Below are positions 1-64,000 of a DNA stretch of 64,000 nucleotides, piece after piece. Every line of letters starts with the position of its first letter. Positions within the stretch are counted from its first letter, which is position 1. The notes under the pieces were generated by a model, which searched no databases, was not told the DNA's origin, and saw only the letters and a list, made by a program, of their open reading frames with translations. This stretch comes from Halomonas sp. 7T (GTDB taxonomy: Bacteria > Pseudomonadota > Gammaproteobacteria > Pseudomonadales > Halomonadaceae), in the NCBI RefSeq assembly GCF_025643255.1, contig NZ_CP087112.1:3410001-3474000 (forward strand), in the 5' to 3' direction. A program made the translations under genes and the position numbers.

Positions 1-1
1 C

Positions 2-373
2 AGCGGCGTTGCGGCCATGGTACAGGCAGGCGATAACCCGCTTAGCGTTCATGTTCTTAACATTCAGAGTGGTTTGCCATCGCCTGGCGTTGAAGTGGAA
101 CTTGAGCGCCGTACCGATGCTGGCTGGGAATCCTTAGCGACGGCCACCACGGATGAGGCAGGCCGTGTTTCTGCCCTTTATCCGGCTGATGAAGATTTCC
201 TGGCGGGTGTCTACCGCGTGACCTTCGAAACCGGCGACTGGTTTGAAGAGCGCGAGATAGCCACGTTCTTCCCGGATGTTCCTGTGCCTTTCCTAGTGGA
301 AGACACCGAACAGCACTACCACATTCCGCTGCTGTTAAGCCCTTATGGCTATTCCACTTACCGCGGCAACTGA
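2..373 (+). CDS. uraH: 5-hydroxyisourate hydrolase, probably exported (5' end outside window)
   Basis: Transthyretin-like 5-hydroxyisourate hydrolase, which converts 5-hydroxyisourate to OHCU after urate oxidation. Family landmarks are visible: an N-terminal SVHVLN segment with the conserved His, a QHYHIPLLLSP segment near the C-terminus, and a terminal YRGN. The usual C-terminal signature is YRGS, so the last residue is substituted. An ATG lies at position 17, but the frame is open to the window edge and encodes SGVAA before it. This resembles the end of a signal peptide, as in periplasmic HiuH enzymes, so I infer that the true start lies upstream and the product is exported. A second, cytosolic-looking copy lies at 5156-5509. 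The identity is secure; the start and export are inferred. Confidence 0.88.
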   Translation, partial: SGVAAMVQAGDNPLSVHVLNIQSGLPSPGVEVELERRTDAGWESLATATTDEAGRVSALYPADEDFLAGVYRVTFETGDWFEEREIATFFPDVPVPFLVEDTEQHYHIPLLLSPYGYSTYRGN

Positions 374-438
374 TTCCGCTGCGTAGCCTTATTAGCGTCT
401 ATCCCGGTTAACATTTTATAAGTTTGAGGTTATACATC

Positions 439-615
439 ATGAAAGTTTTCAATATCGCAGCCGCTATTGCGTTAGCCCTCTTCTCTAGCATAGCGCTCGC
501 TGAAAGAGGTTCTGGTGAGGGTAATAAAATTGCCTATCCTGACTCGTCGTTACAGCAGCAAGTTAGCGATGCCGAGCACTTCACACCGGCTGAGCTACAG
601 ACGCGGAATCCGTAA
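439..615 (+). CDS. tiny exported protein of unknown function, copy 1
   Basis: A 58-residue precursor with a clear signal peptide: MK, a hydrophobic core rich in Ala and Leu, then ALA before ERGSGEG. The mature part is only about 37 residues, polar, with no Cys. I chose the ATG at 439 because GAGGTT precedes it and because the paralogue at 39606-39782 starts in the same way; an in-frame TTG at 424 is less likely. The two mature proteins share ERGSGE(G/D)NKIAYPDSS and then diverge. I do not recognise the family. It follows the exported uraH by 65 bases and could be co-transcribed with it. The paralogue is strong evidence that this short frame is real. Confidence 0.75.
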   Translation: MKVFNIAAAIALALFSSIALAERGSGEGNKIAYPDSSLQQQVSDAEHFTPAELQTRNP

Positions 616-646
616 TAAAGTATGCAGTGCTAATATGCTTAAATAA

Positions 647-678
647 AACAGGGCGGGCCAGCAATGGTTCGCCCTGTT
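647..678 (-). terminator. hairpin terminator between convergent genes
   Basis: Stem ACAGGGCGGGCC pairs with GGTTCGCCCTGT, including G-U pairs. Read on the minus strand it is followed by TTTTATTT, so it suits the minus-strand channel gene ending at 763. It may also stop transcription from the plus-strand small gene ending at 615, although the tail on that side is poor in T. Confidence 0.65.
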
Positions 679-762
679 GGTGTGATTAAAGAAAAACGTA
701 CAGTATCGTCGTTATGCTATGTATCAGGTTTTAGTATTGCCGCCATTGTTTACTGCGTCGTT

Positions 763-1281
763 TTACGTGCTAATCACCCCGAGCAAGATCATCACACCTG
801 GTATCCAGCCGGTAAAGATGGCGCAAAAAATGGTATAGGTCGCGACAGGGCGTTGAATGGGCTTCGCCAGCGCTAGCAGATAAAAGAAGCTGAGCCATAA
901 AAGCGACCATGCAAACCAATTCACGGTATTCCACAGCTTGAAACTGGTCGCGTAGCTGGAGATGGAGTGCACGCCAATCACTGCGGCGGTAATGCTGACA
1001 AAGAGGCAGAACCAGCCTAGCCCTCTTCCATCAGATTTTAGCCACTGATTGGCACCTACCCATAGGTACGTAATTGAAAACAGCAGTGTAAAAGCCCCTG
1101 CACTAATCTCAATCGTGTTGCTGGGGTCTTTGAAGATTAAGTGCGTGGCGATAATAAAGCTGAGCAACCCTACCAGTACGTTGATGATGGAGACTTCGTG
1201 GTTGCTTATTTTTCCCAGGAGCCAAATACCATTTATAAACAAAACAGCACCCACATATAGCAATGTAAGACCCAGGATCAT
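763..1281 (-). CDS. UreI/AmiS-family urea or short-amide channel
   Basis: A 172-residue integral membrane protein with six predicted hydrophobic segments. It opens with MILGLTLLYVGAVLFINGI, close to the start of UreI (LGLVLLYVG.VL..NGI). It keeps the family segments around YLWVGANQW, WNTVNWFAWSLLWL and the C-terminal TGWIPG. UreI and AmiS proteins are inner-membrane channels for urea or short-chain amides. The loop of H. pylori UreI with its acid-sensing histidines is largely absent, so acid gating is not expected. The start is an ATG with GGAG 9 bases upstream. In this purine cluster urea is released by ureidoglycolate lyase, so a role in urea passage is a reasonable inference. No urease or urea carboxylase is in the window. 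Confidence 0.8.
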   Translation of the reverse strand: MILGLTLLYVGAVLFINGIWLLGKISNHEVSIINVLVGLLSFIIATHLIFKDPSNTIEISAGAFTLLFSITYLWVGANQWLKSDGRGLGWFCLFVSITAAVIGVHSISSYATSFKLWNTVNWFAWSLLWLSFFYLLALAKPIQRPVATYTIFCAIFTGWIPGVMILLGVIST

Positions 1282-1313
1282 GCTGACTTGCTCCAGATGT
1301 TTAGTTTTAACGA

Positions 1314-1337
1314 AGCCACGTGATCGCTCACGTGGCT
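1314..1337 (-). terminator. hairpin downstream of the chemoreceptor gene
   Basis: Perfect 10-bp stem AGCCACGTGA / TCACGTGGCT with a 4-base loop. On the minus strand it is followed by TCGTT. It sits between the chemoreceptor stop (1376) and the start of the channel gene (1281). Confidence 0.55.
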
Positions 1338-1375
1338 CTATCGGTGTGCTGTTAGCACGTCGTTGATGAGGTTGG

Positions 1376-3001
1376 TTAATGAGATTGGTGAGAGGGTATG
1401 GCTAGCGGCGTTGCTGAGAGCAGCGCTGTTTTTTCACTCAGCTTAAACCGGGCGACGATAGAGGTGAGGCGTTCGGCCTCGTGCTGCAGATCGACGGCCG
1501 CCGTGCTGGCCTGTTCGACCATCGCCGCATTTTGCTGCGTGGTTTGCTCCATATCGTTAGCGGCGATATTCACTTCTCGAATACCCGCGCGTTGCTCTTC
1601 GGTGGCGACCGATATCTCGTCCATTAATGTGGTGACCTGCGTGACGGACGCCATGATTTGTGCCATGGTTTCACCCGCTTTATCCGCTTGTTGCGTGCCT
1701 GCTTCTACCATATCTACCGATGTTTCAATCAGTTTACGAATATCTGTTGAGGCGCTCGCACTGCGGGTCGCTAGCTGACGTACTTCGCTGGCGACGACGG
1801 CAAAACCGCGACCATGCTCACCGGCGCGAGCCGCTTCGACGGACGCATTGAGCGCCAGAATATTGGTCTGGAAAGCAATCGAGTCAATCAGCTTGATGAT
1901 GTCGGTGATTTTCTGCGAGCTTTCGCGGATGTTGTGCATGTGGCTGATGACCTCATTGACCACGCTACCGCCTTGCTCCGCGCTATGGGCGGCATCACGA
2001 GCCACTTGCCGTGCTTGAGTGGTGTTTTCGCTATTGCGCTCCATCGTCGAGGTCATCTCTTCGATGCTGGAAGCGGTTTCGGTTAACGACGCAGACTGAC
2101 GTTCAGTGCGTGCGGCAAGGTCTTGGTTACTTTTGGCGATTTCCTGGGCGCTGGTAAAGACTTCGCTACTGCTTTCCCGAACGGTCGTCACGGTACCTAG
2201 CAAGCTTTGCTGCATGTGACGCAGCGCAGCGAAAAGGACGCCGATCTCATTACGACCGCGCGTTTCCACGTCTCGTGAAAGATCACCTTCCGCCATGCTT
2301 TGAAAATGATCGGTGATGCGGTGCATGGGGCGTATTAAATTAGCTCCCACGCCCCAGTAAACAATCACGGTCACCATCAGCGCGATGATGAAGACGGTAA
2401 TAATCGTTATCGTGGAAAGGCTAATGACGAAGTCAAAGTTAGCCAACCGTTCGTTACCCTCTTCTTCTACCCGATGAAAAAAGCCGATGGCATCTTGATA
2501 GAATGCGGTATACGCCTGATAGGCAGCATCACGCTGTTCGCGGTACGCCGCCGTATCGCCCTGCTGTAGCGCGGCGACTTGCGGAAAAAGGTGTTCATCC
2601 AGCAGCGTATCGAAGCTTGCCGCGATCGGGGCAATGACCGCCTGATGGGAAGGGTTCGCGGGAAGCGCAAGATAGCTCGAAAACACCTCATGGGCCGTAT
2701 TGAGTGAGCTCTGCAGTTCCGTCGCGCGCTGCTGGCGCTCTTCAGGACTAAGCACAGTTTGTGGCTCAACTAGTTCTTCATAGAGGCGTGCCATACCCAG
2801 GCGTGCGCTCTGCAGCGTAGAGTTCGTGCGGTTAAGGGTAGCCTGCTGGTTAACATTGACATTCGTGAGCTGCTCAAGGCTTTGTTGGCTGTGATTAACG
2901 GCATAAAGTCCCGTGCCGCTGAGCACAAGCAGCATTAGTAAGAAGGAGAGTAGCACCAGCGTCCAACTCATCCTTAACGTCATATTGTCTAGTAAACGCA
3001 T
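1376..3001 (-). CDS. methyl-accepting chemotaxis protein
   Basis: A transducer of about 541 residues. From this start it has an N-terminal transmembrane helix (about 10-35), a periplasmic helical-bundle sensor region of about 155 residues, a second transmembrane helix near 195-220, a HAMP linker ([20 protein letters not shown]), and a cytoplasmic signalling domain. The hairpin tip carries the conserved [20 protein letters not shown] core, GRGFAVVA and EVRQLATRS. There is no C-terminal NWETF-type CheR-binding pentapeptide. I chose the ATG at 3001 because AGGA lies 6-7 bases upstream; the in-frame ATG at 3037 lacks a ribosome-binding site. Its place beside urate and urea transport genes makes a purine-related ligand possible, but the sensor domain does not show the ligand. 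Confidence 0.95.
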
Positions 3002-3070
3002 CGGTATTCCTAAGTTTAGCCGGAGGAGTGAAGCCATAAACGCAAAATAGAACGGCCGACGAGTGCAGCA

Positions 3071-3126
3071 GTTCTATTTCATACGTTCTATTTCGTACGT
3101 TCTATTTCGTACGTTCCATTTCACAA
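3071..3126 (+). repeat. 14-bp tandem direct repeat upstream of the chemoreceptor
   Basis: Four consecutive 14-bp units: GTTCTATTTCATAC, GTTCTATTTCGTAC, GTTCTATTTCGTAC, then a decayed GTTCCATTTCACAA. They lie 70-125 bases upstream of the chemoreceptor start, in its likely promoter. They could be iterated regulator sites or a slippage-prone tract. Confidence 0.85.
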
Positions 3127-3164
3127 GCGTTAAAGCAGGCCCATGAAAGGAGGCAGTGAGTCAT

Positions 3165-3194
3165 TAAGCGGTTGTGAGCTTTCACAACCGCTTA
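3165..3194 (-). terminator. hairpin downstream of the NCS2 permease
   Basis: Perfect 12-bp stem TAAGCGGTTGTG / CACAACCGCTTA with a 6-base loop, 15 bases past the permease stop. The tail is not T-rich on the minus strand, so this may be a processing or stability element rather than an intrinsic terminator. Confidence 0.45.
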
Positions 3195-3208
3195 CCCTTT
3201 GGGGGGCC

Positions 3209-4666
3209 TTAATCGGCACTGCCACCGTTGGGAGCGAGCTTCTGGCTCAGCTTGCTACTCTCTGCTTTCGCCGCTTCTGCATCCGCTTTGGCAATGGCCT
3301 CCCGCTCCTTGACCTCGTCTGAAAGAGACTTATTGGGCAATACGATGTTGAGCGTAAACGCCGTAATGGCCGCGACGACAATAGGGGCGCCGCCAATGAG
3401 GTCTCTGATGACGGCCGGGAATTGCTCGATAGCGGCGGGAACAGCAGAGATACCCAGGCTTAGTGCCAGAGAGAGGCCCACGATGGTCATGTTGCGCGCG
3501 GACATTTCATCTTTCACCAGGAGCTGAATGCCGGTCATGGTAATCATGCCAAAAACCGTAATCGTTGCGCCGCCCAGCACGGGGAAGGGAATCGTCGTGA
3601 TGATGGCCCCGAACTTCGGGCTAAGGCCGGCCAATATCATGAAAATGCCGGTGAGTGCCAAAACGTAACGGCTAATCACCTTGGTCATTGCTACAATCCC
3701 CACGTTTTGGCTAAACGTAGAGGTGGGTAGCGCGCCAAAGAAAGCGCTGACGGTGGTGGTTAGACCATTACCCAGTAAGCCGCCGGTTAACTCTTTGGTT
3801 TTAAGCTCGCGGTTCATGCCAGCGACAGACGTTGCTGACAAGTCGCCGATGGTTTGGACGGAGTTAATAATGCAGATAACCACCATCGAGGCGATAGCAG
3901 CGGTGTGAAACTCCATCTCGAAAGGCATGACTTTGGGGACAGCGACCCAAGAGGCGTTGGCGACATTCTCAAAGCTGACCATACCCAGGGAGAGCGAGAG
4001 CAAATAGCCCACCACGATACCCACGATGATGGCAGAAAGCTTCACCACGCCTTTACCGAACTGAGCAGCGATCAATACGGTAAGTAACGTGACTATTGCT
4101 ACGAACCAGTTGGAAAGGTCGCCAAAGTTGGGGGCGTTCACGTTGCCACTGCCTGCCATATAGCGGATAGCAATATCGTAGAGTGATAGGCCGATAACCA
4201 ATACCACGGTGCCGGCAACAACGGGCGGGAAGAGGTGACGAATGTACTGGATAAAATAACCCACCACGACCATCGTCATGCCGCCAATGAGCTGGGCGCC
4301 AAGAATCCCTTCAATCCCATACTGGGCGCCGACGGCGACCAGGGTTGGCACATAAGCAAACCCGACACCGAAAATGGCCGGCAAGCGGGCACCAAATTTC
4401 CACACACCGAAAAGGTGAAAAACGGTACAAACCCCAGAAGCCAGTACGGCAATCTGAATCAGTAGCAGCCGTTCGTCTATGCTCGCACCCACGACGCCCG
4501 CCACGATGATGGGGGGTGTGATAACACCGGCAATCATCGCCAGCAGGTGCTGAAGCGATAGGGGAAGGGCCTTTAGGAAAGGTGGCTTTCCATTAAAATC
4601 AAACAGTGAGGTATTGCGCTGAGGCGGTTGCTGTTGCTGTTCGGAAGAGGATGAGGCTTCATTCAT
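3209..4666 (-). CDS. NCS2-family urate/xanthine permease
   Basis: A 485-residue nucleobase:cation symporter-2 transporter of the inner membrane with 12-14 hydrophobic segments. The family signature is present at about 315-325 as QNVGIVAMTK (Q-N-x-G-x4-T-K), and the following TIPFPVLGGATITVFG segment is typical of bacterial xanthine and urate permeases. The Gln-rich N-terminus and a charged, Ala/Lys-rich C-terminal tail (about 450-485) are cytosolic extensions. It is divergent from uraH at 5156, and the shared 490-bp region carries TTGTATACAA-like sites. Family and context favour urate uptake; xanthine is the main alternative, and I see nothing that separates them. Confidence 0.9.
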   Translation of the reverse strand: MNEASSSSEQQQQPPQRNTSLFDFNGKPPFLKALPLSLQHLLAMIAGVITPPIIVAGVVGASIDERLLLIQIAVLASGVCTVFHLFGVWKFGARLPAIFGVGFAYVPTLVAVGAQYGIEGILGAQLIGGMTMVVVGYFIQYIRHLFPPVVAGTVVLVIGLSLYDIAIRYMAGSGNVNAPNFGDLSNWFVAIVTLLTVLIAAQFGKGVVKLSAIIVGIVVGYLLSLSLGMVSFENVANASWVAVPKVMPFEMEFHTAAIASMVVICIINSVQTIGDLSATSVAGMNRELKTKELTGGLLGNGLTTTVSAFFGALPTSTFSQNVGIVAMTKVISRYVLALTGIFMILAGLSPKFGAIITTIPFPVLGGATITVFGMITMTGIQLLVKDEMSARNMTIVGLSLALSLGISAVPAAIEQFPAVIRDLIGGAPIVVAAITAFTLNIVLPNKSLSDEVKEREAIAKADAEAAKAESSKLSQKLAPNGGSAD

Positions 4667-4730
4667 AGCGGCTTCTCCTTTGTTTTTGTATTCAATAGCG
4701 ATGAGCTACTGTGCTTATTGTTGACCGGTA

Positions 4731-4740
4731 CTGTACACAA
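4731..4740. promoter_or_regulatory. degenerate TTGTATACAA-type operator before the permease
   Basis: CTGTACACAA matches the cluster palindrome TTGTATACAA at 8 of 10 positions and lies 65 bases upstream of the permease start. A further partial site (TATGTGTATTT) lies near 4776-4786. Confidence 0.45.
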
Positions 4741-4978
4741 AAAATTATTCATCGATAAACACTTTTTGCAGAATATATGTGTATTTTTTGCTGGCCAAAT
4801 AATGTCGACACTAATTTGTAGGGGGCCTTCATTTTAGTGTTGGGTCGGCCTACACGGCTCAGAACAACGCGTTTTACGCAGATTGCCACTGACTGATTTA
4901 GCCGTTGCGAAATGGTTACGCGCCGCCGGATGAGGTGGAGAGGCGCGATAAAGTCCCGATTTAGTGGGGAAAAATAAA

Positions 4979-4988
4979 ATGTATACAA
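4979..4988. promoter_or_regulatory. TTGTATACAA-type operator in the permease/uraH divergent region
   Basis: ATGTATACAA matches the palindrome found before several purine genes at 9 of 10 positions. The 4667-5155 intergenic region is AT-rich, contains no gene I can support, and ends in the string CTACGCTTTAGCCACTCTGC, a degenerate short repeat just before uraH. Confidence 0.6.
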
Positions 4989-5155
4989 AAAATCTTTGAA
5001 ATGTTGCGAGTAATTATATAAAAATGTTGTCAGTATGTTCTGGGATACTAAGCTTCTTTTATCCCCACTGCGCTTTAGCTACTACGCTTTAGCCACTCTG
5101 CTTTAGACACCCTGCCGCCCACAGCGGCTTCGTTAGACAGCCTCAGGAGAAACTG

Positions 5156-5509
5156 ATGGGACGCCTTACGACACACGTACTAGATACCGCTCAGGGACAG
5201 CCTGGAGAAGGTATCAAAATCGAGGTTTACCGTTTAGGAGGAGGGCTTCGCCAGCTTCTTAAGACCGTTGAGACGAATGATGATGGCCGTTGTGATTCGC
5301 CAATACTAGAAGGTAGCGAGTTAGAAATCGGTGAGTATGAGCTGGTGTTTTATGCTGGCGACTATTTAAAGCGCCAAGGTATCGAGCTGAAAGCCCCTAG
5401 CTTTCTGGATGTTATCCCGCTGCGCTTTGGGGTGAATGATGCATCGCAGCACTATCATGTACCGCTGCTGCTTTCGCCCTTTGCTTACTCGACTTATCGC
5501 GGTAGCTAA
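5156..5509 (+). CDS. uraH: 5-hydroxyisourate hydrolase, cytosolic copy
   Basis: A 117-residue enzyme that hydrolyses 5-hydroxyisourate to OHCU. It begins MGRLTTHVLDTAQGQPG with the family's N-terminal His, has the SQHYHVPLLLSP segment, and ends in the canonical YRGS tetrapeptide. It has no signal peptide, so it should act in the cytosol with the product of PuuD. The ATG is preceded by CAGGAG at good spacing. puuD starts 78 bases after its stop on the same strand, so the two probably form one transcript. It differs clearly from the copy at 2-373 in sequence and in predicted location. Confidence 0.95.
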   Translation: MGRLTTHVLDTAQGQPGEGIKIEVYRLGGGLRQLLKTVETNDDGRCDSPILEGSELEIGEYELVFYAGDYLKRQGIELKAPSFLDVIPLRFGVNDASQHYHVPLLLSPFAYSTYRGS

Positions 5510-5587
5510 ACGCAGTTCACCCCGTTAATCCCCTAACAATGCTTATAAAGCCGCCCTAAAACAATCATACGAGGCGAGGAAACCCCC

Positions 5588-6793
5588 ATGCAGGCCTACC
5601 TAGTTGAATTTGGAAACTTTATGCTGCGCTGGCTACACGTCATCGCGGCGATCGCCTGGATAGGCGAGTCTATCTACTTTGTAATGCTGGATAACGGTCT
5701 TAGGAAGCCCAAGGCCGCCGAGGATCGCGAGAAAGGCGTGTTTGGTGAGATGTGGGCCGTACATGGTGGTGGTTTCTACCATAACCAAAAGTACGCCACG
5801 GCGCCGGCCAAGCTGCCGGATGACTTGCACTGGTCGTTCTGGAAAGCGTACACCACCTGGCTCTCCGGTTTTGCTCTTTTCATTATTCTGTACATGGTCA
5901 ATCCCAGTTTCTACTTGGTAAACCCCAATAGTAACTGGGAGTGGGCAGCGAACTTAGCTGGCTGGGAAGCAAACCTACTGGCACTGGCATTTTTGCTAGG
6001 GGGCTGGGTGGTTTATAACGAGATGTGTAAGCGCATCAGCCCAAATATGGAGCGTGATGGGCTATTGAGTGTCGGTGTGGCGATTATGATGGTCGTGGTC
6101 GCCTACTTGAGCACCCAGATGTTCTCAGGGCGCGCGGCTTTCCTGCTGACCGGTGCGGTCATGGCCACGGCAATGTCGGCCAACGTATTCTTCTGGATTA
6201 TTCCTGGCCAGCGCCGCATGGTAAAAGCCATGAAAGCGGGCGAAGCGCCGAACCCGTTAGATGGTAAGCGTGGTAAGCAGCGCTCTGTCCATAACACCTA
6301 CTTCACCCTGCCTGTCGTATTGCTGATGATCAGCAATCACTACTCCTTTGCTTACACTCATGAGTATGCTTGGGTGCTGATGACGCTGTTCATCTTTGCC
6401 GGTGCGTTGATTCGTCAGTACTTTGTTCTGATGCACCAGGGCAAAATACAGCCCGCTTATCCGGCGGTGGGTGTCGCGCTGATCCTGGTGGCGTTCTGGG
6501 TAGCGATGCCCTCTCAAAGTGCTTCTTCTAATGCGCAGGTAGCCGATGGCTCGCCAGATATTACCGAAGTAACGGCACTGATTAATCAGCACTGTGTGGC
6601 TTGTCATGCGCAGTCACCGACTCAGCCTGGTTTCTCAGCGCCGCCTGCTGGGGTGGTGCTAGATAGCGTAGAGCAAATCCTGCTCCAAAAAGAGAAGACG
6701 CAGCAAGTGGTGCAGAGTGGCTATATGCCGCTGGGTAACATGACCAACATGACGGACGAAGAGCGGGCGGTGATTCAAGCCTGGTCGGAGTAG
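5588..6793 (+). CDS. puuD: membrane urate oxidase with C-terminal cytochrome c domain
   Basis: A 401-residue PuuD-type urate hydroxylase. Residues 1 to about 310 form the multi-helix membrane domain (DUF989/urate oxidase N-terminal), opening LRWLHVIAAIAWIGESIYF and containing WAVHGGGFYHNQKY. The C-terminal part (about 325-401) is a small cytochrome c with the haem motif CVACH and a downstream Met (GYMPLGNMTNMT) as likely sixth ligand. The family oxidises urate to 5-hydroxyisourate and passes electrons to the respiratory chain instead of making H2O2. It follows uraH, which removes its product. GGCGAGGAAACCCCC precedes the ATG. A strong terminator follows. Confidence 0.95.
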   Translation: MQAYLVEFGNFMLRWLHVIAAIAWIGESIYFVMLDNGLRKPKAAEDREKGVFGEMWAVHGGGFYHNQKYATAPAKLPDDLHWSFWKAYTTWLSGFALFIILYMVNPSFYLVNPNSNWEWAANLAGWEANLLALAFLLGGWVVYNEMCKRISPNMERDGLLSVGVAIMMVVVAYLSTQMFSGRAAFLLTGAVMATAMSANVFFWIIPGQRRMVKAMKAGEAPNPLDGKRGKQRSVHNTYFTLPVVLLMISNHYSFAYTHEYAWVLMTLFIFAGALIRQYFVLMHQGKIQPAYPAVGVALILVAFWVAMPSQSASSNAQVADGSPDITEVTALINQHCVACHAQSPTQPGFSAPPAGVVLDSVEQILLQKEKTQQVVQSGYMPLGNMTNMTDEERAVIQAWSE

Positions 6794-6823
6794 CCATTTG
6801 GTGTAATGTGTTGCTGTAGCGAC

Positions 6824-6861
6824 GCCCACAGCCTGCCGTATGGCGGGCTGTGGGCTTTTTT
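6824..6861 (+). terminator. rho-independent terminator after puuD
   Basis: GC-rich stem GCCCACAGCC...GGCTGTGGGC closed by an inner GCC/GGC helix and followed by TTTTTT. Confidence 0.9.
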
Positions 6862-6922
6862 GTGGGCTTTTTACGAGCTGCTTTTACGATTGTGCTCGGT
6901 GCAATGAAAGTCATTCCTAAAT

Positions 6923-6932
6923 ACGTATACAA
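6923..6932. promoter_or_regulatory. TTGTATACAA-type operator before the GntR gene
   Basis: ACGTATACAA, 8 of 10 matches to the palindrome, 36 bases before the chosen GntR start. A half-site (GCATACAAGG) follows at about 6948-6957. This suggests autoregulation. Confidence 0.55.
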
Positions 6933-6967
6933 TAGTGGGCAGATTAGGCATACAAGGTGTATCTATC

Positions 6968-7711
6968 GTGGAACAAGAAGTGAGTTTCAGTGGCATAAAG
7001 AAGCCGAATTCTAAACGATTGGGCAAAAACGGAGATGGTGCTGAGCGCCATGAGGTTATCTACCAGGCGATCAGTGATGCGATTATAAAGCAGCAGCTCC
7101 ACCCGGGCGCCAGGCTGCGCGAAGATGCTTTAACGGAAGTATTTAATGTCAGCCGAACGGGGATACGCAAAATTTTGCAGCGTTTGGCGATGGAGCAGCT
7201 GGTGACGATTACCCCGCGGCGCGGAGCGAGCGTGACGCGGCCCACGGCCGCAGAAGCGCGCGATGTGTTTGCAGCACGCAAAATGGTGGAGTGCGGTTTG
7301 ATGTCTGAGACAGCGCTGCATATCACGCCGCAAGATGTGCTTGAGCTGCGCGACATGGCCAAGCGAGAACATAAGGCACTGAGAGCGGGTGAGCAGAGTA
7401 CCGCGATCAAACTATCAGCCGCCTTTCATGAGCGCCTGGCGCAGCTGTCGGGTAATGCCACTTTGGCCGCCTTCGTTAGCCAGCTCTGTTCACGCTCCTC
7501 TTTAATTCTTGCGGTTTACGGAAGTGCGGGGCACCTGGGTTGTGAATCTCATGATCATGATGACCTCATCGACTATTTAGCCGCGGGCGAGGGTGAAAAA
7601 GCCAAAGCGTTTATGCTGCATCATTTAAATGAAATCGAGTCATCGCTCTCTTTTCTAGAGGAAGAGGCGTTTGCCCCCGACCTACACCAAATATTTGGCA
7701 TAACGTCTTAA
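6968..7711 (+). CDS. GntR-family (FCD) regulator, likely purine-catabolism regulator
   Basis: A transcription factor of about 247 residues with an N-terminal winged helix of the GntR family (YQAISDAIIKQQLHPGARLREDALTEVFNVSRTGIRKILQRLA) and an FCD-type all-helical effector domain. Family metal/ligand positions appear as FHERL and H residues near 155-210. I chose the GTG at 6968 because AAGG lies upstream; a GTG at 6935 would add 11 residues but has no ribosome-binding site and overlaps the promoter region. FCD regulators usually bind short palindromes such as TTGTATACAA, which occurs before this gene and many neighbours, so I infer it controls the urate regulon. A paralogue lies at 18105-18833. 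Confidence 0.9.
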   Translation: MEQEVSFSGIKKPNSKRLGKNGDGAERHEVIYQAISDAIIKQQLHPGARLREDALTEVFNVSRTGIRKILQRLAMEQLVTITPRRGASVTRPTAAEARDVFAARKMVECGLMSETALHITPQDVLELRDMAKREHKALRAGEQSTAIKLSAAFHERLAQLSGNATLAAFVSQLCSRSSLILAVYGSAGHLGCESHDHDDLIDYLAAGEGEKAKAFMLHHLNEIESSLSFLEEEAFAPDLHQIFGITS

Positions 7712-7802
7712 GAAAATGAGCGCAGCGGCAGTGAATAATACCGGCGGTAAAGGAGGTTCTGCTAAGCACTTGCGCTAAATATGAGTACAGTTTATCTTGT
7801 TG

Positions 7803-7812
7803 TTGTATACAA
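7803..7812. promoter_or_regulatory. perfect TTGTATACAA operator before puuE
   Basis: A perfect 10-bp palindrome 60 bases upstream of the puuE start. Confidence 0.7.
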
Positions 7813-7872
7813 AAATATTGGTAGTGTTCGGGTTTCTTACCGGCATACTGTCTTCAACAAGGGACTTACATC

Positions 7873-8823
7873 ATGTATTCGCCTGATTACCCTCGTGATC
7901 TGGTCGGCTACGGCCGCAATCCTCCTCATGCTAACTGGCCCGGCAAGGCGAAAATTGCCGTTCAATTTGTGCTGAATTATGAAGAGGGGGGCGAGAACTC
8001 AGTACTGCACGGTGATGCGGGTTCTGAGCAGTTCCTTTCCGAAATACTAGGCGCTCCTGCCTTCCCAGATCGTCACCTGAGCATGGAGTCGATCTATGAG
8101 TACGGTTCGCGCAGCGGCGTGTGGCGTATTCTGCGTGAGTTTGAGCGACGCGGCCTGCCCCTGACGATTTTTGGTGTGGCCATGGCGCTGGAGCGTCACC
8201 CTGAGGTTGCCCATGCGTTCAAAGAGCTGGGCCACGAGATTGCTTGCCATGGCTACCGCTGGATTAACTATCAAGAAGTGCCAGAAGCGGTAGAGCGCGA
8301 GCACATGCAGCGTGCCATTGAAGTGTTCCAGAACCTTTACGGTGAAAAACCGCTGGGCTGGTATACCGGCCGTGATAGCCCCAATACGCGTCGCTTAGTA
8401 CTCGATCAAGGCGGTTTCCTGTATGACAGCGACTATTACGGTGATGATCTGCCGTTTTGGACGCGGGAGCAGGATAGCCGAGGCGAGACCCATACGCATC
8501 TGGTGGTGCCGTACACGCTGGACTCCAACGATATGCGCTTCGCCTCTCCACAAGGTTTTAATACCGCAGACCACTTCTTTACGTATCTACGTGACGCCTT
8601 TGATGTCTTATATGCCGAAGGGGATGAGGCGCCAAAAATGCTCTCTATTGGCCTGCACTGCCGTTTGATTGGCCGCCCCGGGCGTTTTCGCGCGTTGCAG
8701 CGTTTTCTTGACCACATTGAAGCGCACGATCGTGTCTGGGTGACCCGGCGCGTGGATATTGCGCGCCATTGGGCCGAGCACCATCCTGCCCGTTTTGAAG
8801 CCCGTTCTGAAGAGAGCCAGTGA
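7873..8823 (+). CDS. puuE: allantoinase PuuE, polysaccharide-deacetylase fold
   Basis: A 316-residue enzyme of the metal-independent allantoinase family, which hydrolyses allantoin to allantoate. It opens YSPDYPRDLVGYGRNPPHANWPG, diagnostic for PuuE, and shows the NodB-like fold segments VQFVLNYEEGGE, GHEIACHGYRW, GWYTGRDSPNTRRL and LHCRLIGRPGR. It is unrelated to the amidohydrolase AllB. The ATG at 7873 follows GGGACTTACATC. The stop is three bases before the iclR start, so the two genes are tightly coupled. It acts after UraD (24922-25455, minus strand) and before the missing allantoate amidohydrolase. Confidence 0.95.
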   Translation: MYSPDYPRDLVGYGRNPPHANWPGKAKIAVQFVLNYEEGGENSVLHGDAGSEQFLSEILGAPAFPDRHLSMESIYEYGSRSGVWRILREFERRGLPLTIFGVAMALERHPEVAHAFKELGHEIACHGYRWINYQEVPEAVEREHMQRAIEVFQNLYGEKPLGWYTGRDSPNTRRLVLDQGGFLYDSDYYGDDLPFWTREQDSRGETHTHLVVPYTLDSNDMRFASPQGFNTADHFFTYLRDAFDVLYAEGDEAPKMLSIGLHCRLIGRPGRFRALQRFLDHIEAHDRVWVTRRVDIARHWAEHHPARFEARSEESQ

Positions 8824-8826
8824 GTC

Positions 8827-9603
8827 ATGAAGGGCAAGGATGAGCAGCAGCGGCTGATTCCGGCGCTTGAGCGGGGGCTGATGATTTTGATGGAGTTAAA
8901 CCGTCATCATCGTGAGATGAGTTTTGGCGAAATCGTCAAGCGCGTCGGTTTTCCTCAGTCAACAACCTACCGAACGGTGCAAACGCTAGAGCACATGGGG
9001 TTTTTACGCCATCACCCGGTCACTGGGCTGTATTCACTGGGCGTCAATGTGCTGCGTTTAGGCTTTGAGTACGTGGCCTCGCTGGATGTTGTGCAAGTGG
9101 GGCAACCGGTCATAGAAGCGCTGTGTGAAACCACGGGCTGTTCCAGTCATATTGCCATTCGAGACGGCCGTGACGCTGTTTATGTGGCGCGGGTAGGGGC
9201 AACCAACGCAACCGTACGCCGGGTTAGCGTCGGCACGCGGCTACCGCTGCACCGCACGGGTTTAGGGCGGATGCTGCTGGCCGAGCTGTCCTATGAGGAG
9301 TTTGAGGCGCTGTATCCTTCCGGCGAGCTGTTAGATAACAAGCCTGGCACGCCAGCCAATCGCGATGCTTTGTGGGAGTTGGTTCAGGAGGATCGCCGTC
9401 GAGGCTATGTTATCGCCGACTCGTATTTTCATTTTGGTATCTCTTCGATCGTCTATCCACTCTATAACCAAGAGGGAGCGATGGAAGGGGTTGTTAGCAT
9501 TATGGTGCCGGTGCACGAAATTCCTCAAGACACCCACCGCTGGCTCCAGGAACGGGTAGCGGACGCCGCGGCGAATATTTCAAGCATGCTGGGCCACGGC
9601 TAA
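8827..9603 (+). CDS. IclR-family regulator, AllR-like
   Basis: A 258-residue IclR protein with an N-terminal winged helix (ALERGLMILMELN, FPQSTTYRTVQTLEHMGFL) and the C-terminal effector domain (GCSSHIAIRDGRDAVYVARVG, LPLHRTGLGRMLLA, GYVIADSYFHFGISSIVYPLYN). AllR of E. coli is an IclR protein that senses glyoxylate and allantoin and represses allantoin genes, so this is a plausible analogue. It lies between allantoinase and ureidoglycine aminohydrolase, which supports control of the allantoin-to-glyoxylate half of the pathway. I cannot see a clear operator for it. Confidence 0.9.
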   Translation: MKGKDEQQRLIPALERGLMILMELNRHHREMSFGEIVKRVGFPQSTTYRTVQTLEHMGFLRHHPVTGLYSLGVNVLRLGFEYVASLDVVQVGQPVIEALCETTGCSSHIAIRDGRDAVYVARVGATNATVRRVSVGTRLPLHRTGLGRMLLAELSYEEFEALYPSGELLDNKPGTPANRDALWELVQEDRRRGYVIADSYFHFGISSIVYPLYNQEGAMEGVVSIMVPVHEIPQDTHRWLQERVADAAANISSMLGHG

Positions 9604-9651
9604 GCCGGTTGAGTGGTGCCTTACCCATATCCAACGATAAAAGGAAAGAGA

Positions 9652-10488
9652 ATGACCAAGCGCAACTACTACGCTCCGCAAGGCGGGCATCCGGCACAAA
9701 CGCAGCTGCTGTCGGACCGCGCCGTCTTTACCGAAGCCTACGCAGTGATTCCTAAAGGGGTGATGCGTGACATCGTCACCAGTAATCTGCCGTTTTGGGA
9801 AAACACGCGGCTGTGGGTGTTGTCACGGCCACTGTCGGGGTTTGCCGAAACGTTTTCCCAATACATTATGGAAGTTTCCCCCGGCGGTGGCAGTGAGAAG
9901 CCAGAGCCCGACCCCGCAGCGGAAGGCGTGCTGTTCATCGTGGAAGGCGAGCTAACGCTTACCCTGAAAGGCGAGAAGCATGTGATGCAGCCCGGCGGTT
10001 ATGCCTTTTTACCCCCGGGTACCCGCTGGGAAGCGCATAACACGTCTGACGCGCCGGTGCGCTTTCACTGGGTGCGCAAAGCCTATGAGCAGGTAGACGG
10101 CATCGACGTGCCAGAGCCCTTCGTGACCAATGAGAACGATATCGAGCCAACGGCGATGCCGGGCACCGATGAGAAGTGGGTCACTACGCGCTTTGTCGAC
10201 CCTGCCGACATTCGCCATGACATGCATGTCAATATTGTGACTTTCCAGCCGGGCGCAGTCATCCCGTTTGATGAAACGCACGTCATGGAGCATGGTCTTT
10301 ATGTCTTAGAAGGTAAGGCGGTTTATCACCTAAACCAGAACTGGGTAGAGGTTGAGGCGGGCGACTTTATGTGGCTGCGTGCCTTCTGCCCACAGGCGTG
10401 CTACGCCGGTGGCCCAGGGCCGTTCCGCTATTTACTTTATAAAGACGTTAATCGCCACATGAAGCTAGGCGGTGTTGGCCCGCGCTAA
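9652..10488 (+). CDS. allE: (S)-ureidoglycine aminohydrolase
   Basis: A 278-residue bicupin enzyme that converts (S)-ureidoglycine to (S)-ureidoglycolate with release of ammonia. The first cupin covers about 50-135 and the second about 190-270. The metal site is in the second cupin, with ligands E-x-H-x3-H in FDETHVMEHGLYVLEG and the Gln of CPQACYAGG. The ATG at 9652 follows AAAGGAAAGAG. A GTG at 9613 would add 13 residues with a poor ribosome-binding site. AllE prevents spontaneous breakdown of ureidoglycine, and its presence implies an AllC-type allantoate amidohydrolase elsewhere in the genome. Confidence 0.93.
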   Translation: MTKRNYYAPQGGHPAQTQLLSDRAVFTEAYAVIPKGVMRDIVTSNLPFWENTRLWVLSRPLSGFAETFSQYIMEVSPGGGSEKPEPDPAAEGVLFIVEGELTLTLKGEKHVMQPGGYAFLPPGTRWEAHNTSDAPVRFHWVRKAYEQVDGIDVPEPFVTNENDIEPTAMPGTDEKWVTTRFVDPADIRHDMHVNIVTFQPGAVIPFDETHVMEHGLYVLEGKAVYHLNQNWVEVEAGDFMWLRAFCPQACYAGGPGPFRYLLYKDVNRHMKLGGVGPR

Positions 10489-10533
10489 GGCATCAAATGG
10501 CCAAGCGGTTAATAAAAAATTTAGGAGCCAGCC

Positions 10534-11022
10534 ATGCTGGAATTGAGAGCACAGCCTTTAACACCCGAAGCCTTTGCGCCCTTTGGAGACGTAATTGATA
10601 CCCGCACGGCAGACTACTTTCCTATCAATGCCGGGCGCACGCGGCGTTATCACGACCTAGCGCGGGTAGAAACCCTAGGGGAAGATGCCCGGCCGCTGAT
10701 CAATATTTTTGTCAGCCAGCCGGTTGAGGTGCCTCTAGCGCTAGACTTTCTTGAATGCCATCCGCTCGGCAGCCAAGCCTTTATGCCGCTGTATGAAGAG
10801 CGCTTTATCGTGGTAGTGGCGCCCAAGGGCGAAACGATTGATAGCCAAGATGTGCGCGCGTTTGTGACCGATGGTCATCAAGGCGTTAACTACCACGCCG
10901 GTACTTGGCATGCGATTCAATCGGTACTCGAGCGAGAAGGGCGCTTTCTGGTGGTAGACCGCGGCGGGGAAGGGAGCAACTGCCTGGAATATCCGCTGGC
11001 CATCAAGGTAGAGATCGAATAA
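10534..11022 (+). CDS. allA: ureidoglycolate lyase
   Basis: A 162-residue enzyme, the usual family length, that splits ureidoglycolate to glyoxylate and urea. Signature segments are FAPFGDVID, INIFVSQP, LECHPLGSQAF, VNYHAGTWHA and RGGEGSNCLE, with the cupin-like active-site His and Glu. The start has TTTAGGAGCCAGCC upstream. The gap from allE is 45 bases, so they are one operon. Glyoxylate made here feeds gcl; urea may leave or enter through the UreI-like channel at 763-1281. Confidence 0.95.
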   Translation: MLELRAQPLTPEAFAPFGDVIDTRTADYFPINAGRTRRYHDLARVETLGEDARPLINIFVSQPVEVPLALDFLECHPLGSQAFMPLYEERFIVVVAPKGETIDSQDVRAFVTDGHQGVNYHAGTWHAIQSVLEREGRFLVVDRGGEGSNCLEYPLAIKVEIE

Positions 11023-11084
11023 GCCCTTGGTTTCTGTAGACCGCGTTTGTAAGCCGCGTATGTAGCGGCACTTATCAATGCAAA

Positions 11085-11094
11085 TTGTATACGG
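11085..11094. promoter_or_regulatory. TTGTATACAA-type site after allA
   Basis: TTGTATACGG, 8 of 10 matches, 272 bases upstream of gcl. The 11023-11365 region holds no gene I can support; it is an AT-rich promoter region with this site and a triple cluster close to gcl. Confidence 0.4.
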
Positions 11095-11286
11095 ACTGGT
11101 AGCGACGCTGCCGGTCCTTTCGGCGTGCCTGACGGTCTCGGCTGGCCGCCTTCCTCTTCTTTATTTCTATTTCCCTGCTAACGAATCCCTCTAAATTTTT
11201 GATTTAGTGCCGGTTTAATCCGGAGTCGATAATTATATGGAAATATTTTCCATGAATTATTGACAGTGATTCGTTGGGCGCATACT

Positions 11287-11333
11287 TTGGATACAAGAAT
11301 AAATACTAAAATGAATACAAAAAATGTTTACAA
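11287..11333. promoter_or_regulatory. three clustered TTGTATACAA-type sites at the gcl promoter
   Basis: TTGGATACAA (11287-11296), ATGAATACAA (11311-11320) and ATGTTTACAA (11324-11333) match at 9, 8 and 8 of 10 positions, within 80 bases upstream of the gcl start. Their clustering suggests cooperative binding by the GntR regulator. Confidence 0.6.
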
Positions 11334-11365
11334 AAACAGTATTCGATTGTTGAGGAGAAGTTGTA

Positions 11366-13153
<1,788 letters not shown>

Positions 13154-13159
13154 AGGATG

Positions 13160-13188
13160 CCCTGGCTGCGACCTGTTCAACGCCAGGG
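13160..13188 (+). other. intercistronic hairpin between gcl and hyi
   Basis: CCCTGGC pairs with GCCAGGG around a 15-base loop. It lacks a T tract, so partial termination or transcript stabilisation is more likely than full termination. Confidence 0.45.
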
Positions 13189-13248
13189 TATTAAGGGTTT
13201 GTCGCCCCTCCCGTTCGCTAGTCCTACATAACAAGTAAGGAGACCTGC

Positions 13249-14025
13249 ATGTCCAAGTTTGCTGCAAATCTCAGCATGTTGTTCACCGAAGTGGACTTCC
13301 TCGATCGTTTTAAAGCCGCTGCCGACGCTGGCTTCAAGGGTGTCGAATACCTTTTTCCCTATGATTACCCGGCAGCGGACATCAAACAGCGCCTGGACGC
13401 CAATGGCCTGAGCCAAGTGCTGTTCAACCTACCTGCCGGTGACTGGGGCGCCGGTGAGCGCGGTATTGCCTGCCATCCCGACCGTGTTGACGAGTTCCGT
13501 GCAGGCGTCGATAAAGCCATTGAGTACGCGAAGGTGCTGGGCAACACCCAAGTGAACTGCTTAGTCGGTATTAAGCCGGACGGTGTTAGCGACGCAAAAG
13601 CACATGAGACGGTGATTGAAAACCTGCGCTTTGCCGCTGAAAAGCTTAAAGCGGCGGGCATCCTGCTGATCGCTGAGCCGATTAACACCCGTGATATTCC
13701 GGGGTTTTTCCTCAACCGCACGGAGCAGGCGCTGGCCCTGTTCGATGAAGTGGGCAGCGACAACCTGAAGCTGCAATACGACATCTACCACATGCAAATC
13801 ATGGAAGGGGATCTAGCGCCCACCATCGAAAAGCATTTTGCGCGTATTGCCCACGTGCAGTTAGCGGATAACCCAGGGCGTCATGAGCCGGGTACCGGCG
13901 AAATCAATTATCCCTTCCTTTTTGCGCACCTTGAGCGCCTGGGTTACGACGGCTGGATTGGCTGCGAATACAAGCCCAAAGCGGGAACGACGCAAGGGCT
14001 GGGCTGGTTGGATAGCGCACGTTAA
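13249..14025 (+). CDS. hyi: hydroxypyruvate isomerase
   Basis: A 258-residue TIM-barrel enzyme that interconverts hydroxypyruvate and tartronate semialdehyde. It opens MSKFAANLSMLFTEVDFLDRFKAAADAGFKGVEYLFPYDY, a near-signature for Hyi, and shows the metal ligand segments LLIAEPINTRDIPGFFL, LQYDIYHMQIMEGD, HVQLADNPGRHEPGTGEINY and IGCEYKP. AAGGAGACCTGC precedes the ATG. The length is normal. Confidence 0.96.
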   Translation: MSKFAANLSMLFTEVDFLDRFKAAADAGFKGVEYLFPYDYPAADIKQRLDANGLSQVLFNLPAGDWGAGERGIACHPDRVDEFRAGVDKAIEYAKVLGNTQVNCLVGIKPDGVSDAKAHETVIENLRFAAEKLKAAGILLIAEPINTRDIPGFFLNRTEQALALFDEVGSDNLKLQYDIYHMQIMEGDLAPTIEKHFARIAHVQLADNPGRHEPGTGEINYPFLFAHLERLGYDGWIGCEYKPKAGTTQGLGWLDSAR

Positions 14026-14131
14026 GGCCAACTGCATCTATAGATTCCGAGCGGGTTAACGGCAAGCGGGTGAACACTGCCCCGTGTTTGCTGAACCCAC
14101 GCTTGGTGAATTAATTGGAAGGAGCAACATT

Positions 14132-15016
14132 ATGAGCAAGATCGGTTTTATTGGTTTAGGCATTATGGGTCGCCCGATGGCTGGCCACCTGCTCGACGCG
14201 GGCCACTCCTTGGTGACCGTGAAGCGCGGTACGCTGGATGCAGGCCTTGCTGAAAAAGGCATGCAAGAAGTAGCCAGCCCCAAAGAGGTTGCCCAAGCCG
14301 TTGACGTGATTATCACTATGGTGCCAGACACCTCTGACGTTGAAACCGTGCTGTTCGGTGAAGACGGCGTCATTGAAGGTCTCAAGCCGGGCACTTTAGT
14401 GATCGACATGAGCTCCATCGCGCCCATGCAAACTCAGGCATTTGCCAAGCGTATTACCGACGCGGGCGGTGAGTATGTAGATGCCCCAGTATCCGGTGGT
14501 GAAGGTGGTGCCATTAATGCCGCGCTCACTATCATGGTCGGCGCGACTGACGAAGGCTTTAAGCGAGCGACACCGCTGCTTGAAGTGGTGGGTAAAACGA
14601 TCACCCATATTGGCGGTCACGGTGCAGGCCAGACCTGTAAAGTCGCCAACCAGATCGTGGTGGCTCTGACCATCGAAGCCGTTGCCGAAGGGTTGCTATT
14701 CGCTTCTAAAGCCGGTGCTGATGTGGAGAAAGTGCGTGAATCGCTGCTGGGCGGCCTTGCTCAGTCGAAGATTCTTGATGTCCATGGCGAGCGCATGATC
14801 AAGCGTACCTTTGATCCGGGCTTCCGCATCCGTCTGCATCAAAAAGACCTTAACCTCGCACTGGAAGGCGCTCGTAGCTTGAACCTGTCACTGCCAGGTA
14901 CCGCTAATGCGCAGCAGCTATTCCAAGCGTGCGCTGCTAACGGTGGCGCGGACTGGGATCACGCGGGCATTCTACGTGCGCTGGAGAAACTGGCAGATCA
15001 CGAGGTGGGCGCGTAA
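14132..15016 (+). CDS. glxR: 2-hydroxy-3-oxopropionate (tartronate semialdehyde) reductase
   Basis: A 294-residue NAD(P)-dependent reductase of the beta-hydroxyacid dehydrogenase family that makes D-glycerate. The Rossmann motif is IGFIGLGIMGRPMAGHLLDAGH, substrate loop DAPVSGGEGGA at about 117-127, and catalytic Lys within GAGQTCKVANQI at about 165-175. The ATG at 14132 has GGAAGGAG upstream; an upstream in-frame start at 14084 lacks one. It lies in the glyoxylate operon between hyi and the glycerate kinase. Confidence 0.95.
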   Translation: MSKIGFIGLGIMGRPMAGHLLDAGHSLVTVKRGTLDAGLAEKGMQEVASPKEVAQAVDVIITMVPDTSDVETVLFGEDGVIEGLKPGTLVIDMSSIAPMQTQAFAKRITDAGGEYVDAPVSGGEGGAINAALTIMVGATDEGFKRATPLLEVVGKTITHIGGHGAGQTCKVANQIVVALTIEAVAEGLLFASKAGADVEKVRESLLGGLAQSKILDVHGERMIKRTFDPGFRIRLHQKDLNLALEGARSLNLSLPGTANAQQLFQACAANGGADWDHAGILRALEKLADHEVGA

Positions 15017-15194
15017 CCCTTAATCGGCGTTAGTGAGTAATGGTGGGTCGTGGTTCCTGGCCCACCGCTGTAGTTGCATGTGAGACATTGGTTTTTACCC
15101 GGTGGCAGTTCCCCCGTTTTGCCATTTTGCTGCCACCGGCTTTTTCCCCCTTATTTTTCTTCTTTGCCCTGGCTCTTGCCTGAGGAGTCTGCCG

Positions 15195-16538
15195 ATGAAT
15201 GCCCCTTTTCGCTTAGCCCCTTTTACCAGTGAAGAAGACTCACGCCAGTGGCTAATGCGCTTAGCCGAAAAGGCGATCGCTGCGGTTCACCCCGACAGCT
15301 TGCTACCCGACCAACTACCTGAAAAGCCGACGGGTCGCACCGTGGTTGTAGGGGCTGGTAAAGCCGCCGCAGCGATGGCGCGCGCGTTGGAGCTGGCATG
15401 GGAAGCGCAGTCCTCTGGCGAGTCAACTGACTTAGAAGGGTTGGTGGTTACCCGCTATCAGCACGGTGCCGCCTGCCAACACATTGAAGTACTCGAAGCG
15501 TCTCACCCAATGCCTGATGCGCTGGGTGAGCAGGCCGCAAAACGTATGTTGGAAGCGGTTAAAGACCTGGGTGAAGATGACCTGGTCATTGCGTTGATTT
15601 CCGGTGGTGGCTCTGCGCTTATGTCGCTTCCCGCCGATGGCATTAGCCTGAAAGATAAGCAAGCTCTGAACAAAACGCTGCTGCGTTGCGGGGCGACGAT
15701 TCGTGAAATCAATACGGTGCGTCGTCATCTCTCCGCGATTAAGGGCGGTCGTTTAGCGGCCTGCGCGCACCCCGCTCGCGTGGTGACGTACCTTATTTCG
15801 GATGTGCCGGGTGATGAGGCGTCGTTAATCGCCTCCGGCCCTACGCTGCCGGATAACACCACGCCGCGTGATGCGCTAACAATTCTTGAGCGCCACCAGA
15901 TCGAGGTGCCCGACAACGTGCGTCAGCACCTGCTGGCCGACCACAGCGCACCACAGCTCAATAGCCCTGAGTTTGCCCGCGACCAGCACATCATCCTCGC
16001 TCGCGCCTGCGATGCGTTAGATGCTGCAAAGCGCAGTGCTGAAGCCAGCGTTGGTGAAACCAGTATTGGCGAAAGTGGTATCGATATCAGAGTGCTAGGC
16101 GACGACTTAGAGGGCGAGGCGCGCGATTTAGGCACTGCCCAGGCGCGCATGGCGTTCAAACTGCAGGACGAAATCACCCGCCCCCTGTTGGTGCTCTCCG
16201 GTGGCGAGACCAGCGTTACCGTGAAAGGTGATGGGCGGGGTGGGCGTAATGTTGAGTATCTACTGGGGCTTTTCGATGGCCTCAAAGGCGCAGAGGGCAT
16301 TTACGCCCTGGCCATCGACACCGACGGCATTGACGGGTCGGAGGATAACGCGGGTGCGTTAATTGGCCCTGAGTGCTGGAAGCGCGCCGAGTCTTTGCAG
16401 CTGTCAGCGCGAGACTACCTGTCTCGCAATGATGCCTATAGCTTTTTTGATGCGCTTGACGACCTAATCGTGACCGGGCCAACCCGTACGAACGTCAATG
16501 ATTTTCGCGCCATCCTTATTCTTCCGAGGCAGCCATGA
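15195..16538 (+). CDS. ttuD: glycerate 2-kinase (MOFRL family, often called TtuD)
   Basis: A 447-residue protein with the N-terminal DUF4147/GckA domain (VVVGAGKAAAAMARALE, ASHPMPD, LISGGGSALMSLPADGISL, NTVRRHLSAIKGGRLA, SDVPGDEASLIASGPT) and C-terminal MOFRL domain (LSGGETSVTVKGDGRGGRNVEYLLG, AIDTDGIDGSEDNAGA, TGPTRTNVND). The family was long annotated as hydroxypyruvate reductase, but characterised members phosphorylate glycerate to 2-phosphoglycerate. The adjacent pyruvate kinase and enolase support the kinase role. GAGGAGTCTGCCG precedes the ATG. It overlaps pyk by four bases (ATGA). Confidence 0.9.
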   Translation: MNAPFRLAPFTSEEDSRQWLMRLAEKAIAAVHPDSLLPDQLPEKPTGRTVVVGAGKAAAAMARALELAWEAQSSGESTDLEGLVVTRYQHGAACQHIEVLEASHPMPDALGEQAAKRMLEAVKDLGEDDLVIALISGGGSALMSLPADGISLKDKQALNKTLLRCGATIREINTVRRHLSAIKGGRLAACAHPARVVTYLISDVPGDEASLIASGPTLPDNTTPRDALTILERHQIEVPDNVRQHLLADHSAPQLNSPEFARDQHIILARACDALDAAKRSAEASVGETSIGESGIDIRVLGDDLEGEARDLGTAQARMAFKLQDEITRPLLVLSGGETSVTVKGDGRGGRNVEYLLGLFDGLKGAEGIYALAIDTDGIDGSEDNAGALIGPECWKRAESLQLSARDYLSRNDAYSFFDALDDLIVTGPTRTNVNDFRAILILPRQP

Positions 16539-18010
16539 AACCTACCGCGTATACCCCTATTCGCCGCACAAAAATTGTCGCCACGTTAGGCCCCGCCAGC
16601 GACCGTCAAGGCGTGCTGGAAGCAATGCTGCGAGCTGGCGTGGATGTTGTTCGGCTCAATTTTTCCCATGGGTCGGCGGATGATCATCGTCGTCGTCTAA
16701 GCGAAGTGCGTGAGATTGCGCAGCGTTTAGGTAGAAGCGTCGCTGCGCTGGCCGATTTGCAAGGCCCAAAAATTCGCATCGCGCGCTTCAAAGAGGGCGC
16801 CGTGGTGCTGGAAGAAGGGCAGTCCTTCGTACTTGATATGCTGATGGAGAGCGACGCCGGAGATGTAAACCGCGTGGGCTGCGACTATAAAACGCTGGCG
16901 GATGATGTCAGCGTCGGTGATCGCCTGTTATTAGACGATGGCCGTCTGGTGCTCGAAGTTAGTGCCATTCAGGGTAAAGAAGTCCACACCCGTGTGATTG
17001 TTGGCGGCAGGCTCTCCAATAATAAAGGTATAAACAAACAGGGCGGTGGATTATCGGCAGCTGCGCTCACCGACAAGGATAAACAAGACCTTAAAACCGC
17101 TGTAGAGATTGGGGTGGACTACTTGGCGGTCTCTTTCCCACGCAGTGCTGCAGATATGCATGAAGCGCGTGAACTGCTCGGTGAGGCGGGTAAGGAAATT
17201 GGCCTTATCGCTAAGGTTGAGCGTGCCGAAGCGGTGGCGGACGAGGCCACCCTAGACGGCATTATCAGCGCGTCCGAAGCCGTAATGGTGGCGCGGGGCG
17301 ATTTGGGCGTAGAGATCGGCGATGCACAGCTGATAGGCGTGCAAAAACGCTTAATTAAGCGCGCACGCAGCCTCAACCGCGCTGTGATCACCGCTACCCA
17401 AATGATGGAGACCATGATCAGTTCGCCGCTGCCCACTCGGGCTGAGGTGTTTGATGTGGCCAATGCGGTATTGGATGGCACCGATGCGGTAATGCTCTCC
17501 GCTGAAACGGCTGCGGGTGATTTTCCTGTTGAAACCATCGAAGCCATGAACCGGGTATGCCTGGGAGCCGAGCGCGAGCGTAGTGCTCAAGAGTCTGGCC
17601 ATCGCATTCACCAGGGTTTCTCAAAAATCGACGAAACCGTGGCGCTCTCTGCCATGTATGCCGCCAATCACTTGCAAGGCGTGGCTGCCATTGCCTGTAT
17701 GACGTCGAGTGGTTTCACGGCGCTGATTGCTTCGCGTATCCACTCGGGATTACCCATCGTTGGCCTGGCGCATAGTGAGATTGCCCAGCGTCGCATGGCG
17801 CTATATCGCGGCGTCGTCTCACTCGCGTTTGATACCAGCGAGATGAAAGCAGAAGAACTTAATGATCGGGCGCTGGAAGTGCTGGTGGCACACGGAATCG
17901 CGGCCCCGGATGACCACGTCATTCTTACCCGTGGTGATCACATGAATGCTCATGGTGGCACGAATACTCTGAAAATTTTGGATGTGAAAGCTAAGCATCA
18001 GCGCGGCTAA
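16535..18010 (+). CDS. pyk: pyruvate kinase
   Basis: A 491-residue pyruvate kinase: TKIVATLGPAS and LNFSHG near the N-terminus, ADLQGPKIR, the catalytic Lys segment LIAKVERAEAV, MVARGDLGVEIG, and the signature ITATQMMETMISSPLPTRAEVFDVANAVLDGTDAVMLSAETAAG. It converts PEP to pyruvate. It overlaps the glycerate kinase gene by ATGA, so translation is coupled, which argues for a dedicated catabolic isozyme (pykF type in Pseudomonas gcl operons). The allosteric C-terminal domain is present. Confidence 0.96.
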   Translation: MKPTAYTPIRRTKIVATLGPASDRQGVLEAMLRAGVDVVRLNFSHGSADDHRRRLSEVREIAQRLGRSVAALADLQGPKIRIARFKEGAVVLEEGQSFVLDMLMESDAGDVNRVGCDYKTLADDVSVGDRLLLDDGRLVLEVSAIQGKEVHTRVIVGGRLSNNKGINKQGGGLSAAALTDKDKQDLKTAVEIGVDYLAVSFPRSAADMHEARELLGEAGKEIGLIAKVERAEAVADEATLDGIISASEAVMVARGDLGVEIGDAQLIGVQKRLIKRARSLNRAVITATQMMETMISSPLPTRAEVFDVANAVLDGTDAVMLSAETAAGDFPVETIEAMNRVCLGAERERSAQESGHRIHQGFSKIDETVALSAMYAANHLQGVAAIACMTSSGFTALIASRIHSGLPIVGLAHSEIAQRRMALYRGVVSLAFDTSEMKAEELNDRALEVLVAHGIAAPDDHVILTRGDHMNAHGGTNTLKILDVKAKHQRG

Positions 18011-18104
18011 GCGACGCGTTTTTAGGAAGCTAAAACAGTGTGCTGTTATAGTGGCCGAGGTAACAATGCGAATGTTGAGTGAGGACCACCTGGAGAAAGG
18101 CAAC

Positions 18105-18833
18105 ATGAGCCTCGGCTGGCACAAACAACCTTTAAACACTTCCAAAAGAGGTGGGTATAACGATCAAACGATCGTTGAGCACATCCGTAACGCGGTCCTA
18201 ATGCAGCGACTACCGCCGAATACTAAATTGCCAGAAATTACCCTGGGTGAAGTGTTTGGCGTTAGCCGTTCAGTCGTGCGTAAGGCGCTCACGCGGCTTG
18301 CGGCAGAGCACGTTATCAATCAGCGCCCTAATCAAGTCGCGCGCGTTCGCGCCCCTACCGTTGAAGAGACCCGCGAGACGTTTTCAGCGCGTCGGTTAAT
18401 TGAGGGTGAGATAGTGGCACTGCTGGCGGGGAAGCTTGGTACCGACACCTTGATGGCACTGAATGCGCAAGTGGACGATGAAAAGCAGGCCTATGCCAGA
18501 AAAGACGAGCCAGCGCGCATCGAACACTCGCTAACCATTCACCATCTGCTGGCTGAGCATGCCTCCAACCGCATTCTTGGCACCATGCTCACCGACCTGA
18601 TTTTACGCACCTCAATCGTGATCGCTTTATATAAGCGGCCCACGTTGGCTTCGTGCTACTTGGAAGGCGACCATGCAACGCTAATGGTGCATTTGGCTAA
18701 CGGTGATGCCGAAGGGGCCAGGCAGTGCGTGCATGAACACTTGCACAGTTTAGAAGCCCTGCTGGATCTTTCTCCACGAGGGGCGGAGAGCGATTTAAAG
18801 GCTATTTTGGGTGGCAAATTAGCGCGAGCTTAA
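18105..18833 (+). CDS. GntR-family (FCD) regulator, second copy
   Basis: About 242 residues: winged helix (NDQTIVEHIRNAVLMQRLPPNTKLPEITLGEVFGVSRSVVRKALTRLA) and an FCD-type domain with likely metal/ligand positions in EHSLTIHHLLAEH and the C-terminal HEHLHSLEALL. It aligns in layout and length with the regulator at 6968-7711, so the two are paralogues. The ATG at 18105 follows GGAGAAAGGCAAC; ATG at 18066 (after GAGGT) is an alternative. It lies between pyk and eno on the same strand and may sense a late intermediate such as glyoxylate or glycerate; that is speculation. Confidence 0.88.
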   Translation: MSLGWHKQPLNTSKRGGYNDQTIVEHIRNAVLMQRLPPNTKLPEITLGEVFGVSRSVVRKALTRLAAEHVINQRPNQVARVRAPTVEETRETFSARRLIEGEIVALLAGKLGTDTLMALNAQVDDEKQAYARKDEPARIEHSLTIHHLLAEHASNRILGTMLTDLILRTSIVIALYKRPTLASCYLEGDHATLMVHLANGDAEGARQCVHEHLHSLEALLDLSPRGAESDLKAILGGKLARA

Positions 18834-18942
18834 CCCTTGCGATTTTGCCACGCGTTAGCGACCTATCATGAACGATTCTCCAGATTTGACGTTAGGCGTA
18901 TTGGCGCGTTGCGCTAATCGTTCACTGTATTCAACGATATAA

Positions 18943-20253
<1,311 letters not shown>

Positions 20254-20294
20254 TGTAATGTTGAGCGTTGCGTTGTTTAAATGCTAAGGCTTAA

Positions 20295-20326
20295 ACACTA
20301 ACGGCGCCTATAGGCGCCGTTAGTGT
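20295..20326. terminator. bidirectional terminator between eno and aceF
   Basis: Perfect 14-bp stem ACACTAACGGCGCC / GGCGCCGTTAGTGT with TATA loop between two convergent genes. The minus-strand tail begins TTTAAG. Confidence 0.8.
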
Positions 20327-20353
20327 GTGGGTGTGTTATGAACTCAACACCGG

Positions 20354-22060
20354 TTATAACAACAGCCGCCGAATGTCAGTCAATACATCCGCCAGGAAAG
20401 CGGTAAAGCGCGCCGCATCCGCACCGTTAATCGCCCGGTGATCGTAGGAGAGCGAGAGCGGCATCATCAAACGCGGCTGGAAGGCGCTACCATCCCACAC
20501 CGGTTTCATTTGCGCTTTCGATACGCCCAAAATCGCCACTTCCGGCGCATTAACAATCGGCGTAAATGCCGTGCCACCAATCGAGCCCAGGCTCGAAATC
20601 GTGAAGCAGCCGCCGGTCATCTCGTCACGCTTGAGCTTCTTGGTTTGCGCTTTCTTGCCCAGCTCCGCCATCTCCTTGGCAATCTCAATCAAGGATTTTT
20701 GGTCGGCGTTGCGCACTACCGGCACCATCAGGCCCTCCGGCGTATCCACCGCGATACCGATATGCACGTAGTTTTTCCAGACCAGCGTATCGCCATCGCC
20801 TTTCAGGCTGACGTTAAACTGGGGGAACTTACGCAGCGCAAAGGCACACGCTTTGACCATAAACGGCAGCGGCGTGAGTTTTGCGCCCTGCGCTTCCGCT
20901 TCGGCCTTCATGGCTTTGCGGAAGGCTTCAAGCTCGGTGATATCCGCTTCGTCGAACTGGGTCACGTGGGGGACGTTGAGCCAGCTGCGGTGCAGGTTGG
21001 TCGCGCCCATCTTGAGCAGGCGGCCCATGGGCTTCTCTTCCACGTCGCCAAACTGGCTGAAGTCGACCTCGGGAATCGCAGGAATACCCGCCCCGCCCGT
21101 TGCTGCCGGCGCGGCTGCTGACGCGCTGCCTTGGTTAGCAATCGCTTGCTTGACGTACGCCTGCACGTCCTCTTTCAGCACGCGGTCCTTCGGGCCACTG
21201 GGCGTCACTAAGGCAAGGTCAACGCTTAACTCGCGGGCCAGCATGCGCACCGCCGGGCCTGCATGAACCAGCTTGCCATCACGTGGCTTATGCGCTGCCA
21301 TTTGGGCTTCAGGGCTGGGCGTTCCAGTGGGCGTTGCTTCTTTCTTTTCCTCTGCAGCAGGTGCGGCTTCAGGCTCACTGGCCGCAGCCGGCGCGTCTGC
21401 TTGGGCAGGCACTTCGTCTTCGTCACCACCGTCGCCCGCGATCTCCATCTGGCCGATGACGTCGCCTTCCGACACCGTGTCGCCCTCTTTGACGGTCAGC
21501 GCCACGATCTTGCCGCTATGGGGGCTGGGCACGTCCATGGAGGCTTTGTCCGACTCTAGCGTGATCAGGGTGTCTTCGGCTTCGACCTCATCGCCTTCGC
21601 CTACGGCCACCTCGATGATCTCGACGCTGTCCGAGCCGCCAAGATCGGGCACTGTGATATCTACCGTCTGCTTACCACCGGCGGACTTTTTAGCCGCAGG
21701 CTTCTGCTCTTGCGGTTGCTCTTTAGACTGTTCTTGAGAAGGCTCTTTGGGTGTTGCTTGCTTGGCTGGAGCCTCTTCAGGCTGGCTGTCAGACGAGCTC
21801 TCTTGCTGCTCGTCGCCGCCACCCTCGACTTCCAGCTCAACGATGTCGTCGCCTTCGGAGACGCTGTCGCCTTCTTTGACCAGCACTTTGAGCACCTTGC
21901 CGCCTTTCGGGGCGGGGACGTCCATGCTGGCTTTGTCGGATTCCAGGGTGATTAGGGTGTCTTCCGCTTCAATGACGTCGCCTTCTGACACCGCAATCTC
22001 GATGATTTCGACATCGGTATCGCCACCGATGTCGGGAACTTTGATAATTTCGCTACTCAA
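20354..22060 (-). CDS. aceF: pyruvate dehydrogenase E2, dihydrolipoamide acetyltransferase
   Basis: About 568 residues. It has two N-terminal lipoyl domains, each with the lipoylated Lys in TLITLESDKASMDVP, then flexible Ala/Pro/Glu linkers, a peripheral subunit-binding domain (AGPAVRMLARELSVDLALVTPSGPKDRVLKEDV) and the catalytic acetyltransferase core ending in the LSYDHRAINGADAARF active-site motif with its His. I chose TTG at 22060 as start because AAGGAG lies 8 bases upstream and LSSEIIKVPDIGG then opens the first lipoyl domain; the GTG at 22099 lacks a ribosome-binding site. It follows aceE on the same strand. No lpd follows, so E3 must come from another locus. Confidence 0.95.
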   Translation of the reverse strand: MSSEIIKVPDIGGDTDVEIIEIAVSEGDVIEAEDTLITLESDKASMDVPAPKGGKVLKVLVKEGDSVSEGDDIVELEVEGGGDEQQESSSDSQPEEAPAKQATPKEPSQEQSKEQPQEQKPAAKKSAGGKQTVDITVPDLGGSDSVEIIEVAVGEGDEVEAEDTLITLESDKASMDVPSPHSGKIVALTVKEGDTVSEGDVIGQMEIAGDGGDEDEVPAQADAPAAASEPEAAPAAEEKKEATPTGTPSPEAQMAAHKPRDGKLVHAGPAVRMLARELSVDLALVTPSGPKDRVLKEDVQAYVKQAIANQGSASAAAPAATGGAGIPAIPEVDFSQFGDVEEKPMGRLLKMGATNLHRSWLNVPHVTQFDEADITELEAFRKAMKAEAEAQGAKLTPLPFMVKACAFALRKFPQFNVSLKGDGDTLVWKNYVHIGIAVDTPEGLMVPVVRNADQKSLIEIAKEMAELGKKAQTKKLKRDEMTGGCFTISSLGSIGGTAFTPIVNAPEVAILGVSKAQMKPVWDGSAFQPRLMMPLSLSYDHRAINGADAARFTAFLADVLTDIRRLLL

Positions 22061-22088
22061 GGTCGCGCTCCTTCCAAATCGGATCGAG

Positions 22089-22110
22089 CCGGCGGGCACC
22101 TGCCCGCCGG
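22089..22110 (-). other. intercistronic hairpin between aceE and aceF
   Basis: Perfect GC-rich 10-bp stem CCGGCGGGCA / TGCCCGCCGG with a minimal loop, lying between the aceE stop and the aceF ribosome-binding site. No T tract follows. It may set the E1:E2 ratio by stabilising or processing the transcript. Confidence 0.6.
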
Positions 22111-22117
22111 GCAGCGT

Positions 22118-24790
22118 TTAGCTGGTCAGCGGGTTGGGCTTGTTGGCATCGATGCCGTACTTCTTCAGCGCCTCGCCGACGTGCTTGCGGTCAAGCTCGC
22201 CCCGGTCGGCCAGCGCTTTCAGCGCGGCCACGGTGACGAAGTAGCGGTCGACTTCGAAGAAGTAACGCAGCTTCTCACGGGTGTCGGAGCGGCCAAAGCC
22301 GTCGGTGCCGAGCACGGTGTAGTCATTCGGTACCCAGGCACGCACCTGATCCGCGTAGAGTTTCATGTAGTCGGTGGAAGCAATCACCGGCCCATCGCGG
22401 CCTTCCAGGCATTTCGTGACGTGGGGCTTGTTGGCCTCGGCGTCCGGGTTTAAGAAGCCTTCACGCTCGAGCAGCAGCGCTTCGCGGCGCAGCTCGTTAA
22501 AGCTGGTGACGCTCCAGATGTCGGCGCCAATGCCCCAGTCGTTGGCCAGAAGCTCGGCAGCGGCTTCGACTTCGCGCAGGATGGTGCCGGAGCCCATCAG
22601 CTGCACGCGGCCGTTGTCGCCCTTCGTTTCGTTGAGCAGGTACATGCCTTTGATGATGTCGTCCGCGGGCACCGTCTCCAGGGCGGGCTGCTCGTAGTTT
22701 TCGTTCATGACGGTGAGGTAGTAGAAGCAGTTCTCTTTGTCGGTGAACATGCGCTTCAGACCGTCTTGAATAATCACCGCGACTTCGTGGGCGTAGGTCG
22801 GGTCGTAGCTGCGGCAGTTGGGGATGGTGGAGGCCTGAATCAGGCTGTGGCCATCCTGGTGCTGCAGGCCTTCGCCGTTGAGCGTGGTGCGCCCGGCGGT
22901 GCCGCCGACCATAAAGCCGCGGGCTTGCAGGTCACCGGCGGCCCAGGCTAAGTCACCAATCCGCTGGAAGCCGAACATCGAGTAGTAAATGTAGAACGGC
23001 AGCAGGGTGACGTTGTTGTTGCTGTAGGACGTCGCCGCGGCAATCCACGCGGACATGGCGCCGGCTTCACTGATCCCCTCTTCGAGAATCTGGCCTTTCT
23101 GATCCTCGCGGTAGAACATGATCTGGCCTTTATCGACCGGCTCATACTTCTGCCCTTCGGAGGTGTAGATGCCGAGCTGGCGGAACATGCCCTCCATGCC
23201 GAAGGTACGCGCTTCGTCGGGGATAATCGGGACGACGTGCTTACCGAGTTTCTTATCCTTCACCAGGCCGTTGAGCACGCGCACAAACGCCATGGTGGTG
23301 GAGACTTCACGGCCTTTGGAGCCGCCCATTTGCGAGGCAAAGGTTTTGTCTTCGAGGCTGGGGATCTCTAGCGCCTCAAAGTCGCTGCGCCGGCTCGGCA
23401 GGTAGCCGTTTAAGCGCTCGCGCTGCAGGTGCATGTACTTAAGCTCGGGGGAGTCCTCTTCCGGCTTGTAGTAGGGCACCTCTTTGAGCTGTTCGTCGGT
23501 GAGCGGAATGCCGAAGCGGTCGCGGAATTTACGCAGCGCTTCGTACTCCATGCTCTTGACCTGGTGGGACTCGTTGGCGGCTTCGCCGTCGCCGCTGCCC
23601 ATGCCGTAGCCTTTGACGGTGTGCGCCAGGATGACCGTGGGCTTGCCGTTGGTTTGGTTAACGGCTTCGTGGTAGGCCGCGTAGACCTTGAACGGGTCGT
23701 GGCCGCCGCGGTTGAGCTTCCAGATATCCTCGTCGGAGAGGTCTTTGACCATCTCTTCGGTTTCGGGGTACTTACCGAAGAAGTGCTCGCGGGTGTAGGA
23801 GCCGCCGTTGGCCTTGTAGTTCTGGTACTCGCCGTCGACCGCTTCGTCCATGCGCTTTTGCAGGACGCCCTTCTTGTCTTTCTCGAACAGCGGGTCCCAA
23901 TGACGGCCCCAGACCACCTTGATGACGTTCCAACCGGCGCCGCGGAACACGCCTTCGAACTCGTCCATGACACGGGAGTTGCCGCGTACCGGGCCGTCCA
24001 GGCGCTGCAGGTTGCAGTTGATCACGAAGATCAGGTTGTCGAGGTTCTCACGACCGGCCAGGGAAATCGCGCCCAGGGATTCCGGCTCGTCGCACTCGCC
24101 GTCGCCCATAAAGCACCAGATCTTACGGTCGTGCATGTCTTTGAGCTCACGGTGATGCAGGTACTTCATCACGTGGGCTTGATAGATCGCCTGAATCGGG
24201 CCCAGGCCCATGGAGACGGTGGGGAACTGCCAGTAATCCGGCATCAGCCACGGGTGCGGGTAGGACGAGAGACCATCGCCGTCGACTTCGCGACGGAAGC
24301 GGTCCATCTGGTCTTCGGACAGGCGGCCTTCCAAATAAGAGCGCGCGTAGATACCCGGCGCGACGTGGCCCTGGATGTAGATCAGGTCGCCTTCAAAGTC
24401 GCCCTTGGGGGCGCGGAAGAAGTGGTTAAAGCCCACGTCATACAGCGTGGCGGACGACATGAAGCTGGCAATGTGACCACCGAGCCCTGGGTTCGCGCGG
24501 TTGTTGCGAATCACCTGGGCGATGGCGTTGTAGCGAATCAAGGAGCGAATGCGACGCTCCATAAACAGATCGCCGGGCATGGGGGCTTCGCGGTGAACCG
24601 GAATGGTATTACGGTGCGGGGTTGTCACCGAGAAGGGTACCTTCATCCCATCCCGACGCAGGCGATCCGCCAGGCGGGTCATCAGGTAACGGGCACGATC
24701 TTCGCCCTCACGATCCAGTACCGATTCCAGGGAGTCCAGCCACTCCGTGGTTTCGACCGTATCGAGATCTTCTCTTGTCTCCAGACTCAT
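22118..24790 (-). CDS. aceE: pyruvate dehydrogenase E1, homodimeric type
   Basis: An 890-residue AceE that decarboxylates pyruvate and acetylates the lipoyl groups of AceF. The ThDP-binding motif is GDGECDEPESLGAISLAGRENLDNLIFVINCNLQ near 230-265. Other typical segments are SSATLYDVGFNHFFRA, HVAPGIYARS, LAHTVKGYGMG and the C-terminal GTDGFGRSDTREKLRYFFEVDRY. The ATG follows GGAGAGACCTCT on the minus strand. It may be the housekeeping enzyme, but its position facing the urate-to-pyruvate operon completes a route to acetyl-CoA. Confidence 0.97.
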   Translation of the reverse strand: MSLETREDLDTVETTEWLDSLESVLDREGEDRARYLMTRLADRLRRDGMKVPFSVTTPHRNTIPVHREAPMPGDLFMERRIRSLIRYNAIAQVIRNNRANPGLGGHIASFMSSATLYDVGFNHFFRAPKGDFEGDLIYIQGHVAPGIYARSYLEGRLSEDQMDRFRREVDGDGLSSYPHPWLMPDYWQFPTVSMGLGPIQAIYQAHVMKYLHHRELKDMHDRKIWCFMGDGECDEPESLGAISLAGRENLDNLIFVINCNLQRLDGPVRGNSRVMDEFEGVFRGAGWNVIKVVWGRHWDPLFEKDKKGVLQKRMDEAVDGEYQNYKANGGSYTREHFFGKYPETEEMVKDLSDEDIWKLNRGGHDPFKVYAAYHEAVNQTNGKPTVILAHTVKGYGMGSGDGEAANESHQVKSMEYEALRKFRDRFGIPLTDEQLKEVPYYKPEEDSPELKYMHLQRERLNGYLPSRRSDFEALEIPSLEDKTFASQMGGSKGREVSTTMAFVRVLNGLVKDKKLGKHVVPIIPDEARTFGMEGMFRQLGIYTSEGQKYEPVDKGQIMFYREDQKGQILEEGISEAGAMSAWIAAATSYSNNNVTLLPFYIYYSMFGFQRIGDLAWAAGDLQARGFMVGGTAGRTTLNGEGLQHQDGHSLIQASTIPNCRSYDPTYAHEVAVIIQDGLKRMFTDKENCFYYLTVMNENYEQPALETVPADDIIKGMYLLNETKGDNGRVQLMGSGTILREVEAAAELLANDWGIGADIWSVTSFNELRREALLLEREGFLNPDAEANKPHVTKCLEGRDGPVIASTDYMKLYADQVRAWVPNDYTVLGTDGFGRSDTREKLRYFFEVDRYFVTVAALKALADRGELDRKHVGEALKKYGIDANKPNPLTS

Positions 24791-24827
24791 AGAGGTCTCT
24801 CCGAATGACGATAAAAGGTAAGCCTCA

Positions 24828-24857
24828 CAGCCTGAAGGGTGAGCACCGTTCAGGCTG
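24828..24857 (-). terminator. hairpin between uraD and aceE
   Basis: Stem CAGCCTGAA / TTCAGGCTG with a 12-base loop, 38 bases upstream of aceE and 65 past uraD, all on the minus strand. It could end uraD transcription or be a leader structure of aceE. Confidence 0.5.
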
Positions 24858-24921
24858 CGGGAAAAGCAGCCATGCTAAGCGCGTGAGCAGACAATTGTTG
24901 CGGTAACGAATATCTAAACAA

Positions 24922-25455
24922 TTACGCGACTGTCTCAGCACGCATGTGCAGGCGAAAGCGAGCTATTTGGATGATTTGCTCAATAGCGGTCTGTCGTTCG
25001 GTTGCTGCATCGTTTTCAAGACGCGTTTCGAACGCAGCGAGAATGGCGTGGCGATCAAGTCCTTTAACGGCAATCACGAAGGGAAAGCCAAACTTATCTT
25101 GGTAAGCCTGATTCATCTGCTGGAAGCGTGCAAATTCCTCGGCAGAGCACTGATCTAGCCCGGCACCTGCCTGTTCACGGGTGGAGTCCTGCGTTAACTC
25201 GCCGGCCAAGGCGGCTTTTCCTGCAAGGTCAGGGTGAGCGCGAATAACCGCAATTTGTTCGTTGATATCTGCGCTCTGAAGCACTGCTCCCATGGTGTCA
25301 GCCAATACATCGGCATCATCATGCTGAGTGGTAAAGCCCTGTTTCCAAGCTGTTTCTGCTACCCATGGCGAGTGTTCAAAGATATCGCCGTAGTGGGTAA
25401 GAAATGCTTCTAAGCCAAGATTGCTCGGACGGGCGGCATTTAAAATGTGCGGCAT
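24922..25455 (-). CDS. uraD: OHCU decarboxylase
   Basis: A 177-residue enzyme that decarboxylates 2-oxo-4-hydroxy-4-carboxy-5-ureidoimidazoline to S-allantoin. Family segments are FLTHYGDIFEHSPWVAE, the catalytic-site HPDLAGKAALAGELTQDSTREQAGAGLD, and FVIAVKGLDRHAILAAFETRLEN. I chose the ATG at 25455 because TGGAGAATACA precedes it; upstream in-frame starts would add hydrophobic residues with no ribosome-binding site. A perfect TTGTATACAA palindrome lies 35 bases upstream, tying it to the other urate genes even though it sits 16 kb from puuE. Confidence 0.95.
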   Translation of the reverse strand: MPHILNAARPSNLGLEAFLTHYGDIFEHSPWVAETAWKQGFTTQHDDADVLADTMGAVLQSADINEQIAVIRAHPDLAGKAALAGELTQDSTREQAGAGLDQCSAEEFARFQQMNQAYQDKFGFPFVIAVKGLDRHAILAAFETRLENDAATERQTAIEQIIQIARFRLHMRAETVA

Positions 25456-25489
25456 TGTATTCTCCATTTGTATATTTTTGTCTGAGTTA

Positions 25490-25499
25490 TTGTATACAA
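25490..25499. promoter_or_regulatory. perfect TTGTATACAA operator between uraD and the outer-membrane channel
   Basis: Perfect 10-bp palindrome in the divergent region, able to control both genes. A weaker TTGTATATTT lies nearby at 25468-25477. Confidence 0.7.
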
Positions 25500-25625
25500 G
25501 AAATATAGTGAAATGTACTCTAAGAATTGCCGTTATCGCAAAAAAACGGTAATTCACGCCAGCAGCTGAAAGCCGGCGTTAAAAAAATGCGTTTAAAAAC
25601 AAAATTAAACAAAAGGGGTTTTCGC

Positions 25626-26492
25626 ATGTTGAAGAAAAACCGAGCCGTGGTTAAGAACGTGTCGGTGGCTACGCTTCTTGGCTGTCTGTCGGTCAGTGCC
25701 CATGCGGCGACGTGGAGCGATACGTTTGTGGGGTATCGCTATGGAACACAGTTTACCGAGCCGAATAACCCTGAAAATGTGGAGAAACATATTCTCCAAT
25801 TCACGCATGTCAGCGGTTATTCACTGGGGCAAAATTTTTTCAATCTGGATGTCTTGCAGTCCAGCAGCGCGGACCCCGCCAATAATAGTGATTCAGGGGC
25901 AACAGAAGCGTACTTGGCTTATCGTCATCAGTTGCATGCTGGGGGGGTATTTGATGAGCCGCTCGCTTTTGGGCCAGTGCGGGATATGGCGCTGACGTTT
26001 GGGTTTGACCTAAACACCAAGAACACCGGCTTTGCGCCGCGTAAGCGCCAGCTGTTGGTGGGGCCAACGTTTAAGTTTGACGTGCCACGCGGCTTTGTAG
26101 ATCTAAGCCTGTTTTACAGTCGTGAATGGAATCACTGTGGTCTGCCGCCCTGTGGTTTGCCGGAAAATCAGAACAGCCTCTCCTTTGATCCTTATTACCA
26201 GATCAATTTGGCTTGGGGATTGCCGTTTGAAGCCGCCGAGTTACCGCTCAAATTCCAAGGCTTCTATAACTATAACGGTGCAAAAGGCGATGACTACTTT
26301 GGCGTTTCGACCAAGCCTGAGCAGTTAATGCGCACCTCGCTGATGCTGGACGCAGGACAGCTCGCTTGGGGGACGGAAAACTCGCTATGGGTAGGCGTTG
26401 GCTATGAGTATTGGCGCAATAAATTTGGCAACCACGACAAGCCGGGTGTGGATACCGATGCTATGACCTTTAATCTAGAGTGGCACTTCTGA
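25626..26492 (+). CDS. Tsx-like outer-membrane nucleoside/purine channel
   Basis: A 288-residue precursor with a signal peptide ending SAHA|ATWSDTFVGYRYG and alternating beta-strand sequence ending in TFNLEWHF, with the C-terminal Phe typical of outer-membrane beta-barrels. WSD.F.GYRYG and GPTFKFDVPRGFVDLSLFYSREWNH match the Tsx-like (nucleoside-specific channel-forming) family. I chose the ATG at 25626 with AGGGGTTTTCGC upstream; earlier in-frame starts would only lengthen the basic N-terminus. It shares an operator region with uraD, so uptake of urate, allantoin or nucleosides across the outer membrane is likely. Confidence 0.82.
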   Translation: MLKKNRAVVKNVSVATLLGCLSVSAHAATWSDTFVGYRYGTQFTEPNNPENVEKHILQFTHVSGYSLGQNFFNLDVLQSSSADPANNSDSGATEAYLAYRHQLHAGGVFDEPLAFGPVRDMALTFGFDLNTKNTGFAPRKRQLLVGPTFKFDVPRGFVDLSLFYSREWNHCGLPPCGLPENQNSLSFDPYYQINLAWGLPFEAAELPLKFQGFYNYNGAKGDDYFGVSTKPEQLMRTSLMLDAGQLAWGTENSLWVGVGYEYWRNKFGNHDKPGVDTDAMTFNLEWHF

Positions 26493-26529
26493 TCATTCAG
26501 CAAAACGCTGAACGTTAGGGGTATCACGT

Positions 26530-26553
26530 CGCTGGGGGCCTAGGCCCCCAGCG
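26530..26553 (+). terminator. perfect palindrome after the outer-membrane channel gene
   Basis: CGCTGGGGGCCT / AGGCCCCCAGCG, a 24-base perfect inverted repeat 37 bases past the stop and between convergent genes. The tail is only weakly T-rich. Confidence 0.6.
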
Positions 26554-26596
26554 TTACGTTTAAGCAGTATCTTTTCAGTCTCAGGCGGCTAAACGA

Positions 26597-27481
26597 TCAA
26601 CACGCCTGCGTAATATGATCGACAAAGCGCCTTACCTTGGCGAGTTCTCCTAGGTGTTCGGGATACACCAGGTAATAAGCGCTCTCACTGAGCCGTTTAT
26701 GCGGCCAAGCAAGTGTCAGCCGCTCGGCGGCGAGTTCTTCATCAACGATAAAGTGTGGCACTAATGCCACGCCGCCACCGGCCATGGCAGTACGTACCAG
26801 CATAGCGAATGTCTCAAAACGCGTGCCGTGATAGCTGCGGTCAGTGACGATTTTTTGGCTAGCGAACCACTGGTGCCACGCATCGGGGCGGCTGGAAAGG
26901 TGGAGTAGCGGCAGCTGCGCCAGGTCTTCCGCCGCGTGAATGGGGTGCTTAGCTAGCAGCCCAGGCGCGGCGACCGCCACCATCGCTTCATCAAACAATT
27001 TATGGCAGGCAAGGCTAGGCCAGCTGCCGTGACCGTAGAAAAACGCGATGTCGATATCTTGCTGCTCAAGATCAAAGTCGGTCACTCGGTCATGAAACTC
27101 CAAGCTAATGCCAGGGTTCGCGGATAAAAAAGCGGGCAGCTTATCAGCCAGCCAGCGGCTGCCGAAGCTTGGCAAGGTGGCAATTTTAAGCACCTCGCTA
27201 TTGCCGCTAAACGTCATAATGGTGTGGGCCGACATCTCAATTTGGGTCAATACTTTACGAACGTCGCTTAAAAAGATGGCGCCTTCTGGGGTGAGCACTA
27301 GGCTGCGCCGTACGCGACGGAACAGCTTGTGCTGCAGCAGGGTTTCAAGATGCGCCACCTGCTTACTTACGGCACTTTGTGTGAGGTTCAGTTCATCGGC
27401 TGCGCGAGTGAAGCTCATATGTCGTGCCGCCGCTTCAAAGCACTGCATTGCCGCCGTTGAGGGAAGGTTACGAGATGCCAA
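26597..27481 (-). CDS. LysR-family regulator (GcvA-like)
   Basis: A 294-residue LysR regulator with N-terminal helix-turn-helix (MQCFEAAARHMSFTRAADELNLTQSAVSKQVAHLE) and a periplasmic-binding-like effector domain. I chose the TTG at 27481 because AGGAG lies 8-12 bases upstream and the next residues ASRNLPS lead into the DNA-binding domain; upstream in-frame ATGs lack ribosome-binding sites. It is divergent from the DUF1338 gene at 27683 across about 200 bases, so it probably controls that gene. The sequence FYGHGSWP and WPHKRLSESAYYLVYP are typical of the GcvA-like branch. Confidence 0.9.
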   Translation of the reverse strand: MASRNLPSTAAMQCFEAAARHMSFTRAADELNLTQSAVSKQVAHLETLLQHKLFRRVRRSLVLTPEGAIFLSDVRKVLTQIEMSAHTIMTFSGNSEVLKIATLPSFGSRWLADKLPAFLSANPGISLEFHDRVTDFDLEQQDIDIAFFYGHGSWPSLACHKLFDEAMVAVAAPGLLAKHPIHAAEDLAQLPLLHLSSRPDAWHQWFASQKIVTDRSYHGTRFETFAMLVRTAMAGGGVALVPHFIVDEELAAERLTLAWPHKRLSESAYYLVYPEHLGELAKVRRFVDHITQAC

Positions 27482-27682
27482 ACAAACGCTCCTGCTGATT
27501 AATGCAATGCGCTTTACTGCTCCACGTGCTGGCGAAGAGAGGAGCAGTAAAGAGCAGTGCTCATATCGCAACATTTGAGTATACATTCCTGTTAGGCATG
27601 CATTCGGCTATTTTTTTCGTTTGTGAACCGTCACGTGAACTTGTTTTGATACGTGTATTAAACATACGTTGAGAGTCCTATC

Positions 27683-29050
27683 ATGAAACAAGCCCCCTTT
27701 CTGTCTACCGATGCTGTTCGCGACCGTTTCTCTAAGGCGATGTCGGCCATGTATCAGGCCGAAGTGCCGCAGTACGGCACGCTGCTGGAACTCGTCGAGC
27801 GCGTTAATCAAGACACCCTGAGTCAACAGCCTGAACTTCATCGCCGCCTGGAAGCACAGGGTGAATTGGCGCGCTTGAGCGTAGAGCGCCACGGGGCGAT
27901 TCGCGTGGGAACGGCTGCCGAGCTTTCCATGCTGCGGCGTTTGTTTGCCGTGATGGGCATGTATCCGGTGGGTTATTACGATCTTTCTGAAGCGGGCGTG
28001 CCGGTTCACTCAACCGCTTTTCGGCCCATCGACGATGACGCGCTGGCGATGAACCCTTTCCGTATTTTTACCTCGCTACTGCGTTTAGAACTGATTGAAA
28101 GCGAGGCGCTGCGCCAGCGTTCAGAAGAAATTCTGGCTCAGCGCGATATTTTTACCCCAGGGGCGCGCGAGCTAATTGAGCGCCATGAAAGCCAGGGCGG
28201 GCTCACCAGCGAAGAGGCCGACCAGTTCGTCCAGGAAGCCCTGGAAACCTTCCGCTGGCACCAGAATGCCACGGTGGATCTGGAAACGTACCAAGCACTC
28301 CACGATGAACACCGCCTGATTGCCGATGTGGTGTGCTTTAAAGGGCCACATATTAACCACCTCACGCCACGCACTTTGGATATCGACGACGTACAGCGCC
28401 GCATGCCGGAGAAGGGCATGAACCCCAAAGCCGTTATTGAAGGGCCGCCGCGTCGTGAGTGCCCCATTTTGCTGCGCCAAACCAGCTTTAAAGCGTTGGA
28501 AGAATCGATTCGTTTTGCCGGTGACGCGCAAGGCACCCATACCGCTCGTTTTGGTGAAATTGAGCAGCGCGGCGTGGCGCTAACGCCGAAAGGCCGCGCG
28601 CTTTATGACCAGCTGTTAAATGAGGGCCGCAAGCAAGCGGCAGGGTTAGATAACGACGCGCATCAAGCGGTGATGAACAATGTCTTTGCCAAGTTCCCTG
28701 ATAACGATGAGGCCATGCGTCGTGAGGCGTTAGCGTACTTTCACTATCATCTGACCGAGAAGGGACAGGCCGCGAGCGACATTGGCAAAGCCAATATTGA
28801 GACGTTAATCGCCCAGGGCTTGGTGGAAGCGCAGCCGATCACCTATGAAGATTTTCTGCCGGTGAGCGCGGCAGGGATTTTCCAGTCAAACCTGGGCGGT
28901 GCAGAGAGCGAAGCCTATGCTGGCAATGCTAATCGCGATGCCTTTGAAGCGGCGCTGGGCGCCCAGGTGACCGATGAGCTAGCGCTCTATGCTGAACGGG
29001 AAAATGCCTCTAAAGCGAAGGTGTTGGCACGTTTAAAAACTAATGCGTAG
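27683..29050 (+). CDS. DUF1338 / 2-oxoadipate dioxygenase-decarboxylase family (HglS/YdcJ)
   Basis: A 455-residue DUF1338 protein. The family is a Fe(II) vicinal-oxygen-chelate-like fold; HglS of Pseudomonas putida turns 2-oxoadipate into 2-hydroxyglutarate in lysine catabolism. Likely metal ligands are the His of ERHGAIRVGT near residue 70, the second His of FKGPHINHLTPRTLDID near 226, and the Glu of ARFGEIEQRG near 290. MGMYPVGYYDLS is also a family segment. The ATG follows GAGAGTCCTATC. No other lysine-degradation gene is in the window, so the natural substrate here is not settled; E. coli YdcJ-like function is an alternative. Confidence 0.88.
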   Translation: MKQAPFLSTDAVRDRFSKAMSAMYQAEVPQYGTLLELVERVNQDTLSQQPELHRRLEAQGELARLSVERHGAIRVGTAAELSMLRRLFAVMGMYPVGYYDLSEAGVPVHSTAFRPIDDDALAMNPFRIFTSLLRLELIESEALRQRSEEILAQRDIFTPGARELIERHESQGGLTSEEADQFVQEALETFRWHQNATVDLETYQALHDEHRLIADVVCFKGPHINHLTPRTLDIDDVQRRMPEKGMNPKAVIEGPPRRECPILLRQTSFKALEESIRFAGDAQGTHTARFGEIEQRGVALTPKGRALYDQLLNEGRKQAAGLDNDAHQAVMNNVFAKFPDNDEAMRREALAYFHYHLTEKGQAASDIGKANIETLIAQGLVEAQPITYEDFLPVSAAGIFQSNLGGAESEAYAGNANRDAFEAALGAQVTDELALYAERENASKAKVLARLKTNA

Positions 29051-29334
29051 TTGGTAATTAACGTACAGCATAAGGATGTGCTGTGTTTATTGTTTTAATT
29101 CATGGGTGAATGTCTAAGAATTACTATAATTATCTAGCGTATAAAAACATTTATTTATTTGCTGTTGACGCGACTGATATAGAAGCGCAGACTGCATGCA
29201 GTTGGTTAGCAAGTCGAACGTTGTCAGCAGTATCGAAGCATTTTAGCGTTGAGCCTGGTGAAAGTTTCTTGTTCTACCCTCTGTAACTCGGGTATTTCCC
29301 CGGCATTAATTTCGCTAAATCGAGGATTTCGATC
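29051..29334 (+). promoter_or_regulatory. promoter and long leader of the cold-shock gene
   Basis: An AT-rich block (29085-29165) is followed by a long untranslated stretch up to the csp start, ending AAATCGAGGATTTCGATC. A long 5' leader is usual for thermoregulated cspA-type mRNAs. No other gene is visible. Confidence 0.45.
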
Positions 29335-29541
29335 ATGGCAACTGGTACCGTAAAGTGGTTTAACGACACTAAAGGCTTCGGCTTCATTTCTCCTGAAGAT
29401 AACGGCGACGATCTGTTCGCACACTTCTCCGAAATTCAAGCAGACGGCTTCAAATCCCTGCAAGACGGTCAAAAGGTTTCTTTTGACGTTACCCAGGGCC
29501 AAAAAGGCCTTCAGGCTTCTAATATCAAAGTTGTGGAATAA
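29335..29541 (+). CDS. cspA: cold-shock protein, CspA family
   Basis: A 68-residue single OB-fold protein with RNP1-type KGFGFI and RNP2-type DLFAHF motifs in the usual positions and the start [18 protein letters not shown]. It binds single-stranded nucleic acid and acts as an RNA chaperone. GAGGATTTCGATC precedes the ATG. It is monocistronic, ending in a strong terminator. The temperature response cannot be judged from sequence. Confidence 0.96.
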
Positions 29542-29582
29542 ACCCGCAACGCGTTATTAGCAACCGATAAGATCGGTAAGCT

Positions 29583-29612
29583 TAAAAACCCCGCCAAGTG
29601 CGGGGTTTTTGC
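29583..29612 (+). terminator. rho-independent terminator after cspA
   Basis: AAAAACCCCGC / GCGGGGTTTTT stem with CAAGT-type loop and a T tract. Confidence 0.92.
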
Positions 29613-29695
29613 ATTTCTGTACGTTTGTTTTAAGACGTGTTGTCGTTAATTATTTTCTTTATTCCATGAAAGGTTTAAACGAAGGCAGTGGCGGG

Positions 29696-29715
29696 TAATT
29701 AGCGGAGCCTAATTA
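29696..29715. promoter_or_regulatory. inverted repeat in the region upstream of the MFS gene
   Basis: TAATTAG-6-CTAATTA, a perfect dyad in the otherwise featureless 29613-29883 region. It could be an operator for the MFS transporter gene. Confidence 0.35.
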
Positions 29716-29883
29716 AAAGAGTGTTATATGAGATAGCGCTTTTCCTCGCTGTCGCTTAATGGCTGCCCGTTCTCGCTAAATACTCTATCTGCATTGCCTA
29801 TCTTCATTGCCCATCTCCACTATTACTACGACACTTATTTACGTGGGTTGTTGTGTTTGCCATACATGGTTGTGGAGTCCCGT

Positions 29884-31200
29884 ATGAAGACCTTGTCGAG
29901 TATCGGATTTGCTCTTTTTGGGGCAGCGCTGATCGCGATTAGCTATGGGCTTGCGCGCTTTGCGTTTGGTTTATATGTGCCGGCTATTAGCGCGGATTTG
30001 GCGCTTTCATCCTACTTAGTGGGGGTCATCGGCGCCTTACCATTTATTAGTTTCGTGCTGGCCACGCTAGTGGCTCCGTTTGCTGCAGACCGTTTTGGCG
30101 CGCGTAACCTGACAGTGCTTTCGGGGCTGATTGGGGCAACTGGGTTAGGGGTGATTAGTCAGTCAACCAGTGCCTGGATGCTCGGCACGGGAGTGTTTAT
30201 CTGCGGTATTTGTACAGGCCTGATGATGCCGGGGCTGACTGCTGCTATGCAGGCGTTGGTGAGCCGAACCATGCATGGCCGAGTCAGTTCGATTATGAAT
30301 GCGGGCACCAGCGTGGGCATTATTGTGGCCGTGCCGACGGTTGTCTTTTTGGCGGACGCGTGGCGCTTTACCTACTCAAGCTTTGCCGTGTTAGCGGGCG
30401 TGGGGGTTGTGTCCGCGTGGTACTTTATTCCCTCAGTATCCCGGGTGGTGCCAGCGAACGCGGCGCCACCGCCGCCGATCACGCGACTGCAATGGTCACG
30501 ACTTATTCGGCTTTCACTATTTGCCTTTGCTATGGGCTTTGTCTCTTCGCCATACTGGCTTTTCGCCCCCGATTTGGCCGTTACGCTGGGCGCCTTGCCG
30601 GCTAATCAAACCGGGTGGCTTTGGTTTGCTGTGGGGGTTGCGGGGTTGGGTGGCGCTGTGGTGAGTGATCTGGCTGATCGCAATAACCCACCGATTACGC
30701 AAGCGCTCATGCTGATGATGCTCTCTTCCAGCTTAGTGTTACTAGCAGCGAGCCCAAGCCAGTTAGCGTTGGCGATGTTTTCAGCGATGGTGTTTGGCCT
30801 TGCCTATATGAGCTTAACGGGGCTGTATCTCATGACCGGCATTAGGCTATTGCCGGGGCGTCTTTCCATGGGGCCGGTGTTGCCTTTCATGGCCTGCGCG
30901 CTGGGGCAAGCAGTAGGGTCGCCCGTGGTGGGACTACTGGTCGACAGCACTGGTTACGCCTATGCGTTCTCGATATTTGCAGTCGTGGGTATCGTGATAG
31001 CGATTATATCGCCTGCTTACCCGGGCCATATTGATTACTGGGCCGACCTGGTGGAGGAATCAACGGAAGAGGAACCACCGCAAGAGGAGCCGCTGGCTGC
31101 TGAAGAGACGGGGCTTCAGGCTGCTTACGACCACCAGCTGCTTGACGAAAATGGCGACCCCCTTGAGGAGCCGGATGCTAAAGAGGCCAGCGTGCCCTAA
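29884..31200 (+). CDS. MFS transporter with acidic C-terminal tail
   Basis: A 438-residue major-facilitator protein with twelve predicted helices over about 1-385 (YGLARFAFGLYVPAISADL in helix 1, DRFGARNLTVLSG in the loop after helix 2). The start and helix-1 motif resemble the YbfB/CynX-like MFS group. A hydrophilic tail of about 55 residues follows and is strongly acidic, with many Glu and Asp and no Lys-rich patch. I chose the ATG at 29884 with GTGGAGTCCCGT upstream. The substrate is unknown. Confidence 0.88.
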   Translation: MKTLSSIGFALFGAALIAISYGLARFAFGLYVPAISADLALSSYLVGVIGALPFISFVLATLVAPFAADRFGARNLTVLSGLIGATGLGVISQSTSAWMLGTGVFICGICTGLMMPGLTAAMQALVSRTMHGRVSSIMNAGTSVGIIVAVPTVVFLADAWRFTYSSFAVLAGVGVVSAWYFIPSVSRVVPANAAPPPPITRLQWSRLIRLSLFAFAMGFVSSPYWLFAPDLAVTLGALPANQTGWLWFAVGVAGLGGAVVSDLADRNNPPITQALMLMMLSSSLVLLAASPSQLALAMFSAMVFGLAYMSLTGLYLMTGIRLLPGRLSMGPVLPFMACALGQAVGSPVVGLLVDSTGYAYAFSIFAVVGIVIAIISPAYPGHIDYWADLVEESTEEEPPQEEPLAAEETGLQAAYDHQLLDENGDPLEEPDAKEASVP

Positions 31201-31251
31201 CGTGCGCCTGCGTAACGCTATTCAGTAGTAAACGCGGCCGCTCTAACGAGG

Positions 31252-31476
31252 TCACGGTTTTGTCGTCGTTTTCCGCCAGGGCTTGCCCTCACAGGTCGCG
31301 TAGTTTGCGCAGTTGGCTAGGCAGCCACGGCAGGGCAGCCGCAGTGGCGTGGGTGAAGGCGTTGGTTTTATGGGAGCTGTCATCGTTATCTGGCCTCTAT
31401 GGCAGGCGAGTTTGAGGAGGTAGCAAGATCCACGATGAGCACCATTACCTACCTGGGCAGCAACACCGTACGTCAC
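31252..31476 (-). CDS. small Cys-rich protein, unknown
   Basis: A 74-residue frame whose C-terminal half holds a compact cysteine array, CRGCLANCANYATC (C-x2-C-x3-C-x5-C), followed by EGKPWRK. AAGGAG lies 7 bases before a GTG start at 31476, which is a strong translation signal. An internal ATG at 31383 would give a 43-residue form containing only the Cys-rich part. I do not recognise the family. The cysteine spacing suggests a metal-binding knuckle. It faces the MFS gene convergently. Confidence 0.5.
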   Translation of the reverse strand: MTYGVAAQVGNGAHRGSCYLLKLACHRGQITMTAPIKPTPSPTPLRLPCRGCLANCANYATCEGKPWRKTTTKP

Positions 31477-31601
31477 TTTAGCACTCCTTGATTGCGCAAC
31501 CCAGCCGTGGCGAACGTTTGCACTTAGACAATCGTTGGCTGCATGCCACCCTGTGGCCTGCTATGGTCAAAACCGATTCTTATCACCGAGCCTGTCACCT
31601 T

Positions 31602-33359
31602 ATGAGCCACACCCCCAACCGCCGTGTTTTGCTTCGGCTATTAGGGCTTTTGCGCCCTTATCGCTTGCGTCTTGCCTTGGCCGGTTTAGCGCTACTGTTT
31701 GCCTCGGGCAGCGTGCTGTTGCTAGGCAATGGACTGCGCCTGGTGATCGACAATGGGTTTATGGCCGCGGACACACGGGCGCTGGCGAAGACGCTGGGGC
31801 TAATGCTAGGCGTGGTGGCGCTGTTGGCGATGGCATCAGCGCTGCGCTACTACCAAGTAACCTGGATTGGAGAGCGCTTGGCGGCCGATCTACGCCAGCG
31901 TGTTTTTGATCATCTGCTTAGCCTGGAGCCGAGCTTTTTCGAGAGTGCCAGCGATGGACGAGCGGCGGGAGAAATTGCTTCGCGGCTGACCGCAGACACC
32001 AGCGTGCTGCAAAGCCTGTTTGGCTCATCCATCTCGCTGGCGTTGCGTAATCTCGTCATGCTGGTGGGGGCGGTGGCGCTTATGCTGGTGACCCAGCCGT
32101 GGCTGTCGGCAATGGTGCTTGTGGGGATACCCGCTACGCTGCTGCCTATTGTGTGGTATGGCCGCCGCGTACGGCGGCTTTCGCGCACCAGCCAAGACCG
32201 CGTGGCGGAGCTTGGGCGCTATGCTGAAGAGGCGCTTAGCGGCCTCCAAACCCTTCAAGCGTTTAACCACGAGGCCGTTGATAAACGCCGCTATGGTCAG
32301 CGTGTTGAGCAGGCATTTGGTAGCGCGGTGTCGCGCACGCAGCAGCGCGCTTGGCTAACCGGCGTTGCAATGTTGGTGGTATTCAGCGGCGTTGGCTTAA
32401 TGCTCTGGCAAGGCGGTCAAGCGGTGTTGGCGGGAACAATGAGCGCTGGTGAGCTATCGGCCTTTATATTTTACGCGCTGCTGGCGGCGGGGGCGGTAGC
32501 CACCTTGGCAGAAGTGGCCGGTGATGTGCAGCGCGCCGCTGGCGCTGCCGAGCGACTCTTAGAGCTACTTGATACCCAGCCCGCTATCCAATCCCCTGCC
32601 AACGCGGTGGCTTTGCCGCAACCCACGCATGGTGAAATCACCCTAGAAAACATTCGCTTCACGTACCCCGGGCGGGAAACACCGGCTCTTAGCGGTTTTG
32701 ACCTGAGCATTCAGGCAGGAGAGCGCGTGGCCGTTGTCGGGCCTTCGGGAGCGGGAAAAAGCACCCTGTTGGGGTTACTGCTTCGCTTTTACGACCCTGA
32801 CCAGGGGCGTGTGACGCTGGATGGCCTTGATATCTGCACGCTAGACATTGCTGAATTGCGCGGCGCTATGGGATTAGTCGCTCAAGAGCCGGTGCTATTT
32901 AGTGGCTCGGTGGCTGACAACCTTCGCTACGGCTGCCCGGAAGCGAGCAACGAACAGCTGCGTGCGGCGGCAGTGGATGCCAGCGCCATCGATTTCATCG
33001 ATGCACTACCTCAAGGGTTTGATACGCCTCTTGGCCCGGGCGGCGTACAGCTTTCCGGTGGGCAGCGCCAGCGGCTCGCCATTGCCCGCGCGCTGCTTAA
33101 AAATCCGGCCGTGCTGCTGCTTGATGAAGCGACCAGTGCATTGGATGCGGAGAGCGAGCGCCTTGTACAGCAGGCGCTAGACCGATTAATGCAGGGGCGC
33201 ACCAGTATCGTGATAGCGCATCGGCTAGCCACGGTGATTAACGCGGATCGCCTGCTGGTGCTGAAAGAGGGGCGGCTTGTGGCGTCGGGCACCCATGCGG
33301 AGCTAATCACCACTAGCCCGCTTTATCGTCATCTGGCGGCGCTGCAGTTTAGCGGATAA
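31602..33359 (+). CDS. ABC exporter, fused membrane and ATPase domains (multidrug/lipid type)
   Basis: A half-transporter of about 585 residues. Residues 1 to about 315 are the six-helix type I exporter domain; the ATPase carries Walker A GPSGAGKST near 420, the Q-loop VAQEPVLF, the signature LSGGQRQRLAIARALL near 525, Walker B VLLLDEATSALD and the switch His in IVIAHRLATV. Such proteins work as homo- or heterodimers in the inner membrane. The start is uncertain: ATG at 31602 (MSHTPNRR) fits the family length, but 31563 and 31488 are in frame and none has a strong ribosome-binding site. The substrate is unknown. Confidence 0.92.
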   Translation: MSHTPNRRVLLRLLGLLRPYRLRLALAGLALLFASGSVLLLGNGLRLVIDNGFMAADTRALAKTLGLMLGVVALLAMASALRYYQVTWIGERLAADLRQRVFDHLLSLEPSFFESASDGRAAGEIASRLTADTSVLQSLFGSSISLALRNLVMLVGAVALMLVTQPWLSAMVLVGIPATLLPIVWYGRRVRRLSRTSQDRVAELGRYAEEALSGLQTLQAFNHEAVDKRRYGQRVEQAFGSAVSRTQQRAWLTGVAMLVVFSGVGLMLWQGGQAVLAGTMSAGELSAFIFYALLAAGAVATLAEVAGDVQRAAGAAERLLELLDTQPAIQSPANAVALPQPTHGEITLENIRFTYPGRETPALSGFDLSIQAGERVAVVGPSGAGKSTLLGLLLRFYDPDQGRVTLDGLDICTLDIAELRGAMGLVAQEPVLFSGSVADNLRYGCPEASNEQLRAAAVDASAIDFIDALPQGFDTPLGPGGVQLSGGQRQRLAIARALLKNPAVLLLDEATSALDAESERLVQQALDRLMQGRTSIVIAHRLATVINADRLLVLKEGRLVASGTHAELITTSPLYRHLAALQFSG

Positions 33360-33405
33360 GTCCCAGGAACTGAGCCGGTTTCACCCCTTGCGTAGCAGAT
33401 GGCCT

Positions 33406-33428
33406 GGGGCAGGAGCGCCCCTTTTGTT
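33406..33428 (+). terminator. terminator after the ABC exporter
   Basis: GGGGC / GCCCC stem with a 6-base loop followed by TTTTGTT. Confidence 0.65.
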
Positions 33429-33469
33429 GCTGGTTATCAACGAAGTGCGCCGCTAGCACGATGAGCGTT

Positions 33470-34321
33470 TTACCGGTGCTTTTTGACGGTGTACATCGCG
33501 CTGTCTGCATGCCTGAGCAGCGTATCCGCATCGTCCCCATCGGTGGGATAGCACGCCACACCGATACTGCAAGACGGCATGCTGATACCACCGAATTCTG
33601 CGTCCAATGGCTCGGCCAAGACGGTAAGAATCTGCTCTATTTTGCTTGTCACGGCGTCCATCGATTGAATGTCCGTCAGCAACATCGTGAATTCATCGCC
33701 GCCCATCCGCGCGACGGTATCCGTTTCACGTAGGCAGCTTTCGAGTCGTCGCGCCACCGTACAGAGAACCCCATCCCCTATGGCATGCCCATAGGTATCG
33801 TTGATCGCTTTGAAGTCATTCACATCCAGGAAAAGTACCGCGAGGCTATTCTGGTGGCGCCGGGCTGTGCTCAAGCCGGAGACTAACCGATCATAAAAGA
33901 GCGACCGGTTGATTAGCTTCGTTAATGGGTCGTGATGCGCGAGAAAACGCAACTCATCTTCGGCTTGCACCAGGGCTGTGACATCCCGGGCAACGCCAAT
34001 ACGCACTTCCTCATCTGCATACCAGCGAGCAGACCATAAAATGTGCACCGTACTGCCATCCTTGCGGAGGTAGCGGTTGCGGAAATCAACGTGAGGCTGG
34101 CCGCTCATGACGCGCTCGATGGACGCTTGGGTGAGCGCGAGGTCATCAGGATGCATGTAACGGGTAATGACAGTGCCGGTCAGCTCCTCGGCACGGTAAC
34201 CCAGCAGCGACTCACAGGCATCACTCACAAAGAGGATCCGATGGTCGCCATTGACCACAAAGACCGTGTCCAGCATTAGGTGAACCAGCTTGGGATAGAG
34301 TGCTTGCAGGTCAACGGGCAT
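33470..34321 (-). CDS. PAS-GGDEF diguanylate cyclase
   Basis: A 283-residue soluble protein. A PAS domain covers about 8-118 (FVVNGDHRILFVSDACESLLGYRAEELTG, a PAC-type end GVARDVTALVQAEDEL), and a GGDEF domain about 120-283 (DPLTKLINRSLF, DVNDFKAINDTYGHAIGD, MGGDEFTML). The active-site GGDEF loop is intact, so it should make cyclic di-GMP. An RxxD inhibitory site just upstream of GGDEF is seen as RETD. No membrane segment. It is convergent with the ABC gene; the cofactor of the PAS domain is unknown. Confidence 0.93.
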   Translation of the reverse strand: MPVDLQALYPKLVHLMLDTVFVVNGDHRILFVSDACESLLGYRAEELTGTVITRYMHPDDLALTQASIERVMSGQPHVDFRNRYLRKDGSTVHILWSARWYADEEVRIGVARDVTALVQAEDELRFLAHHDPLTKLINRSLFYDRLVSGLSTARRHQNSLAVLFLDVNDFKAINDTYGHAIGDGVLCTVARRLESCLRETDTVARMGGDEFTMLLTDIQSMDAVTSKIEQILTVLAEPLDAEFGGISMPSCSIGVACYPTDGDDADTLLRHADSAMYTVKKHR

Positions 34322-34482
34322 AGGCTGATCCGATTAATGTGGTTCACTGGCAGGCAGGACGCCAAAGAGCGATCGTAACCTATGGCCCGATGCCTAATAC
34401 GTTGACCAGATAACGTAAGCCTTTTAACTGGTTAAGCACTAGCCCCATCATGAACCTAATGTCACTTCAAAGCAGCAGAGAT

Positions 34483-35892
34483 TTAAGAGAGTGCTAAGAG
34501 CTGTCCCAAGGTTTCCATACCCCGCTCGCTGCGTTGCGTCCACGGGTGGCCATAGCTTAAGCGCACGCAGTGTCGGAACTGCTGAGTGGCAGAAAAAATG
34601 GGGCCTGGCGCTAAGCTAACACCATGGTCGAGCGCTAGGTTAAATAAGCGCAGCGAATCAACTTTTTCAGGAAACTCTACCCACAAAAAGTAGCCGCCAG
34701 CAGGGCGAGTGATACGCGTTTGGGTGGGGAAGTAACGGTCTGCGGCTGCCAGCATGCTGCCTTGTTGGGCTTCTAGCGCGTGGCGGAGCTTGCGTAAGTG
34801 GCGGTCATAGCCGCCGTGCTGTAAATAGTCGGCAATGGCTGCCTGCGCGGGAATAGAAGGTGAAATCGTCGTCATTAATTTCAGCCGTGAAATAGCTTTG
34901 GCGTAGCGTCCCCCGGCTACCCAGCCAACGCGATAGCCGGGCGCTAAGCACTTCGAGAACGAACTGCAGTGAATAACGAGCCCCTCATCATCAAACGCTT
35001 TTACTGGGGTAGGCGGCGTGCTGCCAAAGGTCAGCTCGGCATACACATCATCCTCTAGCATGGGGACTTGGTGCCGCTTTAATAGTTGATAAAGAATCTG
35101 TTTTCGCTCATTGCTTAGGCTGGCGCCGAGCGGGTTTTGCAGATGGCTCATAAACCAGCAGGCCTTGATAGGTAGCGACGCCAATTGCTCTGCTAACACA
35201 TCAAGGTCGATCCCCTCGCGTGGATGTACTGGAATCTCGACTGCACGCAGCTTTAGCCGCTCCAGTACTTGCAGGCTGGCATAAAACGCCGGGGACTCCA
35301 CTGCCACTAGGTCACCTGGCTGGGTTACGCATTGCAGGGCTAAATTGAGCGCTTCCATCGCGCCATTGGTAATCACTAGCTCTTCCATGGGTAGCTGAAT
35401 TCCCCCCAGCATGTAGCGCAGAGCGATTTGTCGGCACAGATCGATATGCCCGGTGGTCATGTCGGCCACTACCTGTTGGTGCGAAAGTGCTCGTAGCCCT
35501 CGTGTCATGCTGGTGCTCAGCCGCGAAAGTGGAAAAAGCTCAGGGCTTGGGAAGGCCGATCCAAAGGGCACCGTTCGATCATCCTGCAGTGAGTCGAGCA
35601 CCGAGAACACTAGCTCACTGACTTCTACTTCAGCGGGGTCGGTGGGCTGCAACGTCACACGTGGCTCGCCCAGCAAGCGCCGAGCATGTTCACGCACAAA
35701 ATAGCCTGAGCGTGCTCGTGCTGTGATGAGGCCGCGGTTTTCGAGTAGGTAGTACGCCTGAAACACCGTAGATGGGCTGATTCCATGGTGACGACTGGCC
35801 TGGCGAACCGACGGAATTCGCTCCCCAGGACCAAGCACGCCCTGACGAATCAGCGTGGCTATCTCATCGGCAAATTGTTCGTAACGTTTCAT
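34483..35892 (-). CDS. MocR/PdxR-type regulator: GntR winged helix fused to aminotransferase fold
   Basis: About 469 residues. An N-terminal GntR winged helix (YEQFADEIATLIRQGVLGPGERIPSVRQASRHHGISPSTVFQAYYLLENRGLI) is joined by a linker to a fold-type I aminotransferase domain. The PLP Lys lies in HCSSFSKCLAPGYRVGWVAGG near 300, and the ligand Asp in LEDDVYAELTFG. MocR proteins use PLP as effector and usually regulate a divergent neighbour; here that is ccoG. The ATG at 35892 begins at the usual place for the family; an in-frame ATG at 35928 is possible. Direct CTGATACG repeats lie in the shared promoter region. Confidence 0.92.
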   Translation of the reverse strand: MKRYEQFADEIATLIRQGVLGPGERIPSVRQASRHHGISPSTVFQAYYLLENRGLITARARSGYFVREHARRLLGEPRVTLQPTDPAEVEVSELVFSVLDSLQDDRTVPFGSAFPSPELFPLSRLSTSMTRGLRALSHQQVVADMTTGHIDLCRQIALRYMLGGIQLPMEELVITNGAMEALNLALQCVTQPGDLVAVESPAFYASLQVLERLKLRAVEIPVHPREGIDLDVLAEQLASLPIKACWFMSHLQNPLGASLSNERKQILYQLLKRHQVPMLEDDVYAELTFGSTPPTPVKAFDDEGLVIHCSSFSKCLAPGYRVGWVAGGRYAKAISRLKLMTTISPSIPAQAAIADYLQHGGYDRHLRKLRHALEAQQGSMLAAADRYFPTQTRITRPAGGYFLWVEFPEKVDSLRLFNLALDHGVSLAPGPIFSATQQFRHCVRLSYGHPWTQRSERGMETLGQLLALS

Positions 35893-35949
35893 GGGATAAA
35901 CAGGCTCAAATTCATCAATAAAAAGCATATCAGATGATGCGTTTATCGA

Positions 35950-35971
35950 CTGATACGTCGCAACTGATACG
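35950..35971. promoter_or_regulatory. direct repeat in the mocR/ccoG promoter region
   Basis: CTGATACG occurs twice with 14-base spacing (35950-35957 and 35964-35971), with a weaker copy TGATGCG at 35935. MocR regulators commonly bind direct repeats, so this is a candidate operator. Confidence 0.5.
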
Positions 35972-36056
35972 CACTATTTCTCTAAAACTGAGCCTATTTG
36001 CTAGTCGGCATAGTGGGGATAGTAGTGGTTAATAATCGGCGACGCCCCTCGACCGT

Positions 36057-37550
36057 ATGACCTCTATTCCCTCTTTTCTGGATATCGGTATGACGCAACG
36101 TATTCCATTGCAAAACCTAACCACTGAGGCAGCGGTTGAACACCACTCGCCTTCATCTAATGATTACAGTCACCAGCCTTCTAGTAACAATCCGTCCCAT
36201 AATAAGCCACCCAAGCTTGGGCATATTTATGTGCGAGAAATTGGTGGTTTTTTTCAGCGCATCCGGCGCTGCTCAAACTGGTTGTTAATGGCGCTCTATT
36301 TTGGCTTGCCATGGGTTAATTGGGGGGACCGGCCGCTGGTGTGGTTTGATCTTTCTGCTCAAGAGTTCCATCTGTTTGCGGCGACGTTTTATCCACAAGA
36401 CTTTATCTTGCTCACCTGGATCTTGGTGCTGTGCGCGTTTGGCCTGTTTTTGATCACGGTGGTGGCGGGGCGCGTGTGGTGTGGCTACACCTGCCCGCAA
36501 AGTGTTTGGACGTTCCTGTTTATCTGGTTTGAGCATCGTTTGGAGGGGCCGCGCCACCGTCGCATTCGTCGTGATAACGCATCACGTACCTTTGATACGC
36601 TATGGCGCAAGACCGTTAAACATACGGCGTGGTTGCTGATTGCCCTGGCCACGGGGATCGCTTTCGTCGGCTACTTTACGCCGATCAGGGAATTGGTCGT
36701 GGACTTTGTCAGCCTGAAAGCGCACCCCTGGGCGCTATTTTGGATCGGCTTCTTCACGGTTTTTACGTACCTAAATGCGGGTTGGCTACGCCACCAAGTA
36801 TGCCTCCATATGTGTCCTTACTCGCGTTTTCAATCGGCAATGTTCGACGCTAATACACTGATTGTGTCTTATGACGCGGCACGTGGTGAGCCGCGTCGCC
36901 ATCATCACCCAAAAGGTGCGCACGCTTCCCGTGTTGGCGACTGCATCGACTGCGAGCTGTGCGTTCAGGTATGTCCGACCGGTATCGATATTCGTGACGG
37001 GCTTCAGTACGAGTGCATAGGCTGCGCCGCGTGTATTGATGCCTGTGACAGCGTTATGGCACGCATTAATAAACCGCTTGGACTCGTGCGATATACCACG
37101 GAGCGTGCATTGGAGGGGAAAGACACTCGTTTCTGGCGCCCTCAACTGATCGCCTATGCTGTGGCGCTGCTCTCTATGGTGGTGCTACTGGTCAGTTTTT
37201 TGACAACGCGAGTGCCCCTCGATGTCGACATTGTGCGCGACCGGCAAACGCTGTTCGAAAGCACGGCAGAGGGCCGCATCATTAATTACTATAATGTGAC
37301 GCTGCGTAATCAAGATCATCAGTCACATCGCTATGCGCTATCTGTATCGGGATTGCCGGGTCTGCGCTTGCAGGGGATGGAGAGCGTTGAGGTGGGCTCG
37401 AACGAAACACGCAGCGTACGTCTAGCGCTGACAGCAGAGGCGGCTGACTTGATGCAGCTTAGCCATCCTGTCGAGCTACGTTTCATCGCTTTAGATAATC
37501 CGTCGATAATGAGTGTCAACGACACCCGCTTTTTAGGGCCATCGAAGTAG
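36057..37550 (+). CDS. ccoG: cytochrome c oxidase accessory protein CcoG (RdxA/FixG)
   Basis: A 497-residue membrane ferredoxin-like protein involved in copper handling during cbb3 oxidase assembly. It has five or so membrane helices, the conserved GRVWCGYTCPQSVWT, HQVCLHMCPYSRFQSAMFD, and two 4Fe-4S motifs: CIDCELCVQVCPTGIDIRDGLQ and CIGCAACIDACD. A C-terminal Ig-like FixG domain covers about 385-495. The N-terminal 50 residues are polar and His/Ser/Asn-rich. Starts at 36057 or 36090 are both possible. No ccoNOQP genes are in the window, so it is an orphan here. Confidence 0.95.
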   Translation: MTSIPSFLDIGMTQRIPLQNLTTEAAVEHHSPSSNDYSHQPSSNNPSHNKPPKLGHIYVREIGGFFQRIRRCSNWLLMALYFGLPWVNWGDRPLVWFDLSAQEFHLFAATFYPQDFILLTWILVLCAFGLFLITVVAGRVWCGYTCPQSVWTFLFIWFEHRLEGPRHRRIRRDNASRTFDTLWRKTVKHTAWLLIALATGIAFVGYFTPIRELVVDFVSLKAHPWALFWIGFFTVFTYLNAGWLRHQVCLHMCPYSRFQSAMFDANTLIVSYDAARGEPRRHHHPKGAHASRVGDCIDCELCVQVCPTGIDIRDGLQYECIGCAACIDACDSVMARINKPLGLVRYTTERALEGKDTRFWRPQLIAYAVALLSMVVLLVSFLTTRVPLDVDIVRDRQTLFESTAEGRIINYYNVTLRNQDHQSHRYALSVSGLPGLRLQGMESVEVGSNETRSVRLALTAEAADLMQLSHPVELRFIALDNPSIMSVNDTRFLGPSK

Positions 37551-37584
37551 GTGCTATTCTCTATAGTTAAACGTTGGGCTGGTC

Positions 37585-39303
37585 TCAAGAGAGCGCCCCT
37601 TCCCACACTTCACAGCGGTCGCGCCCGTTATTCTTGGCTTTGTACAGCGCCGTATCGGCCAGACGCAGGAGCCTTTTGGGGTTCGTGGTGTGGGCGGGGT
37701 AAGTGGCAATCCCGCAGGAGAGGGTAATACGTCCGAGCGGCTGATGCTGGTAGCTTAGCGTTTGGCGACGCAGCGCTGCCAGCAGCTTCTCGGCCCTCGC
37801 TTCGGCGTCTTCCGTGCCGGAGCCCGGTAGCAGCGCAACGAACTCCTCACCGCCTAACCGACACACGACATCCGTTCCTCGAAAATGCTGCTTCAACATC
37901 GTTGCGACCTCGATCAGCGCGGCATCGCCCGCCTCGTGGCCAAAGTTATCGTTCACTTTTTTAAAGTGGTCGATATCGATCATGAGCAAAGAGAGCGGGC
38001 TTCCTTTGCGCTCCGCCAGGGCCAATTCTTGATGAAGCAGTGTATCGAAGTGGCGACGGTTATAGAGCCCGGTTAGCGCGTCCTGCAAGGAGAGTCCTTT
38101 GAGTTGTTGAACCAGGGTATCCAGCTCTGCCGTGCGTGCCGTGACCTGCGCCTCCAGCGTCAGATTCGCCTCGGCAAGCTGACGCTGCGTATGGCGGTAG
38201 TGCCACAGCGAAATGGCGACGATGGCCAGAGAGAAGCCCAGCGCGCCATAGCTCAAAGGAACGTTGCGTCGTGGAATCAACTCGTGCGCCACCAGCATAT
38301 CCAGTAGCAGAAGCGGCGCAAACAGCAAGAAACTGACGACGAACAGCCGTTGCTCAACATTCAAGCGACGCACCCGTAACAGCGCCAGCATTAGCATGCT
38401 GGGCAGCGTGATTAACAGCAGCACATCAAACACGGGAAAGGTCAGCGCCAAGCTGACCGCTCCCAGCGCCACCAATCCAATCGATACCACCAAGTAAGCT
38501 AAGTGAAGCTGCCACAAACGGGCCATCCAGCGTTTTGGAGCGCCATCCAACCAATGGCTCAGCAACAGGCCCATGGCAATGGGAAGCGTGAAGTAGCTAG
38601 CGGCCCTGAGAATGTCCCAAGTGAGTGGTGCATCTGCCAGCAGTTGCCGAACGGGGGTTTCCGCCAGCAGCATCAGCCCTGACGAAAAAGCAAACAGCGC
38701 AATAGCGAAGAATCCCCGGCGCTGTGGCCCAATCATGGCGAAAATAGTCGCCAAAAAGGCCAGCAGGAGGCTAAAGGCGCTCACCACTAAATCTTTCACC
38801 GACGCCTGAAGCATGCCTTGAAGCGCGTCAATGCGGTCCGTGATCTCCACATCGCCCCACAGCCCGATGCTGGTGTAATCCGAATAAATACGCAGTGCAA
38901 GCTGTTTGCCCGCAAAGTTATCGGGTAACGCCACTAAATGCCATGGCCAGCCGATAAAGCGTGGGTCAGCCATATCGCCATGTGCGTAAATAAGTGTGCC
39001 ATCCAGGTAGATCTCGCCTACCAGATTAATACTGGTAATGTGCAGAACGGGGTCGCGCCATTCACCCTCTGGCAGCACCGTTTTGAACCAAACGGCCTGC
39101 TGCCCGTGGCGCCCAGGCGGGTTGGAAGGAAAGGAAATAGAGCTCCAAAGCTCACTGGCTTCTAATGGGGCATCTCCCCAGCGATACTCCCAGTCAGTTA
39201 GCGGCATGGGCGGACTGGCGAAAGCGCCCGGCTGGGCAAGCAGCAGCAAGGTAGCCGTTAGTAGGACTAAGCAGTGGCGCAACATGGTGTAAATGATCCC
39301 CAT
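37585..39303 (-). CDS. membrane diguanylate cyclase with extracytoplasmic sensor and 7TM region
   Basis: About 572 residues. A signal peptide (LLLLAQPGAFA) leads an extracytoplasmic beta-rich domain of about 130 residues, typical of 7TMR-DISM sensors. Then seven membrane helices (about 170-365), a short coiled coil (QLAEANLTLEAQVTARTAELDTLVQQL), and a GGDEF domain with DALTGLYNRRHFD, DIDHFKKVNDNFGHEAGD and an intact GGEEF loop. An RxxD I-site is visible as RGTD. I chose ATG 39303 because GGGGA lies 7 bases upstream; starts at 39324 and 39285 are also in frame. It is convergent with ccoG with only 34 bases between. Confidence 0.92.
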   Translation of the reverse strand: MGIIYTMLRHCLVLLTATLLLLAQPGAFASPPMPLTDWEYRWGDAPLEASELWSSISFPSNPPGRHGQQAVWFKTVLPEGEWRDPVLHITSINLVGEIYLDGTLIYAHGDMADPRFIGWPWHLVALPDNFAGKQLALRIYSDYTSIGLWGDVEITDRIDALQGMLQASVKDLVVSAFSLLLAFLATIFAMIGPQRRGFFAIALFAFSSGLMLLAETPVRQLLADAPLTWDILRAASYFTLPIAMGLLLSHWLDGAPKRWMARLWQLHLAYLVVSIGLVALGAVSLALTFPVFDVLLLITLPSMLMLALLRVRRLNVEQRLFVVSFLLFAPLLLLDMLVAHELIPRRNVPLSYGALGFSLAIVAISLWHYRHTQRQLAEANLTLEAQVTARTAELDTLVQQLKGLSLQDALTGLYNRRHFDTLLHQELALAERKGSPLSLLMIDIDHFKKVNDNFGHEAGDAALIEVATMLKQHFRGTDVVCRLGGEEFVALLPGSGTEDAEARAEKLLAALRRQTLSYQHQPLGRITLSCGIATYPAHTTNPKRLLRLADTALYKAKNNGRDRCEVWEGALS

Positions 39304-39543
39304 CCACGATTCCCCAACCAGCATGCTGCCAGCTCACCATAGTGTTTTATTACAATAAACTTTATACGCATTCAGCGCGTTGATAACACGTTGGATGCGT
39401 TTAAAGCACTGGTGCATGCCTGGAGTGAAGCGTTATCCAGCCGCACCGAGCTGTATACATGCGGCTGTCGGCCAGTCAGTATTTTTATACTAGGTGGGCA
39501 AGGGATGCGCGTTTTAGTCCAAAAGTACTGCCCTTTCTACTGA

Positions 39544-39574
39544 TAAAAAAAGGGTGGGCCACTAGGCCCACCCT
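39544..39574 (-). terminator. rho-independent terminator of the tiny exported gene, copy 2
   Basis: Perfect 10-bp stem AGGGTGGGCC / GGCCCACCCT with a 4-base loop, followed on the minus strand by a run of T. Confidence 0.9.
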
Positions 39575-39605
39575 GCGTACATTCCAGCCATAAACAAGTG
39601 GCTGA

Positions 39606-39782
39606 TTACTTTGAATTTCTAATGGGTAACTCAGAAGTACGGTACGTGCTCGCGTCGGTTTGGTGTTGTGCGGATGAGTCGGGGTAAGCGATTTTGTTGT
39701 CTTCACCCGAGCCACGCTCGGCAAGGGCAGCACCTGAGAATAAAATTAGGGCGGCGGCTGCTACTGTATTGATTAACTTCAT
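39606..39782 (-). CDS. tiny exported protein of unknown function, copy 2
   Basis: A 58-residue precursor paralogous to the protein at 439-615. It has MKLINTVAAAALILFSGAALA as signal peptide, then ERGSGEDNKIAYPDSSAQHQTDASTY and a short polar tail. I chose the ATG at 39782 because GAGGTTAAAAGTT precedes it, the same layout as in copy 1; a longer frame upstream has no counterpart in copy 1. It has its own strong terminator and no close neighbour on the same strand, so it is a stand-alone gene. Function unknown. Confidence 0.78.
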   Translation of the reverse strand: MKLINTVAAAALILFSGAALAERGSGEDNKIAYPDSSAQHQTDASTYRTSELPIRNSK

Positions 39783-40057
39783 AACTTTTAACCTCACGTT
39801 AAATAAAGCGTCTCTAAATTTGCGATGACGATTCATCGCTGCATGGACGACAAGCAATATTGTAAGCAGGCTAACATGGTTATAAAATTGATTTAAAATG
39901 CCTGAATATTTCTATTTTTTAGAAAGGTTTCGTGATCATAGCTTCTCTCAATGTGCTTAAGATCGCTGCTGGCATTGTTCATTGCACTCTGTACGTTTCA
40001 GAGACGTTCCCTACATCCCCCATATCTTTGTTGAGATGCGGCTCTATTCTTTAAACA

Positions 40058-40137
40058 GCCTCTGCGGAGGCACAAGTGCCTGCATCGGGTATGACCCCGA
40101 CTAAACGATGTTGGCCTTCGGAGTGGCGCTTGTTTAG
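40058..40137 (+). promoter_or_regulatory. structured leader upstream of metY
   Basis: The transcript upstream of metY can form several hairpins: GCCTC/GAGGC (40058-40071), which overlaps and competes with AGGCAC/GTGCCT (40068-40081); TCGGG/CCCGA (40085-40100); and an outer CTAAAC/GTTTAG stem (40101-40137). Overlapping, mutually exclusive stems before a methionine gene suggest a cis-acting RNA. It does not match the SAM-I or SAM-II consensus that I know. Confidence 0.5.
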
Positions 40138-40176
40138 GATCAAAGGTGATTCTTCATCAACCAGCGAGCTGAACCC

Positions 40177-41451
40177 ATGAAGCCAGAAACCATTGCCCTC
40201 CATCACGGCTATGCGCCGGATTCACAAAACGCCGTTGCCGTGCCGATCCACCAGACCACGTCTTTCTCTTTTGATAACGCGCAGCATGCGGCGGATCTGT
40301 TTGATTTAAAGGTGGAAGGGAATATCTATTCGCGCATTATGAACCCTACCTGCGCGGTGCTGGAGCAGCGAGTCGCGGCACTTGAAGGCGGGTTGGCAGG
40401 CCTGGCGGTGGCTTCTGGTATGGCGGCGATCACCTATGCCATTCAAACCATTGCCGAAGCAGGCGATAACATTGTCTCGATCAGCGAGTTGTATGGTGGC
40501 ACCTATAACCTGTTTGCCCACACGCTGCCGCGCCAAGGTATCCAGGTGCGCTTTGCCGATAAAGATGACGTTGATGGCCTTGAAGCCTTGATTGATGAGC
40601 GCACTAAAGCGGTTTTCTGCGAGAGCATCGGTAACCCATCCGGTGGGGTGGTGGATCTTAAAAAGCTGGCTGACGCCGCCCATCGCCATGGCGTGCCGGT
40701 GATTGTTGATAACACCACTGCCACTCCGTTTTTATGCCGACCTATTGAGCACGGGGCGGATATCGTCGTCCACTCGGCGACGAAATACATCGGGGGTCAT
40801 GGCACGACGGTAGGGGGTGTGATTGTCGATTCAGGTAAGTTCCCCTGGGCGGAAAATGCCAGCCGTTTCCCGCTGCTCAACGAGCCGGATATCTCCTATC
40901 ACGGCGTAAGCTATACCCGCGATGTGGGTGAGGCCGCCTTTATTGCCCGTGCCCGTGTGGTGCCGCTGCGTAATATGGGGGCAGCGCTTTCTGCGCAAGC
41001 CGCTTGGAACTTGCTGCAGGGGTTAGAAACACTGTCGCTGCGCATCGAGCGCATTTGTGCCAACGCCTTAGCGGTCGCCAAGCATCTGGAGAATCACCCT
41101 CAGGTAGAGTGGGTGCACTACGCCGGGCTTGAAAGCCACCCCGATCACGCGCTGGCTCAGCAGTATATGCAGGGCCAAGCGTCGGGCATCTTAAGCTTTG
41201 GCATTAAAGGTGGGCAGGCAGCAGGCGAGCGCTTCTACGATGCGCTCTCATTGATACTACGTTTGGTGAATATCGGCGATGCCAAAAGCTGCTCTTCTAT
41301 TCCCGCCTCCACCACGCACCGCCAGTTAAACGAGCAGGAGCTAAAGGCCGCTGGCGTCACGCCGGATATGGTGCGCCTCTCGATTGGCATTGAACATATT
41401 GACGACTTGCTGGCAGATATTGACCAGGCACTCGCCGCCTCTCAAGGGTAG
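40177..41451 (+). CDS. metY: O-acetylhomoserine sulfhydrylase
   Basis: A 424-residue PLP enzyme of the Cys/Met metabolism family. It has SGMAAITYAI, SELYGGTYNLF, DNTTATPFLCRPIEHGADIVVHSATKYIGGHG with the PLP Lys near 210, and SSIPASTTHRQL near 375. The long insert around 220-260 (FPWAENASRFPLLNEPDISYHGVSY) and overall length favour O-acetylhomoserine sulfhydrylase over cystathionine gamma-synthase or methionine gamma-lyase. It makes homocysteine from O-acetylhomoserine and sulfide. The ribosome-binding site is weak (AGCGAGCTGAACCC), consistent with control in the leader. Confidence 0.92.
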   Translation: MKPETIALHHGYAPDSQNAVAVPIHQTTSFSFDNAQHAADLFDLKVEGNIYSRIMNPTCAVLEQRVAALEGGLAGLAVASGMAAITYAIQTIAEAGDNIVSISELYGGTYNLFAHTLPRQGIQVRFADKDDVDGLEALIDERTKAVFCESIGNPSGGVVDLKKLADAAHRHGVPVIVDNTTATPFLCRPIEHGADIVVHSATKYIGGHGTTVGGVIVDSGKFPWAENASRFPLLNEPDISYHGVSYTRDVGEAAFIARARVVPLRNMGAALSAQAAWNLLQGLETLSLRIERICANALAVAKHLENHPQVEWVHYAGLESHPDHALAQQYMQGQASGILSFGIKGGQAAGERFYDALSLILRLVNIGDAKSCSSIPASTTHRQLNEQELKAAGVTPDMVRLSIGIEHIDDLLADIDQALAASQG

Positions 41452-41477
41452 GGCGAAGGCTTTTTTAAGCCGTCATT

Positions 41478-41518
41478 GGCCGCCGGGCTTTAGCTCAAAA
41501 CGCCAAGGCACGGCGGCC
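41478..41518. terminator. hairpin between convergent metY and ureohydrolase genes
   Basis: GGCCGCCG pairs with CGGCGGCC around a long loop. It lies between two convergent stops and is followed by CTTTGTG on the plus strand. Confidence 0.45.
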
Positions 41519-41536
41519 TTTGTGAAACAAACTGCG

Positions 41537-42457
41537 TTATGCGCTTTTAGAGGCGGCTAGGGTATATAAGAACTCAAGCCCTAGCGTGGCCGCGGCAAGC
41601 GATGTGATATCACCGTGGTCGTAAGCAGGGTTCACTTCCACTAGGTCCATGCCTACTAAATCCATGCCCACCATGCCGCGCACCACTTTCAGCATTAGAT
41701 CGGTTGACATGCCGCCGCAGACCGGCGTGCCGGTGCCCGGTGCATAAGCGGGGTCTAAGCCGTCGATGTCCAAACTTACGTAGGCGGGGTGGTGGCCCAC
41801 GCGGGCGCGTATGCGCTCCAGCACTGCACTCGCGCCGTGTTCATTGACCCAGTCGGCATCGAGCACCTCGTAAGGATGATTGTGACGGTCGTAGCTGGTG
41901 CGAATGCCAATCTGCAGTGAGTGCTCAGGCACTACCAGCCCCTCCTTAAGGGCGTGGTGGAAAATGGTGCCGTGGTCAAAGCGGGTACCCTGCTCATAAG
42001 TGTCGGTATGGGCATCAAAATGGATCAGTGCCAGCGGTCCATGTTCCCGAGCGTGGGCGCGTAGCAGCGGGAGGCTGATGTAGTGATCGCCGCCTAGCGT
42101 GAGCATTTTTTTGCCCGCTTTCAGCCAGCGCATCGCATGCGTCTCAAGGTTATCCACCAGGCTTTCCGGTTCGCCGTAGGCATAGTCCAGGTTGCCCGCG
42201 TCACATACCCGCAGCCGCTCTTCCAGGGCGAAGTCCCACGGCCAACGTTTGCCCTCCCAAATTAGATTGGCAGTGCTTTGACGAATCGCGTTTGGCCCCA
42301 TGCGGGTCCCTGAGCGTCCCGAACACGCCAAGTCAAAAGGCACACCGCTCACCACTACCTCGGCATCACTGGCTTTTGGGTCAGTGGCTTTAGGCACGCC
42401 CATAAACGTAGAGATAACGTCACCAAACAGGCTTGGCATGATCTGTGATGGGGTCAA
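41537..42457 (-). CDS. speB: agmatinase-type ureohydrolase
   Basis: A 306-residue member of the arginase/agmatinase family with all binuclear manganese motifs: LGGDHYISLP, IHFDAHTDTYEQGTRFDHGT, and SLDIDGLDPAYAPGTGTP. It should release urea from a guanidino compound. Agmatine is the default substrate; guanidinobutyrate and similar compounds are alternatives that motifs do not exclude. Residues VGMDLVGMDLVE near 275 carry a small internal repeat. The TTG start at 42457 has AGGAG about 10 bases upstream; the ATG at 42439 has none. It is divergent from a LysR gene, which likely controls it. Confidence 0.9.
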   Translation of the reverse strand: MTPSQIMPSLFGDVISTFMGVPKATDPKASDAEVVVSGVPFDLACSGRSGTRMGPNAIRQSTANLIWEGKRWPWDFALEERLRVCDAGNLDYAYGEPESLVDNLETHAMRWLKAGKKMLTLGGDHYISLPLLRAHAREHGPLALIHFDAHTDTYEQGTRFDHGTIFHHALKEGLVVPEHSLQIGIRTSYDRHNHPYEVLDADWVNEHGASAVLERIRARVGHHPAYVSLDIDGLDPAYAPGTGTPVCGGMSTDLMLKVVRGMVGMDLVGMDLVEVNPAYDHGDITSLAAATLGLEFLYTLAASKSA

Positions 42458-42559
42458 CGAGCGTTTACTCCTTAGATGTACAGTAGAAAGCAGTGGGGGA
42501 TAGGCCCTACAGAAGCGCGACGATAAGGAATTTTTAGCGATGAATGAAATGAATGTTTA

Positions 42560-42573
42560 GAATGAAATCATTC
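42560..42573. promoter_or_regulatory. dyad in the speB/lysR divergent region
   Basis: GAATGA-AA-TCATTC is a 14-base inverted repeat 35 bases upstream of the LysR start, surrounded by further GAATG repeats. It is a candidate LysR operator. Confidence 0.5.
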
Positions 42574-42607
42574 ACTGTATAGATAATGATAGAGATAGTG
42601 AGGCACC

Positions 42608-43531
42608 ATGCGTTCGCTTCGTCATTTTGATTTGAATCTGCTGCTGGTATTTGAAGCGCTTATGCGCGAGCGCCATGTAACGCGGGCGGCAGAAAAGCTG
42701 CATTTAAGCCAGCCAGCGCTTAGCCACGCCCTAAAACGGCTGCGGGATGCATTGGACGACCCACTGTTAGTGCGTACGGGCAATGGGCTGCAGCCAACCC
42801 CAAGAGCGCTGGCACTGTTGCCGGTGGTACAGCAAGCCTTGGCATTGCTGCAAGCAGGCTTGGCGCCACCAGAAATGTTCACGCCTGCAACCAGCACGCG
42901 GCGCTTTATCCTCGCCACGACCGATTACTTTGAAGAGGTCATGTATCCGACATTTCTTAGCCAATTGCTGGCTTACGCGCCGGGGATCAGCTTTTCGATA
43001 GAGTTAATTACGCCTGATGTGCTTAACGATGCGTTAGAGCAGCGCCAGGTAGATATGGTGGTAGGGCTAGATAGCCAGAACGGGCTGCCCACTGGCGTCA
43101 TCCAAACGCCGTGGATGGAGGAGGCATTGGTCTGCTTAGCCGCTGCGAACAATGATGGTGTGGGTGAGGCGCTGAGCATTGAGGCGTTTGCGCGTCAGCT
43201 CCACGTAGAGTTAGCGGATATCAGCGGCTTATTGCCCAGCAATATTGAGCATTGTTTAGCGCAGCATGGGTTAAGCCGTCGCGTTATTTCGAAAAATCTA
43301 AATTACATTGCGGCAGCGCGAGTCGTGGCACTCACCGATGCGATCATGACGCTGCCACGGCAAATGGCTGAGCGATTTATCACGATGCTGCCCGTGCGCA
43401 TCGTCGCGCCACCTAAAGAACTGCCGGCGCTTAACATGGTGCTGATTCAACACGGGCTGTATGCCAATGACCCTGCGCTCGTATGGTTGACGCATGAGCT
43501 TACTGCGTTTGCAAAGCGCTTTAGCCAATGA
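42608..43531 (+). CDS. LysR-family regulator
   Basis: A 307-residue LysR protein with helix-turn-helix MRSLRHFDLNLLLVFEALMRERHVTRAAEKLHLSQPALSHALKRLRDALDDPLLVRTGNGLQPT, the NodD/LeuO/PcpR-like branch judging by FDLNLLLVFEAL and ALDDPLLVR. The effector domain follows from about 90. ATG preceded by ATAGTGAGGCACC. Its place opposite the ureohydrolase gene suggests it regulates that gene in response to a guanidino or polyamine compound. Confidence 0.92.
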   Translation: MRSLRHFDLNLLLVFEALMRERHVTRAAEKLHLSQPALSHALKRLRDALDDPLLVRTGNGLQPTPRALALLPVVQQALALLQAGLAPPEMFTPATSTRRFILATTDYFEEVMYPTFLSQLLAYAPGISFSIELITPDVLNDALEQRQVDMVVGLDSQNGLPTGVIQTPWMEEALVCLAAANNDGVGEALSIEAFARQLHVELADISGLLPSNIEHCLAQHGLSRRVISKNLNYIAAARVVALTDAIMTLPRQMAERFITMLPVRIVAPPKELPALNMVLIQHGLYANDPALVWLTHELTAFAKRFSQ

Positions 43532-46121
<2,590 letters not shown>

Positions 46122-46145
46122 CATGTACTAACCGCATAGAAACGC

Positions 46146-46177
46146 AAAGCCCGCATCTCACGATGCGGGCTTTTTTT
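46146..46177 (+). terminator. rho-independent terminator after katG
   Basis: AAGCCCGCAT / ATGCGGGCTT stem followed by a run of T. Confidence 0.93.
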
Positions 46178-46210
46178 ATGGCGACGAGGTTATCGGGGAA
46201 AGATCATCGG

Positions 46211-47143
46211 CTATGCCCAGACGCTGAGCTGCTTATGATACGCCGCCTGCGCCTGCGTCGCACTGATGGGCTGCAAACGCACTTTGGTGCCCGGCAAGCA
46301 CTGGGCGAGGCGGGCGCAGGCCATGGGGGTTAAAGCACCCAGGCGGGGGTAGCCGCCGATGGTTTGGCGATCGTTCATCAGAATGATCGGCTGGCCATCG
46401 GGGGGAATCTGCACGGCGCCTAAAGGAATGCCTTCAGAGACGATGCCGCCTAGTCGGCTGTTCAGCGCTTTGCCAGTGAGTCGAATACCCATTCGGTCGG
46501 CGCGTTGATCCACGGTCCAGGGCTGGTTGAAAGCATCAAACAGGCTGCGCCCGGCAAAGTGCGAGGCCTGAGAGCCTAGCACCATGTCCAGCACGGTCTC
46601 TCCTGCATCCGGCAGGAGAAGTTGGGCGCCTTGTGGCAGCTGACGCGGCGTGGCGCTGCTGCCTTTCCAGGTGAGCTGGTCGCCGGTTTTAAGCGGTGTG
46701 CCATCTTCGTGCAGGCCGCCGATTTGCTCTCTCGCCGTGCAGGCGTAGCTGCCCAATACGTGGGGGGCACCGAGCCCGCCAGGAAAAGCGAGGTACGCAC
46801 GCAGGCCTTTTTTTGGCTGGCGAAAGACCAGCGTTTGGCCTGCTTGCATCATAAAGCTGTCGTTGGGCGCAAGCGGTTGGCCCTCCAGCGTAGCGGCAAG
46901 GTCGGCCCCGGTCAGGGCAAGACGCACGTTGTTATTGGCCACCAGCGTTAAGTTGCCGCCCATGACGATTTCCAGTGCGGGGCTCTCAAGCGGGTTGCCC
47001 AGCAGCCAGTTGGCCCAGCGGAAAGCGATCCAGTCGGCGGCACCGCCTTGAGTCACGCCTAAGTGCCCAACGCCGAAGCGGCCCGCGTCTTGGATCAATG
47101 CCAGCGGCCCGGCTTGCTTAACGGTCAACATAGGTTGGCTCAT
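46211..47143 (-). CDS. pxpC: 5-oxoprolinase subunit PxpC
   Basis: A 310-residue biotin-dependent carboxylase-like subunit. It opens MLTVKQAGPLALIQDAGRFGVGHLGVTQGGAAD, the family hallmark, and has SRLGGIVSEGIPLGAVQIPPDGQPIILMNDRQTIGGYPRLG. With PxpA and PxpB it forms the ATP-dependent 5-oxoprolinase that opens 5-oxoproline to glutamate. Its ATG overlaps the pxpB stop by four bases. Confidence 0.94.
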   Translation of the reverse strand: MSQPMLTVKQAGPLALIQDAGRFGVGHLGVTQGGAADWIAFRWANWLLGNPLESPALEIVMGGNLTLVANNNVRLALTGADLAATLEGQPLAPNDSFMMQAGQTLVFRQPKKGLRAYLAFPGGLGAPHVLGSYACTAREQIGGLHEDGTPLKTGDQLTWKGSSATPRQLPQGAQLLLPDAGETVLDMVLGSQASHFAGRSLFDAFNQPWTVDQRADRMGIRLTGKALNSRLGGIVSEGIPLGAVQIPPDGQPIILMNDRQTIGGYPRLGALTPMACARLAQCLPGTKVRLQPISATQAQAAYHKQLSVWA

Positions 47144-47844
47144 GACCGCTCCTCCAGCGGGGTGGTATCGCCCTCGGCTGCTTCAAACTCGGATTTTGAG
47201 ATCGCCTTGAAACGTACCTTATCGCCCGGGCGCAGCAGCGGTTCACCACGTTTGGCGTGCTCGAAAAGCGGTACCGCCGTTCTGCCAAGAATGTTCCAGC
47301 CGCCGGGGGAGAGCAGGGGGTAGATGGCCGTTTGTCGGTCGGCAATGCCCACACTTCCGGCCGAGACGCGGCGGCGGGGCGTTTTTAAACGCGGCGTGGC
47401 AATGGCTTCATCCACCAGGCCCATAAAACCGTAGCCAGGGGCAAAGCCCAGAGCAAACACGCAGTAGTCGTGACTACAGTGGCGCTCAATCAACGCCTCG
47501 ACGCTGAGGCCGGCGCGTTTAGCAACAATCGGCAGTTCGGGGCCAACGCTCTCGTCGTACCACACGGGGATTTCGTGGAGCTGGCCCTGCTGGGAGTCGG
47601 CAGGCGTTAGGTTGTGCAGCGCGCTGCGTACCAGCGTCGAGGCCTGGGCAAAGGAGAGCTTTTGGCAGTCGTAGTGCACCAGCAGAGTGGTATACGACGG
47701 GATCAGGTCGATGAGCGCGTGATCAAAGGCGCGCCGCAGCGCCTCGTCGGCGGCTATGATCCACGCCATATTGCTTTCATCAATGGCGTCGAACAGACGC
47801 ACCGTCAAGGCGTCCATGGCTGCCGTTTCTATGCGCAGTTTCAC
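47140..47844 (-). CDS. pxpB: 5-oxoprolinase subunit PxpB (KipI family)
   Basis: A 234-residue subunit with the KipI/allophanate hydrolase subunit 1 fold. Family motifs are [62 protein letters not shown] and [10 protein letters not shown]. It overlaps its neighbours by four bases on each side, so pxpABC is one coupled operon. KipI acts on a sporulation kinase in Bacillus, but the operon context supports the oxoprolinase role. Confidence 0.94.
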
Positions 47845-48593
47845 GCGGACTCCAGCGCCGTAAAGGCCTCACGAATGGCGTGTACGGCGGCCACGGATTC
47901 GGGGTTATCGCCATGTACACACAGCGTGTCGCAGGGCAACTGCAGGGCGCTGCCATCGCGGGCGGTCAGCGCTTCACCTTTAGCGAGTGCCACGGCTTGG
48001 GCGACAATGGTTGCTTGATCGTGATGCACGGCCCCCGGCATGCGGCGTGAGGCTAAGTGGCCAGTGGCCTCATAAGCGCGATCAGCGAAGGTTTCAAACC
48101 ACAGCGTGATGCCCATTTTTTCGGCTAACTGGCGGTGCGGCGCTGGGTTGGCGGTGGCCATCACCATCAGCGGCAGGCGGGAGTCGTACGCCTTCACGGC
48201 ACGCATGGCACCTTCCAATAACTCAAGATTGGCGGCCATGTCGTTATACATCGCCCCGTGGGGTTTGACATAGCTCAGCGCGGTGCCTTCCGCTTGGCAA
48301 ATGCCGGCCAGTGCGCCGATCTGGTAGAGCATCATGTCTTCTACTTCGGCAGGCGAGCAGGCCATGGAGCGACGGCCAAAGCCCATTAAATCGGGGTAGC
48401 CGGGGTGCGCACCGATTTTTACGCCGTGCTGAACAGCAAGCTTCACTGTCTTGCGCATCACATGGGGGTCGGAGGCATGATAACCGCAGGCAATGTTGGC
48501 GCAATCGACATAAGGCATTACATCGGCATCCAAACCAATCGACCAGTTGCCGAAACTTTCACCCATATCACAGTTGAGCAGCGGGATGGCCAT
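47841..48593 (-). CDS. pxpA: 5-oxoprolinase subunit PxpA (LamB/YcsF family)
   Basis: A 250-residue TIM-barrel-like subunit opening [13 protein letters not shown], then [45 protein letters not shown] and [11 protein letters not shown]. Conserved Asp and His residues of the LamB/YcsF family are present. AGGAGACAATATGGCC surrounds the ATG. It is first in the operon, and its promoter lies in the large intergenic region before the LysR-TRAP genes. Confidence 0.95.
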
Positions 48594-49027
48594 ATTGTCT
48601 CCTAGCCTGTTTTGGATTTATTAGAACAACGTGTTTAAGAGCAGCGTGCTGTTAATAAACGGTCTTGGCAAAGAATGCTTATTTTAATAACGGAGTGCTA
48701 ATGTTTAAAAGACTTTTGGAATCTCGGTTACCGGCGTTTTTTTGATGGCCTGCTGTAAATAATTAGCTTGGTTACCAGTGCAGTGCCTTAAAACTAATAT
48801 ATGAACCTATCTTGTTAAGTTCCAATCGTTTTTAGCGATACTTAGTATCGGCGCTTCCTATCATGCTGTTATTTATTGGGAAAATAGTTGACGCTAGGCA
48901 GGAATACGATTATCAAATAAATAAAGCGACTCGATAAAAGATTATAAAAAAACGCTCACGTCAGCCCTTGAATATCAGTAGTGCTAATAATAATCAGCAG
49001 ACAGTGAGTCATTTAGAGGAGTGAAAC
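48594..49027. promoter_or_regulatory. AT-rich divergent regulatory region before pxpA
   Basis: No gene is visible. The region has long AT-rich runs and a 13-base dyad GATACTTAGTATC at 48837-48849, which fits a LysR-type T-N11-A site. It lies between pxpA and the LysR-TRAP transcript. Confidence 0.45.
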
Positions 49028-49228
49028 ATGCAAACGTCGGCCATGGGGCAGTTCGTCACGATACCGCTAGGCGCAATGGGTAACCCTATTATGCTGGCCC
49101 TAAAATTGCATTACATAGTAGTGCGACCATTTTACCCAGTGACACATTGCGATCGTAAGCGGCACTACGTGCGATATAACCTGCGTTGTATAGGAGTCTC
49201 CACCGATGTTACTGCAACCGTTGGTTAG
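49028..49228 (+). CDS. short frame with strong ribosome-binding site upstream of LysR
   Basis: A 66-codon frame starting MQTSAMGQFVTIPLGAMGN. GAGGAGTGAAAC directly precedes the ATG, an unusually good translation signal. It stops six bases before the LysR start. The protein is not recognisable and becomes basic with Cys and His toward its end. It may be a real small protein, a leader coupled to LysR, or a remnant of a decayed gene. Confidence 0.4.
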   Translation: MQTSAMGQFVTIPLGAMGNPIMLALKLHYIVVRPFYPVTHCDRKRHYVRYNLRCIGVSTDVTATVG

Positions 49229-49241
49229 GCCGTATGCTTGA
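49206..49241 (+). CDS. possible 11-codon leader overlapping the LysR start
   Basis: ATG at 49206 follows TAGGAG with 9-base spacing and encodes MLLQPLVRPYA, ending TGA at 49239-49241, across the LysR ATG at 49234. Termination there could permit reinitiation at LysR. Confidence 0.3.
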   Translation: MLLQPLVRPYA

Positions 49242-50214
49242 TTTCAAGGAGCTAGACGCTTTTGTATGGGCGGTAAAGCTTGGCTCTTTTCGCAAGGCAG
49301 CGGTACGCCTACACATCACGCAGCCCTCTGTTTCAGAGCGTATTTCACGCTTGGAGAGTAGCGTAGGTGAGCTGTTGCTTGAGCGCTCGGCGCGCCCGAT
49401 CCAGCCAACGATGCGTGGCCGCGAATTCTTTCTGCATGCTGAGCGCATACTGCATCAGCGGGATGAGGCGCTGAAGATGTTTGATAGTGCCGAGACGTTT
49501 TCTGCCCCCCTTCGGCTTGGCACCATTGAAACCATTGCACATAGCTGGTTTCCCGCGTTCATTCAGCAACTTACTAAACGTTTTCCAGAACTTATTATTG
49601 AACTAACCGTTGATTACTCGCCGGCTCTTAATGAGCGGCTTATGCGCAACGAGCTGGATATCCTGCTGGCAATGAACGGGTATCTGGCCCCAGAGCAAAT
49701 TGAGTGCGTTACGCTAAATCCCTATGAAATGGGCATGTTTGTTTCGCCGCGTCATGCGGCGTTGCTAAACGAACACCCCACTGCCTGGTGCCATTCGTTG
49801 CCGTTCATTTCCTTTGGCCGACAGGCACGCCCTTATGAAGAGCTAGTCCGTTACCTTGCTGACCTAGGCGTCCAGCAGCCTCGTATCCATAGCGTTAGCA
49901 CGTTGATGACCATTGCACGGATGACGATGGAGGGGCTGGGTATTGGTGCGCTTCCAGTCGCTACCGTGTTAGATGAGTGGCGACGGGGGGATCTGTACCG
50001 TTTAGCACTACCCGTGCCATTGCCACCTATGAACTATGATGTGATATGGCGCAGTGCCAATCATCTTCGTTTTTGTCGCAGCGTGGGCCGAATCGCCCAA
50101 GAGTGTGCCGTTAACTATGCGGGAGAGCGGCGCGAGGAGATGGCACATACATGTTTTACCGGGCGTTGGGTTCAACCCAGCGCAACCCTTGAAGCAACAC
50201 CTCCGTTAACTTGA
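49234..50214 (+). CDS. LysR-family regulator upstream of a TRAP transporter
   Basis: A 326-residue LysR regulator. Helix-turn-helix: FKELDAFVWAVKLGSFRKAAVRLHITQPSVSERISRLESSVGELLLER. Effector domain from about 90 (LRLGTIETIAHSWFPAFIQQLTKRFPELIIELTVD). ATG 49234 is chosen since the family begins with MLDFKELDAF; it has only a weak own ribosome-binding site and lies inside short upstream frames. The TRAP genes start 31 bases after its stop on the same strand, so it probably regulates them. Confidence 0.9.
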   Translation: MLDFKELDAFVWAVKLGSFRKAAVRLHITQPSVSERISRLESSVGELLLERSARPIQPTMRGREFFLHAERILHQRDEALKMFDSAETFSAPLRLGTIETIAHSWFPAFIQQLTKRFPELIIELTVDYSPALNERLMRNELDILLAMNGYLAPEQIECVTLNPYEMGMFVSPRHAALLNEHPTAWCHSLPFISFGRQARPYEELVRYLADLGVQQPRIHSVSTLMTIARMTMEGLGIGALPVATVLDEWRRGDLYRLALPVPLPPMNYDVIWRSANHLRFCRSVGRIAQECAVNYAGERREEMAHTCFTGRWVQPSATLEATPPLT

Positions 50215-50245
50215 ACTTCCATTAATATGAATAAGAGGACGTCCC

Positions 50246-51235
50246 ATGCATAAACGTATAACAACGCCACTACTGCTCGTGACCGCATGCAGCCTTGCCG
50301 CTGCGGTGACCGCCCATGCGGCTGAGTGGACCATGGCAACGCCTTATGGCGATGCCAGCTTCCATACCCAAAATAATAAACAGTTTGCAGAGGATGTGGC
50401 TGAGGCCACAAATGGTGACTTAACCATTACGGTGCACAGCGGCGGTTCTCTGGTCTCCCATGGTGAAATTAAACCGTCGGTACGCCGGGGCACGATTGAT
50501 GCTGGCGAAGTGTTCCTGTCGATTCTTTCCAATGATGACCCGATTTTTGAAGTCGACACGCTGCCGGGGGTTGCCGGTAGTTATGAAGATGCCTATGCCT
50601 TGTGGGAAGCCACGAAGCCGATGATTACTGAGCTATTTGCCTATGAAGGCATGGTTCCTCTATATGCGGTAGCGTGGCCAGCGCAGGGGATTTACACCTC
50701 TGCACCGTTAACGGACCCCGATCAGTTTGATGGCCTGCGGGTGCGCGCACCGAATATTAATACCCAGCGCTTCGTTGATAATTTAGGTGGCAGCCCTACC
50801 GAAACCGAAGAGTCTGATATTCCTACTGCGTTTAGCACCGGACGCGTGGACGCTATGATTACCTCCAGTTCTACCGGTAACTCCATGGCGGCCTGGGACT
50901 ATGTGACCGACTACACCGATGCCAACTTGTGGCTGCCTAAGAACATTGTGTTTATGAGTCAGCGCAGCTTTGATCGTTTAGATGAAACTACCCAAGATGC
51001 CCTGATGGAAGCCGCGGCGCGTGCCGAAGAGCGTGGTTGGCAAATGAGTCGCGAGAATAATGAGGCTAGCCTGGAAGCACTGAAAGAGAACGGTATTTCG
51101 GTTTCTCAGCCGAATGAAGCAATTTCTGCTGCCCTGCAAGCGGCAGGCGATGAGCTATTTGCTGACTGGGAATCCCGTGCTGATGACGATGCAAAACAAG
51201 CCTTAGAGAGCTATCGCGAACAGCGTGATAACTGA
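50246..51235 (+). CDS. dctP: TRAP transporter solute-binding protein
   Basis: A 329-residue DctP-family periplasmic protein. Signal peptide ends TAHA|AEWTMATPYGD. Family motifs: the basic ligand-binding segment FDGLRVRAPNINTQRFVDNLGG with the carboxylate-binding Arg near 168, and the SDIPTAFSTGRVDAMITSS segment. It binds an organic acid and delivers it to the DctQM carrier. Ligand unknown; the nearby pxpABC operon makes 5-oxoproline one candidate. AAGAGGACGTCCC precedes the ATG. Confidence 0.94.
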   Translation: MHKRITTPLLLVTACSLAAAVTAHAAEWTMATPYGDASFHTQNNKQFAEDVAEATNGDLTITVHSGGSLVSHGEIKPSVRRGTIDAGEVFLSILSNDDPIFEVDTLPGVAGSYEDAYALWEATKPMITELFAYEGMVPLYAVAWPAQGIYTSAPLTDPDQFDGLRVRAPNINTQRFVDNLGGSPTETEESDIPTAFSTGRVDAMITSSSTGNSMAAWDYVTDYTDANLWLPKNIVFMSQRSFDRLDETTQDALMEAAARAEERGWQMSRENNEASLEALKENGISVSQPNEAISAALQAAGDELFADWESRADDDAKQALESYREQRDN

Positions 51236-51238
51236 GTC

Positions 51239-51332
51239 TTAGTAGCTGAGCCTTAGTAGCTAAGACTTAGTCACTAAGCTTAGCAACGGGACTTAATCGC
51301 TAGTTTTAATAACTAGTCTTAATAACTAATGC
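51239..51332 (+). repeat. seven-unit 13-14 bp tandem repeat between dctP and dctQ
   Basis: Seven consecutive units beginning TTAGTAGCTGAGCC, TTAGTAGCTAAGAC, TTAGTCACTAAGC, TTAGCAACGGGAC, TTAATCGCTAGTT, TTAATAACTAGTC and TTAATAACTAATGC. Adjacent units are most alike, pointing to expansion by slippage followed by drift. It fills nearly all of the gap between dctP and dctQ. Confidence 0.88.
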
Positions 51333-51394
51333 TGGCTTTAAGGGCGGCTGCGTTTGCCGCCCTTCCCACCCACGCGCTTAATGAGACTGCGAAC

Positions 51395-51958
51395 ATGACG
51401 TTTAAATTCGACAAACTCTACCGCCTCGGTGCCTGGGGTGCAGCCGCGTGTATGGTGGCTATTTGTGCGCTTATCGCACTGCAGGTCACGTTTCGATTAG
51501 TCGACGCGTTGCTTGTTTTGATTGGCTTTAGCCGACTCGGCGTGAGCATCACCGGCGTGTCTGAGATGGCGTCTTATCTGTTAGTCGGCGCCACGTTTCT
51601 TGGGCTTGCCTACACCTTTGTTCACCATGCGCATATTCGGGTAACGCTGCTTATCTCGCGTCTACCTTCTGTCGTACGCGTCTGGTTTGAGGTGTTTGGG
51701 TTGCTTATTGCGGTAGTGATTAGCCTTTTACTGGCCTATGGCTTAGTTGGGCTGGCAAGAGAAAGCCTTCAATATAACGATGTATCGTCAGGCTTTTTAT
51801 CGATTCCTCTATGGATACCTCAATCGGTACTGGTCGTTGGGGTAGGGCTCTTGGCACTGGCACTTCTGGAAGCACTGTGGATAGCGCTGCGTATCGCTAT
51901 CCACGACCCTGCGAGCTTTCGTGAAGCAACCGCCATCGACGACAACGAAGCGCATTAA
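51395..51958 (+). CDS. dctQ: TRAP transporter small permease
   Basis: A 187-residue DctQ-family membrane protein with four helices (AWGAAACMVAICALIALQVTFRL; SYLLVGATFLGLAYTF; WFEVFGLLIAVVISLLLAYGLVG; WIPQSVLVVGVGLLALALLEALW) and the family HHAHIRVTLL loop. ATG 51395 is chosen because it begins MTFKFDKLYRLGAWG; the upstream ATG at 51329 lies at the end of the tandem repeat and has no ribosome-binding site. Confidence 0.9.
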   Translation: MTFKFDKLYRLGAWGAAACMVAICALIALQVTFRLVDALLVLIGFSRLGVSITGVSEMASYLLVGATFLGLAYTFVHHAHIRVTLLISRLPSVVRVWFEVFGLLIAVVISLLLAYGLVGLARESLQYNDVSSGFLSIPLWIPQSVLVVGVGLLALALLEALWIALRIAIHDPASFREATAIDDNEAH

Positions 51959-51981
51959 GACGCTACCCAGGAGACACCCTC

Positions 51982-53286
51982 GTGCTATTACTCAGTTTGG
52001 CTACCATCTTTACTCTTGTGGTTCTATTAGGCAGTGGCGTCTGGATTGCCTTTGCACTGATTGGCACTGCTTGGGTCGCCCTTCAGTTTTTTAGTCCTTT
52101 CGACCCCGGCCCTATTCTTGCCTCAGACTTTTGGGGAGCAAGTTATGGCTGGGATTTAACGGCCTTGCCGATGTTTATTTGGATGGGTGAGATTCTGTTT
52201 CGCTCTGGCCTTGCCGACAATATGTTTCGTGGCTTGTCGCCCTGGTTAAATCGCCTGCCGGGACGTTTGCTCCACACTAATATTATTGGCAGCGGCATGT
52301 TTGCAGCGGTGTGCGGTTCATCAGCGGCCACCTGCGCAACGGTGGGTAAAATGACCCTGCCGGAACTTGAACGTCGCGGCTACGACAGCAATATGGCGAT
52401 TGGTACATTGGCTAGCGCTTCAACGCTGGGCTTGTTGATACCGCCTTCCATTGTGCTGATTGTTTATGGCGTAGTGACTGAGCAGTCTATTACCCGACTA
52501 TTTATGGCAGGTATTGGTCCTGGGCTGATGATCTTGGCCATGTTTATGACCTATTTGGTGCTGTGGGCACTGCTGAAAGGTAACCGGGACGGGCTAACCG
52601 GCGCTGATGAGTCGGGTATGAGCTTTGTTGAGAAGCTGCGCAATACCTGGTCGCTGGTGCCCATTCTGCTGCTGATTGGCGGTATTATTGTATCGATTTA
52701 TGGAGGCTTGGCATCGCCCACAGAAGCGGCGGCGGTGGGCGTCGTGCTGTCGATGGTCATTGCGCATTTTAATGGTCACTTCAATCGAGATATCTTTACC
52801 AGCTCGCTATTTGCCGCCGTGCGTACCGCATGCATGATCGCTTTTATTATTGCGGGGGCGTCATTTCTGACCTCTGCAATGGGCTTTACGCAGGTGCCCA
52901 TGCAGCTAGCTCGCACGATTGGTGAAATGGGACTATCCCCCACGATGCTGTTAGTGGCCTTAACGGTGCTGCTGCTGATAATGGGCTGCTTTTTGGATGG
53001 TATTTCACTGATTTTGCTTGTCACGGCCATTATTATGCCGGTGGTGAGTGCGGCTGGGTTTGATCTGATCTGGTTTGGTATCTATCTAGTGATTGTGGTT
53101 GAGATGTCGCAAATCACGCCGCCCGTGGGGTTTAACCTGTTTGTCATCCAGGGGTTAACCGGCAAAGATATACTGACCATTACCAAAGCCACGCTGCCGT
53201 TCTTCCTGCTGATGATGCTGGCGATTGCCTTGATGCACCTCTTCCCCGAGATCGCGCTCTATCTACCCCAGGCAATGAATCGCTAG
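51982..53286 (+). CDS. dctM: TRAP transporter large permease
   Basis: A 434-residue DctM-family carrier with about eleven or twelve membrane helices. Motifs: FAAVCGSSAATCATVGKMTLPELERRGYD and ASASTLGLLIPPSIVLIVYGVV near 110-165, and ITPPVGFNLFVIQG near 373. The start is a GTG at 51982, with AGGAG 8 bases upstream. It uses a sodium or proton gradient to import the ligand of DctP. Confidence 0.95.
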   Translation: MLLLSLATIFTLVVLLGSGVWIAFALIGTAWVALQFFSPFDPGPILASDFWGASYGWDLTALPMFIWMGEILFRSGLADNMFRGLSPWLNRLPGRLLHTNIIGSGMFAAVCGSSAATCATVGKMTLPELERRGYDSNMAIGTLASASTLGLLIPPSIVLIVYGVVTEQSITRLFMAGIGPGLMILAMFMTYLVLWALLKGNRDGLTGADESGMSFVEKLRNTWSLVPILLLIGGIIVSIYGGLASPTEAAAVGVVLSMVIAHFNGHFNRDIFTSSLFAAVRTACMIAFIIAGASFLTSAMGFTQVPMQLARTIGEMGLSPTMLLVALTVLLLIMGCFLDGISLILLVTAIIMPVVSAAGFDLIWFGIYLVIVVEMSQITPPVGFNLFVIQGLTGKDILTITKATLPFFLLMMLAIALMHLFPEIALYLPQAMNR

Positions 53287-53299
53287 TGGTTAGTGGCGC

Positions 53300-54832
53300 T
53301 CACTTCTCTCCATAGATCGCTATGCCGCCGCGGCCAGAGCGTTTGATGAAGTACATGCTCTTGTCGGCGGCATCGATTAGTTCGCGTTCATTACCAAAAC
53401 CGCCATCGCACAAGCAGGCCACACCAATAGACACCGACACGTAAATCGGTTTTTGGTCAACGTTTGCCATTGGCTGTTCTTGGAGGTGTTGGGTAATGCG
53501 CTGGGAAAACAGCTTGGCCGTTTGGGCCGTTTCGTCGGGTAAGATAATGAGGAACTCTTCACCGCCGTAGCGGCCGGCTAAATCGCCCGCGCGGATCAGT
53601 GAGGAGAGGGTATACCCAAAACGCTCAAGCACTTGGTCGCCGGTGCGGTGACCATAACGATCGTTAAGCGCCTTGAAGTGATCAAGGTCGATAAACACCA
53701 CTGACAGGGTGCGATCGTTTTCCTGGCAAAATGCAAAGCGCTCGCGTAATTGCTCTTCTAACCAAGCGCGATTGGCCAGTTGGGTTAACGGGTCAAGGCG
53801 ACTCTGTTTCTCAAGCGCTGCATAGTGCTGGTGTAAGTTTTCTAATCGCTGGTTTTGTTCGTCAAGCCGAGCGCTGAGCGTTAGCGTGTGCTGAAAAAGA
53901 AGCTGCTGGGCTTCAATGAGTAACGCGTGGCTATCCATCTCAATGGGGTGGGTAAGCTGCAGCGTGTCAGCCAGTATGGCGAGGTCTTCCTGCAAGTGAT
54001 GCAGCAAGTTATCTAGTGCCAATGCCGGGGTGTTTTCCACCGCTGTGAGCTGACGCAGTAGCGTCGCAAAGGCGCTAACGGGCTCCACTGCAAGCCAGGC
54101 ATCGGCAATGGGCCCAGATAAACGCACGCAGAGCGTTGCCAGGTGGTCGGTTAGCAAGCCATCGTGGCTTTGGTAAATTTCATCAACGAGGGTAGTAGGC
54201 ATGCCCCATTTAGCGGCCAGCCAAGCGCCTACCAGGGTGTGGTCGCAACCAAAGTGTTGCCGTTCAGCGCGGGCTATTTGCTGATGAGGGGTGCCGCTAT
54301 TAGCGTAGAGCTTTTCCACTTCCTGTGGGTACGCTGCCTGTAGCGCTAAGATGCCAATATCTTGTAACAGCGCTGCGGTAAACGCGCTGCCCCTGAAGGC
54401 GGGGCAAAGCTGCTGGGCCAGGCGGCTTGCCACAATAGCCGAGGTGATGGCGCGCTGCCAGATGCGAACTTGGGGTGCGTTCTCCTGGGTGTGGCGCAGT
54501 AGGCTAAAGCTCAGAACAGTGGCTAGAGTGGCATCCAGCCCTAGACGTTGGGTGGCTTCGAGGCTGGTTTTAACCGGTTGGGCAGAACGCATGAAGTGCA
54601 CGCTATTAGCCACCGAGATAAGCCGTGTGGTTAATGCCGTGTCGAACTCAACCGCCTGCCCATAATCATGCAGAGTGGCGGCCGGTGTGCGGGCAAGCTC
54701 TACTATTTTTAACGCGACTGCCGGAAGCGTGGGCAGGTGTGAACACTGTAAAAGTGATTTGCTCACAAAAAGAGGAAGCTCTTCAGTGAGCGCCACATAG
54801 CGTGTTTTATCCACCGCTGAAAGGCTTTTCAT
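53300..54832 (-). CDS. HDOD-GGDEF signalling protein
   Basis: About 510 residues. An HDOD domain covers about 28-240 (LPTLPAVALKIVELARTP, AVEFDTALTTRLISVANSVHF, SLEATQRLGLDATLATVLSFSLL, AALLQDIGILAL, HTLVGAWLAAKWGMP). A linker and coiled coil follow, then a GGDEF domain (DPLTQLANRAWLE, DLDHFKALNDRYGHRTGD, YGGEEFLII). The active-site GGEEF loop is intact, so it should make cyclic di-GMP. ATG 54832 follows GGGAGAATAT; a longer frame to 54925 lacks a ribosome-binding site. It is divergent from the GGDEF-EAL gene at 55067. Confidence 0.93.
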   Translation of the reverse strand: MKSLSAVDKTRYVALTEELPLFVSKSLLQCSHLPTLPAVALKIVELARTPAATLHDYGQAVEFDTALTTRLISVANSVHFMRSAQPVKTSLEATQRLGLDATLATVLSFSLLRHTQENAPQVRIWQRAITSAIVASRLAQQLCPAFRGSAFTAALLQDIGILALQAAYPQEVEKLYANSGTPHQQIARAERQHFGCDHTLVGAWLAAKWGMPTTLVDEIYQSHDGLLTDHLATLCVRLSGPIADAWLAVEPVSAFATLLRQLTAVENTPALALDNLLHHLQEDLAILADTLQLTHPIEMDSHALLIEAQQLLFQHTLTLSARLDEQNQRLENLHQHYAALEKQSRLDPLTQLANRAWLEEQLRERFAFCQENDRTLSVVFIDLDHFKALNDRYGHRTGDQVLERFGYTLSSLIRAGDLAGRYGGEEFLIILPDETAQTAKLFSQRITQHLQEQPMANVDQKPIYVSVSIGVACLCDGGFGNERELIDAADKSMYFIKRSGRGGIAIYGEK

Positions 54833-55066
54833 ATATTCTCCCGTTGCACTCATCAGCGCGGTGGTTGGCACCAAGGTAAGTTCTTTACGTTTTATCATAT
54901 ACCTATGGCGAGCACTCGTCCTCATTTGTGAACATGGTAACGTCGTAGAATTGCCGTTTACCCTTAGCTATTTGCTGTGCTTTATTATTGGGGCCATGCC
55001 GATTGCTTCGCGGGTTCAACATATTACATATTGCTTAGCGGCTTCAAATAACAAGGCGAGTGCGAC

Positions 55067-57775
55067 ATGCACAAACGTAATGACGCGGCGGATACGTTTC
55101 GCCTGTTAGCGGAGGGGTTATCGCTAAGCGGTACGCCTAATTTTTTTAAGACACTGGTGGAGCAGCTCGCTCACTTGCTGTACGTCGATCATGTGTTGAT
55201 TGCAGCGGTTACGAGCGGGGAGCTAGCGGAAACCTTAGCGGTTTGGTCTGCAGGGCAGCTGCAAGAAAACTTCACCTACCCGTTGGAGGGAACGCCCTGT
55301 GAAACCGTCGTGGGGCGGGAAGCCTGCCTATATCCCTGCGATGTGCAAGCGCGCTTTCCTCAAGATGAGCTGCTGGGGCAGCTGGGCGCAGAGAGCTATA
55401 TGGGAGTGCCGCTATTTGCACCAGACGGTGCGGCGATCGGGTTGCTTGCTCTCTTACACAGCCAACCGCTGCGCATTGAGGGGATGGAAAGTGACATTAT
55501 TCGCATCGCCGCGGCCCAGGCGGGATCAGAGCTAGGGCGCCGTCAAGCAGAAGATGCCTTGCGGGGCAGTGAGTTAATGTCTCGGGAGAGCGAAAGGCGC
55601 TTAAATACGCTGCTGAACCATTTGCCAGGCATGGCGTATCGCTGCCTAAACGACCCTGATTGGACTATTCAGCTGGTCAGCCAGGGAGCCGAAGCGCTGA
55701 TCGGTTACCGGCCCGATGAGCTAGAGGGCAGCCGCGTGGTCAGTTTTGCGTCTCTCGTTCACCCCGACGATAAACCGCAACTTGAGCAGGAAGTAAACGC
55801 ATCGATTCGCCAGCGTCGCCCGTATCAATATGTTTATCGCAATCGCCATCGCAGCGGTGAGTATCGCTGGGTGTGGGAGCAGGGCCAGGCGGTGTTTGAT
55901 GATAATGGTGCCGTTGTCTACCTAGAAGGCTTTATTACCGATGTTACCGACCAGCAAGCGTCCCAGCGCGTGCAAAGCGCGGTTGTTCAGGTGGCTTCTA
56001 CGGTCACGTCTCGGGCGGGCGATGGTTACTTTCAACAGTTGATTACCACACTGGTGGAGCTGTTAGAAGCAGATGCAGGGTTTATTGCGCAGCTCAACCA
56101 TCCTATTGATGTGGGGGGTAACGCTACAGCGGCCATAGAAGCGCAGCTTAGGCAGGCAACAATGACTACTGTTAGTCTGACAGCGTCGCATACAGCGCTA
56201 GATAATTTGACGTTTATGCTGTCAGGAACGCCAGCCGCGCGAGTTGTCGCAGAGCAAGAAAGCGTAGAGCATCATGTCGATACGTTCACCTTCCCCGGCG
56301 TACCGCTACACGCTCAAGCCTGGATAGGTCGTCGCCTTGATAATGCCCGTGGTGAAGCGATCGGCGTCATGATGGTGTTCTACCGCAAACCCTTAGCAAC
56401 CAACGCGTTTGCGACATCCGTATTGCAGATACTTTCCACAGGCGCGGCTGCCGAATTAGAGCGTCGTCGCGACCACCGGCACATGCATCGTCTTGCCTAT
56501 ACCGATAGCATCACGGGGTTACCTAACCGCATTCGTTTTATGGAGCTGCTGGCTAGGTTCAGCGAAGAAGCGGTGCGTTTAGAGCACTCCCTTTCGCTAC
56601 TGCTGGTCGATATTCGCCGTTTTAAAGAGATAAATGATTTGCATGGGCACCATGTGGGCGACCAGCTGCTTGCGACGGTCGCTGGGCGAATACAGAACCA
56701 AGAACTCGCCCAACGCGGCGTTGCGCGGCTTTCGGGAGACGAGTTTGCTTTACTGCTACCGCAAGCTGATGAGTCGCGGTTACTGGAAATCGTCAGAGAG
56801 TTAGGCGCTGTGATTAAGCAGCCTATTACGCTTGATCATCGCGTGTTTACGTTGGATGTGAGTATCGGCTTTGCCCGCTATCCCGATCATGTGACGGACG
56901 CGGACGAGTTGTTTAACGCTGCTAGCATCGCCCTGCACCATGCTAAAAGGGGGGAGACAACGTACTGCCCCTATACCCAGGCCATGCGCCATGCCCTAGA
57001 GCGACGGCAATGGATGACGGAGCGTCTACACCTGGCGATTTTAGAACGCCGGTTAGAACTCTATTTTCAGCCCCAAGTTGACCTCGCCAGCCACACGTTA
57101 ACAGGTGCCGAGGCGCTATGCCGCTGGTTTGACCCTGAGTGGGGGTGGGTAAGCCCAGGCGAGTTTATTCCTCTGGCTGAGGAGCGCGGGTTAATACGCA
57201 TGCTGGGTGACTGGGTGCTGGAAGAGGCCGCCCGCCAGCTATCTCAATGGCAGGCGAGCGATACGCCACTACCTGGGAGGTTATCGATCAATATCTCCGC
57301 TCAGCAGTTTGCCGACCCCCAATTGACGACACGTGTGGGGGCGTTAACCGCTAGCGTGGTGCCAAGTGCCATCGCCCTTGAGCTGACGGAAAGCGATTTT
57401 ATGCGTGACCCGGATCAGGCCGTCATTATTACGCAAGCGATGAAGCAAGCCGGCTATGCGCTGTTTATTGATGATTTTGGTACCGGCTACTCATCGCTTG
57501 CCTACTTACGCCGGTTTGCTGCCGATGCGCTAAAAATCGACATCTCCTTCGTTCGTGACATGCTTGATAACCATCACGACCGTACTATTGTACAAACCAT
57601 TATTGCCATGGCCGACGCCCTAGGAATGAAAACCTTGGCCGAGGGGGTTGAAAGCGTCGCCCAAGCCGAGTTATTAGCACAAATGGGCTGTAACCAAGCC
57701 CAAGGTTACTGGTTTGGCCGCCCACTTCCAGCAACAGAGTTTGCTGCGACGTGGTTAACGTCGTCAGCCTCTTGA
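55067..57775 (+). CDS. GAF-PAS-GGDEF-EAL cyclic di-GMP protein
   Basis: 902 residues. An N-terminal GAF domain (about 12-165), PAS domain with PAC end (about 175-305), a second GAF-like region (about 310-460), a GGDEF domain (about 475-630) and an EAL domain (about 640-895). The GGDEF loop reads SGDEF, so the first Gly is replaced; cyclase activity is doubtful, and it may only bind GTP. The EAL domain keeps GAEALCRW, the DDFGTGYSSL motif, LKIDISFV and LAEGVES, so phosphodiesterase activity is likely. No membrane segment is seen. Confidence 0.93.
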   Translation: MHKRNDAADTFRLLAEGLSLSGTPNFFKTLVEQLAHLLYVDHVLIAAVTSGELAETLAVWSAGQLQENFTYPLEGTPCETVVGREACLYPCDVQARFPQDELLGQLGAESYMGVPLFAPDGAAIGLLALLHSQPLRIEGMESDIIRIAAAQAGSELGRRQAEDALRGSELMSRESERRLNTLLNHLPGMAYRCLNDPDWTIQLVSQGAEALIGYRPDELEGSRVVSFASLVHPDDKPQLEQEVNASIRQRRPYQYVYRNRHRSGEYRWVWEQGQAVFDDNGAVVYLEGFITDVTDQQASQRVQSAVVQVASTVTSRAGDGYFQQLITTLVELLEADAGFIAQLNHPIDVGGNATAAIEAQLRQATMTTVSLTASHTALDNLTFMLSGTPAARVVAEQESVEHHVDTFTFPGVPLHAQAWIGRRLDNARGEAIGVMMVFYRKPLATNAFATSVLQILSTGAAAELERRRDHRHMHRLAYTDSITGLPNRIRFMELLARFSEEAVRLEHSLSLLLVDIRRFKEINDLHGHHVGDQLLATVAGRIQNQELAQRGVARLSGDEFALLLPQADESRLLEIVRELGAVIKQPITLDHRVFTLDVSIGFARYPDHVTDADELFNAASIALHHAKRGETTYCPYTQAMRHALERRQWMTERLHLAILERRLELYFQPQVDLASHTLTGAEALCRWFDPEWGWVSPGEFIPLAEERGLIRMLGDWVLEEAARQLSQWQASDTPLPGRLSINISAQQFADPQLTTRVGALTASVVPSAIALELTESDFMRDPDQAVIITQAMKQAGYALFIDDFGTGYSSLAYLRRFAADALKIDISFVRDMLDNHHDRTIVQTIIAMADALGMKTLAEGVESVAQAELLAQMGCNQAQGYWFGRPLPATEFAATWLTSSAS

Positions 57776-57883
57776 ACAGCAATCAGAAACGGTAACCTTC
57801 ATTTTCAGTATTAACGTCATCGTCCTGTCATCATCGTTGGCATACCCTACGCGCCGCCGAACCCGCGAAAAAAGGAGTGCCCC

Positions 57884-58612
57884 ATGCGCCTCGCTCTGTT
57901 TGACCTTGATGACACTCTCCTGGATGGAGACTGCAGCGACCGCTGGAATTTATGGATGATCGAGCAGGGCTGGATCCGTGACGCTGAGACCTTTATGGCG
58001 CGTGCCGAGCAGATGCAACAGGCGTATCACGCCGGTAAGTTAAAGCTTGAAGAATACCTAGCGATGACCCTGGCACCGCTGCGGGGGCGTCGCGTCAACG
58101 ATGTGCAGCAAGAAGTAGAGCGCTTTGTCGACACTCATCTACAGCCGCGTATTTTTGATCACGCTTGGCGCTGCCTGGACGCGCATCGTCAGTCAGGCGA
58201 CACCTTGGTGCTCATTTCGGCGTCATCGCATCACTTGGTGGCGCCGATTGCGACAATGTTAGGGATTGAGCATGTGTTGGCAGTAGAGCTCAGTGTCGAA
58301 CACGCAGGGAGTCGGGCAAGCTATACCGGCCAGAGTAGAGGCGTGCTCTCTTATCGAAGCGGCAAAGTCGTGCGCTTCCAGCAGTGGCTAACCGAGCAAA
58401 ACATCACCCCTAGCCACACGACCTTCTACTCGGATTCCCGTAACGATATCCCGCTGCTGCAATATGTTGATTGCCCGGTAGCGGTGAATCCTGACCCCGT
58501 GCTGGCGGAGGTCGCTAGTGTCGAAGGGTGGCGGCGATTAGACTGGCGAGTGGCATCGTCGACCGACGCTTCATCGGCCAATGATCTATCTGGAAAATCG
58601 GCGCATGCCTGA
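57884..58612 (+). CDS. HAD-superfamily phosphatase, SerB-like subclass IB
   Basis: A 242-residue phosphatase with HAD motif I FDLDDTLLDGD near 6-16, motif II VLISASSHHLV near 112, and motif III DSRNDIPLLQYVDCPVAVNPD near 187. A helical cap lies between motifs I and II. The HAD-IB type acts on phosphomonoesters such as phosphoserine-like compounds. AAAGGAGTGCCCC precedes the ATG. It overlaps the UTRA regulator gene by eight bases and may belong to the phosphonate locus, but a role there is only inferred from the overlap. Confidence 0.9.
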   Translation: MRLALFDLDDTLLDGDCSDRWNLWMIEQGWIRDAETFMARAEQMQQAYHAGKLKLEEYLAMTLAPLRGRRVNDVQQEVERFVDTHLQPRIFDHAWRCLDAHRQSGDTLVLISASSHHLVAPIATMLGIEHVLAVELSVEHAGSRASYTGQSRGVLSYRSGKVVRFQQWLTEQNITPSHTTFYSDSRNDIPLLQYVDCPVAVNPDPVLAEVASVEGWRRLDWRVASSTDASSANDLSGKSAHA

Positions 58613-59315
58613 TGCTTACTATTTACAGTTAACAGAACAGCTTCGCTATTTAATTACTCAGCACGCGACTCAGTGGGAAGGTAAACTGCCCGCCGAACGA
58701 GCGTTGGCAGAGCGTTTTTCGACGACCCGCGTGACGTTGCGCCAAGCCTTGGCGCAGCTTGAAGGGGAGGGGCTTATTCACCGCAGTAATCGGCGAGGCT
58801 GGTTTATTTCACCGGCTCGGCTAGTGTATGACCCTACCCGGGACGCAGGCTTTAACGATTATGTGCGTGCTCAGGGGCGCCAGCCACGCACTGCGGTTCT
58901 AAAGCTTGAAACCTGCCCACATTTAGCGGCGGCCCGTGCCCTGGAGCTGCCCGATGACCAGCCGTTCCATCATATTCGCCGTCGCCGTTACGTGGATGAT
59001 CGCGCTGTACTGGTGGAGTCGCTTTGGGTAGTGCCAGAGCGAGCGCCAGAGTTGCTCGACATCTACAGCGGACAATCACTGTGGGGGCTATTAAGAGAAC
59101 GCTGGGGGCACCACTTAGCCAATCGCTCGATCCGCATGGTGTCTGAGGCACTTTCGCCACTCGATGCCGAAGAGTTACTCGTTGCCCCAGGCGCTGCAGG
59201 GCTCAATATTTGCCGCGCTATTTTCGACGATCAGCAGCGGCCCATTGAGTTTGATGAAGAGCACTGGCTGCATGATTCCCTTTGCATCAGCGTTGATCTG
59301 GCTGGGCAGCAGTAA
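58605..59315 (+). CDS. GntR/UTRA regulator, PhnF/PhnR-like
   Basis: About 236 residues: GntR winged helix (YYLQLTEQLRYLITQHATQWEGKLPAERALAERFSTTRVTLRQALAQLEGEGLIHRSNRRGWFI) and a UTRA ligand domain of the HutC branch (HHIRRRRYVDDRAVLVESLWVVPERAPELL, PIEFDEEHWLHDSL). Such regulators sit in phosphonate loci and bind GT-x-TA-x-AC palindromes. TGGTCTATACCA sites before phnS and phnW fit this. ATG 58605 has GGAAAATCGGCGC upstream; ATG 58581 is the alternative. Confidence 0.9.
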   Translation: MPDAYYLQLTEQLRYLITQHATQWEGKLPAERALAERFSTTRVTLRQALAQLEGEGLIHRSNRRGWFISPARLVYDPTRDAGFNDYVRAQGRQPRTAVLKLETCPHLAAARALELPDDQPFHHIRRRRYVDDRAVLVESLWVVPERAPELLDIYSGQSLWGLLRERWGHHLANRSIRMVSEALSPLDAEELLVAPGAAGLNICRAIFDDQQRPIEFDEEHWLHDSLCISVDLAGQQ

Positions 59316-59427
59316 CCTTAAGGCGAGCATAGCGGCTGCCTAATACCGTCCATTCAAGCGTACATCACAACTTAAAAAAACGGTCAAGCAAGCGTCATCG
59401 CACTGTCATTTAACCACGGCAAACTCC

Positions 59428-59439
59428 TGGTCTATACCA
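59428..59439. promoter_or_regulatory. UTRA-type operator before phnS
   Basis: TGGTCTATACCA, a near-palindrome of the HutC/PhnF type, 19 bases upstream of the phnS start. Confidence 0.75.
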
Positions 59440-59457
59440 AAACGCTAGGAGCCTACC

Positions 59458-60507
59458 ATGTCGACACTTCACCGGTTGTTTCAACCCACTCAAATAGCCA
59501 CAGCTTTGCTTGCAACGGCGGCCGTTGCCTTCACCTCTATGGCGAGCGCCACTGAGCTAACGGTGTACACCGCCGTTGAATCAGATGACCTGCAAAAATA
59601 TGCCGAACGCTTCAATGCTGCCCACCCCGATATCACCATTAACTGGGTGCGCGACTCGACGGGCGTGATTACTGCGCGCCTGCTGGCGGAAAAAGACAAC
59701 CCCCGGGCAGACGTTATCTGGGGCTTAGCAGCCACTAGTCTGCTGGTGCTTGAAGAAGAGGGCATGCTGGAACGCTACGCCCCCACTGGCGTAGAGAATC
59801 TCGATCCAAAATTCGTTGATGCTGCTTACCGTAACGGTGAAGACCCCGCGTGGGTGGGCATGGATGCCTGGGTAGCCGCCATTTGCTACAACACCATTGA
59901 AGGCGAGCGACAGGGTGTACCCATGCCGACCTCCTGGGAAGACCTGACCCAGCCTGAGTTTGAGGGGCATGTAATCATGCCTAACCCTAATTCCTCCGGT
60001 ACCGGCTATCTGGATGTAGCCAGTTGGATGCAGCTGTGGGGCGAAGAGCAGGGCTGGGACTATATGGATCGTCTGCATAACAACATTTCCCGTTACACCC
60101 ACTCTGGCTCTGCTCCTTGCAGCCTAGCGGCCACCGGTGAAGCAGCAGTCGGTGTGTCGTTTGCCTTCCGGGGTGCACGGTTAAAATCTCAAGGCGCACC
60201 AATTGAAGTGATCTTCCCAGAAGAGGGGCTTGGCTGGGATATGGAAGCTGCCGCCATCGTTGCAGGTACCGCCAAACAGGAAGCTGCACAAACGCTGATG
60301 GATTGGGCCGTTTCCCGCGAGGCTAACGAACTCTATAACGAAGGCTACGCCGTGGTGGCCTATCCCGGTGTGGCACAGCCGATTGAAAACTATCCCGCTG
60401 ACATTGCCGATCGCATGATTGATGCTGACTTCCAGTGGGCCGCCATCAATCGCGAGCGCGTACTGGCTGAGTGGCAGCGCCGCTACGACGGTAAGACAGA
60501 ACAGTAA
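59458..60507 (+). CDS. phnS: 2-aminoethylphosphonate ABC transporter, substrate-binding protein
   Basis: A 349-residue periplasmic binding protein of the iron/phosphonate type. Signal peptide ends ASA|TELTVYTAVESDDLQKYAERFNAAHPDITINWVRDSTGVITARLLAEKDNP, characteristic of this family. Further segments: WVGMDAWVAAICYNT, PNSSGTGYLD and YAVVAYPGV. CTAGGAGCCTACC precedes the ATG. With the downstream ATPase, permease and phnW it forms a phosphonate uptake and degradation locus; the substrate assignment rests on that context. Confidence 0.9.
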   Translation: MSTLHRLFQPTQIATALLATAAVAFTSMASATELTVYTAVESDDLQKYAERFNAAHPDITINWVRDSTGVITARLLAEKDNPRADVIWGLAATSLLVLEEEGMLERYAPTGVENLDPKFVDAAYRNGEDPAWVGMDAWVAAICYNTIEGERQGVPMPTSWEDLTQPEFEGHVIMPNPNSSGTGYLDVASWMQLWGEEQGWDYMDRLHNNISRYTHSGSAPCSLAATGEAAVGVSFAFRGARLKSQGAPIEVIFPEEGLGWDMEAAAIVAGTAKQEAAQTLMDWAVSREANELYNEGYAVVAYPGVAQPIENYPADIADRMIDADFQWAAINRERVLAEWQRRYDGKTEQ

Positions 60508-60520
60508 GCAGAGATCAGTT

Positions 60521-60538
60521 CCCCGGTCTAGGCCGGGG
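60521..60538 (+). other. intercistronic hairpin between phnS and phnT
   Basis: CCCCGG-TCTAGG-CCGGGG stem-loop, without a T tract. Such hairpins commonly raise the level of the binding-protein mRNA over that of the rest of the transporter operon. Confidence 0.6.
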
Positions 60539-60550
60539 CTTGGAGATGTT

Positions 60551-61675
60551 ATGCAATCTATTATGACCTCGCTGCTGGCCGCCGATTCGCCCACAGCGGT
60601 TCCCCCAACGATGCCCTATCTGCGTATCGAATCGGTCACTAAACGCTTTGGAAGCTTTACTGCGCTGGACAACATTGCGCTACAGGTTCAGGAGGGCGAG
60701 TTTGTCTGCTTTTTAGGGCCTTCTGGCTGCGGAAAAACGACCTTACTGCGCACTATTGCAGGCCTGGCTCAGCAAACAGCGGGCACGTTGATTCAGCGTG
60801 GTAAGGATATTTCCACGCTGCCCCCGCAGGCGCGGGATTTTGGCATTGTGTTCCAATCTTATGCACTGTTTCCCAATCTAACGGTGTTCGATAACGTTGC
60901 CTACGGGCTACGCAACCGCCGCAGTGATCGGGCGACAATTGATGCCCGCGTGGCGGAGTTACTTGCACTGGTTGATCTTAGCGGTAGCGAGCATAAATAT
61001 CCTGCTGCGCTTTCTGGCGGGCAGCAGCAGCGGGTTGCGCTAGCGCGAGCGCTGGCGACCGAACCGGGCCTGTTACTGCTGGATGAACCCCTCTCAGCGC
61101 TTGATGCGAGAGTGCGCGGCCATTTGCGCTATCAGATCAAAGCGCTACAGGCGCGTCTTGGCGTCACCACCATTATGGTCACCCACGATCAAGAAGAAGC
61201 ACTCACCATGGCGGACCGTATCGTGGTAATGAACCACGGGGTGATCGAACAAGTGGGCACGCCTGCCGAGATTTACCATCAGCCCGCCAGCGCTTTTGTG
61301 GCGTCATTTATTGGCACCATGAACTTTCTAGAGGTGACCGCCCAGGCGAATAATCATGCGTTGCTAGGCACTATTTCCTGCCCTTGCCTGCCGCACGCTT
61401 ACACGCAAGGCCAAGCAGCTCAACTGGCCATTCGCCCTGAAGCGGTCGCGCTTAGTGCCAGCACCACCGGGCTGAGCGGTGAGGTGATGGGTATTGAGTT
61501 TTTAGGGGCGTTTCAGCGGGTGTCGCTGCAATTTAACGGTACAGAGCAACGGTTGCTGGCTGATGTTCCCAGTCGTGATAGCGCCGCACTGGGGTTACGG
61601 CTAGGGCAAAACCTGGGTATCCATTTGCCTGCCGATGCTGCCCGTTTATATCCGGCAGGGAGCAACCCGTCATGA
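60551..61675 (+). CDS. phnT: 2-aminoethylphosphonate ABC transporter, ATP-binding protein
   Basis: A 374-residue ABC ATPase: Walker [10 protein letters not shown] near 60, Q-loop [20 protein letters not shown], signature [15 protein letters not shown] near 152, Walker [13 protein letters not shown], switch His in [18 protein letters not shown], and a C-terminal TOBE domain. GGAGATGTT precedes the ATG at 60551. It overlaps the permease gene by four bases. Confidence 0.92.
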
Positions 61676-63366
61676 GGGCAAGTACGTTTTCAGGCTCTGC
61701 CTCAAAGCCTTCGCTGGAGGCGTTGATACGCCTGCTCGTGCTGTTAGCGGGCGTGGCGCTTTTAGTGATTGGCCTGTTGTTTCCGCTATTGGCGATGTTG
61801 TTGAAAAGCCTGCAAGACCGCAGCGGCGACTTTATTGGGCTAGCCAACTTTGTGCAGTACTTTCAAACGCCAGCACTGGTGAACTCAATTGCCAATTCGC
61901 TGCGCGTGGCGTTCACCACCACGGTGGTCGTCGCTGGGCTGGCCTTTTTATGCGCCTACGGCATTACCCGTACCTGCATGCCGGGCAAGCGGCTCTTTCG
62001 CATGTTGGCAATTTTGCCCATTTTGGCACCTTCACTGCTGCCCGCCATTAGCTTGGTTTATTTGTTTGGCAACCAGGGGTTTTTGCGCGACGTGCTGGCA
62101 GGCCATTCGATTTATGGGCCGATCGGCATTGTGATGGGCATGAGTTTTTGGATTTTTCCCCATGCGCTAATGCTGCTAACCACGGCGCTGACTAACAGCG
62201 ATGCACGCCTCTATGAAGCAGCCGAAGCGTTGGGCACACCGAAGTGGCGTACGTTTTTGACGATTACGCTGCCAGGGGTACGTTACGGGCTGATTTCATG
62301 TCTGTTCGTTGTCTTTACGCTGGCCATTACCGACTTTGGTGTGCCGAAAATTATTGGCGGCCAATTCAGTGTGCTCGCCACCGATGTATATCGCCAAGTG
62401 GTGGGGCAGCAGAACTTCCAAATGGGCGCGGTGGTTAGCGTTATTTTGCTAATGCCTGCGGTGCTATCGTTTGCCGTTGACCGCTGGATACAAAAGCGTC
62501 AGGTGGCTCAGCTTTCGGCGCGGGCAGTGCCATGGCAACCCACGCCTAGCCCGCTGCGAGACTGGACGTTTGCGCTGCTGTGTTATTCGGTCGCGGGCAT
62601 TATTCTGCTGGTCATTGGTACCGCGGTGTATGCCTCACTCATCCAGTTTTGGCCCTACAACCTGTCGTTCACGCTGCAGCATTACTCCTTTCAAGGCTTA
62701 GCCGGCGGTGGCTGGGGGGCGTGGTTTAACTCCCTCAAACTGGCCTTTAGCGTCGCGTTAGTGGGGACACTGGTGATTTTCTTTAATGCGTGGCTGATTG
62801 AAAAGAGCGAAGGCTATCGCCCGCTGCGCCAGGGCCTGCATTTTATGGCCATGCTACCCATGGCGGTGCCAGGCATGGTGCTAGGTCTGGCGTATATCTT
62901 CTTTTTCAACCAGGCAGGGAATCCTCTTAACTGGCTTTACGGCACCATGGCGATTCTGGTGCTCAACACGCTTGTGCACTTTTATACGGTGTGTCACCTC
63001 ACCTCTGTCACCGCGCTGAAACAGCTCGATCCAGAGTTTGAAGCCGTGGGGGCCTCGTTAAAAGTACCGTTCTGGACCACGTTTAGCCGTGTGACATTGC
63101 CGGTATCGCTGCCTGCCGTACTGGATATTTCGGTCTACCTATTTGTCAATGCGATGACGACAGTGTCTGCGGTAGTGTTCCTCTATAACAGTGACACGCG
63201 GCTGGCTTCAGTGGCGGTGCTACACCTGGACGAGGCGGGCTATTTTGCCAGCGCCGCGGCCATGGCAGTGCTGATTTTCCTGACCTCGCTGGTGGTTAAA
63301 CTGCTCCACGCTGCGCTTACCCACGTTCTCTTAAACAACGCTCAGCGTTGGCGTCAGGCGGGCTAA
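61672..63366 (+). CDS. fused 2-aminoethylphosphonate ABC permease
   Basis: A 564-residue protein with two tandem binding-protein-dependent permease domains, each with about six helices. EAA-type loops occur in both halves: EAAEALGTPKWRTFLTITLPGVRYG near 185-210 and EAVGASLKVPFWTTFSRVTLPVSLP near 458-482. It joins the roles of PhnU and PhnV in one chain. It overlaps phnT by four bases (ATGA). A GCGGGCTA/TAGCCCGC hairpin spans its stop codon (63358-63375). Confidence 0.9.
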   Translation: MRASTFSGSASKPSLEALIRLLVLLAGVALLVIGLLFPLLAMLLKSLQDRSGDFIGLANFVQYFQTPALVNSIANSLRVAFTTTVVVAGLAFLCAYGITRTCMPGKRLFRMLAILPILAPSLLPAISLVYLFGNQGFLRDVLAGHSIYGPIGIVMGMSFWIFPHALMLLTTALTNSDARLYEAAEALGTPKWRTFLTITLPGVRYGLISCLFVVFTLAITDFGVPKIIGGQFSVLATDVYRQVVGQQNFQMGAVVSVILLMPAVLSFAVDRWIQKRQVAQLSARAVPWQPTPSPLRDWTFALLCYSVAGIILLVIGTAVYASLIQFWPYNLSFTLQHYSFQGLAGGGWGAWFNSLKLAFSVALVGTLVIFFNAWLIEKSEGYRPLRQGLHFMAMLPMAVPGMVLGLAYIFFFNQAGNPLNWLYGTMAILVLNTLVHFYTVCHLTSVTALKQLDPEFEAVGASLKVPFWTTFSRVTLPVSLPAVLDISVYLFVNAMTTVSAVVFLYNSDTRLASVAVLHLDEAGYFASAAAMAVLIFLTSLVVKLLHAALTHVLLNNAQRWRQAG

Positions 63367-63405
63367 ATAGCCCGCTACGCCAGCGGCTAACATGTGCTTC
63401 TAATC

Positions 63406-63417
63406 TGGTATAGACCA
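63406..63417. promoter_or_regulatory. UTRA-type operator before phnW
   Basis: TGGTATAGACCA, the exact reverse complement of the site before phnS, ending four bases before the phnW ATG. Confidence 0.75.
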
Positions 63418-63421
63418 AAAA

Positions 63422-64000
63422 ATGAGTGATTTAAAAGTGCCTTACCTCTTAACCCCAGGGCCACTAACCACCTCCCACGCGACCAAAGCAGCCATGTTGC
63501 GTGACTGGGGCTCCTGGGATGATGAGTTTAACCGTGTGACTGCCGATGTGCGTGCGCAACTGCTGGCTATGGCCGAGGCGACAAGCGACACCTATGCCTG
63601 CGTGCCGATGCAAGGCAGCGGCACGTTCGCCGTTGAAAGTGCGCTGGCCTGCGCAACCGACCCCAATGGCAAGGTGCTGGTGTTAATGAACGGCGCTTAC
63701 GGCAAGCGGGCTGCTCAACTGCTCGATATGATGGGCCGCCGTTATGTGACGCTGGATAAAGGTGACTACTTACCGCCGCAACTCGACGAAGTGGCGGCGC
63801 TTCTACAGCAAGATGCTGACATTACCGCAGTGTTTCTAGTTCACTGCGAAACCAGCTCCGGCATTTTGAACCCGCTTGACGCTATCGCTGAAGTGGTACG
63901 CACTCACGGGAAAACGCTGATCGTGGACGCCATGAGTTCGTTTGGGGGCATACCGATCAGTCTGGCAAAAACGCCTATTGATGTGCTGATTTCATCAGCC
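63422..64000 (+). CDS. phnW: 2-aminoethylphosphonate:pyruvate aminotransferase, N-terminal part (cut by window end)
   Basis: The first 193 codons of PhnW, open to the window edge. It begins [25 protein letters not shown], then [52 protein letters not shown] and [12 protein letters not shown], all typical of the family. The PLP Lys lies beyond the window. It moves the amino group of 2-aminoethylphosphonate to pyruvate, giving phosphonoacetaldehyde. There is no clear ribosome-binding site, since the operator abuts the start codon. Confidence 0.95.

Follow-up and report, generated by a model that had tools for sequence, protein, structure and literature searches.

An operator-like palindrome at the urate-breakdown promoters of Halomonas sp. 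7T and its relatives, very likely the mark of a UgmR-type urate regulon

The window analyzed here is a 64,000-nucleotide stretch of Halomonas sp. 7T (contig NZ_CP087112.1, positions 3,410,001 to 3,474,000), and all coordinates are those of the window unless stated otherwise. It carries the following genes for purine uptake, purine breakdown and their control.

3209..4666, minus strand: NCS2 purine (xanthine/urate-type) permease (Pfam Xan_ur_permease; ncs2 above cut-off)
5156..5509, plus strand: uraH, 5-hydroxyisourate hydrolase (NCBIfam hdxy_isourate above cut-off)
5588..6793, plus strand: PuuD-type urate oxidase (Pfam Urate_ox_N, 405.7 bits)
6968..7711, plus strand: GntR1, UgmR-like regulator of FCD/FadR type, proposed binder (Pfam GntR and FCD; start codon supported by alignment)
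7873..8823, plus strand: puuE, allantoinase (NCBIfam allantoinase PuuE above cut-off)
8827..9603, plus strand: IclR-family regulator, possible gcl-palindrome binder (Pfam HTH_IclR and IclR_C)
9652..10488, plus strand: bifunctional allantoicase/(S)-ureidoglycine aminohydrolase, a cupin (NCBIfam AAH_UGLYAH2 above cut-off)
10534..11022, plus strand: allA, ureidoglycolate lyase (Pfam Ureidogly_lyase)
11366..18010, plus strand: gcl-hyi-glxR-glxK-pyk, glyoxylate to pyruvate branch (profile matches)
18051..18833, plus strand: GntR2, paralogous FCD regulator (Pfam; xdh-linked in relatives)
24922..25455, minus strand: uraD, OHCU decarboxylase (NCBIfam UHCUDC match begins at residue 50 of the mechanical ORF; start probably close to 25455)
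25626..26492, plus strand: Tsx-like outer-membrane channel (via homologues)

The permease scored 411.0 bits against NCBIfam pbuX, just under the cut-off of 414.15, and the C-terminus of PuuD gave a weak cytochrome c match below cut-off. In the glyoxylate branch, gcl and hyi passed NCBIfam cut-offs, pyk was identified, and the glxR- and glxK-type genes were assigned by Pfam. The Tsx-like channel had no direct Pfam or NCBIfam match; among three homologues scanned, L022 (71% identity) passed Pfam Channel_Tsx (29.3 vs 27.2 bits) and the other two did not.

Copies of a 10-bp palindrome, TTGTATACAA (TTGT-AT-ACAA), stand at the promoters of several of these genes. They are listed without strand, with mismatches counted against TTGTATACAA and conservation given for a close-genome set of six, the window and L016-L020, in which the 4731 site of L019 and L020 was matched by eye.

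4686..4695: operator copy TTGTATTCAA, one mismatch, some 20 bp in front of the permease start
4731..4740: operator copy CTGTACACAA, permease promoter, two mismatches, kept in 6/6 while the flanks diverge
4979..4988: operator ATGTATACAA, permease/uraH divergent intergene, one mismatch, kept in 6/6
6923..6932: operator ACGTATACAA, the GntR gene's own promoter, two mismatches, GTATACAA kept in 6/6
7803..7812: operator TTGTATACAA, puuE, exact, kept in 6/6, 4 bp 3' of a -10-like TATCTT
11287..11296: GntR operator TTGGATACAA, gcl start region, one mismatch, orthologous gcl site
11311..11333: two more weak ATACAA/TTACAA repeats, spaced 12-13 bp, two mismatches each at 11311 and 11324
25490..25499: operator TTGTATACAA, uraD/outer-membrane-channel divergent intergene, exact

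A preliminary description of this DNA had called the palindrome perfect at 7803 and 25490, and both copies are exact at these positions. Its term near-perfect suits 4979 and 11287 but overstates the match at 6923, 11311 and 11324, and between its two weaker sites, each with two mismatches, 4731 is conserved whereas 11085 (TTGTATACGG) was dropped, as conservation was absent in the close genomes. The description missed 4686-4695, which is kept in 4/6 genomes and absent in L019 and L020, whose intergene is shorter. The comparison of orthologous promoters that it had proposed showed 4731, 4979, 6923 and 7803 to be kept in all six close genomes, and the 25490 site was kept in 3/3 close genomes with uraD in reach. 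Another site, 18925 (CTGTATTCAA) beside GntR2, was dropped on the same ground as 11085.

In the 3.63-Mb genome, TTGTATACAA has two exact copies, those at puuE and uraD, and its core TGTATACA has 11, three of them in the purine cluster and a further one next to a second uraD far away. The stretch 4731-25499 was chosen because of the motif, so that the P values for its enrichment are generous: it holds both exact copies (chance about 3e-5), 3/11 copies of TGTATACA (P about 1.6e-5) and 4 of the 35 one-mismatch sites of the genome (Poisson P about 4e-5), or 5/35 when widened to include 4686 (P about 1e-6). The genome-wide one-mismatch count equaled the level of a backward-read control (35 vs 34), and a two-mismatch scan of the whole window showed no enrichment (19 found vs 17.4 expected; 42/100 shuffles as high). 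The signal is therefore in the position of the sites and in the better matches, not in bulk mismatch counts. Equal density elsewhere had been named as the finding that would speak against the idea; measured over the whole genome rather than intergenic DNA alone, the exact sites do not show it, whereas the one-mismatch bulk is at background.

The seven copies of TGTATACA outside the cluster and the second uraD were regarded as background. Three lie within ORFs (L113, L114, L117), one at an ORF edge (L116) and three are intergenic; L112 is 5' of a UbiB-like ORF, L115 lies between ntrC and a GGDEF gene, and the copy at window position 39452 is 5' of another GGDEF gene. An ORF 3' of near-operators at genome positions 1,613,255 and 1,613,363, taken by eye for a purine permease, was rejected, having no NCBIfam or Pfam match. 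Elsewhere in this genome, xdhA, xdhC and guaD pass NCBIfam cut-offs, and the operator scan excluded xdhABC-guaD as a regulon member, with no TGTATACA at the operon and none of the looser patterns scanned in its upstream gap. Considering that xdhABC-guaD covers the steps before urate, this agrees with a switch that acts from urate onward.

Among 80 halomonad loci, TGTATACA was found before uraH in 75/76, before uraD in 71/73 and before puuE in 50/55 cases, and before puuD (0/67) and allA (0/38) in none, where the rows are non-independent, being mostly close kin with uraD and uraH often sharing one intergene. Upstream of uraH, uraD, puuE and the permease, TGTATACA is 94 times denser than in the remainder of these loci (161 in 35 kb vs 75 in 1,535 kb) and ranks first among all 256 8-bp palindromes, and ACATATGT is absent from the same upstream sets. 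Upstream of gntR1 in relatives, GTATAC occurs in 44/70 and TGTATACA in 12/70 cases; for 11 homologues of the Tsx-like channel the counts are 8 and 3. The distant copy, 0.97 Mb away, is flanked by the second uraD and by another pyruvate kinase gene. In the three relatives' genes closest to this uraD (94, 88 and 79-82% identity) TGTATACA is kept at 2/3, and over all rows at 12/13, a count that takes in paralogous uraD genes and one locus entered as two overlapping rows.

The palindrome also extends beyond the halomonads. In 11 loci of other families, chosen for a GntR1 homologue (39-65% identity), TGTATACA lies near these genes in nine. Exact TTGTATACAA lies near the gene of a 40-50% homologue in five loci of three genera. 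L169, with a 45% homologue, has no TGTATACA; L180 has its sole copy away from purine genes, and TTGTGTACAA before puuE; in L189 only TTGTGTACAA is present. When wider regions were scanned, 12/18 stretches held TGTATACA; GntR1 was present in five of these, a 40-50% homologue in another five and neither in two, and the six without it comprised L169, L175 with a 37% homologue and four with none. As a control for GntR1 absence, TGTATACA lay within 300 bp of puuE in 0/24 genomes without GntR1 or with a 36-50% homologue, a count of little weight as puuE looks operon-internal in many of them. The genome counts and the footprints, in Halomonadaceae as well as in other families within the order, strongly support the claim that the palindrome is the shared operator of a purine regulon.

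The preliminary description had named the FCD-type GntR protein at 6968-7711 as the binder. GntR1 is the best supported candidate, as it travels with the operator, often has GTATAC upstream of its own gene and corresponds by gene position to its P. aeruginosa homologue UgmR, but its status as sole reader is in doubt. In nine genomes with GntR1 and without a GntR2 orthologue, TGTATACA is present in the uraD/uraH intergene of eight; G019 has GntR1 and no TGTATACA in the 11 kb around the gene. Conversely, G011 and G048 lack GntR1, their best match being a 36% identical GntR2 orthologue, and keep TGTATACA between uraD and uraH.

The known system that most resembles this one is the UgmR (PA1520) regulon of P. 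aeruginosa, which we take to belong to the PA1513-PA1520 gene order and in which a GntR regulator likewise serves urate/allantoin genes and gcl. According to PMC12694930, UgmR is reported to bind in front of gcl and of the allantoin genes and to repress them, and uric acid relieves this repression whereas allantoin does not. Here, too, a GntR protein with an FCD domain adjoins urate/allantoin genes, and in Pseudomonas-type loci the operator accompanies homologous GntR genes that neighbor uraH or puuE-uraD-allA-puuD. TGTATACA occurs in L183-L187, TTGTATACAA lies between uraH and puuE in L184-L187 and at a permease promoter in L245-L247, and TTGTACACAA or TTGTGTACAA precedes the GntR gene; the Pseudomonas stretches fetched contained no gcl gene. 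The homologue from L186, the one searched, has 92% identity to a protein of P. aeruginosa. The two systems differ in that GntR1 is only 39-41% identical to the Pseudomonas proteins, halomonads have a second paralogue, and here uraD and a Tsx-like channel have an operator of their own. A text search of the literature found no published UgmR operator, which may be in print in the primary paper (Xu et al. 2022), and among the papers listed for the operator letters none concerned purine regulators. PMC4494728 gives a TKGT/ACMA consensus for the FadR subfamily, in which the operators of GntR, HpxS, HypR, MdcY, PrpR and UxuR leave two bases between GT and AC, and TTGT-AT-ACAA fits this TKGT-N2/3-ACMA palindrome. 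The FCD domain and the sites between divergent operons are further likenesses to this subfamily. One of its members, HpxS, regulates purine genes in another lineage.

By analogy with UgmR, the locus very likely belongs to a urate regulon of that type, with the palindrome as operator at urate-breakdown promoters in this bacterium and its relatives. We put a probability of about 0.8 on TTGTATACAA being the operator of a urate-responsive repressor of this type, with a GntR1 dimer blocking promoters until urate accumulates. At puuE, uraD and gcl the dimer would occupy TTGT-AT-ACAA on the predicted -10 or immediately 3' of it, and at permease/uraH, uraD/Tsx and gntR a site inside the promoter, thereby blocking RNA polymerase. 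Once urate accumulates, urate itself, the ligand suggested by UgmR, or a product close to it would bind the FCD domain and make the dimer let go, so that uptake by the Tsx-like channel and permease, conversion of urate to allantoin, the allantoinase step and the glyoxylate branch would switch on jointly. Through the 6923 site, gntR1 may limit its own level. A urate-sensing repressor of a kind known from a related bacterium is most likely, and such a gene switch is well supported but largely expected. The palindrome provides a concrete candidate operator, common to halomonads and Pseudomonas-type loci, and with it a list of testable targets in harmless halophiles; the compact puuE promoter, if urate-responsive, could serve as a sensor part in production halophiles.

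Besides GntR1, its paralogue GntR2 might read the operator jointly, or in some genomes solely, such that two FCD repressors with different ligands (e.g. urate vs xanthine or a glyoxylate-branch metabolite) would exert overlapping control; we consider this full version possible, at somewhat below even odds. GntR2 orthologues occur in 16/16 other gcl-bearing genomes and in 6/6 of genus g11, and TGTATACA lies 36-246 bp upstream of them in 10/16 other loci and just upstream in the four gcl-linked loci L192, L195, L196 and L200. In six loci examined by eye (L206-L211) the orthologues lie near xanthine dehydrogenase genes, with two ORFs of L208 matching xdhA and xdhB. A recognition-helix pattern, (I/V)R(K/R)xLxRL, is common to GntR1, GntR2 and the Pseudomonas proteins, and three outgroups show RE there; the Pseudomonas proteins are about equally near to both paralogues (GntR2 37-39%, GntR1 39-41%). 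In a tree, the GntR1, GntR2 and Pseudomonas clades are separate, with a branching order supported at only 80/54 against very long outgroups and PA1520 not placed by name. The retention of the operator in G011 and G048 with GntR2 only points the same way. However, the 8/9 genomes described above hold the operator without a GntR2 orthologue, so that GntR2 is not needed; gntR2's short upstream gap has no TGTATACA in the window or in its window-type relatives (0/5), and the 18925 site is not kept. In many relatives GntR2 is probably a second reader of this operator, which makes cross-talk likely, and GntR1 remains the preferred reader in the window.

The gcl promoter contains two further predicted elements.

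11238..11252, no strand: TGGAAATATTTTCCA, an operator-like palindrome unlike TTGTATACAA, with its end 7 bp 5' of the gcl -35
11260..11288, plus strand: gcl sigma70-type promoter TTGACA-N17-TACTTT (predicted boxes)

TTGAC(A/G) and a TA-type -10, separated by 17 bp (18 bp in one case), are found in 17/17 halomonads, and TGGAAATATTTTCCA lies 21-23 bp before TTGAC(A/G), with 0-2 mismatches, in all 17; its exact form occurs at the gcl promoter and at one other genome site only. At the gcl start, the best 10-mer differs from TTGTATACAA at no more than one position in 9/17 halomonads, at two in 2/17 and at three to five in 6/17, where the site is degraded. The repeats at 11311 and 11324 are confined to the window lineage (L016-L018) among 10 gcl loci aligned; 11287 is the ancestral gcl site and the other two are lineage-specific. 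The suggestion that a triple site before gcl means stronger control is thus weak, since only 11287 is ancestral and the best-conserved gcl element is TGGAAATATTTTCCA, which had not been listed. L181, the sole non-halomonad gcl locus examined, has neither the GntR site nor the second palindrome.

GntR2 tracks gcl in 16/16 genomes but was rejected as the reader of TGGAAATATTTTCCA: it is also present in the g11 genomes G034 and G070, which have no gcl match, and its own promoter holds TGTATACA, not TGGAAATATTTTCCA (four further g11 genomes with GntR2 lie outside the gcl test). It is conceivable, though we rate it a little below the shared reading by GntR2, that halomonad purine breakdown uses two operators in series. 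TTGTATACAA would be read by the two paralogous FCD proteins, one urate-side and one xanthine/gcl-side, and TGGAAATATTTTCCA by a further protein that acts at gcl and in certain relatives also at the gene for ureidoglycine aminohydrolase; TGGAAATATTTTCCA would then supply the missing allantoin- or glyoxylate-responsive, UgmR-independent control of gcl. This element bears on an open question, as PMC12694930 reports an allantoin response of Pseudomonas gcl that is independent of UgmR and whose factor is not known.

The IclR protein at 8827-9603 lies directly 3' of puuE, and TGGAAATATTTTCCA presumably resembles an IclR-type consensus. E. coli AllR and Paracoccus BhcR, of the same family, control allantoin/glyoxylate genes; the protein matches both models with scores far under the curated cut-offs (AllR 101.1 of 406 bits, BhcR 135.8 of 350 bits). 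A reference title in PMC12694930 presents AllR as a sensor of allantoin and glyoxylate. An orthologue (70-100% identity) is present in 4/40 halomonad genomes, the window genome included, and this spread alone does not fit a reader of TGGAAATATTTTCCA, found at 17/17 gcl promoters. That this AllR/BhcR-like protein is the main purine regulator with TTGTATACAA as its site is highly improbable, as the operator is widespread whereas the orthologue is not, and the IclR-like palindrome would by the consensus of that family be TGGAAATATTTTCCA. Least probable of all is that the sites, instead of being an operator, match by chance in AT-rich DNA or represent -10 elements (TATACA) common to AT-rich intergenes, for which the flat one- and two-mismatch counts speak, and against which stand the position of the exact matches, the 94-fold upstream rate, the first rank among 256 palindromes, the absence of ACATATGT and the footprints kept in 6/6 genomes at four sites.

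The genome of Halomonas sp. 7T is one contig (C1) of 3,634,557 bases, of which the window is bases 3,410,001-3,474,000, and its closest kin by the FCD-type GntR regulator GntR1 are halomonads (a Halomonas MAG, 95%; Vreelandella nigrificans, 88%). The purine cluster in the window was confirmed by protein-family matches:

First half: NCS2 permease, uraH, PuuD-type urate oxidase, FCD GntR (GntR1, 6968-7711), puuE, IclR (8827-9603), ureidoglycine aminohydrolase (ugAH), allA
Second half: gcl, hyi, glxR-type, glxK-type, pyk, second FCD GntR (GntR2, 18051-18833), eno, aceF, aceE, uraD

Because uraD is separated from the glyoxylate genes by pyk, eno, aceF and aceE (16535-24790), a single stretch reaches from urate to acetyl-CoA. 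The outer-membrane protein (omp) beside uraD had no direct protein-family match, and one of three scanned homologues, which is 71% identical, passed the Tsx model. An OvoA-type ovothiol synthase gene is located 5' of the window (L105 9421-11565; C1 ~3.40 Mb).

The preliminary description had proposed that a shared operator marks a urate regulon here, and exact copies and conservation in relatives indicate that this reading is real and right in kind. The operator and its genes are predicted to constitute a urate regulon of the already known type controlled by UgmR, a P. aeruginosa GntR repressor reported to be relieved by uric acid (PMC12694930). The present analysis adds its operator, a revised list of sites, one further target far from the cluster (second uraD/pyk) and another palindrome at gcl.

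The expected motif density above chance was borne out for exact copies of the 10-bp palindrome TTGTATACAA, since both genome copies are inside the window cluster. When one mismatch was allowed, the whole genome contained 35 sites against 34 for a backward-read control, and therefore most such sites are background. Of the 35, 4 are inside 4731-25499, where the remaining sites would predict 0.18; extending the stretch to 4686 brings in a fifth. Three of the 11 genome copies of the 8-bp core TGTATACA are inside the stretch versus 0.05 expected, although the enrichment P values are generous because the stretch was picked on account of the motif. With two mismatches allowed, TTGTATACAA was not enriched in the window (19 versus 17.4 expected).

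Footprints of each site were compared between the window and five related loci (L016-L020), six genomes in all:

4686: kept in 4/6; the intergene is shorter in the remaining two
4731, CTGTACACAA: kept in 6/6 (match in L019 and L020 made by eye)
4979, TGTATACAA: kept in 6/6
6923, GTATACAA: kept in 6/6
7803, TTGTATACAA: kept in 6/6
25490: kept in all 3 genomes with uraD in reach
11085 and 18925: no conservation

The bases adjacent to the four sites kept in 6/6 drift. Based on these footprints, of the two sites previously considered weak, 4731 is real and 11085 is not; 4686 had been overlooked.

For a broader comparison, the window proteins were used to annotate the best 80 of 103 confirmed loci that carry a relative of GntR1 (record titles: Halomonas, Vreelandella, Billgrantia and kin), and genes more than 55% identical to those of the window were compared. 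Upstream stretches were at most 300 bases, ended at the neighbouring annotated gene, and were left out if 25 bases or shorter.

TGTATACA upstream of cluster genes in the 80 loci
Main sets: uraH 75/76, uraD 71/73, puuE 50/55, permease 12/18
Other sets with matches: gntR1 12/70, gcl 1/10, ugAH 3/46, omp 3/11
Absent: puuD 0/67, allA 0/38, hyi 0/8, pyk 0/11, iclR 0/2, gntR2 0/5

TGTATACA ranked first of 256 8-base palindromes at uraH, uraD, puuE, permease and gntR1, and the inner GTATAC was upstream of gntR1 in 44/70 versus 1/67 for puuD. In the four main sets, TGTATACA was 94-fold denser than outside them (161 in 35 kb versus 75 in 1,535 kb). The rows are not independent trials because the relatives are kin and uraD and uraH often share one intergene. 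In 62/71 uraD promoters (L016-L095) and 9/49 at puuE, a GTAC tetramer precedes TGTATACA by 18-20 bp, or about two helical turns, with window copies at 7783-7792 (GAGTACAGTT) and 25520-25511 (minus strand); it may be an auxiliary half-site or a promoter element.

In our reading of the promoter boxes, the puuE operator begins 4 bp past a -10-like TATCTT, itself 17 bp past TTGCGC, and the uraD operator begins 2 bp past TATATT. For gcl, all 17/17 halomonad sequences matched a TTGAC(A/G) promoter whose spacer is 17 bp long (18 in one), with the operator overlapping the -10 or coming after it. An operator at or after the -10 is the layout that a repressor blocking the start site would need. The match of the gcl operator to TTGTATACAA has at most one mismatch in 9/17, two in 2/17 and three to five in 6/17. 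Within the triple site described before gcl, 11287 occupies this halomonad operator position, whereas 11311 and 11324 were found only in the window's lineage.

The best-conserved element of gcl is the second palindrome TGGAAATATTTTCCA (window 11238-11252), present in 17/17 halomonads with 0-2 mismatches, starting 21-23 bp before TTGAC, and absent from L181, the single gcl locus examined outside the halomonads. Its exact form occurs in the window's genome at gcl and one other place only. A palindrome of this type lies 20-115 bp before ugAH in 5/16 loci (L190, L191, L193, L198, L201), and none precedes ugAH in the window. TGGAAATATTTTCCA resembles IclR-family operators, and the IclR at 8827 and GntR2 are both possible binders. 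Orthologues of this IclR are found in 4/40 genomes versus gcl in 17 of the same 40, while GntR2, present in 16/16 other gcl genomes, follows gcl better.

GntR1, the binder proposed earlier, is the best candidate for TTGTATACAA from these comparisons, but probably not as sole reader. Among nine genomes with GntR1 and no GntR2 orthologue, read around GntR1, TGTATACA is in the uraD/uraH intergene of eight, and G019 lacks it there. Outside the family, 11 loci were chosen for a GntR1 homologue (39-65% identity); nine have TGTATACA near purine genes, L180 has a copy elsewhere only, and L189 has none. In the Pseudomonas-type loci (L183-L187) the homologue shares a stretch with uraH and puuE-uraD-allA-puuD, that of L186 being 92% identical to a protein named Pseudomonas aeruginosa. 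In P. aeruginosa itself, UgmR is the GntR protein in this place. It is reported to bind in front of gcl and the allantoin genes, and its repression to be lifted by uric acid and not by allantoin (PMC12694930). Four distant halomonad genomes whose stretch holds no GntR1 homologue (L174, L176-L178) lack TGTATACA in the 10-12 kb around puuE, as does L175 (homologue 37%). However, G011 and G048 count against a one-to-one pairing: they have GntR2 and lack GntR1, and their uraD/uraH intergene still carries the operator. TGTATACA is also 5' of GntR2's own gene in 10/16 loci, and a recognition-helix pattern is common to GntR1, GntR2 and the Pseudomonas proteins and missing in three outgroups; the tree does not fix the branching order of GntR1, GntR2 and the Pseudomonas proteins. 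Considering these GntR1-less genomes, GntR2 promoter sites, helix pattern and unsettled tree, GntR1 is expected to be the main reader in the window's genome and GntR2 to read the operator too. GntR2 orthologues are near xanthine dehydrogenase genes in the six halomonad loci with ORFs read (L206-L211; further loci, L212-L221), with xdhA and xdhB identified by NCBIfam in L208 and, by eye, a TetR-type ORF in between. Unlike these, the window's GntR2 comes last after the gcl-pyk genes, next to eno.

At 0.97 Mb from the cluster, a second uraD and a divergent second pyruvate kinase gene share one TTGTATACAG site (C1:2,442,843, L111), a copy of TGTATACA that is kept at 2/3 relatives' genes closest to the second uraD and at 12/13 rows overall, paralogues counted in. 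This independent match helps to support the motif as more than chance. Two other intergenic TGTATACA copies, 5' of GGDEF (diguanylate cyclase-type) genes at window 39452-39459 and C1:2,741,864 (L115), the latter also directly 3' of ntrC, are probably chance. Near-operators TTGTGTACAA and TTGCATACAA (C1:1,613,255 and 1,613,363; L106 3255, 3363) lie 5' of a 497-aa membrane-type ORF with no match in Pfam or NCBIfam, which may be a further target, since 2/6 relatives (L224, L226) carry TGTATACA at the corresponding position.
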